Part shown: in pieces, positions 1 to 64,000 of the stretch
Layout of the letters: every line of letters starts with the position of its first letter
How positions within the stretch are numbered: the first letter of the stretch is position 1
Assembly (NCBI GenBank): GCA_001972305.1
Contig: BDDD01000118.1
Span: 146,060-210,059 of the forward strand
Source of the DNA: Cephalotus follicularis
Taxonomy: Eukaryota > Streptophyta > Magnoliopsida > Oxalidales > Cephalotaceae
DNA length: 64,000 nt
Direction of reading: 5' to 3'
The notes under the pieces: generated by a model
Told to the model about the DNA's origin: nothing
What the model saw: only the letters and a program-made list of their open reading frames with translations
The model's database searches: none
Translations under genes and position numbers: made by a program

Positions 1-1889
1 CAAGATCAAGATTCGTCTTTAGTTCCTCCAAAAATACCAATAGCGAATCTCGCTGGTCGATAGTGGTGGTGCGCTTGATCTCATAATCCTTTAGCACTGC
101 CCTAAGGTATCATTCTTAGAGTGCGAGGTCGTGAGATTCTTTTGTAGAATTTTGTTTTTCTTCTCAGCTTTATCCTTCTCTATGTCTAGCTTCTTAGATT
201 CCTCATGAAGAGCTTTGCATTCCTTCACCAAAGTGCAGAACTATCCCGTAGGAATGTAGCTTACTGAGAAACCTATCAAGAAAATGTGTTAAAAAGAAGA
301 GAGAAGAGTGGGAGAGAATAAAGTTAAATCAATTGTTATAAGGGAGATGTATGCTAGTATGCTATTTTGGATCATAGTCGACCATGTTTGGGAGTAGTTT
401 CACCCCTCATATACCTTCTCATCCATAGGGAGCATTATCATCCAACCAAATTGAATAGCGATATCAGTCGAGGAAAAAGCCTACTCGTTCTTGTGAACAG
501 ATACCTTTGGGCACCAAAGATCAGAGCTAGTCGAGAGTCCTACTACCCGAGAATCACTTACGGCCTCTACTTCCTTGGGAGAAACTTGGCGAGTCGTTTG
601 CTTAATCTGACCCTCAGAGTAGTAAGATCGGTTGGATCAGTCCCAGATACTGGGAAAATCTTTGTTCCATTATCAGAGTGTCAGCCTTGGTTTCTTCAGT
701 GCCAGGTATAGAGGCAGAAACTCCAGATTTGTTCCTATCTTTTACCTTATTCGTTTTCTTCTTCTCTGTCACCTAGGTGAGAAGAAACTCTGCATCCAAC
801 ATGACTTATATGTAGAAGGAAGACACGTAAGTCAAGAAACTAAGACAAAGGGAGAAGGAGAAAAATGAGACCCTTTTAATTTGCCAAAGCCACGAGGGGA
901 CTTAATCCGAGGAGTGCAAGATTAGGTTCCCTCAACGAAACTTGAATTTTAAATCCATTAGGTTGGACCTTCTCGAGATATTTTTCTCGGATCGTACTTC
1001 GGCCTCATACACGAAATGAAGTTCATTATCCTTGGGGGAAGTGTAAACCTTCCACTGATTATGGCAAGTCCACCCCCTCAAACCCCCGATGAAAAAGAAC
1101 TTATTCTTTCGCCCCTCGATAGAATCAGAGAAATCGCCAAACAAGCTCGGTAACTTCGGTCGGTTCTTCAAATAAAACCATCTTCCAGATTCTTCATGGC
1201 GTTTGGACGGATGAAAGAAGGACCATAATACATTTATAGAAGGTTTAACTTCGGTAATTTTGCAGAGGCACAAAAAGCCAATGATGAACCTCCAAGAATT
1301 GGGAGCGAGTTGACAAGGATGAACGTATAGAAGTCAAGGACTAAAACACAAAGTTGGGGAGCAAAATATGTAATCCCGACCTACTTACCTTAACATAATA
1401 GGGGAACACTTTTGCAGAGCAAATTGGTGCCCCCTTATCCTTGGGAGAAACGTCAACGAACACCTAGACAAGAATTCCAAAGGTAACTCGGATTTTTTCT
1501 AGCTCATTCCTTGACAAAGTCGATTGAATATTTCAGGTATAACGTTCGTCAACTGTCATATTGTACCCTGAATCTTCCACCTCAGGACCTTTGAGTTTCA
1601 AATCCTGCTTGGCATAGGAGGTCCGAGATCTTTTGAGTGAGGGAATGGGGGTGTCGCCTGAACTCGATGATTCAGTCTCACCTGAGCTAGCCACACTAGG
1701 TGAACCCCTTGCCTGGTTCATGGTGGCCTCGGGAATAGAGTCAAGTCATCTGTCCGTATGATCCGAGACTCGGTCCTCACTGCCCTAATATGATAGTTAT
1801 GCTGAGGGATCCGTTCATTGCACACTCTCAAACTCGGTCCCAGTCTCTGAACTTGAGGATTCGTCGGAAGAAGTTGATCGGGAAACCAT
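1..1889 (-). pseudogene. Decayed gypsy-type gag-like gene (PF04195-like)
   Basis: Read on the minus strand from an ATG at 1887-1889, a Ser-rich start (MVSRSTSSDESSSSETGTE) leads into a segment at about 1350-930 with the order LAPNSWRFIIGF, then PSINVLWSFF, WFYLKNRP and KNKFFFIGG. That order is typical of the plant 'putative gypsy type transposon' domain (PF04195). Near 60-250 a Lys/Glu-rich stretch (KECKALHEESKKLDIEKDKA) looks like the C-terminal coiled coil of such proteins. Several in-frame stops (for example inside 1740-1830, at 1533-1535 and at 932) make it a pseudogene. The family assignment is from memory of the domain pattern. The remainder of the element lies left of the window. Confidence 0.65.
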
Positions 1890-2028
1890 GATTACCTTGA
1901 GCAAGGATGAAAATGCTAAGCAAATGTATATAGTTCAAGAAATTCTAGAGAGAAGTTAGATCTTTAAACACATGCTAGAGAGAAGGGAGAGAAAATGATG
2001 AGATGCCCCCCTAATGGCAAAAGGAGAA

Positions 2029-2038
2029 CCATATATAG
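2029..2038 (-). promoter_or_regulatory. Possible TATA box of the gag-like pseudogene
   Basis: The minus strand reads CTATATATGG about 140 bases upstream of the ATG at 1889. The position and sequence fit a plant TATA box. No other promoter element could be assigned. Confidence 0.4.
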
Positions 2039-2254
2039 ACAACTAGTGAGTCCTCATTGCCTCTCCAAATGAAACCTTTTCTACCAAAAACAAAGTCACT
2101 TTTCCCCCAAAAAACCACCTCAAAACTTTGGGGTTTTTAGGGATCATTCAAGGCCCAAGGAAATTGGGCAAAAAAAATGATTGAAGCTGAAAGCTCGACC
2201 CTTACCCCAGGAGGCCATCTTGTTGGAGTCCAAGAAAAACGAATAAAGACCTCA

Positions 2255-2618
2255 GATTACTGAGACAAATTTATAGGTTTCCAGTGCTCAGATAGGTCAA
2301 AGTTGAGTTAAGAAGGTCTCAGACTACAAAGTTTAATTGTAACTTTCAATTTCCAAGATGAATTGGAGTCAAGTAAGGAAATAATTAAGAATAATGAGAT
2401 GAATTATTGGCTTCTCAATGCTGGTTGGAGAAAATCGAGTCCAAAACGTCTCAAGTGTAGCATATCTCGAATTATCAAGATAAATGACTAGCTTTCCAAT
2501 GCTCGATCAGGTAAAAAACTGAGTCGGTGACCCTTCAACAAATAAGACCTCGGAAAACTGAGAAAAATCATTAGGTTTCCAATGCTCAGATACATCAAAA
2601 TTGAATCTGGAAGGTCTC
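2255..2618. repeat. Diverged short repeats
   Basis: The phrase 'gacctc..a..actgaga.aaat..ataggtttccaatgctcagat' recurs at about 2250-2330 and 2545-2617, with a weaker copy at 2470-2540 ('ctttccaatgctcgatcagg'). The copies differ by many substitutions, so this is an old tandem-like repeat, probably in the non-coding part of the element holding the neighbouring gag-like pseudogene. Confidence 0.45.
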
Positions 2619-3066
2619 TGAAAATACTATAAGAGAGGGGGTGAATTATAGTATGAGTGAAAGTATGAAACTTTTTCGATTTGAAATACTTATGAATACA
2701 CAATTAGCAAATTAAAGATAATGTTCTAAACAATACTTAAGGAATTCAAATATGGTAAGTAAATGATCTGAAATGAATTGGAAGTAAAGAGTAAGGGTTA
2801 AAAAATTTCCAACACAATTTAGAGTGGTTCAGACAAACTCTTGCCTACGTTCACTTTTCCCAAGACCTCATTGAGATTCCACTAGTATTCAAGATTGAAT
2901 ACAAACTCCAAATTTCTTTACAAGAGCAATTCAATGCACATTCCAATTTCCGTGATTGAACTCAATCACTTACACTTTCTAACAAAAGTGTAACAAGGAT
3001 TCATTCTCATTGGTAATCAAGTATACAAGTGTTTTGTGTTTTTGTATAACCCTTACAAGGTTTGAT
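2619..3066 (-). mobile_element. Fragment of a Sirevirus-like LTR
   Basis: It starts TGAAAATACTATAAGAGAGG with 'gggtgaattata', matching the plus-strand start of the Sirevirus LTRs at 21868 and 32279. It then shares 'ttagagtggttc...ctcttgcctacgt.cacttttcccaag' and 'acaaggtttgat' with them. It stops where the Tekay-type LTR at 3067 begins, so element G probably inserted into an older Sirevirus LTR here. The last five bases before G are TTGAT. Confidence 0.7.
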
Positions 3067-4469
3067 TGTAACACCCCTACTAGATCTGGATGTCACACCG
3101 AATAGACACAAAAAATTTCACATCAAAAGAATATATCAACTTTTATTTAAGGAAGTAGTCAATATCCAAAAACAATACTATATGCTCAAATTCAAGGGAT
3201 ATTTAATTTAAAATTAAAATCCAAGGTCTTCACATGACCACTAATCAAATGAAATAAATAAAATCTGACAGCTAACTAATCTTCTGACATACAGGTAGTT
3301 CACTCATCACACTTGCCCTTGATGCCCTTGATTACCTAGCGTAGAGAAAGAAAACACAGCTGAGCAAACCTCAGTACGGATATAGAATAACAAAAATAAG
3401 TAATAAATAAGTTAAAGATGGACAGTTTGACAAATCTCAAACAAACATATACATATAGCTTTAGAAATTTTCATACAGTAAATAAGAGTTTCCAAACAGA
3501 TTATTTCATACTGAGTTCCAAACAAACAAACAAATCCCGCGTACATAGAAAGCCAAACGGGCAGTACACACCGGTACGTAAAAATAGATGCAAGGGATTT
3601 TCCAGGATCCACATGTATAATGGAATGATGTGTACGACACAACACAACCAATTCCCGAACAGAAAGACAGACAAATATCCTAGGGCTGACCCATACGCCT
3701 CTAATTAACGTCACACTCACGCGAAAATAAAATTGTGGATCCAAAATCCTCTGCAAAGGATATAAAGAGAGACGCTATGGACTAATCACACCGCCACAGA
3801 TGGTCTCATGCCTCCGTGCTAGAGAACATGTTTATGGTACCCCTATAGGTGGTTATGTCTCAGTATGTCAAAAAAAATTCTAAAAACATTGATTTTCCCA
3901 AAAATCAATTAAAACGAATAGGGATTCCAATTAAATCCAAAATTTATCAATATTAAAAATCATGTGTCATAACGATAATGATTTATCAATCGAACAAATA
4001 CATATTTAAGTAGTCGAAAATTGAATATATTTAATCCCACAAAATAATCAAAGAAAGATAACAAGGAACGAATTACGTACCTTAGTCGTTTGAAATTAAT
4101 ATGCCTAAAAGCACATCAATTATATATATCAGATCTCCTTAAACATCACCACTATAGTCCAATAACACACTCGCTACGGATACCAAACAAATAATAAATA
4201 AATAAAATGATATACACATCAAACAAATAAAAGAAAATTAACAAAGGACAAAGCCTGTAAATAACTATTAGACCATAGTTTGGACCTTAATAACATAATG
4301 ATATCTATGTAGGGAAACCAAAAATATGTATGTAGTTTATGATATTGAGATGAAAGCATGCACCATGATAATACATTCAAGAACCAAATCTGTATAAAAG
4401 AAAAGTAAACAATGAATGCAACACATGTGCACGCTGACTGAGACATAGAAGGAAAAATAACATGAAGAA
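3067..4469 (-). repeat. 3' LTR of G, outer part
   Basis: It matches the G 5' LTR at 43418-43854 closely over its first 440 bases ('gaatatatc.acttttatttaaggaagtagtca', 'ccaaggtcttcacatgacca'). It is interrupted at 4469/4470 by Athila A1 and continues at 19224. No coding sequence was seen in it. Confidence 0.8.
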
Positions 4470-5302
4470 TGTTCACTGATTTAGAAAGAATGTTTTAAAA
4501 TTTATAGCCGCAAGTGCATGGATCATGCAGTAACGGGTCGAACGTAGGGAAACGTTAACATAGTTGTAATTTATCCAACCTAGGCGAAGTATGCGAAATC
4601 AAGGTTTAATTATGAAAACTACTACTAATTATGCAAAATAAAATAAATAATCAAAACAGGAAATTAAGACTTCGAGAGTTAAAAACACTGAATTCAAAAT
4701 ACCAAGAAATAAAGCATGCATTTTTAAAATGAATCAAAACAATGAATAGAAGTGAAGAAAATATATAATTAAAAAGCGGTTTTAGGGTATAGAAACTCAC
4801 CGTAGGTTGTATTGAACAATTTCATTTAATTGAATGATCGTACCATGATAACCAGCTGCAGCTAGGTCGATACAGAGTGCGACGGTGATGACAAGACGTA
4901 TGAGTAGTCATGCTAGGTCTATATGAAGTACGGCATCGGCGGCAAGACGTATGAGTAGTCATGCTAGGTCTATACGAAGTGTGTTCGTTGTGACAAACCG
5001 TATGACTAGACTCCGTTGATTGAGTTAAGCACCACTTATTCACTAACTTTCAGCTTCACCGACAAGATGTTTGTGGATTTTAATCAGACAGACAAAGTGT
5101 GTGTGAAGGCAGAAATATTGAAGAGCAAATCAAATATTCAAGGATTTTTATTGATGGAATTGAAACAATAACAATCTAGGCTTGTTCTTCCCTAAAACTT
5201 TGTAGAGTTTAGCTACTAAACATTGTAAAACAAACTACAATTCATAAAGAAGAAAATAGGGTTTGTACCAGCCTCTCTTCTCAATTTGGCCGGCCTTGCA
5301 TT

Positions 5303-5311
5303 GTTTTTATA
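5303..5311 (-). promoter_or_regulatory. TATA box in the A1 3' LTR
   Basis: The minus strand reads TATAAAAAC, conserved at 18624-18632 in the 5' LTR. It lies just downstream, in the transcription sense, of the TCGA palindrome array, so the array occupies U3 immediately upstream of the core promoter. Confidence 0.5.
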
Positions 5312-5365
5312 CTACATAATTGATCAAAAACGCAAAATAATCTAACTTTCTATTTCTGCTACAGA

Positions 5366-5665
5366 AGAAGACGTCGACGCCTTTGGTTGAAGGTCGACGT
5401 GTTTTGTAAAAAATTACGTTTTGCTGAGATGCGCATAATGAACATCGATCCTTTTGATGAAATACGTCGATGTGTTTTGATCCAACATTCACAGGTCGAA
5501 TTTGCACAAAGACATCGATGCGTTTAGTGAAAGGCATCGATGTCTTTCTAATAGAATTTGAAGGTAGGTTGCAATCCCAGAAAGGACATCGATCCGCACC
5601 AAAAGACATCGATGTGTTTACTATAAACCCAGAAAATACATCGATCCTTATGAAAGACATCGATG
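5366..5665. repeat. TCGA palindrome array in the A1 3' LTR
   Basis: About nine ATCGAT or GTCGAC cores lie in 300 bases, most inside forms of AAAGACRTCGAYGTCTTT (for example 'aaagacatcgatgcgttt' near 5508, 'ggcatcgatgtcttt' near 5525, 'aaagacatcgatgtgttt' near 5602). The 5' LTR copy is at 18719-19022 and holds a perfect 18-bp palindrome at 18881-18898. Confidence 0.85.
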
Positions 5666-5872
5666 CTTTTCACTCTGTTTCTGCAGAATTTGTCAATTCT
5701 TCAATCTTTACTCATTCAAGCTCCAATTTGCACGACTTTGGGTAGTATTCATGCACTTTGGCCCTTTTGCTCTTGTACCTGAAAATCAATATAACACAAC
5801 CAAAGTAGTCTATTACAAGAATAAAAATATCACCAATAATTCATCAAAAACAACACATTTTTATGCTAAACA

Positions 5873-5886
5873 AATACCCCCATACT
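5873..5886 (-). other. 3' polypurine tract of A1
   Basis: The minus strand reads AAGTATGGGGGTATT directly before the LTR start TGTTTAGC. This is the plus-strand priming site used in reverse transcription. The same motif sits before the A2 3' LTR at 16411-16425. Confidence 0.8.
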
Positions 5887-6347
5887 TAAACATTGCTTGT
5901 CCTCAAGGAAACAAAATAAAAAGCTAAAACAAAACATAAAAACAAAAACATACCAGAAACTAAAAACAAGAAAACATAAACAAAAACCAAACTCACTTTC
6001 GTAGGAATCACGATTGCATTTAGCTTATACAACAAGCCGTTAAACCCCTAGGTGGCCCTAGTGGACGAGTTTAGTCTCGTGAGTGTTTTTCAAGCGAATA
6101 AACACACAAAATTCAGTTCATCAAAACTTTGAAAACAGGTAAAATGTATCTGTACTCAAAATTCATAGAACACCGGCATACTTGAATTTTATTATCTCGT
6201 TCCAAGTTCTAGAATCAAAACACATCTCAATTAAGAAACTTTTAGCAAATTATTTTATTATTCCACCATTAATGACCAATCAAGATATGTATTCGTAACA
6301 ACACAAAATCCTACTTCGGAGTCAGGCAAAAGAACTTTAGCACTCAC

Positions 6348-6349
6348 AT

Positions 6350-6384
<35 letters not shown>
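6348..6384. repeat. (CA)n(TA)n microsatellite
   Basis: A run of CA dinucleotides passes directly into TA dinucleotides. The matching place in A2 (15911-15960) has an expanded TA/GT run. Confidence 0.9.
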
Positions 6385-6385
<1 letters not shown>

Positions 6386-6520
6386 CTTCATTTTTGCTTT
6401 CTTTTCATTGAACATGTTCTTCCACTCTTTTCCATCTGAAATGTCATGGATGGAGCAAACACCAGACACTCAAAGTACTAAGTAGCTTCAGATTTCTACA
6501 AACTTTAAATTCGTGCAATG

Positions 6521-6849
6521 TCTTAGCCTCTTAAGCTTTCTATAAGATCCATGTAGCGAGTTTTTGACTAGTTACTCTCAAACCAGTTGGCTTTAAGGAA
6601 CTAGGTGTAGAACACCCCTAAGGTTTAATTACTCGAATCAAATAGGCTACAGACTAAGACTGAATTCAAAGAGGTAAATTTATTTATATATTTTTTATAT
6701 GTCTTAGCCTTTTAAGCTTTCTATAAGATCCATGTAGTGAGCTTTCGACCTGTTACTCTCAAACCAGTTGGCATTAAGAAACTAGGTGTAGAACACCCCT
6801 AAGGTTTAATTACTCAAATCAAATAGGCTACAGACTAAGACTGAAATTT
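6521..6849. repeat. Two tandem copies of a 181-bp unit
   Basis: Both 'tcttagcct' at 6521 and 'tcttagcct' at 6702 are followed by 'aagctttctataagatccat', 'ctctcaaaccagttggc' and 'gtagaacacccctaaggttt', ending 'ggctacagactaagactga'. The period is 181 bp. The N gap at 15427-15724 in A2 falls in the same unit, which suggests that the gap hides copies of it. Confidence 0.85.
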
Positions 6850-7094
6850 TTGTTGTTGTTGTATATATATAAACACATATATGCAAGAACATCAATTCCT
6901 TGTCCTCCTCCTCCCTAAAATCTTATGAAACTTTGAAAACACACATGATCATGAGATGCATTCCAACCTTGAGATGCATTCCTTTTCTTTTCCTTAAAAA
7001 CAAAATTTTTATTATCTTTTATGGGGTTTTTCTATTGTTTCTAAGCATATCAACACTTATTCCTACTTTCAAAATTAAAATGAATATTAGTCGA

Positions 7095-7112
7095 GCCCCC
7101 CCCCATACTTAA
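7095..7112 (-). other. Second, internal polypurine tract of A1
   Basis: The minus strand reads TTTAAGTATGGGGGGGGG, preceded by 'gaggacaatgcaag'. It repeats the layout of the 3' polypurine tract and lies about 100 bases after the pol stop. A2 has the same pair (15045-15070 and 16396-16425), so it is a family trait. Confidence 0.65.
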
Positions 7113-7211
7113 ATCTTGCATTGTCCTCTATGCAATAGAAACAAACTAAAGAAACAACAATGCATGATCACAAAAATATAAGAACAAAGGGGTAGGGTGT
7201 ACCGAATATAA

Positions 7212-8474
7212 TCATGGAGGCTCATAAAGAGGCTCATGCAAATACATGGCCTCCTCAGTAGGTGCAGCCGAAAACTCGAGAAACTTCTTTAGCCGCTGCC
7301 CGTTTACCTTTAAAGCATCTTCAGTACCTGGCTTGTCTCCTACTTTGAAAATTTTTCGCAAAATCCGTGCATCATGAAAGGCCTTAGTCTTTTCTTTGGA
7401 AATCTTTGCATTGTCATACGCATCATTTCGGATTTCTTCTAACTTAGATAATTGAAGTGCACGATGATTTCCTGCAAAGGAACGATCAAAATTAAATTGC
7501 TTGATTGCCCAAAATGCTCTATGTTCCAATTCCACCGGAAGATGACAGGCTTTACCACACACAAGCCGGTAAGGCGATTGACCAAGATCAGTCTTGAAAG
7601 CGGTTCGATAAGCCTATAAAGCATCCACAAGTCGTGTGGACCAATCCTTTCTATTGGGGTTGACTGTTTTCTCAAGAATTTGCTTAATTTGGCGATTATA
7701 TACCTCAACTTGCCCACTTGTTTGAGGATGATATGGTGTAGTTAGCTTGTGGGTGATCCCATACCTTTTCATAAGGGCTTCAAAAGAACGATTGCAAAAA
7801 TGAGTACCCCTATAACTGATAATGGCACGTGGGGTGCCAAAATGAAAAAAAAATATGTTCCTTGAGAAATTTAACAATGACGAAGTTGTCATTGGTTCGA
7901 CAAGGAATCGCTTCTATCCACTTTGAAACATAATCCACAGCTAGAAGGATGTAGAGATTCCTAAATGAGTTGGAAAACGGACCCATGAAATCAATACCCC
8001 AAACATCAAAGATCTCAACCGTGAAAATCGGTATCAAAGGCATCATATTTCGTTTGGTCACAGGGCCTAAAGATTGACACGAAGCACAAGCCCTACAGTA
8101 CAGAAAAGCATCTTTAAAAATAGTTCGCCAATAAAAACCACATTGTAAAACCTTAGCCGCTGTCTTGGTCGGGCCGAAATGACCACCACATGCCTGATCA
8201 TGACAAAAAGACAAAACTGAGTGATGCTCATGATCAGGAACACATTGTCTCAAAATTAAATCCGGACATGCTTTGAAAAGATAAGGATCATCCCAGAAAA
8301 AATGTTTTGCTTGCGAAAGAAACCTACGCTTATCTTGAGCAGACCATTCGGAGTGTACACTTCCCGTAACAAGATAATTTACTATGTCCGCATACCAAGG
8401 TTCGCTTTCAACGTGCATAATCTGCTCATCAGGAAAACTGTCATTAATCGGATCATGGATTTCAGGTGCATTGT
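7212..8474 (-). pseudogene. A1 integrase (Athila), broken
   Basis: The region after RNase H carries the HHCC zinc finger (H..H near [16 protein letters not shown], then [11 protein letters not shown]), the first catalytic Asp in GIDFMGPF, and the Glu region PHQPTSGQVEV-like ([12 protein letters not shown]). The second catalytic Asp is lost: the codon at 7812-7814 gives Tyr in [11 protein letters not shown], where the family has Asp. There is a frameshift near 7850 at a run of A and a stop near 7613-7615. The protein ends [14 protein letters not shown] and stops at 7212, the usual Athila pol end. Confidence 0.85.
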
Positions 8475-9263
8475 AGAGTCGGGATAAATGGTCAGCTACC
8501 AAATTCTCAGTTCCTTTCTTATCTCGAATTTCAACGTCAAACTCTTGAAGGAGAAGAACCCACCGGATAAGACGCACTTTTGCATCCTTTTTACTCATGA
8601 GATACCGAATCGCAGTATGATCAATATACACGATGACATGTGATCCTAAAAGATATGATCGAAATTTCTCAAGTACAAAGACCACAGCTAAGAATTCCTT
8701 CTCAGTGGTCGTGCAATTCAATTGAGAGTCAGAAAGGGTCCTACTTGCATAATAAATGACGTGAGGCAGTTTATTCATTCTTTGGCCGAGAACAGCTCCA
8801 ATGGCACTATCAGAAGCGTCACACATAATCTCAAAAGGCTCAGTCCAAAATGGTGCTTGAATGATAGGAGTGGAAGTGAGCTCCTTCTTTAAGCGGTTAA
8901 ATGTTACAAGGCACTCGTCAGAGAAAACAAAATCTTGATCTTTCGCTAGGAGCGAAGTCAAGGGACGTGCTACCTTGCTAAAATCCTTGATGAACCTTCG
9001 ATAAAAACTAGCATGTCCGAGGAATGCTCGGATGTCTTTGACATTGCTAGGTGGAGGCAAATGCATAATGACTTCTATTTTCGCTTTATCGACTTGAATT
9101 CCTTCTTTTGACACTACATGCCCAAGAAAGATCCACTTTTCCCAATTTAACACCAAATTCTTCTCTCTACTTCTTTCAAGCTCTAATTTTAGGTGATGAA
9201 GGCATGCAGAAAATAAGGAACCATGCACAGAAAAGTCATCCATAAATACTTCAAGAAAGCCTT
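8475..9263 (-). pseudogene. A1 RT C-terminal half and RNase H
   Basis: It begins just inside the insertion site of the solo LTR with the RT active site [11 protein letters not shown], then [19 protein letters not shown]. RNase H follows with [40 protein letters not shown] and the end motif [10 protein letters not shown]. This part is free of stops. The N-terminal half of RT lies on the other side of the solo LTR, at 9926 onward. Confidence 0.88.
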
Positions 9264-9925
9264 TGTTTAGCATAAAAATGTGTTGTTTTTAATACATTAT
9301 TTGTGATATTTTTATGTTTGGAATAGACTACTTTGGTTGTGTTTTAATGATTTTCAGGTACACGTGCTAAATGACCAAAGTGCAAGAATACTATCCAAAA
9401 GTGTGCAAAATTGGAGCTTAAAGTATAAAGATTGAAGAAATGCCAAATTCTGCAGAAAATAGACCAAAAGCGTCGACGTCTTTCCTTAAAAGTCGACGTC
9501 TTTTCTGGAAAAATGCAGCAATCTTCAAAGAGCTATGAAAAAGAAGTCGACGTCTTTTTACAAACACATCGACGCCTTTCATAAAGATCGACGTCTTTCA
9601 ACATTCACATCGATTACGGTGAGTTTCTATACCCTAAAACCGTTTCTTTATTGTATATTCTCTTTACTTTTATTTCTTGCATGCTTTATTTCTTAGTATT
9701 TTAAATTCAACGTTTTCAATTATCGTAGTTTTTATTTCTAGTTTTGTTTATTTATTTTACTTTGCATAATTAGGAGTAGTTTGTTAGATTATCTCAAACA
9801 TTGGTATACTTCGCCTAGGTTGGATAAATTACAACTAGTTTACGTTTCCCTGCGTTCGACCCCTTACTGCATGATCCGTGCACTTGCGGCTATAAATTTT
9901 AAAACATTCTTTTTAACAGTGAACA
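9264..9925 (+). mobile_element. Short solo Athila-type LTR inside A1 RT
   Basis: It starts TGTTTAGCATAAAAATGTG and ends TTTTTAACAGTGAACA, the termini of the A1 LTR, but is in the opposite orientation. The flanks are GCCTT (9259-9263) and GTCTT (9926-9930), a target duplication with one mismatch. At 662 bp it lacks about 0.8 kb of LTR middle, joined near 9617 ('catcgattacg|gtgagtttctatacc'). It keeps the TCGA array at 9466-9610. It splits the RT domain directly before the catalytic FMDD. Confidence 0.85.
9466..9610. repeat. TCGA palindrome array in the solo LTR
   Basis: Six cores lie in 145 bases, mostly GTCGAC type ('agcgtcgacgtctttcc', 'agtcgacgtcttttc', 'gaagtcgacgtctttt', 'acatcgacgccttt', 'gatcgacgtctttc'). 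The last core, CATCGATTA, sits exactly at the deletion joint of this LTR. Confidence 0.85.
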
Positions 9926-11440
9926 GTCTTCCACCATGTCAGAGAAAATACTCATCATGCACCTTTGGAAGGTAGCGGGAGCATTGCAGAGGCCAAACGG
10001 CATGTGTCGGTAAGCAAATGTTTTGACAGGGCATGTGAACGTGGTTTTATCTTTATCTTGCGGGGCGATGGGAATTTGATTGTATCTAGAGTACCCATCA
10101 AGAAAGCAATAATACTCATGGCCAGCCAACCTATCTAGCATTTGATCGATGAATGGGAGGGGAAAATGATCCTTCCAGGTGGCTGTGTTCAACTGCAATA
10201 GTCAATGCAAACCCTCCATCCAGTTTGGATTTTAGTAGGAAGTAAATCATTAGTGGAGGATTGAACTACCGTCACTCCAGATTTCTTCGGAACAACGTGG
10301 ACTGGACTCACCCATTGACTATCCGAAATGGGGTAAATGATCCCATTGTCTAGCCATTTCAAGATTTCTTTTTGTATGGCCTCCTTCATCAAAGGATTTG
10401 CTCTTCGCTGAGGTTCTCTAGAAGGTTTGGATCCTTCTATGAGATTTATGCGATGCTCGCAAATAGAAGGGCTAATTCCTTTGATATCAGCCATCGTCCA
10501 ACAAATTGCCTCTTTATTTTCTTTGAGTAGGTGAATAACCTCTTCTTCCTATCTGGGAGTAAGATTAGATGAAATGATAATAGGAAGAGCTTGGTTTTCT
10601 CCTAGGAACGAGTATTTCAATGTAGAGGGCAAATCTTTGAGTTCAAGTTTCAGGGGCTCTTCGATTGATGGTTTATGTAAGGATGTGGACAAGAGGCCCA
10701 CTGGCTCTAATGGCTGCATATTAAACACATCAACTAAATCACCTCCATCGACATCCTCTAAATCCCGTATGCAATCATTAAAATTTCCATCAAAATCAAT
10801 GTCAAACTGTGTATCAATGTAGTTAGGGAATTCGTGGATTGCGTTCACTTCATCAAAATCGGTGGAATGCTTACCCAAATGAAAAACATTAAAGTCCACG
10901 GACGTGTTTCCAAAACTTAATTTCATTAGACCATTGCGACAATTGATTAATGCATTAGTAGTCGCTAAGAAAGGTTTACCAAGGATAACTGGAATTTGAT
11001 CGTTTAGGTTTGCAACCGACTGGGTGTCTAAAACGACAAAGTCAACGTGAAAGAAAAACTCACCAACTTTTATCAAAACATCCTTGATTTTCCCTCGTGG
11101 CACCTTCACAGACCTATCCACCAATTGCAATGTCATCGTGGTCGATCGTAACTCTCCAAGTCCAAGCTTTTCATAAACTTATGGTGGCAACAAATTCACA
11201 CTTTCTCCTAAATCGAGCAAAGCATGTGCAATTTTGGTGTTGCCGATGACACAAGAGATTGTCCGGCAGCCAGGGTCTTTATACTTTCGCATCGTAGGTT
11301 GCAAAAACATTGCACTGATGTTGGCTGCCAAGAAAGCCTTTTTTGGAGTTTGAAGGATCCTCTTTTTAGTGCATAAGTCTTTAAGGACTTTTGCATAAGA
11401 GGGCACCTGTTCAATGGCTTCAAGCAATGGAATATTGATT
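9926..11440 (-). pseudogene. A1 protease and RT N-terminal half
   Basis: The protease region reads TISCVIGNTKIAHALLDLGESVNLLPP, where Athila normally has DLGAS. A stop follows at 11179-11181, then YEKLGLGEL and VILGKPFLATTNALINCRNGL. After an acidic linker (DIDFDGNFNDCIRDLEDVDGG) comes RT with ISPSICEHRI, PSREPQRRANP, NGIIYPISDSQWVSPVHVVPKK, WRVCIDY, DHFPLPFIDQMLDRLAG and RMPFGLCNAPATFQRCM-like sequence. Stops occur near 10189-10200 and 10549. The reading continues across the solo LTR into 9263. This set is diagnostic of Athila. Confidence 0.87.
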
Positions 11441-13017
11441 TAGACTTGCTTAAATGTTTCGATGATATTTTCCATCGCTGGGGATTTCTTACTTTGCAAT
11501 CTTTTTGGAAAGGAAGCTGGTGGGTCAAATGAACATTCGGGTGCCTCCACTGGCTGTTTCTTCTTCTCCTCTGCTTTCTCCTTCCTCAATTCATCTTGCG
11601 CATTTAATTGCATTTGTTGCTCAGATGGGTCAACTAATGGTTCTTGTAAATTTTCTTGCGACAATGATTCCTCCAATTACTCGTTCACGTTTTCCATTTG
11701 ATCCGCTGGATGGTATTCATTTCCACTCCTTAGGGCAAAAACTTGTTTTGATGGACCAGAGGAGGAAGCTGAATTTTGTGGATTTAATGGTTGTTGGATT
11801 TGAGCAGAATGGTTTAAGGCAGTCCTAGGATTCGAGTCAGGTTGGGAGGGCATTTTTCCTTTTTCTCTTTCGTGCAGAGCGGATGTTAGTTGTGAAATTT
11901 GTTTTTCCATGTTATGCTGATTAGTCGTCATGGTGCTCATAAAAAGTTCCATGCTCTTTTCTAGTGAAGAAATCCTAGATGTATCATCCCTTTGGTTTGA
12001 CAAACTTGTTGTCTGTTGACTTGAGAATTGATTTTGTGGTAGAAAGGATGGTCGAATAATAGTCGAATTTGGGGAAAACCTTGGAAAGGTCTGCTGTGGT
12101 GCAGATTGGCTAGAGAAGCTCAAAGGTTGTCCCGAAAAGTGTGAAGGTGGGGCACCAACGCTGGAAGGCTGCCCCAAAAAGCTGGATTGTCCTCGCATGT
12201 TTTGCCCTTGACTCCATGAGAAGTTTGGATGATTTCGCCAACCCAGATTGTAATTGTTATTGTACGGGTTGTATTGATTCATAGTAGACACATTCTCAGG
12301 AGCATATTGATTGTCAATATAAATTTGGAATTCTTCAAAAACATGGTTTGGGGACTGGCACCAAGAACACATAGGGGTGATTTGATCAATTTGATTTACA
12401 TGTGTGGAACCCTTAAGTAGTGATTCTAGTCTAGTCAAACGACTTTCTAGCTGTGCCTCCTTAACAACTGCTACTTCTATAACGTACCCTTTACTTGGCA
12501 AAGCTCTCGAAAACTTGGGTTGACTCCCACTCTCTAGTTCGCTCGCCCAAATCTAAAAGGAAATTCCGAGCCTCATTTTCATCAGTGTACGAGGTGAACC
12601 CATCAGGACACATAGATTCGACCAATTGCTTGGTCTGGTAATCTATGCCTTCGTAGATGATTTGGCATAAATGCCACGTGTTCAAACCATGATGAAGACA
12701 CTCCAAGAGAAGATCCTTAAAACGTTCCATACACCTAGAAAATGATTCATTTGGTTTTTGACGAAACTGGAGAATGTCGTTCCTAAGTTTATTGGTTTTA
12801 TGAAGTGGAAGAAATTCTTTAGGGACGAAACAGTGAAATGGTCGCAAGTAGAAATAGAACCATTGGGGAGACTGTAGAGACACTTTTTAGCTCCATATTT
12901 TAGAGAAAAATTTATGAAACGCAATTTGATTGCGTCATCCGAGAGTTGTTGAAGTTTCATGAGGGCTCATACCTCCTCGAACTCACGAAGGAAGAGATAT
13001 GCATCCTCATTGGGTAA
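11441..13017 (-). pseudogene. A1 gag, main part
   Basis: The capsid-like core has LRNDILQFRQKPNESFSRCMERFKDLL, LNTWHLCQIIYEGIDYQTKQLVESMC and NFLLDLGERTREWES. It is followed by a Gln/Ser/Pro-rich region (QSSFLGQPSSVGAPPSHFSG), a coiled-coil stretch (SSLEKSMELFMSTMTTNQHNMEKQI) and a charged tail (ELRKEKAEEKKKQPVE). The pattern matches the Athila gag family. A stop lies near 12964, a frameshift near 12495 and a stop near 11676. It ends at 13017 where A2 begins, and the N-terminus resumes at 17281. Confidence 0.85.
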
Positions 13018-13437
13018 TGTTTAGCATAAAAATGTGTTATTTTTAATGATATATTTGTTATATTTTTATACTTGGAATAGACTACAGTGGTTGTGTTTAT
13101 TTGATTTTCATGTATTATGTTGATTATTGAGGAATAAGAGAAAATGGAGGTAAAACGCTACTTTTCGAGTTAAAGTGGTTTGAAGTTAAAGATCGGTTCA
13201 ATAGTACATCCACTTAAGCGAGAGAAGTCAAAATTTAAGCCTCAAAAGATATTAAATATTGGACTCATTTTGTTCATAAAATTATTTGGAGCACTTTTAA
13301 TTCTTGGGACGAGTCATTCTGAAGCTCTGATGAAGAGATATTGAAAGAAAATAAACTGAATCATTTGAAGGGCTGACAACATCATGATGTCATCTCCATA
13401 TACACAATTCTTTGCTGCATGCAGTCTTCAACGCAAT

Positions 13438-13682
13438 ACAGGCCCATGCCCATGCATTACCTCAGCAACCAATTAGAAGATGCCCATGCCCATGCATGAA
13501 TCAGCCCATGCAACAAAGCAACATGCATACTTCTCCCAGCCATGCGCCACATGCAACCATCCAGCCCATCTAAGCTTCAGCATCCCATGTACTTCACGCC
13601 AAAAGCAGCCTGCATCACGAGTCCATGCGCAACATTCTACATGTAGCAGCCCAAAACTCATGCACCGCATGCATAGACGCCT
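13438..13682. promoter_or_regulatory. CATGCA (RY-like) cluster in the A2 LTR
   Basis: CATGCA, CATGCC, CATGCG and CATGCATG-type hexamers recur more than ten times ('cccatgcccatgcattacc', 'gcccatgcatgaatc', 'aacatgcatacttc', 'caccgcatgcatag'). CATGCA is the RY/Sph box bound by plant B3 factors of the ABI3/FUS3 type; binding here is inferred only. The block recurs at 16765-17005 in the other LTR. Confidence 0.5.
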
Positions 13683-13785
13683 CAACATTAATACAAGTCC
13701 TTATATCAGCACATGTGCCAAACAAAGAAGGGAAAAAAAATTGCCAGATTGCATTGCTTAATTTTTTAGGTCGGTTACATGTGTG

Positions 13786-13796
13786 TATATATATAT
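13786..13796 (+). promoter_or_regulatory. TATA-like tract of the A2 LTR
   Basis: TATATATATAT lies 3' of the CATGCA cluster and before 'gacatagagcagc'. The second LTR has the same at about 17117-17128. It could equally be a simple repeat. Confidence 0.45.
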
Positions 13797-14041
13797 GACA
13801 TAGAGCAGCACACACACGAAAAATCAAGCAGTCAGTAGAGTAGAAGCAGCCGACTCCCTTCTTCTTTTCTTTTCAGTTTAGTTTTCTTAATGTTTTGTAG
13901 CTAGTTTCTTAAGGTTTTTGGGTTAGAACAAAACCTAGATTGTTATTGTTTCAATTCCATCAATAAAAATCCTTGAATATTTTATTTTTTCTTCAATTTT
14001 TCTGATTTCACACACACTTTGTCTATCTGATTAAAATCCAC

Positions 14042-14935
14042 ATGAGTTTTGGAAAGTCATCAATGGATTTTAACATTTTCCGATTGGGAAAGCATCAATC
14101 TGACTTTGATGATGTCTACGTGATTCGCTCGATTCCTGATACCATTGATTCGTATTTTAATATCGACTTTGATCGCAATTTCATGAGAGAATTCGAGGTA
14201 GAGGAAGCTAACCAAAAGGATAGATTGACGTAGCTAGAAAATGAGAAAGCGTTAATGTGGTTGGAAAATAAGCTCAATGAGCCAAATTCGAATAGCGAAT
14301 GGGATCATCTATCCCATTACACACACAAACTCGCTACGCCTGACCAAACGTACTTTGACGTAGATTTTGAGAACAACTTCATGGAATGTTTGAGAGAGTT
14401 CGAGGAATTGGAGGTCACACAAAAGGAAATTCTATGTTGGTTGGACGATGGGGAAGTTGATTTGATTTTGGATGTTCAATGGGACAATCTGTCCCATTTC
14501 ACTCACAAACTTAGCACGTCATCCTACCCTCACACCATCGTCAAAAACAACTTTTTCTTTACTAAAGATCAAATAGGATAGAGGGTGTGCATTCGTATGA
14601 ACAATGTGTGTGATTGGTTGGTTGGCCGTGATTATTCGTGTTCTCTTCATTATTTTTACTGGTGGAAATCCTATTGGGATGATTGTTTTACTGTTTAAAA
14701 TTTTTCTAAAATTTATGGTTCTCTTGGTGGTTTTTATTGGTGGCAATCTCATTGGGATGATGTTTATGTTGTTCAAACTATGCTTTCACGTGGTATTTTT
14801 GAGTTTGCTAAGATAGATATTGGAGGCGCATTGAAGGAGAATGGGCAGCGAACGCAAAGATTTCTCAAATTTATAGCTGCATCGGTGGAAGAGGCCATGG
14901 ACTTTCATAAGCCTCGTTATTTCGAGCCTCCGTGA
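14042..14935 (+). pseudogene. A2 residual coding region: protease end plus repeated module
   Basis: The first 60 codons (MSFGKSSMDFNIFRLGKH, then IDSYFNIDFDRNFM) equal the end of Athila protease and the acidic linker seen in A1. Next comes a module found nowhere else here: WDHLSHYTHKLATPDQTYFD, FENNFMECLREFEE, then WDNLSHFTHKL again. A Trp-rich pair (FYWWKSYWDD and FYWWQSHWDD) follows at about 14650-14765. The last part (FAKIDIGGALKENGQ, EEAMDFHKPRYFEPP) is the Athila integrase end. Stops lie at 14232-14234 and 14579-14581, and RT and the integrase core are absent. No function is recognised for the repeated module. Confidence 0.6.
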
Positions 14936-15910
14936 TCATATCTGGTAATACCTACCCCTATTGTTTTTATTTGATTGCATTGTTTCATATATTTGTTGAG
15001 TATTCATTTTTATATCTATAGTTGTTTTCATTGCATCGAGGACAATACAAAATTTAAGTATGGGGGGGTTTAGACCGAAGTTCATTTTAATTTTGAAAGT
15101 AGGAATAAGTGTTGATATGCTTAAAAACAATAGAAAACCCCATAGGAGATAATAAAAATTTTGTTTTCAAGGAAAAGAAAAGGAATGCATCTCAAGGTAG
15201 GAGTTTTGTGCGAAATTTAAAATGATAAATAAAAAGAGCGATCTTGTGTGTTTTCAAAGTTTCATAAGATTTTATGGAGGAGGAGGACAAGGAATTGATG
15301 TTCGTGCATATATGTGTATATATATATATATAAAATTCTGTCTTAGTCTGTAGCCTATTTGATTCGAGTAATTAAAACCTTAGGGGTGTTCTACACCTAG
15401 TTCCTTAAAGCCAACTGGTTTGAGAGNNNNNNNNNNNNNNNNNNNNNNNNNNNNNNNNNNNNNNNNNNNNNNNNNNNNNNNNNNNNNNNNNNNNNNNNNN
15501 NNNNNNNNNNNNNNNNNNNNNNNNNNNNNNNNNNNNNNNNNNNNNNNNNNNNNNNNNNNNNNNNNNNNNNNNNNNNNNNNNNNNNNNNNNNNNNNNNNNN
15601 NNNNNNNNNNNNNNNNNNNNNNNNNNNNNNNNNNNNNNNNNNNNNNNNNNNNNNNNNNNNNNNNNNNNNNNNNNNNNNNNNNNNNNNNNNNNNNNNNNNN
15701 NNNNNNNNNNNNNNNNNNNNNNNNTCTTATAGAAAGCTTAAGAGGCTAAGACATTGCACGAATTAAAGTTGGTAAAATTATTATGTGCGAATTGTTAAAT
15801 CTGAAGCTACTTAGTACTTTGAGTGTCTGGTGTTTGCTCCATCCATGACATTTCAGTTGGAAAAGAGTGGAAGAATATGTTTAATGAAACGAAAGCAAAA
15901 AGAAAGACCA

Positions 15911-15954
<44 letters not shown>

Positions 15955-16425
15955 TTGTGTTTGTGAGTGCTAAAGTTCTTTTGTCTGACTCCGAAGTAGG
16001 ATTTTGTGTTGTTGTGAATGCATATCTTGATTGGTCATTAATGGTGGAATAATAAAATAATTTGCTAGAAGTTCCTTAATTGAGATGTGTTTTGATTCTA
16101 GAACTTGGAACGAGATAATAAAGTTCAAGTATGGGGGTGTTCTATGAATTTTTAAGTATAGATACATTTTACCTATTTTCAAAATTTTGATGAACTGAAT
16201 TTTGTGTGTTTATTCACTGGAAAACACTCACGAGACAAAACTCATCCACTAGGGTCACCTAGGGGTTTAAAGGCTTGTTGCATATGCTAAATGCAATCGT
16301 GATTCCTACGAAAGTGAGTTATGTTTTTATTTATGTTTTTTGTTTTTGAGCTTGTGTAATTGTTTATGTTTTAGTTTTTCATTTGGTTTGCTTGAGGACA
16401 AGCAAAGTTTAAGTATGGGGGTATT
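14936..16425 (+). other. Non-coding 3' region of A2 with two polypurine tracts
   Basis: It is co-linear with the A1 3' region. It has the internal polypurine tract (TTTAAGTATGGGGGGG, 15053-15068), the 181-bp repeat partly hidden by an N gap, a TA/GT microsatellite at 15911-15960, and the terminal tract AAGTATGGGGGTATT at 16411-16425. No ORF was recognised. Confidence 0.7.
15427..15724. other. Assembly gap of 298 N
   Basis: The N run is bounded by 'ccaactggtttgagag' and 'tcttatagaaagctta'. Both edges lie inside the 181-bp unit seen tandemly in A1, so repeat collapse is the probable cause. Any ORF drawn through it is meaningless. Confidence 0.95.
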
Positions 16426-17280
16426 TGTTTAGTATAAAAATGTGTTATTTTTAATGATATATTTGTTATATTTTTATGTTTTGAATAGACTACTGTGGTT
16501 GTGTTTATTTGATTTTCAGGTATTATGTTGATTATTGTGGAATAAGAGAAAATGGAGGTAAAACGCTACTTTTCGAGTTAAAGTGGTTTGAAGTCAAAGA
16601 TCGGTTCAACAGTACATCCACTTAAGCGAGAGAAGTCAAAATTTAAGGCTCAAAAGATATTAAATATTGGACTCATTTTATTCATAAAATTATTTGGAGC
16701 ACTGAAATCATCATGACATCATCTCCATATACACAATTCTTTGCCGCATGCAGTCTTCAACATAATACAGGCCCATGCCCATGCATTGCCTCATCAACCA
16801 ATCAGAAGATGCCCATGCCCATGCATGAATCAACCCATGCAACAAAGCAATATGCATACTTCTCCCAGCCATGCGTCACATGCAACCATCCAGCCCATCT
16901 AAGCTTCAGCATCCCATGTACTTCACGCCAAAAGCAGCCTGCATCACGATTCCACGCGCATCATTCTACATGTCGCAGCACACAACTCATGCGCCGTATG
17001 CATAGACACCTCAGGATTAATACAGGTCCTTATATCAGCACATGAGCCAAACAAAGAAAGGAAAAAAAAATTGCCAGATTGCATTGCTTAATTTTTTAGG
17101 TCGGTTACATGTGTGTGTATATATATATGACATAGAGCAGCACACACACGAAAAATCAAGCAGGCAGTAGAGTAGAAGCAGCCGCCTCCCTTCTTCTTTT
17201 CTTTTCAGTTTAGTTTTCTTAATGTTTTGTAGCTAGTTTCTTAAGGTTTTTGGGTTAGAACAAAACCTAGATTGTTATTG
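16426..17280 (+). repeat. Truncated 3' LTR of A2
   Basis: It starts TGTTTAGTATAAAAATGTG after the polypurine tract and is closely similar to 13018-13948 (it lacks about 80 bp present in the first copy near 13290-13370). It ends abruptly at 'cctagattgttattg', well before the LTR terminus. Confidence 0.82.
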
Positions 17281-17492
17281 AAACCATGAAAGTGCGGGCG
17301 CATGCTAATGAACTAAGATTTCAACTCAAAATTGTTCCCTTGAGGTGCATGCAAAAGGATACAGGATGGCTGCGCTGTCCTCGCGGGATAGAATCTATCA
17401 CGCAAAGTTTGGAGTGGGCGTTCATCCGTCATTTGTGGTTGTTGATTGTTTCGCTTGATACGGTTATTTGAGCCACATACCCACTCAGTCAT
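17281..17492 (-). pseudogene. A1 gag N-terminus
   Basis: An ATG at 17490-17492 starts MTEWVCGSNNRI, followed by PLQTLRDRFYPARTAQPS and NNFELKS, a stop, then HFHG. The same start is in element C at 61608 (MTDWVRGPNHR, PIQTLRDRFYPARTTQPS). After A2 is removed the reading passes into 13013 (LPNEDAYLFLREFEEV), as in C. Confidence 0.85.
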
Positions 17493-17765
17493 AAACTAGC
17501 TTAACGCAATTCTAAACTATAGCAGAAAACGCAAGTTTTTTTTAGGAAGATTAACCTAAATTAAACTAGGTGATAATTAAAATTCTATGCAAGAAAATTA
17601 ACTTAGCAAAAATTAGGGTTTGTTTAAAGCTTATGCAAAGAGTGTAGAAAGTTGTTTTGAAGCTTATGCAACTCCTTAATTAAACTAAGCTAACAAATAC
17701 CGAAAGATGAAAAACCAATAAATACTACGAATCAGTCGAATAAATTTAAACTAATTTAAAACGTT

Positions 17766-17784
17766 TCCCCGGTAACGGCGCCGA
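17766..17784 (-). other. Primer binding site of A1 (tRNA-Asp type)
   Basis: The minus strand reads TCGGCGCCGTTACCGGGGA shortly after the 5' LTR end. Element C has the cleaner form TGGCGCCGTTGCCGGGGA. It complements the 3' end of plant tRNA-Asp, the usual Athila primer. Two bases have decayed. Confidence 0.8.
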
Positions 17785-17789
17785 AAACT

Positions 17790-19223
17790 TGTTCACTGAT
17801 TTAGAAAGAATGTTTTAAAATTTATAGCAGCAAGTGCACGGATCATGCAGTAACGGGTTGAACGCAGGGAAATGTTAAACTAGTTGTAATTTATCCAACC
17901 TAAGCGAAGTATGTGAAATCAAGGTTTAATTATGAAAACTACTCCTAATTATGCAAAATAAAATAAATAATCAAAATAGGAAATTAAGACTTCGAGAGTT
18001 AAAAACATTGAATTCGAAATACCAAGAAATAAAGCATGCAATTTTAAAACAAATCAAAACAATGAGTAGGAGTGAAGAAAATATATAATTACAAAGCGGT
18101 TTTAGGGTATAGAAACTCATCGTAGATTGTATTGAACAATTCCATTTTAATTGAACGATCATACCTTGATAACCAGCTGCAGCTAGATCGATACGGGGTG
18201 CGACAGTGATGACAAGACGTATGAGTAGTCATGCTAGGTCTATATGAAGTATGGCATCGACGGCAAGACGTATGAGTAGTCATGCTAGGTCTATACGAAG
18301 TGTGTTCCTTGTGACAAACCGTATAACTAGACTCCGTTGATTGAGTTAAGCACCACTTATTCACCAACTTTTAGCTTCACCGACAAGATGTTTGTGGATT
18401 TTAATCAGGCAGACAAAGTGTGTGTGAAGGCATAAATATTGAAGATCAAATCAAATATTCAAGGATTTTTATTGATGGAATTGAAACAATAACAATCTAG
18501 GCTTGTTCTTCCATAAAACTTTGAAGAGTTTAGCTACTAAACATTTGAAAACAAACTACAATTGATAAAGAAGAAAATAGGGTTTCTACAAGCCTCTCTC
18601 CTCAATTTGGCCGGCCTTGCATTGTTTTTATATTACATAACTGATCAAAAACGGAAATAAATCAATCGTGGTTATAAAATATGGCAAAAAATCTAACTTT
18701 CCATTTCTGCTGCAGAAGAAGACGTCGACGCCTTTGATTGAAGGTCGGCGTGTTTTGTAAAAAATTGTGTTTTGCTGAGATGCGCATAATGAACATCGAT
18801 CCTTTTGATGAAAGATGTCGATGTGTTTTGATCCAAAATTCACAGGTCGAATTTGCACAAAGACATCGATGCGTTTAGTGAAAGACATCGATGTCTTTCT
18901 CATAGAATTTGAAGGTAGGCTGCAATCTCAGAAAGGACATCGATCCGCACCAAAAGACGTCGATGTGTTTACTATAAACCCAGAAAAGACATCGATCCTT
19001 ATGAAAGACATCGATGCTTTTCACTCTGTTTCTGCAGAATTTGTCAATTTTTCAATCTTTACTCTTTCAAGCTTCAATTTGCATGACTTTGGGTAGTATT
19101 TATGCACTTTGGCCCTTTTGCTCTTGTACCTGAAAATCAATATAACACAACCAAAGTAATCTATTCCAAGCATAAAAATATCACTAATAAATCATTAGAA
19201 ACAACACATTTTTATGCTAAACA
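17790..19223 (-). repeat. 5' LTR of A1 (1434 bp)
   Basis: It is the near-identical partner of 4470-5872, with a small insertion near 18660 ('caatcgtggttataaaatatgg' region). The TATA element is at 18624-18632 and the TCGA array at 18719-19022, including a perfect palindrome at 18881-18898 that is mutated at one base in the 3' LTR. Confidence 0.9.
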
Positions 19224-19915
19224 AGGAAATTTGTATACTAAGCCATGGGCCAAAAGCTATGTACTAAGCTATGAGAAACAACAGTGTACTATTGTAATGC
19301 CATGGACCAAAGACAAAAAGTAAACAACCTATAATTAAGCAATGATAATTAATGATGGCATGAACCAAGAACCCAAAGTTGAAACGAATCTGTATAAGAA
19401 AGAGAGATTGGCAGAGTATTTTGGTAATGCATGGTAACCGAGAAAGAAGAAAATCGTGTGACCAAAACCTATTGTTTAAACAACCATTAATAATCATGCA
19501 TACTCACGGAAATATTCACAATTGAAAGATTAAGAAACAACAATGTCATATTGCACAAAAATTAAAACAAAAAGAATGAAGTAGAAAACCTGTATGGTCA
19601 GTAGCGGCAGCGTGAAAAGAATTAGGGATAAGAGTTTGGGGTTATAATTGTAGGTTAGAAAGATGATAGGTATTTGAATAGGAATAGTGTAGGTATTTTT
19701 GGACTTGATTAAATATTATATACTTAACAATAAAATTCTCTAGGTCATGGCTAATATCATATTAGCCCAATAGATACAAACTAAACGGCCCACATCAAAA
19801 CAAATTAAACCGTCCAAACTAAAATTATCAAGCCTGATATAAATACCCAAAATAATAAATAAATAATTAGTATAATAACCAAACAAAATAACACACAAAC
19901 ATATGAGGTATTACA
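19224..19915 (-). repeat. 3' LTR of G, inner part
   Basis: It resumes after A1 (AGGAA) and ends CATATGAGGTATTACA next to the polypurine tract. It is AT-rich, with no TCGA array and no ORF. It should match the part of the G 5' LTR that lies beyond 43854. Confidence 0.75.
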
Positions 19916-19932
19916 TCTCTACCCGCTTAAAA
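19916..19932 (-). other. Polypurine tract of G
   Basis: The minus strand reads TTTTAAGCGGGTAGAGA directly before the LTR start TGTAATACCTC. It overlaps the last codons of pol, as is common in Tekay-type elements. Confidence 0.7.
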
Positions 19933-21360
19933 GAAGATTTCGTCTCGAAATCACAGACATACACATGCCTTGATTAAATAGATGCAGGTATTCCTCCCGA
20001 TTATACTCCTCTACCTCCCAAGTAGCCTCCCACTCTGGATGATTCTTCCATAATACCTTCACAAACGGGATATTCTTTATCCGCATGACTCGCTCCTGCC
20101 GATCCAAAATAGCCTCGGCTCTTTCCTCACAAGTCATATCTTCTCAAATCTTGTCCAAAGGATAGTGAAGCACATGCAAGGGATGGTACTGGTAACCCCT
20201 TAACATGGATATATGGAACACATCATGCACATGGACTAGCTTTAGGGGTAAAGCTAATTGATAAGCCACTGTACCAACTTTCTACAAAACTTCAAAAGGT
20301 CCAATAAACCGAGGATTCAGCTTCCTGTTCAAACCAAATAGGCGGACTCCTTTACAAGGTGAAACCTTCAAAAACACATGGTCACCCTTCTTAAATTCCA
20401 TTTCCCTCATCTGCTTATATGCATAACTATTCTGTTAGGTTTGTGCAGCTTTCAATTTTTTCCTCACTATTGTCACTTTCTCGGTAGTGATTTGGACTCA
20501 CTCGGGTCCCTCGATAGCTCTCTCTCCAACCTCATCCCAACAAGTTGGAGCCCGACATTTTCTCCCATACAAAGCTTCAAAAGGGGCCATCTGAATATTG
20601 GTCTGTGAACTATTATTATAAGCAAACTCCACAAGGCTCAAATACTTATCTCAGTTTCCAGTCCACTCCAAAGTAAAAGATCTCAACATGTCCTCCAAAG
20701 TCTGGATAGTCCTCTCCGACTTTCCATCCGTATGTGGGTGAAAAGTTGTACTGTAACTGAGCTGCGTACCGCATGCCTTCTGAAATCCCTTCCAGAACAT
20801 AGAAGTGAAACGGGTATCCCGATCCGAGATAATGGATATAGGTGTCCTATGGAGTCTCACTATCTCCTGCTAAAAGATCTCTGCCAATCAATCCACAGGA
20901 AAACCCTTTCAGATCGCTAGGAAGTGAGCCGATTTGGTTAATCGGTCCACCACTACCCATATGGAATCATTCTTCTTGAATTTACCTGGTAAGCCCATAA
21001 CAAAGTCCATATAAATACTTTCCCACTTCCACACAGGTATCTCCAATGGTTACAAAATCCCACTAGCTCGCTGGTGTTCGATTCAAACTTGCTGATAAAT
21101 CAAACATTTCCTAACAAACTCTGCCACATCTAACTTCATTACATTCCACCAGAAATTCCTCCTCAAGTCCTTGCACATCTTAGTAGAACTAGGATGTATA
21201 GAGAACGGAGAACTATGTGCCTCAGAGAAAACTGCCTCTCTGATTTTTGGATCTGATGTCACACATAACCGATTACCTAGCCATATCACCCTATGTTCAT
21301 CAACATGAAATTCAAGCTGTTTGCCCTTGTCTATACTCTGAGTCAAAGCCAATAACTCAC
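19919..21360 (-). pseudogene. G integrase and chromodomain
   Basis: The zinc finger region has HSSPFSIHPSSTKMCKDLRRNFWW and CLIYQQV (one Cys lost). The core has YMDFVMGLPGK (Asp 1), SIISDRDTRFTSMFW (Asp 2) and [15 protein letters not shown] (Glu). The C-terminus has GPFEVL and VHDVFHISMLRGY-like sequence, then a chromodomain, FVKVLWKNHPEWEATWEVEEY, that is open from 20137. This tail marks the chromovirus Tekay group; in the family it is thought to guide integration to heterochromatin. At least six stops lie between 20140 and 21360. Confidence 0.85.
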
Positions 21361-21862
21361 CATCCTATTTCTGATCTGCTTTAACCCAATATATGAGAGT
21401 AGGTTCCACCATCATACCAGCAATAGACCTGTCTGAGCCCCGAACATACAACTCTAACTCTAAATGCTCCATATCTAATATACGTTGAGGTTGTGTAATC
21501 AAGGCGGCCACACTCCCTGAACTTTTCCTGCTAAGAGCGTCGGCCACCACATTCGCCTTACTTATGTGGTAATGAATATTTGTATCATAATCCTTGAGAA
21601 GCTCCAACCACCGTCTTTGCCTCATATTCAGCTCCTTCTAGGTAAAAATGTACTTGAGACTCTTGTGATCGGTAAAAATATCACAAGTTTCCCCGTACAA
21701 ATAATGCCTCCAGATTTTCAGAGAAAATACCACGTTCGCCAACTCAAGGTCGTGAGTAGGATAGTTCATCTCATAGGGCTTAAGTTGCCTCGAAGCATAA
21801 TCTATGACATGACCATGCTGCATCAACAAACAACCAAAACCCTTCTTGGAGGCATCACTGTA
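21361..21862 (-). pseudogene. G RNase H (C-terminal side of the Sirevirus insertion)
   Basis: It has [47 protein letters not shown], a frame break, then [14 protein letters not shown] and [11 protein letters not shown]. The catalytic Asp of YSDAS lies about 5 codons from the insertion point. The N-terminal side of the domain is at 33605 onward. Confidence 0.87.
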
Positions 21863-22350
21863 GATTTTGAAAAATAGCTCTTGCAATATACAAGAGGGGG
21901 GGTGAATTGAATATTGATGTAAATATCAGAAAATAAAAACTTTAAAGTAAAGAGTGTAAAGAAAGAATAATTCTCTGTTTTAGAGTGGTTTGGCTAACTC
22001 TTGCCTACGTCCACTTTTCCCAAGGAAACTCCTTGAGTTTCCACTCTCTTGAATTGATTATGGTAGCAATTCGTTACACCTTACACTTTTGGTGATTGAA
22101 CTCAATCCCAAGGATTCACCTCTTTTTCAAGTGTTTGTAAATGTGTTTACAAAATAACCTCTTAATAGGTTTGATCTAGCTTATAATACATAACACAATT
22201 GGAATCACAAGGAAGAACTCAAAGGATAGAGCTATGAAGCTTTTTGAGAACACTTTAGAGCACTTGAGCTTTGTAGAATGAGATTTACTAGAATGCTTGA
22301 ATTCTTTGTTTCTTGATTATTGTGTCTGTCTCCTGAAGGTTTTGGATCTT

Positions 22351-22360
22351 CCTTTATATA
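22351..22360 (-). promoter_or_regulatory. TATA box of the Sirevirus LTR
   Basis: The minus strand reads TATATAAAGG; the partner is at 32783-32792. In the transcription sense it lies about 90 bases after the last unit of the TCGA array, so the array sits upstream of the promoter. Confidence 0.6.
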
Positions 22361-22448
22361 GACAAAAAAGTCTTTGTAGCCGTTGCATAAATCATGGAGA
22401 TTTAAGATATAAAAATGATGTGTTGATGCAACTCTGTTTTTATGCATG

Positions 22449-23055
22449 CTGAGATAAAGACGTCGATGTCTTTTGAAAGGAGTCGATGTCTTTGTAGGTT
22501 ACTAGCCGTTGCAAGTGGGTTAACTAGCCGTTCCTTAATTCCCGAGTCAAACAATTTGAAAAGATGTCGATGTCTTTCATGGGCGTTGATGTCTTTTCTG
22601 GGAATGTATCCAAGCATTAGAGGTTATGAGCATTGCATCAATGTCTTCTTGAAGGATCGATGTCTTTTCTGGATTTTGTAGTTGAGTCTTCAAACACATC
22701 GATGTCGAAGGAAAGGGATCGATGTCTTTTGTTGGACGTCTATGTCTTCACATACAAGGATCGATGTCTTTATTCAAAATTGACCTGTAACTTTTGTGCA
22801 TTAAAAACGTCGATGTCTTCTTGAAAAGGGATCGATGTCTTTCTTCAAAAATGGCCTATAACTTTGGTAGCTCAAAGACGTCGATGTCTTCTTCACAAGG
22901 GATCGATGTCTTTCTTCAAACGTGGCCTGTAACTTTGGTATCTCAAAGACGTCGATGTCTTCTTCAAAAGGGATCGATGTCTTTCTTCAAAAGTGGCCTG
23001 TAACTTTGGTAGCTCAAAGACGTCGATGTCATCATGAAAAGGGATCGATGTCTTT
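22449..23055. repeat. TCGA palindrome array with tandem 72-bp units in the Sirevirus LTR
   Basis: About eighteen TCGA/TTGA cores occur. The right part is four tandem units starting near 22803, 22874, 22946 and 23018, each 'aaagacgtcgatgtcttctt', 'gggatcgatgtctttcttc' and 'tggcctgtaactttggta'. The partner array is 32888-33490. A full AAAGACGTCGATGTCTTT is at 22456-22473. Confidence 0.9.
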
Positions 23056-23172
23056 TCTTTACAACTGTCTTTTGCCTTTTGTGAATCTTTCTAACATCTT
23101 GCACATTAAGTGAACTTTGTTAAATGCAAATATGTTATCATCAAAACTAGGATTGAGACTAAAACGTCAACA

Positions 23173-23187
23173 ATCTCCCCCGTTTTG
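23173..23187 (-). other. Polypurine tract of the Sirevirus
   Basis: The minus strand reads CAAAACGGGGGAGAT directly before TGTTGACG of the LTR. This tract is strongly conserved in Sireviruses. Confidence 0.85.
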
Positions 23188-23674
23188 ATGATGACAAAAA
23201 TTTGCTCATAAAAAGCATAATCATAGAACATAAGCAATATCAATTGAGCTATTTCCCATAATAAGCATAATTAAGCAATATCCAATATAGCTATCTCCTC
23301 TTCTTGAAAGGTTCATAAAAGAAAGTTCTATTGAATGCTATTGAGCTCTATCTCCCCCTTTTTTGGATAGCATAAAAAAGATAGACGTAATTAGCTCCCC
23401 CTTTTAAGAGCGAGGGTAAAACAAATTTCAATAACATCAATATCATCATAATATGATTACTAACATCTCAGTATCAAGAATCAGCAATATATAACACCAT
23501 AATATCAACATTATAAAACACACTATTATGACGTATAACAGAAAACATTTCATTAAAAAACACTTGTCTTATAACACAATAGAAGTTCAAAAATTACATA
23601 AGCAATTTGTTTGATTACAACAAAGACTTGTTAAAGCTATAACAGCAAAAAAAAAAAAAAACAGCAATCAAGAA
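23188..23674 (-). other. Untranslated stretch before the Sirevirus 3' LTR
   Basis: It is AT-rich, with several 'ctccccctttt'-type pyrimidine tracts on the plus strand (23347, 23394). These are purine-rich on the element strand and resemble the polypurine tract. No ORF was seen. Confidence 0.5.
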
Positions 23675-24850
23675 TCAGCATTCATGAGGAGGATCGGAAT
23701 CATGAGAAGATTCATCGCCTGAGGTATCTTCGCATATGTCGATTGTCTTGGATGCAGCAAGCTTTCGTTCCAAGCACTTGAGACGTCTTTTGCTGACATG
23801 TAAGTCATAGTAGATTGTGTCTTCTATCGTCTCAAAGTCGGATCGAATAGTCATGTGATCCTTTTCCAAGTTTTCGGGGCGCGAATTTACTTGCTGGAAT
23901 TTTCCTTCAATTGATGCTTCCATCGAGTCGAACCTAGTATTAAATGCATCAAATCGAGCACTCATGAATTCCATCATCCAATCATACTCACTGGTAGAAG
24001 AAGAGCCATGAGTTTGAGCAGGTGGTGCTTCTTGTGCTTCCCAAGGAGGGATCTCTTCATGTTCTTCTCTCTCAATTTTCTGGCCTTGATCACTTTTTGG
24101 ACAGTAAGTCCAATTGCCGTCTTGTTTCTTCCAGCCCATGCGGTTCAAAGTGCTTTTGTTGTAGGTATCTTCCTTCTTCAGCCTAGTTCCAATCTCCCCT
24201 TCAAGACGTAAATCATGGTATTGGAAGATTTTGGTTAAGATGCAACCAAAAGGAAGGACGAATTTCTTCTGTGAAAAGGCACGCACCATCGTGTGGAGCA
24301 TAAGCAGTGGATAACAAAACTCGATGTTGGAAATGATGCAACACATTAGGAATGCTTGCATGCTAGTGAGTTTCGCATAACCACCACCGGTAGGAAGAAA
24401 TTGACCAACAATGAGGTGATGTAGAAGACGATGATCAACCGAGAGCTTGTTTGTGCAAAGGGCCATGTTGGGATGAATGTTTGGATCATTAGGGTAGAGA
24501 ATTGATAAAATGTTGTTTGGGTGAAAACCTTCGACTTCCGGCCATTTCTTGTATTCAAAGATATACAAGCCGTTGTGAGGAATTTGAAGAATTGATGCAA
24601 GAATCCTATTATTTAAAAAGATTCTTTGACCTTTGACAATTGAAGAGAGGGCAAATTCTTCATGAGGACTAGAAATAATCCTTAAGTTCATGTAAAACTC
24701 TTTGACAAGCTTGACATAAAACATGTCCTGAATTTGAACTAAAAGAATGAGATGTAATTCTTCTAGCCAAGAAACAAACGAAAACTCATTGGAACAAAAG
24801 GATAAATCTATGTTCCTCGCACCCATTACCCTTTTGTCAACAAATGCAAC
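23675..24850 (-). pseudogene. Sirevirus env-like ORF, main part
   Basis: It is an open frame of about 390 codons after the solo LTR. The core is NVAFVDKRVMGARNIDL, FYMNLRI, SIVKGQRIFLNN, RILASILQIPHNGLYIFE, KKWPEVEGF and LSVDHRLLHHLIVGQFLP. This fits the 'putative plant transposon protein' family found after pol in Sireviruses. A hydrophobic stretch lies near ISNIEFCYPLLMLHTMV. The C-terminal third is a Glu/Lys-rich, probably coiled-coil region (KFQQVNSRPENLEKDHMTIR) ending DPPHEC. No clear signal peptide or fusion peptide was seen, and its role is unknown. Confidence 0.75.
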
Positions 24851-26204
24851 ATTGCTGTAACACCCCACGCCCGCAGGGTGGACACGTGGCATTACTCTCA
24901 ATCCAATACACAATACAATGGTCGGGACTAGCAATATAAAAATGCAAAAAAACTTAAAACTTTGCAATACATATCATTTACGGAAGATACAATACACTGA
25001 TCCATACAATCGATGCAATACAAATCTTTTACAATACTAGTCTTTTACAATACATAACAAAACAATCCTCTCACTACAAAGTCTCAATCAGCTCTGCGAT
25101 GCCCAAGCAGTCGAGCGATTGAATTGAGTCTTCAATCCTTCTGTCCGCTGCTACCTGCCGCCCTACCTATGTCGCACACAAAGGTACAACACAGCCCCAC
25201 CTCGAAGGATGGGGTTAGCCACACTGGCTAAGCAAAAACCCAATGCAGCATGTATGCATCTACAATGTGCAATATCAGTGACAATCTATACAATATCAAT
25301 GTGAAGTGTACGATATCAATGCATGACATGGCAAATGCATGTGTACAGTTGGCGATCAAACTACCCGTATGACAATGGCCCAACAGAGCATATGGGTAGG
25401 ATCTATAACAATCAATCAATCAATAGCAGACATTCGATGGCGGTGTATAAAACACCCAATCAATCAATCAATATCCTATAGAGCATGCGACCGGGTCAAT
25501 ACAATGTCAATCGGTTAGCGGTGATCAATCCCACGGAAGGTAACCCTTCAAAAGGGTGGGAGATCTATCTACGGTTTCCAGATTGATCAGGTCTGGGACT
25601 CATAGATCTTCCTTCCTATGGCTGGGTCAATACAGTCTCGATGAGCTAAAACCGAGGGAGCTACGGCCTCAAGGGAGCACCAATCGATAATCAATCGGTA
25701 CCGCTCGTCAGCGGGTCAATGCAATACAATAGATGAAATGATCGGTGGAATAGGTGGACAGAGTCAACGACCTAACATGCCGACACGAATCATAAGGTCG
25801 CTCTATAGGATCCATACAATGCAATCAATCAATCAAGTCAATACAATGTGGGGTAAAGTCAATAAGTGGTGGTGTCTAATGGAGAAATGGGAACGTGCGT
25901 CCATCGTACCGACTTAGGCACGCAACAACACTCACGACTCAAGCAATCGACCGATGTATCAATACAATGTCGAAGCAAGGCCAATAAGTGGTGGTGCTTA
26001 ATGGAGGGATGGGAACGTGCATCCATTTTACCGACTTAGACTCACAACAACACTCATGACTCAAGCAATCAATCAATTAGTACAATCATTAAAACTGTTT
26101 TCAAACACTTGAACACCTCAAGTGAGGCTCCGGTCAAGTGGCGATGTGAAAAGAAGTGGAAAACTAGCTTTAAAACGGTGAAAAACTCATTTCAGTACAT
26201 TAGG

Positions 26205-26540
26205 TGTCGATGTCTTTGGTGAAAGACATCGACTCCTCTTTAAAACGGTGGAAAGACGTAGATGTCTTTGAAAGACGTTGATGTCTTTCCCTATTTATGT
26301 AGAGAACTAGCCAAAGACGTCGACGTCCTTGGAGAAAGGCGTCGACGCTTTTCAATAAAAACAGCCTGAGAATGTTCATCGATGTTCGGCATCAATATCT
26401 TTCCAGGGGAGAGACATCTCGAGGCAAAGACGTCGACGTCTTTGAAAGACGTCGATGTCTTTGCTGCAGAATCAAGGATATAGCACTCAGATGAAAAATA
26501 CATCGACGTCTCTGGGCTAAGGGTCGATGTCTTTCCCGGG
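26205..26540. repeat. TCGA palindrome array in the L2 solo LTR
   Basis: About twelve cores occur, including the perfect 18-bp palindrome AAAGACGTCGACGTCTTT at 26426-26443 and 'aagacgtcgacgtccttgg' near 26313. Several cores are TTGATG or TAGATG, decayed by one base. Confidence 0.88.
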
Positions 26541-26634
26541 CAGAGTCGATTTTTAGGTAGAAAATAGGGCCAATCTCAAGCCAAAATCCAATTAAAAGCT
26601 ATAATGGTGGAAGATGGAGGCTGCCAGCAAGAGG

Positions 26635-26666
<32 letters not shown>

Positions 26667-26667
26667 A
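26635..26667. repeat. (GA)n microsatellite
   Basis: A nearly pure GA run sits in the L2 solo LTR. The short ORFs rich in SLSLSL on the other strand are artefacts of it. Confidence 0.9.
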
Positions 26668-26909
26668 TGAGAGAGAATGAGAATGGGAAAAGTGAGAGTA
26701 AGGAGAGAAAGAATTGACTTGTATAGTCAATTCGATCAACTCTCCGAAACTCGGCCCAAAATCCCAACTATACATGCATGCGATCAATACAATATCAATA
26801 GGTATAAGAATACCTCAATTCGATACAGTTCAGTACGGTCCAATATGGTACAATACGGTACGATGTATGCATGAACAGTACCAAAGGGAATTCGGGTCAT
26901 CACAATTGC

Positions 26910-27072
26910 GGAGAGGAATTTCTTCTTCAGATTTGGAATCTGATTGAAGAGCGGGATCGGGAGAAGGTTCCCGAATGTTAAGCTTCCTCTTAGAGCCAAT
27001 TTTCCTAGGTTGGGAAGAGTTAGGAGCCTTCTTTAAGCCAATAGTATTTGTTCTAGGAATTTTGTCAAACAC
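26910..27072 (-). pseudogene. Sirevirus env-like ORF, N-terminal part
   Basis: The frame reads RTNTIGLKKAPNSSQPRKIG, then KLNIREPSPDPALQSD and EEEIPLR, and enters the frame of the main part exactly when the solo LTR and one ATTGC copy are removed. It is basic and Ser/Pro-rich. The true start is unclear: the codon at 27070-27072 is GTG and no ATG is near, so translation may start upstream or depend on splicing. Confidence 0.65.
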
Positions 27073-27572
27073 TTGGAATGCACAACAAACAAGAGCAAAA
27101 ACAGGAAGATAACAGGAGTTGAAAGAAGAAAAGAAGAGTTTGAGGAAGAGAGATGATATAAAAGAAGTTGTAAGAGCGATTAGAACGATTTTTTAAAAAA
27201 ATTTAGAGGGAGAAAAAATTTTCAGAAATGTTCAGGGTGAGGGTAAGGTGAGAGTGGAGAAGGGAGTCGACGTTTTTATGAAGAAAATTGAAGAAAGGTA
27301 AAAGACGTCGATGTGATTACAAAGGCATCGACGCTTTCAAAAACGAAAGGCATCGATCTTAAGAACAAGAAAACGATGCGTTTTAAATAACATCGATGCG
27401 TTATGGAAGAGATCGACGTGTTTTAAAGACATCGATGTCTTTGAAAAGAGATCGACGTGTTTGGTCAGAAAATCAAGCAGATCAAGCTTAAAATAGAACA
27501 AGTTTAAAAGCAAGATATTCAAACACATCTTACTATCTATTTAAGCAATCACCAACATTACCATCAAAACAT
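27073..27572 (-). repeat. Spacer between Sirevirus pol and env-like ORF with a TCGA array
   Basis: It is non-coding. At 27265-27465 it carries about nine cores, including the perfect AAAGACATCGATGTCTTT at 27425-27442, with the variant tail 'cgacgtgttt' several times. This is the only array in the window that is outside an LTR. Confidence 0.85.
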
Positions 27573-30500
27573 TCAATCAAGATCACATAAGCCAAGTTCT
27601 CTTCTAAATTTTGAAAAAGAATTTTCATCTAAAGGCTTAGTGAAAATGTCAGCAGCTTGTTTTTCCATAGGAATATATTCTAAAATAATATGTCCGTTTT
27701 CAACATGCTCTCTTAAAAAGTGATATCTAATATCAATATGTTTTGTCCTTGAATGATGAACATGGTTCTTAGCAAGACAAATACTACTAGTATTATCACA
27801 TTTTATAAAGATATCTTTCACATAAACACCATAGTCTATCAATTGTTGCTTTTGCCATAAAATCTGTGCACAAGAACTACCTACAGCAATATATTCAGCT
27901 TCAGTGGTAGATAAAGCAACATAATTTTGCTTTTTGCTAAACCAGGAAATAAGCATACTTCCTAGGTATTGGCATGAGCCACTAGTGCTCTTGCGATCAA
28001 CTTTATATCCACCAAAGTCGGCATCCGAAAATGAGTGTAAATCAAAACTAGAGTCTCGAGAATAACATAAGCCTAAAGTAGGTGTATATGCAAGATATTT
28101 GAGAATACGTTTAACAACAAACAAATGAGATTCTTTAGGGTTTGATTGAAAAAGAGCACAAAAGCAAACACTAAACAATATATCAGGTCTACTAGCAGTT
28201 AGATACAATAACGAACCTATCATGCTTCTATAAAGCTTTTGATCAACATTTTTACCTTGTTCATCTTTGTCAAGCTTTGTAGAAGTGCTCATAGGAGTCT
28301 TACTTGTTTTAGCGTTCTCCATTCCATACTTTTTGAGAATTTCTTTTACGTACTTAGTTTGGTTGATGAAGATTCCCTCTTTGGTTTGTGTAACTTGAAG
28401 TCCAAGGAAGAAGTTGAGTTCTCCCATCAAGCTCATTTCGAATTCTGACTTCATAGTATTAGAAAATCCCTTGCATAAAGATTCGTTAGTCGATCCAAAA
28501 ATAATATCATCGACATATATTTGTACTATTAGTAAATCATTGCCTTTTGATTTTGTAAAAAGTGTTATATCAACATTTCCTCGTTTAAAATCATTTTCAA
28601 TCAAAAATTTTGTCGACCTCTCATACCAAGCTCGAGGGGCTTGTTTGAGACCATATAAAGCTTTGTTTAGTTTAAAGATATGTTTTGGAAATAAGGGATG
28701 CTCAAAACCTTGAGGTTGTTCTACATACACTTCTTATTTTATAAAACCATTGAAAAAGGCACTTTTTACATCCATTTGATACAATTTGAAATCTTTAAAA
28801 TAGGGAAATGCAAGTAATAAACGAATAGATTCTAATCTAGCAACAGGTGCATATGTTTCATCATAATCTATACCTTCTTCTTGTGAATAACCTTGAGCAA
28901 CTAATCTAGCTTTGTTTCTAACTATAATTCCTTGATTATCCATTTTATTTCTAAACACCCATTTACTAAAAACCAAACCTTGTTCCGTTCAAACTGGTTT
29001 AATTCTTCTTGTATAGCTACTATCCAGTTTTCATCCTTTTCAGCTTCTACAAAGTTCTTAGGCTCAAAGTGAGAAAGAAAAGCAACATAATTACAAGTAT
29101 TTGCATTAGACCTAGTCATAACACCATGTTGAATATTACCAATTATGGCCTCATGTGGGTGATCTTTAACTACTTTATATGTCTTATCTACAAGATCTTG
29201 TTGGTAACTATACTTAGATTCTACATCTATGTTCTCAGAAGGTTCATGAAAGTCTATGCTATCATGCATATGTGTACTTGAATCATGTATCTCATCAAAA
29301 ACAACATGCATAGACTCTTCTACTAGTAATGTTCGTTTATTGAAACATCTATAAGCTCTACTAGTAAGTGAATATCCAAGAAAAATACCTTCATCCGCTT
29401 TCGAGTCGAACTTACCAAGTTGATCCTCTTCGTTGTTGTGTATGAAACACTTGCATCCGAAGTCACGAAAGTGACTTATGTTAGGTTTTCTCTCTCTCCA
29501 TAACTCGTATGGAGTCTTTTTCAGAATTGGCCTTATTGATGTTCTATTTAAAATGTAACATGCAGTGTTTGTGGCTTCGGCCCAAAAGTACTTTGGAAGA
29601 TTGTTTTCGCAAAGCATGGTTCTAGTCATTTCTTAAAAAGTTCTATTTCTCCTTTCAACAACACCATTTTGTTGAGGAGTTCTAGGGGTTGAAAATTCAT
29701 GTTTAAAACCATTTTTAATGCAATAGTTATCACAAATGTTATTTTCGAATTCTTTACCATGATCGCTTCTTATTTTCAAAATAGGAAGTCCTTTTTCTTT
29801 TTGAACATGTTTACAAAAATTTGTAAAGAATGTAATAACTTCACTTTTATGTGCTAAAAAGAAAACCCATGTGTACCTAGTGTAGTCATCAACAACAACA
29901 TAAGCATAAGACTTACCACCTAAGCTTCTTATGTTTATAGGACCGAATAAATCCATATGAAGTAGTTCGAGTGGCCTAGAAGTTGAGACAATGTTAGTTG
30001 ATTTGAAACTTGCTCTAATTTGTTTTCCTTGTTGACAAGCATCACATATTTTATTTTTTGAAAACTCAATTTAGGAAGACCTTTAACTAAGTCATGTTTT
30101 AAAATCTTGGCAATAGTTCTCATACTAACATGACCAAGCCTTCTATACCACATCCAACTATCTTCATTTAAAGAGACAAGACATTTAACAATTTGGTTTT
30201 GAAGATCATTTAAATTTATAACATACACATTGCCTTCTCTTTGTCCAATAAACTTGGTAGCGTTATTGTTGTTGTCAATGACTCTACATGATGTGTTTTC
30301 AAAAATAACTCTACAATTCTTGTCACATATTTGACTTATGCTCAAGAGATTGTGTTTGAGTCCTTTAACATGCAGTACATTAGTAATAGTAATGTTTTTA
30401 TTACCTATGGAACCGGTTCCAATGATTTGTCCTTTTGTGCTGCCTCCAAAGGTTACGTTTCCTCTGTCTTTTGGTTTCTAGGTTACAAATAGGGTTTTGT

Positions 30501-30600
30501 TACCCGTCATGTGTTTGGAGCATCCGCTATCAAGGTACCACCGATTCCTTTTTGATGATGTCTTTAGATACCTCTACAAATCAAGAGAGTTTAAGTTGAA
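27573..30600 (-). pseudogene. Sirevirus pol: protease, integrase, RT, RNase H
   Basis: Protease is marked by RWYLDSGCSKHMTG near 30530, with an in-frame stop at 30478-30480. GAG-pre-integrase (SWMWYRRLGHVSM) and integrase (HMDLFGP, VVVDDYTRYTW, IRSDHGKEFEN, PQQNGVVERRNRT) follow, with a 1-base frameshift near 30060 and a stop at 29633-29635. RT has YAPVARLESIRLLLA, LYQMDVKSAF, QPQGFEHP and the active site YVDDIIFG, with a small deletion near 28975 and a stop at 28734-28736. RNase H has SDADFGGYKVDRKSTSG, LSTTEAEYIA and HIDIRYHFLREHV, ending at 27573. The last 385 codons are open. Confidence 0.92.
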
Positions 30601-30627
30601 GACTTTGGTACCCAAGTTGCTTTGGGT

Positions 30628-32220
30628 TCAGAGGGGGTTAGTGATAAATGTTCCTTTTGGAACCCATATAGTTCTTAACTTAAGCATTTTACTTTTCAAT
30701 AATATATTTCTCTTATGCATATCATTTTTCTTGTGATAACAGTTGTGTGTAGTGTGACCATTTTTATTGCAATAGTTACAAGTTATGCTAGATGAGGTCC
30801 TTTTAGTATCTTTCTTTTCAATATATTTTTGAAAGTGCTTAACATTATTCATCTCATCATAACCTAGGCCAGCCTTATTGATAACACACCTTTGAAGTCC
30901 TAAAAGGTTGTCAAGTTTTTCACTACTGTTTGAAAACTTTGAAAATGTCTTCTTAAGAGCATCAACTTCTAATTTTAGGGTTTCATTTTCTTTTTCAAGA
31001 GATATAGTCTTATTATCTAAGGATTTATTTGATAGACATTCTATTTCATGTTTTAAATTACCATTCTCTTTATTAAGTTCTTTTATTGTCTTTTTGAGAG
31101 ATGCATTTTCTTGACTAAACTTTTCAAGTAATTCAAGAAGTTCACTTACCTCGTTTTCATCTTCATCTTCATCAAGATCGTCAATTGCCATTAATGCTAA
31201 TTGTGCTACTTCTTGGTTTTCCTCTTCTTCGGAGCTAGATTCATCACTGTCCGACCATGTAGCTAGCATTGCTTTCTTCTTTTTGATTGTTTCTTTGGCT
31301 TTCTTTAATCTAGGACATTCACTTTTGTAGTGTCCGGGTTTGTTGCATTCGAAGCAAATGATTTCTTCCTTTTTCATCTCAAATTTTGAAGGATTTGACT
31401 TCTTAAAGTGTTTGCTTCCAAACTTCTTCTTTGCTAAGAATTTTTTGATTCTCCTTTTTATTAAGGCCATCTCATCATCACTATCTTCTTCGCTTGAATC
31501 CGCTGCAGAAGATTTGAATGCTATGACTTTCTTTTTCTTCTTGTCTTGTTCTTCATCATCTTCATGATTTTTTATTGTCATTTCATGTGTCATGAGTGAT
31601 CCAAGAAGCTCTTCAAGGGGAAAAGTATTGAGGTCTTTTGCTTCTTCTATAGCAGTGACCTTAGGCATCCAACTCTTAGGTAGACACCTGAGTATCTTTC
31701 TAACCATCTCACTGTTAGTGTAGCACTTATTTAAAGATTGCAGTGAGTTTATAATATTTGTAAATCGAACAAACATACTAGAAATATTTTCATTTTCTTT
31801 CATTGAGAACATTTCATATTCTCTTACTAGCATATTTATTTTTGCGTCTTTTACCTGATTAGTTCCCTCATAGGTAACCTCGAGTCTATCCCACATCTCC
31901 TTTACGGTAGCGCATGATGAGACTCTATTGAACTCGTTAGAGTTTAAGGCACATATTATAAAATGTTTAGCTTTAGCGTTTAGTTGTACCTTCTTTCTAT
32001 CATCATCCGAATACGAACTTCTGGGTTTAAGGGTTTTGATACCTTCTTGTGAAATAAAGTGAGGAAGTTCAGGGCTGTCAATGATGATATCCCATAAGTT
32101 GAAGTCGAGAGCTTGGATGAATATTGTCATCTTGGCTTTCCAGTGACTGTAGTTGTTTCCGTCGAAGAATGGAGGATTTGAGATGGACATACTCTTTTTG
32201 TTTGACATATTCAATTCCAT
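30628..32220 (-). CDS. Sirevirus gag
   Basis: It is an open frame of 530 codons from an ATG at 32218-32220. The N-terminus (PPFFDGNNYSHWKAKM, LDFNLWDII) and capsid region (FNRVSSCATVKEMWDRLEVT, ENISSMFVRFTNI) are typical of plant copia gag (UBN2-like). A CCHC knuckle, CFECNKPGHYKSEC, precedes an acidic stretch (ATWSDSDESSSEEEENQEV), a long coiled coil (residues about 370-440) and a second knuckle, CNYCNKNGHTTHNC. Gag forms the virus-like particle and binds the RNA. Gag is the only full-length frame left in this element. A frame break separates it from protease. Confidence 0.88.
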   Translation of the reverse strand: MELNMSNKKSMSISNPPFFDGNNYSHWKAKMTIFIQALDFNLWDIIIDSPELPHFISQEGIKTLKPRSSYSDDDRKKVQLNAKAKHFIICALNSNEFNRVSSCATVKEMWDRLEVTYEGTNQVKDAKINMLVREYEMFSMKENENISSMFVRFTNIINSLQSLNKCYTNSEMVRKILRCLPKSWMPKVTAIEEAKDLNTFPLEELLGSLMTHEMTIKNHEDDEEQDKKKKKVIAFKSSAADSSEEDSDDEMALIKRRIKKFLAKKKFGSKHFKKSNPSKFEMKKEEIICFECNKPGHYKSECPRLKKAKETIKKKKAMLATWSDSDESSSEEEENQEVAQLALMAIDDLDEDEDENEVSELLELLEKFSQENASLKKTIKELNKENGNLKHEIECLSNKSLDNKTISLEKENETLKLEVDALKKTFSKFSNSSEKLDNLLGLQRCVINKAGLGYDEMNNVKHFQKYIEKKDTKRTSSSITCNYCNKNGHTTHNCYHKKNDMHKRNILLKSKMLKLRTIWVPKGTFITNPL

Positions 32221-32264
32221 GGTGGATCTTTGTAACCTCTAACAATTAAGAAATAAGGTTAACC

Positions 32265-32276
32265 GCTCTGATACCA
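32265..32276 (-). other. Primer binding site of the Sirevirus
   Basis: The minus strand reads TGGTATCAGAGC, two bases after the 5' LTR. It is complementary to the 3' end of initiator tRNA-Met. Confidence 0.88.
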
Positions 32277-32278
32277 AT

Positions 32279-33604
32279 TGAAAAACAGCTCTTGCAATAT
32301 ACAAGAGGAGGGGTGAATTGAATATTGATGTAAATATCAGAAAATAAACTTTAAAGTAAAGAGTGTAAAGAAAGAAGAATTCTCTGTTTTAGAGTGGTTC
32401 GGCTAACTCTTGCCTACGTCCACTTTTCCCAAGGAAGCTCCTTGAGTTTCCACTATCTCGAATTGATTATGGTAGCAATTCGTTACACCTTACACTTTTG
32501 GTGATTGAACTTAATCACAAGACCTTCACCTCAAGACCTTAGAGGATTCACCTCTTTTTCAAGTGTTTGTAAATGTGTTTACAAAATAACCTCTCAATAG
32601 GTTTTATCTAGCTTATAATACAGAACACAATTGGAATCACACGGAAGAACTCGAAGGATAGAGCTATAACACTGTTTGAGAACACTTTAGAGCACTTGAG
32701 CTTTGTAGAATGAGATTTACTAGAATGCTTGAATTCTTTGTTTCTTGATTATTGTGTCTGTCTCCTGAAGGTTTTGGATCTTCCTTTATATAGACAAAAA
32801 AGTCTTTGTAGCCGTTGCATAAATCATGGAGATTTAAGATATAAAAATGATGTGTTGATGCAACTCTGTTTTTATGCCTGCTGAGATAAAGACGTCGATG
32901 TCTTTTGAAAGGAGTCGATGTCTTTGTAGGTTACTAGCCGTTGCAAGTGGGTTAACTAGCCGTTCCTTAATTCCCGAGTCAAACAATTTGAAAAGATGTC
33001 GATGTCTTTCATGGGCGTTGATGTCTTTTCTGGGAATGTATCCAAGCATTTGAGGTTATGAGCATTGCATCAATGTCTTCTTGAAGGATCGATGTCTTTT
33101 CTGGATTTTGTAGTTGAGTCTTCAAACACATCGATGTCGAAGGAAAGGGATCGATGTCTTTTGTTGGACGTCTATGTCTTCACATACAAGGATCGATGTC
33201 TTTATTCAAAATTGACCTGTAACTTTTGTGCATTAAAGTCGTCGATGTCTTCTTGAAAAGGGATCGATGTCTTTCTTCAAAAATGGCCTATAACTTTGGT
33301 AGCTCAAAGACGTCGATGTCTTCTTCACAAGGGATCGATGTCTTTCTTCAAAAGTGGCCTGTAACTTTGGTAGCTTAAAGACGTCGATGTCTTCTTCAAA
33401 AGGGATCAATGTCTTTCTTCAAAAGTGGCTTGTAACTTTGGTAGCTCAAAGACGTCGATGTCTTCATGAAAAGGGATCGATGTCTTTTCTTTACAACTGT
33501 CTTTTGTCTTTTGTGAATCTTCCTAACATCTTGCACATTAAGTGAACTTTGTTAAATGCAAATATGTTATCATCAAAACTAGGATTGAGACTAAAACGTC
33601 AACA
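32279..33604 (-). repeat. 5' LTR of the Sirevirus (1326 bp)
   Basis: TGAAAAACAGCTCTTGC to AAAACGTCAACA. It matches 21868-23172 with scattered differences; one array core is decayed to ATCAATGTC at about 33407, where the partner keeps ATCGATGTC. Confidence 0.93.
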
Positions 33605-34593
33605 GATTTGATACCCACCTATCCCAGACGAAAAGCTAAGAGCCGGTGCAGACGCAAGCCTGTTCTTCAACTCTTCAAGCTCTTCCACGCTCTTCATTCC
33701 AAACAAACTTGGCACCCTTCTTCATATGTTGCATCAGTGGCAAGGCTAGCAAGGAAAAGCCTTCCACAAATTTCCCATAATAACCAACCAACCCTAGAAA
33801 GCTCTTCACCTCTGCACAGTGGTTGGTCTCGGCCATTTGGTAATGGCCTCAACCTTTGCAGTATCCACACTGATGCCTTCAGCTGATGCTACATGGCACA
33901 AAAATGCCACAATCTCCAGCCAGAACTCACATTTAGAAAACTTCACATACAACTGATTCTTCCTCAAAACCCCCAACACCATGCGAAGCTGCTCTTCATG
34001 CTCCTCCATCGACTTGGAGTACACCAGGATATCATCAATAAACACAATAACAAACTTATCCAGGTACTCACTGAAGACCTGATTCATCAAATTCATAAAG
34101 ACCACTGGCGCATTGGTAAGTCTGAACGGCATCACTAGGAACTCGTAATGCCATACCGTGCACAAAAAGCGGTTTTAGGAATATCTTCATCTCTTACCCG
34201 TAACTGATGATAACCGGACCTCAGATCTATCTTGGAGAAATCCCTTGCACCGTGGAGTTGATAAAAAAGGTCATCAATCTGAGGCAAGGGATATTTATTT
34301 CTGATAGTGATCCGATTCAGCTCCTTGCAATCAATGCACAACCTCATAGAACAATCTTTCTTCTTTACAAACAAAACCAGAGCACCCCATGGTGAAACAC
34401 TCAGCTGATAACACCCTATCCAACAACTCCTACAACTGTTCCTTCAACTCCTGCAATTCAATGGTGCCATCCTATATGGTGCCTTAGATATAGGTCTCGC
34501 CCCAAAAGTGAGTTCGACGGTAAACTTAACCCCTCGTTGCGGTGGTAACCCCGGCAATTCCTCCGAAAACACATCAGGGAATTCACTAACGAC
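33605..34593 (-). pseudogene. G reverse transcriptase and start of RNase H
   Basis: It reads [30 protein letters not shown], a damaged part, [48 protein letters not shown], then the active site [20 protein letters not shown] and the start of RNase H ending GGYQI at the insertion target. Removing the Sirevirus joins GGYQI to YSDAS in frame. Breaks lie near 34150, 33806 and 34440-34380. The tip of the linker before EFPDVF lies across the solo LTR at 37281. Confidence 0.87.
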
Positions 34594-34598
34594 AGAGT

Positions 34599-37280
34599 TG
34601 TAATGCCCAGGATTTCCATCCATCGTATTTCTCATTGTAATTGAAATATGAATTAATAAAATGATGGAATTCCCAATTTATTGTGTTGCGATTTGAGTAA
34701 GGGATGTTAAGAGCATTGGATTGTTGTAAAATGCAAGAAATTGGCCTAAGCTTCGACGGCTAGAATCAAAGCGTCGACGCCATGGAATGCAATTGCGCGA
34801 GTAAAAGAAATGCACTCAAAGCGTGGACCCCAAGGGATAGCGTCGATGCCAATGTGTAAAAACACTATAAGCGCTGACGCTATAGGTAAGCGTCGACGCT
34901 TAATGTCAAATCTCAGATACGTTTAAACACTATCAGGAAGAACACCCAAGGAGGCAAGTGTTGACCACTTTATGGTCACCTAATTTTGCCAGAAATTATG
35001 TGTTGTGCATGCACCAAGATTCCCTGACCTGCGATGGCTGAAATAAAAGAGAGAACATGCCAGGTGTGTGCATGCAACAACCGCTGAAGGAAGAGAGAGA
35101 CACATGGTGTTCCATGCAACTAGGAGGGAATAAGGAGAAAGCATGGTCATGCATGTCAGCTGGGGAGAAATCCATAAAACTCTCTCCTCTTCTGCTTAGC
35201 AACGAGAGAAGGAATTGGAGAGAAACACAGAGAGAAACAAAATACCAGAGAAAAATAGAGAGAGAAAGGAGAGGACATTGCCTCCATTGTTGAACCTAGT
35301 TCAAGCTTGAAGCTTGGGAGTTAGAGTTGAACCTGGTTGGAAGCTCGAGCTTGGAGCTATTGCGCCAGACCTGGGAAGCTTGGAGGAGCTACTGTTCGGA
35401 CTTAAAGGGGTGGACTTTTGATTCCTAACTTGGAATCAAAGGTAGGGGATTTATACATGCAAATTTGAGTTCAACAATAGTGTTTGTTCATTGATGAAAA
35501 CCATGGATATATGGATTGTGAATTGTTAAAGTGATGCCATGGTTACTGTTAGTTGTTAACCTTCCATGCATGCTGTATACTGGGTGAATATTGAACTGGA
35601 TTACATGTGTGATTGATTGGTTTCCACTGGTATTGTGTTGAAATGAAGAAGATGATGTTCTAGACTGTATAACTGTCGACGCTTACGATGGAAGCATCGA
35701 CGCTTTAACATGTTATGTTAAGGAATCATATTGGTTTCGCGATGAATGTCGATGCTTAGAGATGGCGTCGATGCCCTATTTGAATAAATGCATAAGGGTG
35801 GAAACATGAAAGTTGACGCCTAATGTCCTACCTCAAAGCGTCGACACCAAAGTGATAAGCGCCGACGCTCTAGGATCCTGACCATGAAGCATGGACGCCA
35901 AAGATAGGTATTGACGCGTAAAGTTCTAGATAAAGCGCTGACACTAAGGATGAAAGCGTTGACGCTTAGAGGACATAAGCGTCGACGCCTATAGGTTAAA
36001 TGTCAACGCTTAAGACACTGTTTTGTACGGTTTTGCTTAGATGACGTGCATTGACCCCAGAACGATTCTAGATGCATTTGAGCATATGTTTGCATTGCAT
36101 ATTAAACTGTTAATTGAATTGTGGATTGAAATGTGAAATATTTCTAAAAGTGTTTATCATTTTAGAAATGCATACATGATTTTAAACAAATCATTATTTT
36201 ACACGAAAATGTATATTTGATAAATGTATATTTTCGAGAGTTTGGGAAAATGGTTTCCAAAGAGTTTGAATTATTTAAAGGATTGTCTATACAATCAAAA
36301 TGTATTGTTTCAAGTGTTTATAACTCATAATGACTTGGAAAGGATTATTGTATATTGAACAAATATATTTGATCAAGTAATTTTTTTATAAATTGCTTGA
36401 ATTGGACTGTGATAGGGACTGTTGCCGTAGTAGCTGCGTGGCGGAGTTGACATGGATGGCTAGTGGCAGGGTTTTGGCCCTAGGGGCTAGGAGATTGGTG
36501 GGGATACCCACTTTGATTACTTAGACACCATGCTAGTAACCTGTTTGATTACTTGGTCACCGTGCTAGTAACCTATATTATTGACCTGCTTTGAACCGTC
36601 CGGAGATGGGGCTGAAGTAGGGAGTACGACGTTGGAGCCAGGAGATGGCGACGCTCTTGTATGTACTGATTGGATTGACTGGTCCTTTGAGGACATGATT
36701 GCTGGATTGTGTTGATGTAGCCCAGACGGGGCTGCTCATATATTGTGAATATATATATATACTGTTATATATATTGTACTGCATCACTGTGCATTCATTC
36801 ATGACATTCATTATCATTGACCCTGAATTGTATATATATTTTATCTACTTAGCCGAGTGAGGACAAAGGCTAACCCCTATAATTTCAGATTGATGCAGTG
36901 GGACCAATATGGGCAAGCATGGAGAAGATTGGAGTTGTGATATTGATTATCGATGGAATGTATTTCCTGTTGAGGATTATTAAACCGTTATTGTGATCAG
37001 TGGATTAATGTTATGTATCGAATGAATAATGTTTTGATCATGCTCCGTTTGAGGGAAATTAACAATGGTTATGTAATATTGTGTTTAATTGTTAGTAACA
37101 TGTAGTATGGGATACATGTTACGTTTATGAATTCAGCTTATATTTAAATGCTTCCGCAAATTGAATACATGTTTGGAAAGTTTTAAATTTTCCCGAATAT
37201 TGTTTAAGCTGAAAATATATTTATGTTGATTGCCAAGACCTTCGGGTCTATTATTGTTGTTATAGGAACGAGGTGTGACA
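34599..37280 (+). mobile_element. Solo LTR of Tekay-type family L4 (2682 bp)
   Basis: TGTAATGCCCAGGATTTCC to GGAACGAGGTGTGACA. The target duplication AGAGT is perfect at 34594-34598 and 37281-37285. The termini and the block 'ttagccgagtgaggacaaagg' (36849) match element B, so it is a relative in plus orientation. It holds two TCGA arrays (34750-34910 and 35670-36012), with the variant 'gcgtcgacgct', and RY-like CATGCA hexamers between 35000 and 35160. Confidence 0.92.
34750..36012. repeat. TCGA arrays of variant type in the L4 solo LTR
   Basis: Two clusters (34750-34910 and 35670-36012) hold about seventeen cores. The flanks are changed: 'aagcgtcgacgcttaatg', 'agcgtcgacgcc', 'aagcgtcgacgcctatagg'. 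The palindrome is AAGCGTCGACGCTT rather than AAAGACGTCGACGTCTTT, so the centre is kept and the arms have diverged. Confidence 0.82.
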
Positions 37281-37285
37281 AGAGT

Positions 37286-37650
37286 AATACTCAAGGCGAG
37301 ATTCATCCTTGGTGATATCCTCCACAAAAGCCAAGAACCCTTCACCACCTTTGGACACCAACTTCCGATCCTTCAAAACTGAGATGATCTTAATCACCTT
37401 CCTCGGCTATGAGCCCTGATACACAAACTCAGTTAGATTCACATCTCCAAACAGAACTCTCCTGGCCTGACAGTTAATCGAAACCTGATGACGATCCAAC
37501 CAATCCATCCCAAGGATCACATTGAAATCGTGCATCTCTATTGGGAGGAGATCCGCATCACGAATTTTATCATCAAACACAACAAGGCAACCACAAAAGC
37601 ATTCAGACACAACAATAGAAATCCTCAAAGGGGTCGAAAGAGTCAAAGAT
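37286..37650 (-). pseudogene. G protease, C-terminal part
   Basis: It has SECFCGCLVVFDDKIRDADLL, HDFNVILGMDWLDRHQVSIN and VLFGDV. The ILGMDWL motif is the hallmark end of the gypsy aspartic protease. A stop lies at 37407-37409. The frame continues over the L4 solo LTR into RT (EDITKDESRLEYYS then VVSEFPDVF). The upstream part of the domain is at 38530 and again at 41858. Confidence 0.85.
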
Positions 37651-38529
37651 TGTAACACCCCGCGCCCACAGGGCGGACACGTGGCATTACACTCAAACCA
37701 TTATACAATATAATGGTCGGGACTAGCAATATAAAAATGCGAAAAAACTTAAAACTTTGCAATATATATATCAGTTGCGGAAGAAACAATACACTGATCC
37801 ATAAATACGACACAATTCCTTTACAATACAAGTCTTTTCAATACATAACAATCTTTCAATACGATATCTCAAAACAATACACTCCAATTTCCACTACAAA
37901 GTCTCACAACCAGCTCCTCGGTGTCCAAGCAGTCATGCGATCAATAGTCCTCAGTCCTTCTGTCCACTGCTACCTGCTGCCCTACCTATGCAGCACACAA
38001 AGGTACAACACAGCCCCACCCCGAAGGATGGGGTTAGCCACACTGGCTAAGCAGAAACCACATGCAGCATGTATGCATGTACAATGTGCAGTATCGGTGA
38101 CAATTTATACAATAACAATGTGCGGCGTACAATATCAATGCATGACATGGCAAATGTACATGTACAATTGGCGATCAGACTATTCGTATGACAGTGGCCC
38201 AACAGAGCATACGGATAGGATCTATAACAATCAATCAATGGCAGAAACTCAATGGTGGTGTATGAAACACCTAATCAATCAATCAATATCCTATAGAGCA
38301 TGCGACCGGGTCAATACAATGTAAATCGGTTAGAGGTGATCAATCCCACGGAAGGTAGTCCTTCAAAAAAGGGTGGGAGATCTATCTACGGTTTCCAGAT
38401 TGATCAGGTCTGGAACTCATAGATCTTCCAGCCTAGGGCTGGGTCAATACGGTCTCGATGAGCTACAACCGAGGGAGCTACTGATATCGTTAGGGAGCTA
38501 CAGTGCCAAAGGGAATTCGGGTCATCACA
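37651..38529 (-). repeat. L2 LTR, internally deleted, first copy
   Basis: TGTAACACCCCGCGCCC to GGGTCATCACA. It is co-linear with the solo LTR at 24856, then jumps from 'gagggagctac' to 'tgatatcgttagggagctac' near 38481, omitting about 1.2 kb including the TCGA array. The same junction is in the copy at 41159-41857. The flanks AAGAT and AAACT are not a convincing target duplication. Confidence 0.85.
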
Positions 38530-39674
38530 AAACTAGATCAAGAGACTGAGAAGGCACCCCAAGATACCGAACAAAAGACTTAGCTACCACAGAGTGAGTT
38601 GACCCAATATAAAAAAAAAACAAACGCCTTACAGTTATCAATAAAAAGAAATCCTGAAACAGTACTTGGAGCATCTGTATCCTCATGAGTGGTCATAGAA
38701 AACACCCTGCTTCCCGCATTACGCTGCCCAGCATCACCACCATTTCCTCCTCTAACATTAGCACAAGGGTTAGTGCACTCCTTAGCAAAATGACCCACCT
38801 AACCACATAGGAAACAAGCCCCAGTAGCCCTATAACATAATCTACTAGGATGTTGCCCTTCACAAGTCTCACACATGGCAACGAGAATAAGGTCGGGGGG
38901 TTACACCGCCTGACGGTCTTGAATCACGCCTTTGATCAGGGCCCTGCTGTTGCTATTGACCTCCTCCTCTATTTTGATTATTTCCTTGCGTTGGCTGTTG
39001 ACCACCATGACCTTTGTTCCACTGACCACCCAAACCCTTATTATGCTGACTTGAGTTCTGACCTTGATAGTGACCCCTGGTTCTTTCCCTTCCTCCTTCT
39101 TGCCTGGCCGCCTAAAAATCTAGTCATTCCATCTCGATATTTTTGGCAGCATTGGCCATTTTTGACACATAAGCAAACTTCACATTAATCAACTTTCCTC
39201 TGAACCTGTAATGAAGTCTCCACTTGAACTTTTATGCTTGTTCAGCCGCGGTCCCTACCGCAGGTCCAGCAAAACTAGCCAATCTAGTGAACCTAGCCAG
39301 GAAATCTGTAATTATCTCATCATCTCTCTGTCTGATAGTCACAAATTCCCGAGCATACACCTCTTTATCAGAAGTTGGGAAGTACTGCTGATAAAAGGCC
39401 TCACAAAACCCAGTCCACAATAGAGAGTTGATGAACTCTTCACCCTTAGCCACTCCCAGGGTCTTCCACCAATGTTGTGCATCACCCTCCAATTTGTAAG
39501 CGTCCAGCTTATCCTTTTGAACATCATCATACCCCAGCACTTCGAATAACTTTTCCGTATGAGCTATCTAGTTTTCAGCATCTATAACGGTCGATGTTGA
39601 ATTGAATGTCTGAGGCCTCTGTTTCTGGAATCTCTCCTGGCAGATGTGTACTAGAATAACGGGCTGATCCTCAG
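38530..39674 (-). pseudogene. Duplicated block of G protease/gag
   Basis: On the minus strand it has the gag middle (YKLEGDAQHWWKTLG, FYQQYFPTSDKEVYAREF, FLARFTRLASFAGPAV), a CCHC-like knuckle (CETCEGQHPSRLC, then a degenerate CFLCG*VGHFAKEC), and the start of protease. It is a copy of 41858-43002 in which I found no difference. The gag N-terminus is missing: at 39674 the sequence jumps into the L2 LTR. Confidence 0.88.
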
Positions 39675-40480
39675 AGGCAAAGACGTCGATGTCTTTAGAA
39701 AGACGTTGATGTCTTTGCTGCAGAATCAAGGATATTGCACTCGTATGAGAAAGACATCGACGCCTTTGGGCTAAGGGTCGACGTCTTTCCGGGCAGGGTC
39801 GATTTTTCTTGTAGAAAATGGGCTAATCTCGAGCCAAAATCCAATTAAAAGACATTCTTTGAAAACCAAAGTTTACAATCAATCATTTGAGGTTAGTAAG
39901 ACTAGTTACAACCTTCCAAATTCGATTTCAATCATTCAATTTAACAATTAGGTCAAGGGTTTGCTATAAACCCTAAAAACCTCAATTCAATCACTCAATC
40001 ACTCAATTCAATCAATCAATCAATAAAACAGTAGGCAATTCAGTAAAGAAGTCCTACAGATCACTGAAGCTTCAAAAGTTGAGCTAACGATCAATCAATC
40101 GGCTGAAAACGCCCAATTATCTGCTACTTTCTTGTTCAATCGGTAAGCCACCACTTGTAATCACTGTCCTTGTCGATGGGGATGCAATTCCGGCTGTAAC
40201 GGAGGAAGATGGAGGCTCCAGCTAGAGAGAGAGAGGGAGAAGGATAGAGGGAGAAGAGGAAATGTGAATAATGAGAGAAAGAGAAAGAATTGACTTAAAT
40301 AGTCGATTCGATCAACTCTCCGAAACTCGGCCCAAAATCCCGACCATACATGCATATAACCAATACAATATCAATAGGTATAAGAATACCTCAATACAAT
40401 GCGGTTCAGTACGGTCAAATACGGTGCAATACGGTACGATGTATGCATGAACAGTGCCAAAGGGAATTCGGGTCATCACA
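39675..40480 (-). repeat. L2 3' LTR, terminal part
   Basis: It starts 'aggcaaagacgtcgatgtctttag', homologous to 26423 of the solo LTR, and ends GGTCATCACA before a polypurine tract. It holds a TCGA array (39678-39800, with AAAGACGTCGATGTCTTT), CAATCAAT-type repeats around 39990-40025, and a GA-rich stretch at 40220-40285. It is longer than the matching part of the solo LTR, which has lost about 0.3 kb. Confidence 0.82.
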
Positions 40481-41158
40481 TTCTCCCCTCCTTAAAGGAA
40501 TCTGGTCCCCAGATTCATCGGTCAAACGATCAATCAATCAAATAGGAAAGGATATGTCTTTCTCATATCGTCCTCGCGCTCCCAGGTGTGCTCCATAGAA
40601 CCATGATACTGCCATAGAACACTGACCAAAGGGATGGTCTTGTTCCTAAATACTCTGATCTGTCGGTCAACAATCTGTATAGGAGTCTCTGTAAACGATA
40701 AGTCAGGTTCCAATTGAATCTGACCATACTCAATGATGTGTGAAGGATCCCGAACATATCTCCTCAACTGAGAAACATGGAACACATCATGCACTCCCGA
40801 CAATGCTGGAGGCAAGGCAAGCCTGTAAGCAAGTCGGTCAATCCGATCTAATACCTCGAAAGGTCCAATAAAATATCTGTTTGGGGATGAAAAGCAGTGC
40901 TGAAACTCAATTTTGTACCCATAGCTACCTGTAACTTCCTCCAAAACCCGGAAGTGAAGCGAGTGTCTCGATCTGAAACAATGCTAACAGGAGCTCCATG
41001 TGCCTTAACAATCTCTTTCATGAACAATCTGGACAACTTCTCTCTACAATAAGTCATCCGAATCGGTATGAAGTGGGTCGACTTCGTGAGATGATCAACC
41101 ACAACCCAAATACCATCATGTTCGACACGAGTCAGAGGCAACCCAGGGATGAGCAAAA
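40481..41158 (-). pseudogene. L2 integrase C-terminal half and polypurine tract
   Basis: The polypurine tract (CTTTAAGGAGGGGAGAA on the minus strand, 40481-40497) is followed by the pol end. The integrase core has IWVVVDHLTKSTHFIPI, VSIVSDRDTRFTSGFW and FHPQTD; a deletion then joins to YFIGPFEVLDRIDRLAY, SGVHDVFHVSQLRRYV and a chromodomain-like tail (LVSVLWQYHGSMEHTWERED). This places L2 in the Tekay group. It is cut at IPGLPLT, where a partial LTR follows, so most of the interior is lost. Confidence 0.85.
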
Positions 41159-41857
41159 CAATTCCTTTACAATACAAGTCTTTTCAATACGATATCTCAA
41201 AACAATACACTCCGATTTCCACTACAAAGTCTCACAACAAGCTCCTCGGTGTCCAAGCAGTCATACGCTCAACAGTCCTCAGTCCTTCTGTCCACTGCTA
41301 CCTGCTGCCCTACCTATGCAGCACACAAAGGTACAACACAGCCCCACCCCGAAGGATGGGGTTAGCCACACTGGCTAAGCAGAAACCCCATGCAACATGT
41401 ATGCATGTACAATGTGCAGTATCGGTAACAATTTATACAATAACAATGTGCGGTGTACAATATCAATGCATGACATGGCGAATGTACATGTACAATTGGC
41501 GATCAGACTATCCGTATGACAATGGCCCAACAGAGCATACGGATAGGATCTATAACAATCAATCAATGGTAGACACTCAATGGTAGTGTATGAAAGACCC
41601 AATCAATCAATCAACATCCTATAGAGCATGCAACCGGGTGAATACAATGTCAATCGGTTAGCGGTGATCAATCCCACGGAAGGTAGTCCTTCAAAAAAGG
41701 GTGGGAGATCTATCTACGGTTTCCAGATTGATCAGGTCTGGAACTCATAGATCTTCCAGCCTAGGGCTGGGTCAATACGGTCTCGATGAGCTACAACCGA
41801 GGGAGCTACTGATATCGTTAGGGAGCTACAGTGCCAAAGGGAATTCGGGTCATCACA
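41159..41857 (-). repeat. L2 5' LTR, partial
   Basis: It begins inside the LTR ('acaattcctttacaatac') and ends GGGTCATCACA at G protease. From 41159 to about 41662 it differs at many bases from 37808-38334. Beyond that the two are the same to the end of the duplication. Confidence 0.84.
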
Positions 41858-43243
41858 AAACTAGATCAAGAGACTGAGAAGGCACCCCAAGATACCGAAC
41901 AAAAGACTTAGCTACCACAGAGTGAGTTGACCCAATATAAAAAAAAAACAAACGCCTTACAGTTATCAATAAAAAGAAATCCTGAAACAGTACTTGGAGC
42001 ATCTGTATCCTCATGAGTGGTCATAGAAAACACCCTGCTTCCCGCATTACGCTGCCCAGCATCACCACCATTTCCTCCTCTAACATTAGCACAAGGGTTA
42101 GTGCACTCCTTAGCAAAATGACCCACCTAACCACATAGGAAACAAGCCCCAGTAGCCCTATAACATAATCTACTAGGATGTTGCCCTTCACAAGTCTCAC
42201 ACATGGCAACGAGAATAAGGTCGGGGGGTTACACCGCCTGACGGTCTTGAATCACGCCTTTGATCAGGGCCCTGCTGTTGCTATTGACCTCCTCCTCTAT
42301 TTTGATTATTTCCTTGCGTTGGCTGTTGACCACCATGACCTTTGTTCCACTGACCACCCAAACCCTTATTATGCTGACTTGAGTTCTGACCTTGATAGTG
42401 ACCCCTGGTTCTTTCCCTTCCTCCTTCTTGCCTGGCCGCCTAAAAATCTAGTCATTCCATCTCGATATTTTTGGCAGCATTGGCCATTTTTGACACATAA
42501 GCAAACTTCACATTAATCAACTTTCCTCTGAACCTGTAATGAAGTCTCCACTTGAACTTTTATGCTTGTTCAGCCGCGGTCCCTACCGCAGGTCCAGCAA
42601 AACTAGCCAATCTAGTGAACCTAGCCAGGAAATCTGTAATTATCTCATCATCTCTCTGTCTGATAGTCACAAATTCCCGAGCATACACCTCTTTATCAGA
42701 AGTTGGGAAGTACTGCTGATAAAAGGCCTCACAAAACCCAGTCCACAATAGAGAGTTGATGAACTCTTCACCCTTAGCCACTCCCAGGGTCTTCCACCAA
42801 TGTTGTGCATCACCCTCCAATTTGTAAGCGTCCAGCTTATCCTTTTGAACATCATCATACCCCAGCACTTCGAATAACTTTTCCGTATGAGCTATCTAGT
42901 TTTCAGCATCTATAACGGTCGATGTTGAATTGAATGTCTGAGGCCTCTGTTTCTGGAATCTCTCCTGGCAGATGTGTACTAGAATAACGGGCTGATCCTC
43001 AGCTCTTTCATTAACCTGCACATTAGCCTGCATATTTTCCACAACCACATTTTCTTGTCGCCCTTGACCCTGATTCTGCTGATGCATGGCTTGAACCACT
43101 TGGGTTACCACATGAGGAATAGCCTATGCAACAGCCTACCTCACTAGCTCATCCAAAGTAGGATCATTCCGTACATTCTCTTGTGCAACAGCTGGCCCGG
43201 ATTCCCGATTAGTATTCCTTGGTCGTCCACCTCTACGTGCCAT
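41858..43243 (-). pseudogene. G gag and start of protease
   Basis: An ATG at 43241-43243 starts MARRGGRPRNTNRES. Then come a Gln-rich stretch (VVQAMHQQNQGQGRQ), the capsid-like domain (AQHWWKTLG, EFVTIRQRDDEIITDFLARF), a Gly/Gln-rich region and the CCHC knuckle. Stops occur near 43135, 42897, 42557 and 42128. The domain order is that of chromovirus gag. The end of this copy and 38530-39674 are the same sequence. Confidence 0.87.
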
Positions 43244-43400
43244 CTACGAGACAAGTAATCAGGACATGATAAAAAGAATAGAGGCAGAAAACTGAAATAA
43301 ATTGACATATTGAAACGAATATTAAGGAATATCCCTAACCTAAATTTCTACCCAACTCACAGGTCAAACCTCGATAGGCCTTCCAAGGAACGGAAACCCG

Positions 43401-43413
43401 GTCTCTGATACCA
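43401..43413 (-). other. Primer binding site of G
   Basis: The minus strand reads TGGTATCAGAGAC shortly after the LTR end. It is the initiator tRNA-Met type with one or two late mismatches. Confidence 0.8.
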
Positions 43414-43417
43414 TAAC

Positions 43418-43854
43418 TGTAACACCCCTACTACACCGGGATGTAACACCGAACAGACTCACAAAATTTCACATCAAAAGAATATATCGACTTTTATTTA
43501 AGGAAGTAGTCAAAATCCAAAAACAATACTATAAGCGCAAATTCAATTAATATTTCATTTAAAATTAAAATCCAAGGTCTTCACATGACCAGTAATCAAC
43601 CGAAATAAATAAAATCTGACTGCTAACTAATCCACTAACATATGGGTATTTCACTCATCACACTTGCCCTTGATGCCCTTGATTACCTGCCACAGAGAAA
43701 GAAAACACAGCTGAGAAAACCTCAGTACGGATATAGAATAGCAAAAATAAGTAATAAATAAGTTAAAGATGGATAGTTTGCAAAATCTCAAACAAATATA
43801 TACATATAGCTTTATAAATTTTCATAAAGTAAATAAGAGTTTCCAAACAGATTA
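43418..43854 (-). repeat. 5' LTR of G, first 437 bp
   Basis: TGTAACACCCCTACTACACC onward matches 3067-3512 almost base for base. It ends at 'ttccaaacagatta', where a different LTR begins. The remainder of the LTR was not found in the window. Confidence 0.85.
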
Positions 43855-46839
43855 TGTCACACCCCGCTTTTGATAAACACACATAAAGGTGGTAAAGGGA
43901 ATTAACATTGAGATTCAGCTCATGCAAAAACCGTAAAATTTAAACTTTTCAAACAAGATGTCAGTTGCGGAAGCATTAAACTCATCAGCTGAAAAAAAAC
44001 ACGTAACGACCATCCCATACTACACGCTACCCAATACAAGTCTGTCATAGTTAAAAGCCCACAAAACGGAGCGTAATCCATAATACATTATCCAGTAACA
44101 TCAAAAGTCTAGTAACTGGAAAATACAGTACACAACACACAAAGGGGACATAACCCCTAGTAAAACATTATTAAAAACTTGTACTTCATCCATGCTGATT
44201 CCCAAGATGGTTCACTGCATCAATCTATAAAGTAGGGGGTTAGCCTTTGTCCTCAATTGGCTAAGTCATAAAAGTAGTTTGGGATCAACATTACATGCAT
44301 GTCATGAAATGTATGCATAGATAATGCAGTGTAGTAGAAAATACCAGTTTATATATATATGAAAAAATATATAAGTTAGCAGAACAGTAAAATAACAGTA
44401 GGGACATATATATGAAAATATATGTATGCAATACAGTACAATAGTAACCCGGCCAGGACTACATCAACAGGCACAGTAATGTCCGAGAAGGACTAGCAGG
44501 CAATACAGTAAGTCAACAAAGGGACTAAAAAACAGGCAGGCAGTATGTGCAACGCTGCCAACTCCTGGCCCCACATTACACACCCACTTCGGTCCCTTCT
44601 CCAGGCAACCAAGCAAGACAACGGTACAGTACAATGGGTTACCCAGCCAACTCCTGGCCCCTTGGTCAACCCTACCAATAGCCAACGCTGGCAGTCCACG
44701 CCATGCAACTAGTGACTCAAGCACAAACACAGCAAATTCACAAAGCAAATAGTGAATAGTCACAGTATACAGTGCAGTAAGCGGTACAGTAATGATAGTT
44801 AGATCAACAACAAGCAGTTTATTTCAAACTATTTTCGAAAGTCGTAAACATTTGAAATATGTATTTCCAATAGATAGAAAATACTTTAAACCATTTTAGG
44901 AGCGGAAATTACTTCCTCAGTATGTTCAAAAATATAACAATACTCATTTTATATTTCGTACACAAACATAGTAGTTTTCAAACTCATGTGTGTATTTCTA
45001 AATCAATATAACAATTCAGACATCAGAGCAATTCATAAACAGTTATTATATAGGTAGTAAATAGTATGTATGAAATGTATACAAATGCTCTAATGCATCC
45101 TAATCGAAATCAGGATCGTTTCGTATCATTAAGTAAGAAAACTTCCAAACAGTACAACAAGGCGTCGATGTCTATTATTAGGAGTCGATGTCTTTGTCCT
45201 ATAAGCATCAACGCGTGAGTCCTTGGCGTCAGCGCTTTCCATTGTTCGAAGACGTCGATGTCCAACTTTATACGCATCGACGTTCAAGGTATGGAACCTT
45301 AAACGTCAGTGTTTTGCCTAAGGCATCGACGCGTTAAGGTAGGAACCTTAGGCGTCGATGTATATTACGTCAATATCCAAGCAGATGACCCAATGGCGTC
45401 GATGTTCCTCAAAGGCATCGACGTGTTTCGAGCGCCAGTCGTCTTCTTCCTCACGACGTGACAAACAGTAACCAACATAGTCCATATACATGCAAGACAA
45501 CATGTAATCAAGCCAGAAACCCAACATGCAAATACATATCACATACCCAGCATAACATGGCATTGATCCAGTGATAAAAAATAGTTCAATAACTATGGAA
45601 ACTATGCACAAAAACCATTGTCCAGGCATGAATGTTAAGCTCAAAATTACGATAATGGCTTCCCCTACCTCTTTATTCCAAGTTAGGAACTAGAATGTGT
45701 TGGAACACGGGAGGGGTGCCGGTCGATTTTGGGTCTAGGATGCAAGTGTGTATAATTTTAATTTTTCAAAAAACACCAAGACACGAAGTCAAGGTCACAC
45801 TTACATCTTACTACCAAAATCTATGCGCCTAGGATCTCCGTTTAATATTCAGTCGAACAAACTGTAAAATCAAGCATACATCCACTTAACCGAAATCGAT
45901 TCAGTAAACATTAAAAACATAAGATTAGGAACCATACCAACGTTGGCGGCTCCATCACTTTGCCGCTACACGCTTGCCAAAGAAACTGCCGTTTAACGAC
46001 TCCACTGCCGGTTTCCGGCCAGTCCATGAAAACTTCAACCAAGACACCAACGGACTCCAAAAAAAACTGCTCGACCCATTTCTGGTGGAGACGCATCGAG
46101 AAGCGCCCCGGAACAAGGCGAATAGCAGCGGTGACTCACTGAGTTCAGACTCAGCATGACTCGGTCATCGCGCCACAGACCGATGGCCACATATGTGGAC
46201 CACAAACACCCGATCTACACATCGGTGGCTAAGACTCGGCCTGGAAAGCGGCGAACAGTCGACGGAGAGTCAACCCGCTCAGCGAAAACAATATCGCCGA
46301 GACACCGCACCGCCACAACCAACACCTACAAAGCACAGTTAACACAAGCCAATGCAAGACTCGCAGTGAATCGGTGGGGAACACCGAGTCAAGAAGCACT
46401 ACAGCCTGAGTCGCCAAGCTCTACTCAGAAGTGCGAAACCGGCTGAAAATGCAACGAAAAAAGCCTAGTCTAGGGCCAAAATAGGCAGAGCCAAGCATGG
46501 CTCCACCTACCAAGACACCTGCGACGGAAGAGAAGCCGTGACAGTGGGTGACGCGTAAAGCATCGGGCCAAACCAGGGAGAGATAGAAGAGAAAAATGAG
46601 AGACAAAGAGAGAGAGGCTTACCGTGGATGAAAGCCAGCCTCTTTCCCCGGCCACTGACGCCGCTCGCGCCGTCATCACCGGCCAGGAAGCGTGCCTGGA
46701 GCGCTAGTGCACGCATAGCGTGTGCGTTCTCTCTCCTGGTAGAGCGCCCGTGCACCAAAAACAAAATGCCAAAGTCCATCTCTTTTGTTTTTCTCTTTTA
46801 CTATAAATAACATAAAACTTCTCTCTTAGTTTTAAATTA
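43855..46839 (-). mobile_element. LTR of a Tekay-type family (L4-like), right end unclear
   Basis: It starts TGTCACACCCCGC, the reverse of the L4 and B LTR ends, so its orientation is minus. It shares the block 'ggggttagcctttgtcctca' at 44233 and the 'cctacctctttattccaagttaggaact' region at 45666 with L4 and B, inverted. It has a TCGA array at 45163-45435. Positions 45950-46760 are GC-rich with many GACTC/GAGTC motifs. No LTR end was recognised before the copia-type LTR at 46840. Confidence 0.6.
45163..45435. repeat. TCGA array in the L4-like LTR, decayed
   Basis: About ten cores occur: 'ggcgtcgatgtctatt', 'agtcgatgtctttg', 'gacgtcgatgtccaac', 'gcatcgacgttcaagg', 'ggcatcgacgcgtt', 'ggcatcgacgtgtttcg'. 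Arms are strongly diverged and no full 18-mer remains. Confidence 0.8.
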
Positions 46840-48228
46840 TGTGCACCCCGCACAACGTATGTTAAACATACACCCACTGTGGTTTCTCTTAATATATAAA
46901 TTTGACAATACGACGGTGAATTTAAATAATTAAATAAACCAGTAATGCCAAATTAATCTATACTAGTTAAAACTAGATTTTCTACCAAGCTAGCATGTGT
47001 GTATCATGCATCGCTTTTCCAATAATCAGGTGGGACCCGAAAGCCCGGTTTGAATCTGGTACGACTATAAATTTCTCAGAACATCCCAGTAGTTCTGGTC
47101 CGACCACCCTGATAGTCCCCAACTATCAGGATGACCCCGGTGTGAATCCCATCACCCCTGGATCCGTAGAATTAACTACGTCTATAAGTCGATATCCGGT
47201 TAAACCAGTGCTTTATCCAGTCATCGGCATATGTGTCATGTATCCTACGTCATACTTTGCTCCGATCGTGACCTAGGGTTCGGAATAATGTCACCCCTAG
47301 GTAAAGTCGCGATAACTATAAATTTACGTACGCATCGAGACTTTTGGCAAACCTCCCCGAAAACCCCCTTTCCAGTTTGCCTATACCTGATCAGGGTTTT
47401 ATGAGTCTCAATGGACATAAATAATATAGAGCCGATCACCCTTCACACGGGTGTCTTGATCCCTTATTGCGAACTCGCCCATACATCTCAATGAAGCGCC
47501 CACAAGGCCTAAAGACAACCCTTTTGCTAGCACGTGGCTAGTGCTGGGGAAGGCAAAAATCAAAGCCAAGCAGTTACAACACAACGTATGCCAGCCGGTC
47601 AGGTATAACGATACAACGCAGCTCCATGAATGGTCTACTAGTCACCATAGACTATACACTACCGAGACTATAGGAATCGTATTGACATTGGTATGACTTT
47701 CCAAATAGGTTTCCTATGGTGGGTCTGTTCAGTCTCATGCTCCTTAGCACAAACCCTGCATTATGCTTTAGGATAAATCCAAATGGTAATGAGATGGTCC
47801 ATCCTCCACTAAACCCGGGAGCAAGCATAGTACGTCTTTGCTGTTCAACAATTGCCCTAAGAAAGTGAACCTATGACTTGGAATGTTCTGTCATAAGGGA
47901 GTAAGGATCTCATTCTCACAACCTCTCAGGCATGAGATCCAACCCCTCGAATGATAGGGCACTATATGTGTACTCGGATGACATGGTGATCACCTGATCC
48001 GTTTAAGATGGTTTGGGATATACATATAGCGGGTTGCCATTGTTAATCGAATATGCAATATAAAACACAAAAAGGAATTCAGATTGTATAAATAGAGAGT
48101 GTAATATACACATATACAGCCGCCCCGCGGGTTAAAAAGATATCTCCAGTTAAGGAGTGCATCTCATACATACATATATATTTATGCAGAGCCACCTCAT
48201 GGCATGCAGGGACGCCCCTACTCTAACA
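46840..48228 (-). repeat. LTR of a copia remnant (1389 bp)
   Basis: The plus strand runs TGTGCACCCCGCACAACG to CCCTACTCTAACA; on the element strand it is TGTTAGAGTAGGGG to GGGGTGCACA. A polypurine tract (GGCCAAGTGAGAGAT on the minus strand) follows at 48229-48243, typical of copia elements. The left end is inferred from the TG dinucleotide only. It has no TCGA array. Confidence 0.6.
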
Positions 48229-49720
48229 ATCTCTCACTTGGCCCTCAAGACACGAAGAACTTTAGCCTATGCCCATCGAACTTCCGTTGTCGCTTTAGTA
48301 CTACTAATGCTCATGGTATTGGTCAGTGGGTCTGCCAAAATTTGCTCACGTCACAAATCTCTCTAGGATAATGTTTCGTCTATATACAATCACATGAATC
48401 ATATAGTATAATGATACCGGTGCTTAAGTTTAGAGCGGTAATGAGACTAGGTTCCATATCCTGTACAAAGGCCCCCTATTGTCATCATTCTACACAACTG
48501 GATGAATGATAGATGGAACTACATGAAGTTCCACGATGAACTTCTGCTACCAGATAGCAATTTTTTGGTATCATAGGTTATAAAATACTCTTATTCATGG
48601 TTGAGTCAACAGTATCCCACTATTGTAGACTCTTCCAATTCACACAGCACCTTCATTCAGGACAATCACATGTCCTGATACGATGTCATGATCATCTAGA
48701 TCACAGCACCTTCTCAGGTTGGGATCCCTTCCCAAATCTTGTCTTTAGAGGGTTCCACCTCTAATTCCTCATCATCCTGTGGGCTTTCACTTGGTAGTAA
48801 CTCACTTAGTTATACCTTACTCCCACTGCTTCCTGTAAACATGTATTCCCTTTTGGAATTTTGCAGTACGCAAAACAAATACCATTTGTTTGCTAGGATG
48901 GTTGAAATGAAATCCTAAGCACTTCTTAGGATATCCCACAAAACTGGCAACAATTCGCTCGCGCCTCCAGCTTAGAAGGTTTTCGCCTTCTTAAAAAAGC
49001 TGGGCAACCATTAACCCTCTTGGTTTAGGCTGGGTTTCCTCCTATTTAATATCTTAAAAGATATGGAGGGGACAAATTTCATAGGAATCAGGATTAGGAT
49101 GTACGCTTCCACTACAACGCATAATCCCAGAAGGAGATAAGAAGATGAATAAAAGACATAATAGATTTGACATATTCACGAATGTCAATTTCCTCCGTTT
49201 GGATACATCATCACAGTATGGTGTTCTAGAAAGGATCCATTGAGAAAGAATTATGTTATCTCTCAGATAACCCAAGAATTCAACAGACAGGTATTCGCTT
49301 CCCTAATAAGAGCGTAATGCATTAATGGGTTTACCCGTTTGCATTTCTACTTCATATCTAATTCTCTTAACACTTTCAAAAGATTCAGATTTGTGTTTCA
49401 CCCGAAACCCTTACCAAAACCGTAACAAATCACAGGTGATGGTAATGAAGTAGTGAAAACCTTCACATGCATTGTCTGACATTATTCCACAAATGTCAGT
49501 GTGGATATATTACAATATGTCCACTACCTTATCTTCAGTCTTGGAGAAAAGAAGATTTGGTCATTACACCAATCAAACATGATGTACACGTTGGAAGGGA
49601 CTCCCCGTCCTGGATGTCCAAAAGTCCATCCTTAACCAAGCGTGTTTATCTAGCCCCGCTAGAATGACCTAATCAACAATGCAAAAGGTTGTGAAGGATT
49701 TATATCAAATTTCTCATAGT
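48229..49720 (-). pseudogene. Heavily decayed copia pol: integrase remnant
   Basis: Across frames on the minus strand one sees GAG-pre-integrase (RLVKDGLLDIQDGESLPTC, CLIGVMTKSSF, 49560-49660) and integrase (EVEMQTGKPINALRS, EYLSVEFLGYLRDNIILSQW, 49180-49420). The expected NGVSERRNR site is mutated to VSKRRK. The integrase C-terminus is SFVGYPKKCLGFHFNHPSKQ near 48880-48960. RT and RNase H are not found: the remaining 0.6 kb to the polypurine tract has no recognisable domain. The partner LTR was not found. Confidence 0.65.
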
Positions 49721-50083
49721 CTTTTATTATTAATTCCTTGCTCAATAGATGGTGCTATTGTTTGATTAGTATTTAAGACTTAAAAACCCATTATCTAGTT
49801 AATCAGTGTCGACTGATACACAACCAGAAAATAATAGCCACTATCCTCATGTAATCAACAAAAAGCTCTCAGCTTTATAAAATATACATTGGATATACTA
49901 ATCAAAGTTTAGAACAAAAGTTCTTTACAATGTTTACAAAGGTTAAGTCTATATACAAAAGCCACATTGCTTTACATATATATACAAATCAAAATTTACT
50001 ACAAAATTAAAGTAGATCCCCAATCTTCATGTAGTACGTCCATTGCATCCCCAGCTCCCAACTGCCTAGCTCCTCTTAGCATC
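49721..50083. other. Unassigned AT-rich sequence
   Basis: I see no domain, repeat unit or LTR end here. On the minus strand it would lie upstream of the copia integrase remnant and could hold a decayed protease, but nothing supports that. Confidence 0.3.
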
Positions 50084-50302
50084 CTACAAAGAGTTACAAA
50101 TGTTAGTCTCACAACTTGAGTACACAACCCAAATTGAACTTACTTTGTAAGCTAAGCGAAATATGAAAATGTGATGGTACCTAACCCCAAGGCACCATCG
50201 GCAATGGAAGCAAGAAATTGTTTGCAATTTCTCTTCCAGTAACCTGGCTTCCCACAAGAAACAGGCTCTCTCCATAATAAGCTATTTATTCCTCTAATGA
50301 AT
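50084..50302 (-). pseudogene. Unidentified gene remnant, left of element B
   Basis: The minus strand has a short open stretch (MERACFLWEARLLEEKLQ, then SCFHCRWCLG) followed by a plausible intron: donor at 50185 (GG|GTTAGG) and acceptor TTTGTAG|GATG near 50091, after which it would read DAKRS and stop. It joins the remnant at 60495-60745 once element B is removed, but in a different frame. Not recognised; it could be host or element. Confidence 0.3.
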
Positions 50303-52984
50303 TGTAACACCCGGTATTTTCTTTATCGTAATATTTCGTTTTAAGATGTAATCTTATGCTTGAATTAACGAAAATGTTGGAGATTTCAACCCCAATGATG
50401 TTTTCCAAACCCTAAATATTGTATTGGGGAAAGAAATGTGTATGTTAAACCAAAAACGGCACGGTTTTGGGACAATTGCATCGCCTATGGGAACCAAGAT
50501 GCACGTGAATGCATGGACATGCACGTTGATGTAGGGTAAAGACATCGACACCTTCTTATGAAAGAGGAAAAGACATCGACGTCTAAGGAAAGACGTCGAC
50601 ATCTTTGAAAACAATATCAGTCACGTTATGAACTGACAAAGTAACGTGCAAGAGGGAAGGAATTAGGATCCTTGCAGGCGCCTTAAGGCACGGGAAGGAG
50701 ACGTGTTGATCATGCATAATGGCCTCTTGACCTGCATGACTGAAGAAGGAGGAAGAACATGACAAGTGTGGGTGTGCATGTAACCTGCAGAAAACATGAG
50801 AAGGAAACAAAATGAAATTCACTGGGAAAGAGGGAGAGAACACGAGAGTGTTCATTGAATGCAGGGAGAAAGAGGGAGAGGGAGCCATCTGCATAAGAAC
50901 AACCCCCTCCCTACCTCTCTCTCTCGTTTAAAACACCAAAGGAAAGGAAGAGGAGGAAACGAGTGAGTGGGAGATAGAGAGAGCCACCATTGTTGAGCTT
51001 AATTGGAGCTAGAGACTTGGAGCTCGTGGATTAAAGCTGCTGAGCGGATCTTGGAGCTGCTGTGGCCAGGAATCTTGGAACACAAAGAGGTCAACTTACA
51101 AGGTTTCTAACTTGAAACCAGAGGTAGGGGAAAGTGATGATTCTTATACATGCATTTTGAGTTTTAAAGATAATGAATGCCATTGGTGAATTGCATGTTA
51201 ATGGATGAATTGTAGTCTCTAGACTTGTTGTGATGACCACTGTGATGTATGGAGTGAACATGCATGTGAAAATTACATGAATATTTGAACTAGTTTATGT
51301 AATGGATGATTTGGGTAATGACCTGGTGTGTTAAAACTATGGAAATAACGTTCTGGGATGATTAGACGTCGACGTCTACCTAAAGACGTCGATGTCTTCG
51401 CATGTGAATGAAAAAGACATCGATGTTTGAGTAAAAACATCGACGCCTTTTCTGGGTATTCATAGAATAGTAGTGTTTACTACAGATGGTGAATTGGCCA
51501 CTTGTGGTTACATGTTTGTTTACGAATTCGTGTTCTGGTTACATATCCTGATAACCAGTAGCATGTCTTACGCCTTGAGAGGGTGAGTTTCACTTATACG
51601 AGGGTTTAAGGGCCGGATTCTTCCCCCTAGAATCAAGATTCACTAACTGATACCTCCTGGTATCATAAAGACATCGATGTCTTTGGAAAAGCATCAACGT
51701 CTTTGGTCCAAAAATTCCTGGGAATAACTGTTCAAGAAGTTGGCGCCTCAAGGTAAAGACGTCGACGCCATAGGAATAAGCATCGACACTTATCCTTATG
51801 TTTGGAAAAATCTCACTCGGATGGGACCCGCTAGACCCGAAACGACTCTAGAAACGATCCTAGATGCATTATGAGCATATGTTTGCATTATTACTATGAA
51901 TTGCATTATGGTTGATTTCTAAAAAGTGTTAACCATTTTGAAAAGCTTGTATGATTATTATAATCATTATTGTACGAAAATGTATATTTGTCAACATATG
52001 AATATATATTTTTTCGAAATGAGTGGGGAAAGTATTTTCCAAAGACGGAGAAATATTTTAAAGGATTGGTTACACAATTCAAAATGTATTGTTTTAATTT
52101 TTACAACTTATCACAACCTGAGAACGGAGTAATATATTTTAAACAAATATATTTGATCAAGTAATTATATGTTATTGCTTGACTTGTACTGTACGATGTT
52201 TGTGCTTGTTGATTATTAGCCGTCGTGCTAATAACCTGTTGATTGTTTGGCCGTCGTGCTAAGCAACCTGTACGGAGGACTTACTCCAAACCGTTCGCAA
52301 ATGGGGATGGGGTAAGAGTGCATGACGTTGGGGCCAGGAGGTGGCGACGGTCATGGCAACTGGTTTGTCTGGTTCCTTTTGGGACATACTTACTGCTTGT
52401 GTTTATGTAGCCTTACGAGGTTATACCTGTACTGTGAACATGCATATACTTTATACATGTATACACTGCGATATATATACTGTAATATATATATACTGTA
52501 CTGCATCATAATGCATTCATTCATGATACTCATTATCATATACCTCGAACTGTATTTATGAGTTTATTCACTTAGCCGAGTGAGGACAAAGGCTAACCCC
52601 TACTGTAACAGATTGATGGAGTGGACATGATATGGAGCATGCAAGGAGACTTAAAGAGAAGACTGAATTGTTTCTCTTATTTCTTGTACCGAGTTAATGA
52701 ACATTGGTTATGTTAATTGTATCATTGTAACGTGGTTTACTTCATCCTGTACTGTTTTATCACGCTCCGTTATGGGCGATCGACTATGTTGTTGGGTTTT
52801 ATACAAACTTGTTGGGTATCACGTAGTATGGGATGCGTGATACATATTTAAATTCAGCTTATTTCATGATATTGCTTCCGCTATTGAAGATTTTTGTTTA
52901 TACGTTTTATCGCATAAGCTGAATTATATTGTGTTGATTGCCTTACCGCTTTAATGTTGTCCTCTTGGAAAACGGGGTGTGACA
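50303..52984 (+). repeat. 5' LTR of B (2682 bp)
   Basis: TGTAACACCCGGTATTTTC to GAAAACGGGGTGTGACA. TCGA arrays lie at 50541-50610 and 51364-51792, the second with a perfect palindrome at 51667-51684. CATGCA-type hexamers lie at 50500-50790. No clear TATA box was found; a CT-rich tract with 'ctctctctcgtttaaaac' at 50918 may mark the promoter zone. Confidence 0.95.
51364..51792. repeat. TCGA palindrome array in the B 5' LTR
   Basis: Nine or so cores in two subclusters (51364-51450 and 51666-51792): 'agacgtcgacgtctacc', 'aagacgtcgatgtcttcg', 'aagacatcgatgtttga', then AAAGACATCGATGTCTTT at 51667-51684 and 'aagacgtcgacgccatagg'. The 3' LTR partner is 58788-59212. Confidence 0.88.
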
Positions 52985-52987
52985 GAG

Positions 52988-52999
52988 TGGTATCAGAGC
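52988..52999 (+). other. Primer binding site of B
   Basis: TGGTATCAGAGC lies three bases after the 5' LTR. Initiator tRNA-Met type. Confidence 0.92.
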
Positions 53000-53095
53000 A
53001 TATTCCATATATGCTTAGCTAGGATACTTTCCTTGGAAATCAATTAATTGTTTTCTTAAAGTCGTGACGAACCGTCATCCTTCTTATAGGAACAA

Positions 53096-54240
53096 ATGGA
53101 CAGAAGGAGAACACGTACCAGGGCTAGAGCAGTTGGAGCCAATGCCCCTGAGGAAGCGAATATCGCCGCGAGGAGTGAAAGTCCCTCAAGATGATAGGGA
53201 CCCGATGACCCGGATTGTGGATTACTTCCAGCAACAGATGGCCTTTAATATGGCTAATGCGGAAGAGATGCGCCAGTACTACGCGCAAGCTCGGCCGCAA
53301 CGTAGAGCTCCCAATCACTACCCGGGAGAGGATAGTAATCAGTTTGGAAGGGATATTGAACTTTTTATGAGACAGAATCCACCCAGTTTCCGGGGAGAAC
53401 TTGATGCTACTGTGGCTGAGAGATGGTTGCAGGACTTGGAGAAAATCTTCGAAGTAATGGACTGTACCGATACTCAAAAACTGAAGTTTGTTGTATACTG
53501 ACTATGGGGTGAGGCCACTCATTAGTGGGAGATGGTCAAGGCGAAATGGGAATCTCAGAGGCTTGACAGTACATGGGAAAGATTCCAGACAGAATTCTTG
53601 GAGACATATGTTCCACAGATTGAACAGGAGCGTCAGGAGACGGAGCTCTTGGAGTTGCGACAGGGGGAAATGACGATGACCGAGTATCAAGCAAGGTTCA
53701 TGGAGCTAGTCAGGCATTCACCTTATCTGGTAGACGATGAAGTGAAGAAGATACTGAGATTTCTGAGGGGTCTGCGACCGGATCTTCGGTCAAGGATCAG
53801 AGCTATGGAGTTGGGAACTTTTATGGAGGTTGCTCAGAAAGCAAGATTGCTGGAGAGCATATCCAACGAGGACCGAGCAGAGAGGGCCCCAGCACAACAA
53901 AATAAACAGAGCCCGACGAGACCAGCTTCTTCAAAATGGCAAGGCGGTGGTTCTCCAATGAAATCATCGAAGAACAGATCTGGGCAGACTGCCACACAGG
54001 GTACTCCTAGTCAGGGGAGTAATGCGGGAACTGGAGCTTGTTATCACTGTGGTCGTAAGGTCCACTTACAGAAGGATTGCTGGAGGATGAACGGACTATG
54101 TTTGAGGTGTGGGGCATCTGGCCATTCCGTGAGAGATTGCCCGAAGAGTCAGGCTACAGCACCTACTGGACCAGCTAGTAGTAGTGGGGCCGCAGCGGGG
54201 CCTTCACAGCGGAGGGACACAGGCAAAGGCATTGAGAAAG
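53096..54240 (+). pseudogene. B gag
   Basis: The best start is the ATG at 53096 (MDRRRTRTRARAVGANAPEE). A frameshift near 53190 leads to RIVDYFQQQMAFNMANAEEM, and the capsid-like domain has [54 protein letters not shown] and [13 protein letters not shown]. Two CCHC knuckles follow: [14 protein letters not shown] (the Gly before His is changed to Val) and [14 protein letters not shown]. Stops lie at 53499-53501 and 53523-53525. Gag packages element RNA. Confidence 0.9.
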
Positions 54241-57200
54241 GTAGAGTTTTTACCCTTTCACAGATAGAGGTTCCGGAGTCTACCTCAGTCGTTGGAGGTA
54301 CACTGTATATTTATGGTTTTTTTGCTAGAGTATTGATGGACCCTGAGGCTTCACATTCCTTTATTTCATCACAATTTGCATCGTGTTTAGATGTAACACC
54401 AGACTGCATGCCATATATCTTGGATGTGAGCACACCTGCTGGAGTTTCCATGTATACAGATACCGTATATAGGGGTTGTGAGATGTCTATGGCACGCATT
54501 TCCTTGTATGCAGATTTGATAGTATTGCCTATCCGAGACTTCGATGTTATTCTGGGGATGGATTGGCGGTCAGCACATCATGCTTATGTGGACTGCTACA
54601 GCAAGACGGTCGATTTTCGTCTGCCCGATGGTACTGTTTTCCAGTTTAAGGGAGACAAGGGGTTTTCTACACCAATTATATCCTTCATCCGTGCATCGAG
54701 GTATCTTGAGAAAGGATGCGAAGGATATCTTGCTCATGTAATTGACCGAAGGAAAGAGAAGGGTTTGAGCCTGGAGGAGATCCCAGTGGTGTGTGAATTT
54801 CCAGATGTATTTCCTGATGACTTGGGATCTTTGCCATCGAAGAGGAATATGGAGTTTGTTATCGATCTTATACCAGGTACAGCTCCTATTTCTAAAGCAC
54901 CATATAGAATGGCTCCTGCAGAATTGAGGGAACTGAAATTACAGTTACAGGATCTGATCGATAAGGGTTTTATTCGACCCAGTGTTTCTCCGTGGGGTGC
55001 ACCTGTACTGTTTGTCAAGAAGAAGGATTTGTCGATGAGGCTCTGCATCGACTACAGAATGTTGAACAAGGCAACTATCAAGCCAAGTATCCTTTACCCC
55101 ACATCGAGGATTTGTTTGACCAGTTGCAAGGGGCGAGAGTATTCTCGAAACTTGATTTGAGGTCAGGTTATCACCAGTTGAGAGTGAAGGAGGGAGATAT
55201 TGAGAAGACTGCTTTCCGGACAAGGTACGATCACTACGAGTTCCTTGTGATGCTTTTTGGTGTTACCAACGCACCAGCTGCGTTCATGTCATTGATAAAC
55301 GATGTGTTTCGACCGTACCTGGATCAGGTTGTCGTTGTGCTTATTGATGACGTACTAGTATACTCAAAGAGTAAGGAAGAGCATGCTTGCCACCTGAGGT
55401 TGGCTTTGCAGATTCTCCGAGAGCAGCAGCTGTATGCCAAATTCAGTAAGTGCGAATTTTGGCTTGACCGTGTGATCTTTCTTGGTCACATTGTATCTGG
55501 AGAAGGTTTGGCGGTGGATTCGTCAAAGACAGAGGTGGTACGAGATTGGCCACAGCCGAAGAATGTGACGGAGGTATGCAGTTTCCTTGGCTTGGTAGGG
55601 TATTACAGGAGGTTTATCCAGAACTTTTCAAGGATAGCCGAGCCCTTGACTAGACTGACCCAGAAGAAGACCTTGTTTTTCTGGGATGAAGATTGTGAAG
55701 CTAGTTTCCGGGAACTGAAGGATCGGTTGGTTTCCGCTCCTATCTTGGCATTACCTGAGGGTAATGAGGGCTTTGCAGTCTATAGTGATGCATCAGGTAA
55801 GGGCTTGGGCTGCGTGCTGATGCAACGAGGAAGGGTGATTGCTTATGCTTGTAGGAAGCTGAAGCCGTATGAAGAAAACTACCCAACTCATGACCTTGAA
55901 CTTGCAGCTATTATCTTCGCCCTTCAGAAGTGGAGACACTATCTTTATGGGGCCCAGTTTGAGATCTTTACCGATCATAAGAGTTTGAGGTACCTGTTTT
56001 ATCAGGACACACTAAACATGAGACAACGCAGGTGGGTAGAGTTCTTTAATGACTATGACTGCAGTATCCAGTACCACCCGGGGAAAGCGAATGTAGTCGC
56101 TGATGCCTTGAGCCGCAAGGCGATGGTTGCCAGTACGATGGTGTCACAATGGAAGATGTTAGAAGACTTCCAAGAGTGGTCTCTGTTCAATCGGTCACCG
56201 AGGATTTTTGTGGCCGACATGTGGGTCCAGCCAGTGTTACTGGATCACATCAGGGATGCACAACCACACGATCCGGAGTTGCAATGAATTTGGGAGAACC
56301 TGGACTCGGAATCTGATTTTCGAGTACATGCTGATGGTATTCTGAGATATCGGGGACGTGTGTGTCTTCCGAATGAAGCAGGATTGAAGAGTGAGTTACT
56401 TCGTGGGGCTCATAAATCTCTGTACAGTATTCATCCTGGTAGCACCAAGATGTACCAAGATATGAAGAAGACTTATTGGTGGCCCGGCATGAAGCGCGAA
56501 ATTACTGAATATGTCGCGAAGTGTTTGACTTGCCGGAGGGTCAAGGCCGAACACCAGAGGCCGGCAGGACTGTTGCAGTCATTACCAGTGGCGGAATGGA
56601 AGTGGGAACACATTACGATGGACTTTGTTTCTGGATTTCCACTGACTAGGCACCATCATAATGTCGTGTGGGTTATTGTTGATAGACTCACCAAATCAGC
56701 ACACTTTTTGCCTACAGACGTCAATGATTCCGCGAGCAAGTTGGCTAGTTATATGTGAAGGAGATTGTGAGACTGCATGGTGTTCCGGTGAGCATCGTTT
56801 GCGATAGGGATTGGATCTTCACTTCCAACTTCTGGAAGAGATTTCAGACAGCCTTCGGAACAAGATTGAATCTCAGTACTACTTTCCACCCTCAAACCGA
56901 CGGACAGTCAGAGCGTACCATCCAAACCTTGGAGGATATGCTTCGGTCTTGTCTGATCGATTTTGCTGGAACCTGGGAAGACCATATCCCTCTGATAGAG
57001 TTTTCTTACAATAACAGCTATCACGCGAGTATTGGTATAGCTCCATACGAGGCACTGTATGGGAGAAAGTGTAGGTCACCCGTCTAGTGGGACGAAGTTG
57101 GTGAACGACCACTGCTTGGGTCAGATTTGGTGGAGGAGACTTCGGAGAAAGTCAAGTTCATCATAGAGAAGTTGCTAGCAGCACAGAGTCGGCAGAAGAG

Positions 57201-57657
57201 CTATGCCAACAGTGTGAAGAGAAGGCTTTTAACCTTCGATGTTGGGGATTACGTGATTTTGAAGGTATCTCCGTGGAAAGGGGTGCAAAGATTCAGGAAG
57301 AAGGGCAAGCTAGCGCCATGCTATATTGGTCCTTTTGAGATTCTGGAGAGGGTTGGGGAGGTAGCTTATCAGCTAGCCTTGCCTCCTACCTTGTCGGGTA
57401 TACATGATGTCTTCCATGTATCGATGCTACGAGGTTATATCCGAGACCCATCACATGTCCTGGATTATGACTCGGTTACGGTGAGGGATGATCTTTCCTG
57501 CGAGGAGTCACCTGTGAGAATCTTGGATTGGAAGACACAAGTATTAAGGAACCGGACCATTCCGATGGTGAAGGTCCAGTGGCAATTTCATCGGCCGGAT
57601 GAAGCGACTTGGGAATGTGAGGATGACATCCGAGAACGTTACACGCATTTGTTTTAG
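54241..57657 (+). pseudogene. B pol: protease, RT, RNase H, integrase, chromodomain-like tail
   Basis: Protease has DPEASHSF at 54339 (family DSGASHSF: Asp kept, Ser and Gly changed) and VILGMDW. RT has [27 protein letters not shown], a frameshift near 55085, [15 protein letters not shown] and the active site [13 protein letters not shown]. RNase H has [16 protein letters not shown] and [12 protein letters not shown] stop lies at 56285-56287. Integrase has HPGSTKMYQDMKKTYWWPG, CLTCRRVK, TMDFVSGFP, a frameshift near 56755, [30 protein letters not shown] and a stop at 57085-57087. The tail GIHDVFHVSMLRGY and VKVQWQFHRPDEATWECED ends at 57657. Confidence 0.93.
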
Positions 57658-57689
57658 TATTGTTTTAATTTCGAGGACAAAATTTCTTG

Positions 57690-57702
57690 AATGAGGGGTG
57701 GA
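57690..57702 (+). other. Polypurine tract of B
   Basis: AATGAGGGGTGGA lies directly before the LTR start TGTAACACCC, after the usual 'cgaggacaaaatttc' motif. Confidence 0.85.
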
Positions 57703-60494
57703 TGTAACACCCGGTATTTTCTTTATTGTAATATTTCGTTTTAAGATGTAATCTTATGCTTGAATTAATGAAAATATTGGAGATTTCAACCCCAATGATG
57801 TTTTCCAAACCCTAAATATTGTATTGGGGAAAGAAATGTGTATGTTAAACCAAAAATGGCGCGGTTTTGGGACAATCGCGTCGATGTCTTTGGAAAGACG
57901 TCGACGCCTATGGGAACCGAGATGCACGTGAATGCATGGACATGCACGTCGATGTAGGGTAAAGACATTGACACCTTCTTATGAAAGAGGAAAAGGCATC
58001 GACGTCTAAGGAAAGACGTCGACGTCTTTGAAAAGAATATCGGTCACGTTATGAACTGATATAGTAACGTGCAAGAGGGAAGGAATTAGGATCCTTGCAG
58101 GCACCTTGAGGCACGGGAAGGAGACGTGTTGATCATGCATAATGGCCTCTTGACCTGCATGACTGAAGAAGGAGGAAGAACATGACAAGTGTGGGTGTGC
58201 ATGCAACCTGCAGAAAACATGAGAAGGAAACAAAATGAAATTCACTGGGAAAGAGGGAGAGAACACGAGAATGTTCATTGAATGCAGGGAGAAAGAGGGA
58301 GAGGGAGCCATCTGCATAAGAACAACCCCCTCCCCACCTCTCTCTCTCGTTTAAAACACCAAAGGAAAGGAAGAGGAGGAAACCAGTGAGTGGGAGATAG
58401 AGAGAGCCACCATTGTTGAGCTTGATTGGAGCTAGAGACTTGGAGCTCGTGGATTACAGCTGCTGAGTGGATCTTGGAGCTGCTATGACCAGGAATCTTG
58501 GAACACAAAGAGGTGGACTTACAAGGTTTCTAACTTGAAACCAGAGGTAGGGGAAAGTGATGATTCTTATACATGCATTTTGAGTTTTAAAGATAATGAA
58601 TGCCATTGGTGAATTGCATGTTAATGGATGAATTGTAGTCTCTGGACTTGTTGTGATGACCACTGTGATGTATGGAGTGACGATGCATGTGCCAATTACA
58701 TGAATATTTGAACTGGTTTATGTAATGGATGATTTGGGTAATGACCCGGTGTGTTGAAACTATGGAAATGACGTTCTGGGCTGATTAGACGTCGACGTCT
58801 ACCTAAAGACATCGATGTCTTCCCGTGTGAATGAAAAAGACATCGATGTTTGAGTAAAAACATCTACGCCTTTTCTGGGTATTCATAGAACAGTAGTGTT
58901 TACTGCAGATGGTGAATTGGCCACTTGTGGTTACATGTTTGTTTCCGGATTGATGTTCTGGTTACATATTCTGATAACCAGTAGCATGTCTTACGCCTTG
59001 AGAGGGTAAGTTTCACTTATACGAGGGTTTAAGGGCCGGATTCTTCCCCCTAGAATCAAGATTCGCGAGCTGATGCCTCCTGGTATCATAAAGACATCGA
59101 TGTCTTTGGAAAAGCATCGACGTCTTTGGTCCAAAAATGCCTGGGAATAACTGTACGAGATGTTGCCGCCTTAGGGTAAAGACGTCAACGCCATAGGAAT
59201 AAGCATCGACGCTTATCCTTCTGTATGGAAAAATGTCACTTGGATGGGACCCGCTAGACCCGAAACGACTCTAGAAACAATCCTAGATGCATTCTGAGCA
59301 TATGTTTGCATTATTACTGTGAATTGCATTATGGTTGATTTCTAAAAAGTGTTAACCATTTTGAAAAGCTTGTATGAATATTATAATCATTATTGTACGA
59401 AAATGTATATTTGTCAACATATGAATATATATATTTTCGAAATGACTGGGGAAAGTATTTTCCAAAGACGGAGAAATGTTTTAAAGGATTGGTTACACAA
59501 TTCAAAATGTATTGTTTTAAGTTTTACAACTTATCACAACCTGAGAACGAAGTAATATAGAAATGTTTTAAAGGATTGGTTACACAATTCAAAATGTATT
59601 GTTTTAAGTTTTACAACTTATCACAACCTGAGAACGGAGTAATATATTTTAAACAAATATATTTGATCAAGTAATTATATGTTATTGCTTCACTTGTACT
59701 GTACGATGTTTGTGCTTGTTGATTATTAGCCGTCATGCTAATAACCTGTTGATTGTTTGGCCGTCGTTCTAAGCAACCTGTACGGAGGACTTACTCCAAA
59801 CCGCTCGCAAACGGGGATGGGATAAGAGTGCATGACGTTGGGGCCAGGAGGTGGCGACGGTCATGACGACTGGTTTGTCAGGTTCATTTTGGGACATACT
59901 TACTGCTTGTGTTGATGTAGCCTTACGAGGTTATACCTATACTGTGAACATGCATATACTTTATACATGTATACACTGCGATATATATACTGCAATATAT
60001 ATATACTGTACTGCATCATAATGCATTCATTCATGATACTCATTATCATATACCTCGAACTGTATTTATGAGTTTATTCACTTAGCCGAGTGAGGACAAA
60101 GGCTAACCCCTACTGTAACAGATTGATGGAGTGGATATGATATGGAGCATGCAAGGAGACTTAAAGAGAAGACTGAATTGTTTCTCTTATTTCTTGTACT
60201 GAGTTAATGAACATTGGTTATGTTAATTGTATCATTGTAACGTGGTTTACTTCATCCTGTACTGTTTTATCATGCTCCGTTATGGGCGATCGACTATGTT
60301 GTTGGGTTTTATACAAACTTGTTGGGTATCACGTAGTATGGGATGCGTGATACATATTTAAATTCAGCTTATTTCATGTTATTGCTTCCGCTATTGAAGA
60401 TTTTTGTTTATACGTTTTATCGCATAAGCTGAATTATATTGTGTTGATTGCCTTACCGCTTTAATGTTGTCCTCTTGGAAAACGGGGTGTGACA
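57703..60494 (+). repeat. 3' LTR of B (2792 bp)
   Basis: Same termini as the 5' LTR but 110 bases longer. Most of the excess is a tandem copy of about 89 bases at 59561-59649 ('aaatgttttaaaggattgg' again) and an extra TCGA unit near 57884-57905 that is absent from the 5' LTR. A perfect palindrome is at 58012-58029 (mutated at 50587 in the 5' LTR) and another at 59090-59107. Confidence 0.95.
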
Positions 60495-60745
60495 TGAATG
60501 GTATCCCCGAACCAAGTAAAATGGTTCCTTTTCATTCTTCCTTATGGGCTCCTTGCCCTTGGAACTGGATCTCCTTGATCTATCCCTCTCAGAGGTTGTT
60601 TCAGAAGAAGGAATAGGCTTCACAGATTGTTTTGATCCAGACTGGTCCAAAACTACCTTATCAGTCCTCGACTGTGTGCCAAACAACTCCTCAAGTTGTA
60701 TCAACACGACACATAAGGTTTGTGAAAAATACATAGCGTTTTCCA
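60495..60745 (-). pseudogene. Unidentified coding remnant, right of element B
   Basis: The minus strand is open: FSQTLCVVLIQLEELFG, KQSVKPIPSSETTSERDRSR, SSKGKEPIRKNEKEPF and YLVRGYHS. The Ser/Lys/Glu-rich composition could be a gag spacer of a gypsy element or a host protein. It is cut on the left by B and on the right by the truncated Athila LTR. Confidence 0.4.
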
Positions 60746-61276
60746 GAGCTAAATGACCAAAGTGCAAGAATACTACCCAAAGTTGTGCCAATTAGAGCTT
60801 GGAAGTGTAAAGATTGAAGAATTGACAAATTCGACAGAAACAGAGTAATAAGCGTCGATATCTTTCATAGGGATCGACGTCTTTTCTGAGTTTACAATAA
60901 ACGCGTCGACGTCTTTGGCTAAGGATCGATGTCTTTTCTTGAAAATGCAACTTATCTTCAGGAGCTATGAGAAAGGGATCGATGTCTTTCATCATAGGGA
61001 TCGACGTCTTTGAGCAAAATTGACCTGTAACTTTTGGAACAAAAGACATCGACGTCTTTCATCATAGGGAATGATGTCTTTCAAGCGCATCTCAGCAAAA
61101 CGCGATTTTTACCAAAAGACATCGACGGCTTTCTTAAGGGATCGACGTCTTCCTCTGCAGCAGAAATAGAAAGTTAGATTTTTTTGCCAGTATCGTTTCC
61201 CTGCGTTCGACCCGTTACTGCATGATCCGTGCACTTGCGGCTATAAATTTTAAAACATTCTTTTTAACAGTGAACA
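60746..61276 (+). repeat. Partial 5' LTR of C with TCGA array
   Basis: It starts 'agctaaatgaccaaagtgc' (as 9370 in the solo LTR) and ends TTTTTAACAGTGAACA. The array at 60848-61152 has about ten cores ('gcgtcgatatctttc', 'gggatcgacgtctttt', 'gcgtcgacgtctttgg', 'aaagacatcgacgtctttc'). At 61015-61036 it has 22 bases found unchanged in the Sirevirus LTR. The middle of the LTR is deleted near 61193. Confidence 0.88.
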
Positions 61277-61282
61277 AGTTTT

Positions 61283-61300
61283 TGGCGCCGTTGCCGGGGA
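61283..61300 (+). other. Primer binding site of C (tRNA-Asp)
   Basis: TGGCGCCGTTGCCGGGGA, a full-length match to the usual Athila primer site, six bases after the LTR. Confidence 0.92.
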
Positions 61301-61607
61301 AACGTTTTAAATTAGTTTAAATTTATTCTATTGATTCGTAGTATTTATTTATGTTTTATTTTTATGTTTTTGTGTTTTTCTAACAATTCTAAATTAGTTT
61401 AAATAGGTTTCATCATAACCTTTAATAATCTCTAACATCATTGCATAATCTTTAACAAATTCTAAATTAGGTTCAGCATAAATTTTAACAACCTTTTAAC
61501 TACATTTGCATAAACTTTAACAATTTTCTAACTTAGATAAATTAGGTTTCTTGCCTTGACCTTGTGTTCGCTGCTTTAGCTTAGGTTTTCTGGCGTAGTC
61601 TTAGTTT
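61301..61607 (+). other. Leader of C
   Basis: AT-rich untranslated sequence with repeats of 'taaattaggtt' and 'tttaacaatt'. It is co-linear with 17493-17765 of A1. No ORF was seen. Confidence 0.6.
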
Positions 61608-63560
61608 ATGACCGATTGGGTGCGTGGTCCAAACCATCGCTTAGAAAGAATTAAACCAAGACCAATGGCGGACGCACGCCCAATTCAAACTCTTCGCGAT
61701 AGATTCTACCCTGCTAGGACAACGCAACCATCCAGTATCCTGTTGCCTGCACCTAACAGGAACAATTTTGAGTTAAAATCACAGTTCATTAGCATGCTCC
61801 TGCACTTTCATGGATTACCCTACGAGGATGCATATCTCTTCCTTTGAGAGTTCGAGGAGGTATGTGCCCTCATGAAACTTCAGCAACTATCTGACAATGA
61901 TATCAAGTTGCGATTCATCAATTTTGCTCTTAAAGATGGAGCTAAGAAGTGGCTCTACAGTCTCCCAACTAATTCCATCTCCACATGGGATCAGTTCATC
62001 CTTAAGAAATTCTTTCCACTTCATAAAACCAATAAACTTAGGAACGACATTCTCCAGTTTTGGTAAAAATCAAATGAATCATTTTCTAGGTGTATGGAAC
62101 GTTTTAAAGATCTTCTCTTAGAGTGACCTCATCATAGTTTGAACACGTGGCATTTATGCCAAATCATCTACGAAGGGATTGACTACCAGACCAAGCAATT
62201 GGTCGAATCTATGTGTCCCGATGGGTTCACCTCGTACACTGATGAAAACGAGGCATGGAATTTCCTTTTAGATTTAGGTGAGAGAACTAGAGAGTGGGAG
62301 TCAGCTCAAGTCTCCGAGAGAGCATTACCAAATAAAGGGTATTTTGTAGAAGGAGCAGTTGCTAAAGAGGCACATCTAGACAGTCTCGTGACTAGACTAG
62401 AATCACTTATTAGGGGTTCCACACAAGTAAATCAAATCGATCAAAGCACCCCTATGGGTTCTTGGTGCCAGTCCCTAAACCATGTTTTTGAATAATGCCA
62501 AGTCTATATTGACAACCAATATGCTCCTAAGAATGTGTCTACTATGAACCAATACAACCCGTATAGTAACACTTACAATCCGGGTTGGCGAAATCATCCA
62601 AACTTCTCATGGAGTCAAGGGCAAAACATGCGGGGACAATCCAGCTTTTCGGGGCAGCCTTCTAGCGTTGGTGCCCCACCCTCACACTTTTCGGGACAAC
62701 CTTCGAGCTTCCCTAGCCACTCTGCACCACAGCAGACATTTCCAAGGTTCTCCCAAAATTCGAACACTATTCGACCATCCTTCCCACCACAAAATCAATT
62801 TTCCAGTCAACAGACATCAAGTTTGCCAAACCAAAGGGATGATACATCTAGGATTTCATCGTTAGAAAAGAGCGTGGAACTTCTAATGAGCACTATGATA
62901 ACTAGTCAGCATAACATGGAAAAACAAATTTCACAACTAGCATCCGCTCTGCACGAAAGAGAAAAAGGAAAAATGCCTTCACAACCTGACCCGAACCCTA
63001 GGACTACCTTAAACCATTCCGCTCAAATCCAACAACCTATAAATCCGCAAAATTCAGCTTCCTCCTCTGGTCCATCAAAACAAGTTTTTGCCCTAAGGAG
63101 TGAAAATGAATACCATCCAGCGGATCAAACGGAGAACGTGAGCGAGCAAATGGAGGAATCCTTGGCGCAAGAGAATTTGCAAGAATTATTGATTGACCCA
63201 TCAGAGCAATCAATACAATTAAATGCGCATGATGAATTGAGGAAGGAGAAAGAGGATGAGAAGAAGAAACAACCGGTCGAGGCGCCAAAGCGTTCATTTG
63301 ACCCACCAGCTCCCTTTCCAAAAAGATTGCAAAGCAAGAAATCCCCAGCAATGGAGAAGATCATCGAAACATTTAGGCAAGTCCAAATCAATATCCCATT
63401 GCTGGAAGCCATAGAACAGGTGCCCTCTTACGTAAAAGTCCTTAAAGACTTATGCACTAAAAAGAGGATCCTTCAGACTCTGAAAAAGGCTTTCTTGGCA
63501 GCCAACATTAGTGCACTATTTTCGCAACCCCCGATGCGAAAGTATAAAGATCCTGGCTGC
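61608..63560 (+). pseudogene. C gag
   Basis: The ATG at 61608 starts MTDWVRGPNHRLERIK. Stops lie at 61845-61847, 62064-62066, 62123-62125 and 62493-62495; all but one are single-base changes from sense codons in A1. The capsid core has LKDGAKKWLYSLPTNSIS, LHKTNKLRNDILQF, RCMERFKDLLLE, EGIDYQTKQLVESM and NFLLDLGERTREWES. From 62496 the frame is open through the Gln/Ser/Pro-rich region and the coiled coil (SSLEKSVELLMSTM). Athila gag has no CCHC knuckle here, as in A1. Confidence 0.88.
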
Positions 63561-64000
63561 CCGACAATCTCTTGTATCATTGGCAACACAAAAATTGAGA
63601 ATGCCTTGCTCGATTTAGGAGCAAGTGTGAACTTGTTTCCGTCATCGGTTTATGAGAAGCTTGGATTAGGAGAGTTAAGACCAACCACGATGACATTGCA
63701 ATTAGCGGATATGTCTGTGAAGGTGTCGCGAGGGAAAATCGAGGATGTGTTGATAAAGGTTGGAGAGTTTTTCTTTCCTGTCGACTTCGTCGTGTTAGAC
63801 ACCAAGCCTATTGCAAACTTAATTGATCAAATTCCAGTTATCCTTGGCAGACCTTTCCTCGCTACAAGCAATGCGTTAATCAATTGTCGAAATGGTCTGA
63901 TCATATTAAGATTCGAAAATACGTCCGTGGATTTTAATGTTTTCCGATTGGGTAAGCATTCCGCTGATTTTGATGAATTGAACGCACTCCATGCATTTCC
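63561..64000 (+). CDS. C protease, runs off the window
   Basis: Same open frame as the end of gag. It has TISCIIGNTKIENALLDLGA with the catalytic Asp codon at 63612-63614, SVNLFPSSVYEKLGLGELRP, FFFPVDFVVLD, IDQIPVILGRPFLATSNALI and FRLGKHSADFDELNALHAFP. The DLGAS form is normal in Athila; A1 has DLGES. The frame 62496-64000 is 501 codons without a stop. Whether RT and integrase are intact lies outside the window. Confidence 0.85.

Follow-up and report, generated by a model that had tools for sequence, protein, structure and literature searches.

The long terminal repeats (LTRs) of several retrotransposon lineages in Cephalotus follicularis, from both the copia and the gypsy superfamilies, carry arrays of one near-palindromic 18-bp motif. 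The motif looks like a protein-binding site, and with moderate confidence we regard it as a putative target of one diffusible, sequence-specific DNA-binding protein. A host transcription factor is the likeliest candidate, and the LTR arrays would act as enhancers. If a single site does serve copia and gypsy elements, unrelated elements would be able to converge on one factor and compete for it, and their bursts could be synchronised as a result; the arrays hint that competing genome parasites might have one regulatory switch in common. The site is long and defined and is present in tens of thousands of copies in one plant, which offers a direct handle on its factor.

The consensus is AAAGAC(A/G)TCGA(T/C)GTCTTT, and the commonest form on the transcribed strand is AAAGACATCGACGTCTTT. 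Within the window, by which we mean the whole 64,000-nucleotide stretch of DNA that was analysed, 81 sites were found at three or fewer mismatches, against a mean of 0.12 and a maximum of 1 in 100 dinucleotide-preserving shuffles. Eleven sites are exact fits to the degenerate pattern, six of them perfect palindromes (18881, 26426, 27425, 51667, 58012 and 59090) and five one pair short of a palindrome (22456, 26445, 32888, 39679 and 61042). A first-pass annotation of this DNA had proposed a shared 18-mer array and had named those six palindromes; the array is real, and all six are where it placed them. A genome-wide search, which it had called for and which was run with the exact pattern, returned 51,413 sites in the C. 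follicularis genome, far above the ~0.15 predicted from base composition alone and the 187 found with the reversed pattern; as counts of repeats these may be lower bounds, and the sites are not independent because the counts are weighted by copy number. The annotation's term 'perfect palindrome', however, suits 13,982 of the 51,413 exact sites and not the remainder, most exact sites being one pair short. The core is TCGA, with C9 and G10 each present in 141 of 146 sites (a count from which L002–L004, the second and neighbouring sites of the L001 element, were dropped).

None of the 81 window sites lies in coding-like DNA, and 54 of them fall in the LTRs of three paired-LTR elements (10,967 bp). 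The claim that gag and pol are free of the motif also stood in a wider sample of 303,508 bp, comprising the window and 25 genome stretches, in which 0 of 136 sites (L001–L004 left out) fell in the 76,377 bp of coding-like DNA. Twenty of these stretches were 10 kb long and taken from one fixed position of chosen contigs, and five were picked from 100 random draws; a further eight loci of 2.4 kb were chosen for holding exact sites.

The arrays occupy the LTRs of elements that we take, from general element anatomy, to be Athila, one Sirevirus and two Tekay-like families, and they also occur in the Sirevirus leader. Checks with Pfam and tblastn place the Sirevirus in copia (gag PF14223, RT PF07727), and both Athila and Tekay-like B have gypsy-type RT/RNase H. 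Athila A1, on the minus strand, carries six sites in its 5′ LTR (17790..19224; sites 18718–19021) and six in its 3′ LTR (4470..5873; sites 5367–5670), which matches the 5′ LTR at 92.5%. Athila LTR pieces inverted with respect to A1 (9263..9925, plus strand) hold four sites (9466–9598), and the alignable part of the Athila C LTR (60745..61189, plus strand) holds six (60867–61132). The Sirevirus, on the minus strand, has 12 sites in its 5′ LTR (32279..33604; sites 32888–33487) and 12 in its 3′ LTR (21867..23172; sites 22456–23055; 95.9% to the 5′ LTR). Four more, at three or fewer mismatches, form the leader array (27301..27462, minus strand). The annotation had put this array, with its palindrome at 27425, in an LTR, but it lies downstream of pol, which ends at 27573, and ahead of an ORF in the env position (23675..24973, minus strand; PF20167, 'putative plant transposon protein'), which is broken at ~24856 by a Tekay-like L2 LTR. 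That L2 LTR, inside the Sirevirus (24856..26904, minus strand), carries eight sites (26222–26513), the Tekay-like L4 LTR (37651..40480, minus strand) carries three (39679–39767), and an L4-like sequence (45158..45428, unstranded) carries two weak ones (3 and 2 mismatches); L031, a 72% relative of the L4-like sequence, bears an array. In Tekay-like B, on the plus strand, sites are found at 50538–50606 and 51382–51772 in the 5′ LTR (50303..52984) and at 57874–58029 and 58805–59127 in the 3′ LTR (57703..60494).

The arrays had been described as lying upstream of the TATA box. This is so in the Sirevirus, with TATA boxes at 32792 (5′ LTR, all 12 sites upstream) and 22360 (3′ LTR), and in Athila, with TATA-like boxes at 18632 and 5311. 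It is not so in the L2/L4 family, in which the array is found ~520–940 bp downstream of a TATA-like box that is present in five copies; in L4 the box is at LTR position 177, ~540–625 bp upstream of the array. The array may therefore be transcribed in that family. In Tekay-like B, the nearest TATA-like stretch (52003) is ~230 bp beyond the last site group, and it was not recovered with a stricter pattern.

Maize Sirevirus palindromes are reportedly the subject of a 2016 Genome Research paper. The kind of motif described here is already known as the palindromic repeated-motif (RM) boxes of Sireviruses; the present sequence, and the fact that Ty3/gypsy elements carry it too, extend that kind. In Bousios et al. 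2010 (PMC2829016), RM boxes are palindromic, occur in many copies clustered upstream of the LTR TATA box, with extra copies before env, and are called Sirevirus-specific; their core is CGG-CCG, except in Tnd-1 (ACAATCGATTGT). By that description, the window Sirevirus is alike in having a dyad-symmetric motif (12 copies per LTR and four in the leader, for a criterion of at least eight per element), in the placement of its sites upstream of both TATA boxes, and in the extra copies before its env-position ORF. Position upstream of the TATA box would admit Athila and leave out the L2/L4 family. The 18-mer differs from the boxes so described in its TCGA core without CGG-CCG, which Tnd-1 also lacks, and in its presence beyond Sireviruses, in Athila and Tekay-like gypsy LTRs. 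No plant mobile-element paper was found with the exact motif string, and literature searches on retrotransposons of Cephalotus, on palindromes in common and on chimeras between superfamilies showed no report of such a motif in the titles and abstract openings listed.

The odd half of the imperfect sites is oriented with respect to transcription, with 61 sites of the A7/C12 form and 7 of the G7/T12 form (out of 107 sites; the 14 arrays include several relatives). Pairs of sites 0–12 bp apart occur at 23,620 places in the genome, against 79 for a control pattern, and the gap was 1–4 bp in 50 of the first 50 places listed. Sites 5–34 bp apart occur at 18,617 places, against 68 for the control pattern, with a centre distance of 41–52 bp in 50 of the first 50; both sets of 50 came from contigs C1–C3. 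The sites also show near-helical phasing, with a period of 10.20 bp among nearest neighbours (n = 40) and 10.30 bp among all pairs (n = 52), each matched by 0 of 1,000 jittered controls; when only distances above 25 bp were kept, the period was 10.35 bp (n = 22), matched by 18 of 1,000. This sample comprised eight arrays in six groups, the Sirevirus and TekB contributing two each, and its neighbour distances include tandem 22- and 49-bp repeats inside one Sirevirus array; phasing is weak in TekB (R 0.22) and in the L016 type (R 0.20). When mismatches were allowed, site distances of 25, 29–32 and 39 bp were also present (11 pairs; L002–L004 dropped).

Variants of the outer CpGs had been attributed to deamination of methylated sites, a source that the genome counts rule out. 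Single changes of the G7>A or C12>T type number 37,431 (obtained by subtraction), compared with 375 of the opposite (C6>T) type, and double changes number 9,899, compared with 13 of the opposite type. Positions 6 and 13 are constrained, unlike positions 7 and 12. In diverged pairs the motif is kept better than its flanks, for example when the window Sirevirus is compared with L029 (0.929 versus 0.755) and with L012 (0.839 versus 0.690); constraint was slight in 3 of 10 comparisons (Athila C–Athila A1, 0.792 versus 0.772; L006–L036; L032–L036).

In the mechanism that we favour, several C. follicularis LTR retrotransposon lineages would have amplified the motif into LTR arrays with an enhancer role, and a single host transcription factor would most likely bind the arrays of all of them. 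The sites would share a face of the DNA helix and be bound cooperatively. Arrays would grow through local duplication within each LTR and, we propose, persist because extra sites raise an element's transcription. That superfamilies have the motif in common would then reflect convergence on a common factor, with no inheritance of array blocks. Protein binding, a single protein, cooperative same-face sites and raised transcription are all steps that we infer. A broader proposition is possible, if short of probable: that a single diffusible DNA-binding protein, from the host or from one element whose product the others exploit, recognises the same oriented 18-bp code across three or more lineages drawn from both copia and gypsy, that their expression is coupled genome-wide, and that the helically phased arrays were built independently in each lineage. 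Host transcription factors are recruited by ONSEN-type LTR motifs, a case with a known stimulus and a single studied family. The heat-responsive LTR sites of plants (PMC12786077), ONSEN's among them, resemble the 18-mer in the host-factor recruitment proposed for it and differ in that the 18-mer is common to several superfamilies.

The protein might instead be supplied by one mobile element, as an anti-silencing or activating sequence-specific factor that other lineages use in trans, which we consider rather unlikely. The VANC target motifs of Arabidopsis VANDAL elements, according to PMC5735166, are likewise short and non-coding, stand in arrays of one orientation and are tandemly amplified. 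However, the VANC motif differs in sequence from the 18-mer and has a known, element-encoded binding protein, and the VANC21 motif is described there as rare outside its own family, unlike the 18-mer. The Sirevirus does have its extra PF20167 ORF directly downstream of its own internal array, and this ORF has close relatives in large numbers in the genome (367 proteins at E ≤0.001, with every one of the 120 listed coming from Cephalotus). Yet Pfam gives PF20167 only, and no known DNA-binding domain, for this ORF, and the reading frames listed for Tekay-like B are gag-pol plus two antisense frames only. A structure prediction for one Cephalotus relative of the ORF with 29 others had a mean pLDDT of 36. 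Recognition of the motif by a host repressor, its presence in many families reflecting the host's choice of a common sequence, appears quite improbable. In four arrays the observed/expected CpG ratio is 0.98–1.47, above the 0.69 of the window, so the arrays are possible methylation targets, but array CpG is not depleted, and a repressor site would be expected to be lost, whereas the motif has been amplified and kept in pairs. We give very little credence to action through secondary structure, as a hairpin in RNA or a cruciform in DNA, even though the site is close to a palindrome and Sirevirus boxes of palindromic form are already known (PMC2829016). Positions 7 and 12 are complementary in 58 of 146 sites (74.5 expected), with no co-variation preserving pairing, and genome-wide in 13,982 of 51,413 (~26,000 expected); on the sense strand, an A–C mismatch at these positions is the commonest state (61 of 107 sites). 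These counts disfavour selection for a hairpin or cruciform.

It is also unlikely that template switching or DNA recombination moved array blocks between families with little or no function. With the motif masked, pairs of arrays among Athila, Sirevirus, Tekay L and Tekay B scored about the same as shuffled sequence, and five within-lineage pairs reached z of 34 to 87; weak excesses between arrays were seen for Athila C–Sirevirus leader (z 4.0), leader–L012 (4.4) and L012–L006 (2.9). Of the first-pass claim that copia and gypsy elements share arrays, the shared motif therefore stands, but block transfer is not clearly seen, with nothing clear beyond the motif held in common between lineages. 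Recombination would also leave the orientation, the strict pair gaps and the constraint at positions 6 and 13 unexplained. Among Sireviruses, U3 and gag similarity disagree (window–L012, U3 0.714 and gag 0.906; window–L029, 0.790 and 0.643; L012–L029, 0.613 and 0.644), and this comparison suggests that U3 was probably exchanged among them. The sole copia–gypsy junction found is at L034, where a Sirevirus LTR start and array run into an Athila LTR, the join being placed at a perfect 18-mer. Of 4,693 candidates the best 40 were scored, and among these its own locus was the only match across the junction, which argues against a chimeric copia–gypsy LTR family; the 39 other matches scored start at query base 103–122 (junction ~120), on the Athila side only. 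Two further matches to the junction query are 30-base pieces. One of the 39, on the same strand 4.3 kb away, lacks the Sirevirus part and probably represents that Athila's other LTR. Confined to one locus, and given this match, L034 seems to reflect a local DNA event or an assembly join rather than a transposing chimera.

In the window, AAAGACRTCGAYGTCTTT matched 81 times at up to three mismatches, compared with a mean of 0.12 in shuffled sequence. Across the Cephalotus follicularis assembly (1.577 Gb in 9,746 contigs), 51,413 exact sites were counted, versus 187 for the reversed pattern and ~0.15 predicted from base composition, and 25 other stretches (239,806 non-N bases) held 55 sites at up to three mismatches and none of the reversed pattern, with arrays of at least three sites in 5 of the 25. 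The excess over chance on which the first-pass annotation depended is therefore present in both the window and the genome. The 187 reversed sites are themselves above chance and may reflect some other repeat carrying that pattern.

Copia or gypsy proteins were confirmed for the elements of the window by Pfam and tblastn, and on general anatomy the elements are taken to be Athila, Sirevirus and Tekay-like. Their paired LTRs are 92.5% (Athila), 95.9% (Sirevirus) and 94.6 to 97.8% (Tekay-like B) identical. Arrays had been placed upstream of the TATA box, and this position was observed in the Athila and Sirevirus elements, in which the array sits between the LTR start and the TATA box. In Tekay-like element B, several site groups lie within the 2.7-kb LTR, the nearest TATA-like stretch being at 52003, ~230 bp beyond the last group. 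The proposed order does not extend to the second Tekay-like family (L2/L4), in which five copies (L4, L006, L008, L032 and L036) have a TATA-like box at LTR position 128-180 and the array ~520-940 bp downstream of it. Nor are the sites confined to LTRs, as one array (27301-27462, hereafter the leader) is internal to the Sirevirus, in the interval separating the end of pol from an env-position open reading frame that is interrupted by an L2 LTR. The claim that gag and pol lack sites was upheld, with none of 136 sites in coding-like DNA (76,377 of 303,508 bp in the window and the 25 stretches). Eight loci picked for holding exact sites comprised three of the L2/L4 family (L030, L032 and L036), one L4-like (L031), one Athila/Sirevirus (L034), one to which no class was given (L037) and two (L033 and L035) of an unclassified repeat family that also has an array at L016:9009-9122; L016 had no match to the gag or pol proteins tested. 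The 3′ LTR of B contains an 87-bp tandem duplication (59472-59646, 98% matches), and LTR alignment indicates a single copy of the unit in the 5′ LTR. In the Athila region, 298 N at 15427-15724 mark an assembly gap or masked stretch.

The outer CpGs of the 18-mer (positions 6-7 and 12-13) had been thought to vary by deamination of methylated sites. Such deamination is expected to give CA and TG in equal numbers. Among 190 sites counted with these positions left open, the left pair was CA in 74, CG in 53 and TG in 10 (commonest other, GA, 22), and the right pair TG in 80, CG in 61 and CA in 6, the remainder being other letters. In the genome, single G7>A or C12>T changes number 37,431 (51,413 minus 9,899 minus 4,083), versus 375 (167 + 208) single C6>T or G13>A changes; the corresponding double changes number 9,899 and 13. 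On this inequality deamination is rejected as the origin of the variants; C6 and G13 are held, whereas position 7 may be either purine and position 12 either pyrimidine. These last two positions also avoid matching each other, the 37,431 unlike sites comparing with 25,378 expected from base frequencies. In sense orientation, unlike sites are A7/C12 in 61 cases and G7/T12 in 7 (107 sites, 14 arrays), with only the Sirevirus leader showing the opposite orientation (1 to 2). The commonest site is thus an oriented near-palindrome, AAAGACATCGACGTCTTT; the palindromic character first described stands in this looser form, most sites not being perfect palindromes.

In diverged pairs of copies, the motif is better preserved than its surroundings. 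Identities were 0.929 versus 0.755 (reverse comparison, 0.889 versus 0.755) for the window Sirevirus and L029, 0.839 versus 0.690 (0.892 versus 0.701) for the same Sirevirus and L012, 0.861 versus 0.737 (0.865 versus 0.727) for L2 and L006, and 0.852 versus 0.749 (0.792 versus 0.772) for Athila elements A1 and C; L006-L036 (0.889 versus 0.866) and L032-L036 (0.861 versus 0.845) followed the same direction. Sites tend to be paired, and their spacing is ordered. Genome searches for two half-matched sites, with spacing read from the 50 places listed per search, returned 23,620 places at 0-12 bp gaps (control, 79), the gap being 1-4 bp, or centres 19-22 bp apart, in 50 of 50; 18,617 at 5-34 bp (control, 68), with listed centres 41-43 or 46-52 bp apart and none at 23-40; and 22,652 at 35-64 bp (control, 73), with centres 70-72 bp apart in 29 of 50. 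Fetched DNA at up to three mismatches gave 73 pairs at 19-22 bp and 11 at 25, 29-32 and 39 bp. Over eight arrays in six groups, the best period was 10.20 bp for neighbours and 10.30 bp when every pair was used (in each case, none of 1000 jittered controls did as well), 10.35 bp with distances of 25 bp or less dropped (18 of 1000) and 10.40 with relatives pooled (0 of 500). TekB (element B) and L016 taken singly show little phasing, and 27 distinct distances from the genome listing peak at 10.10, a value obtained without a control. A period near one DNA turn suggests proteins on one face of the DNA.

Gypsy and copia LTRs do share the motif, as proposed; the accompanying idea of transfer between families is less clear for blocks of sequence. 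When 55 pairs from 11 regions were aligned with the motif masked and scored against shuffles (the L008 rows, in opposite orientation, being uninformative), five within-lineage pairs reached z 34 to 87, whereas between-lineage scores resembled shuffled sequence, with weak exceptions for Athila C and the Sirevirus leader (z 4.0) and for L012 and L006 (z 2.9). The leader scored z 4.4 against L012 and 0.0 against its own element's LTR, so the two arrays of one Sirevirus have little in common except the motif. The motif is best explained as a putative site bound by one diffusible factor, with separate amplification of the site in each of several lineages; we infer the factor, its binding and its effect, and one factor may couple copia and gypsy elements. 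Sirevirus RM boxes are palindromes present in many copies, both 5′ of the TATA box and ahead of env, and are described as Sirevirus-specific (PMC2829016). The window Sirevirus is alike except in core sequence, but the motif is identical in gypsy elements and not Sirevirus-restricted. VANC targets (PMC5735166) are alike in orientation and tandem growth. Searches of open-licence papers listed none on the motif.

Within Sireviruses, U3 and gag similarities conflict among three copies (L012, L029 and window 32279-33604); by sequence comparison, this suggests U3 exchange among Sirevirus lineages. At L034:754-1764, a perfect 18-mer marks the point where a Sirevirus LTR start and array pass into an Athila LTR, the left part scoring z 31 to 46 against four Sireviruses and ~0 to 1 against Athila, and the right part z 91 and 20 against Athila and below 0 against Sireviruses. 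A genome search across the junction recovered only its own locus among the best 40 of 4,693 candidates scored, and further copies are possible among the rest. Another 39 matches cover the Athila side only, one of them on the same strand at a distance of 4.3 kb. Were L034 the aberrant LTR of a single Athila copy, the junction would point to a local DNA event or to a misjoin in assembly. The LTR end of the Athila part is apparently missing before gag-side sequence.

The closest named relatives of the Sirevirus gag (87-88% identity, below one further match at 92%) and the best match of the env-position frame (23675-24973, PF20167; 92%) are from Cephalotus follicularis. With an E-value limit of 0.001, 367 proteins are related to this frame; the first 120, which reach down to 63% identity, all come from Cephalotus, in which close open copies are many, and many copies have a basic N-terminus.
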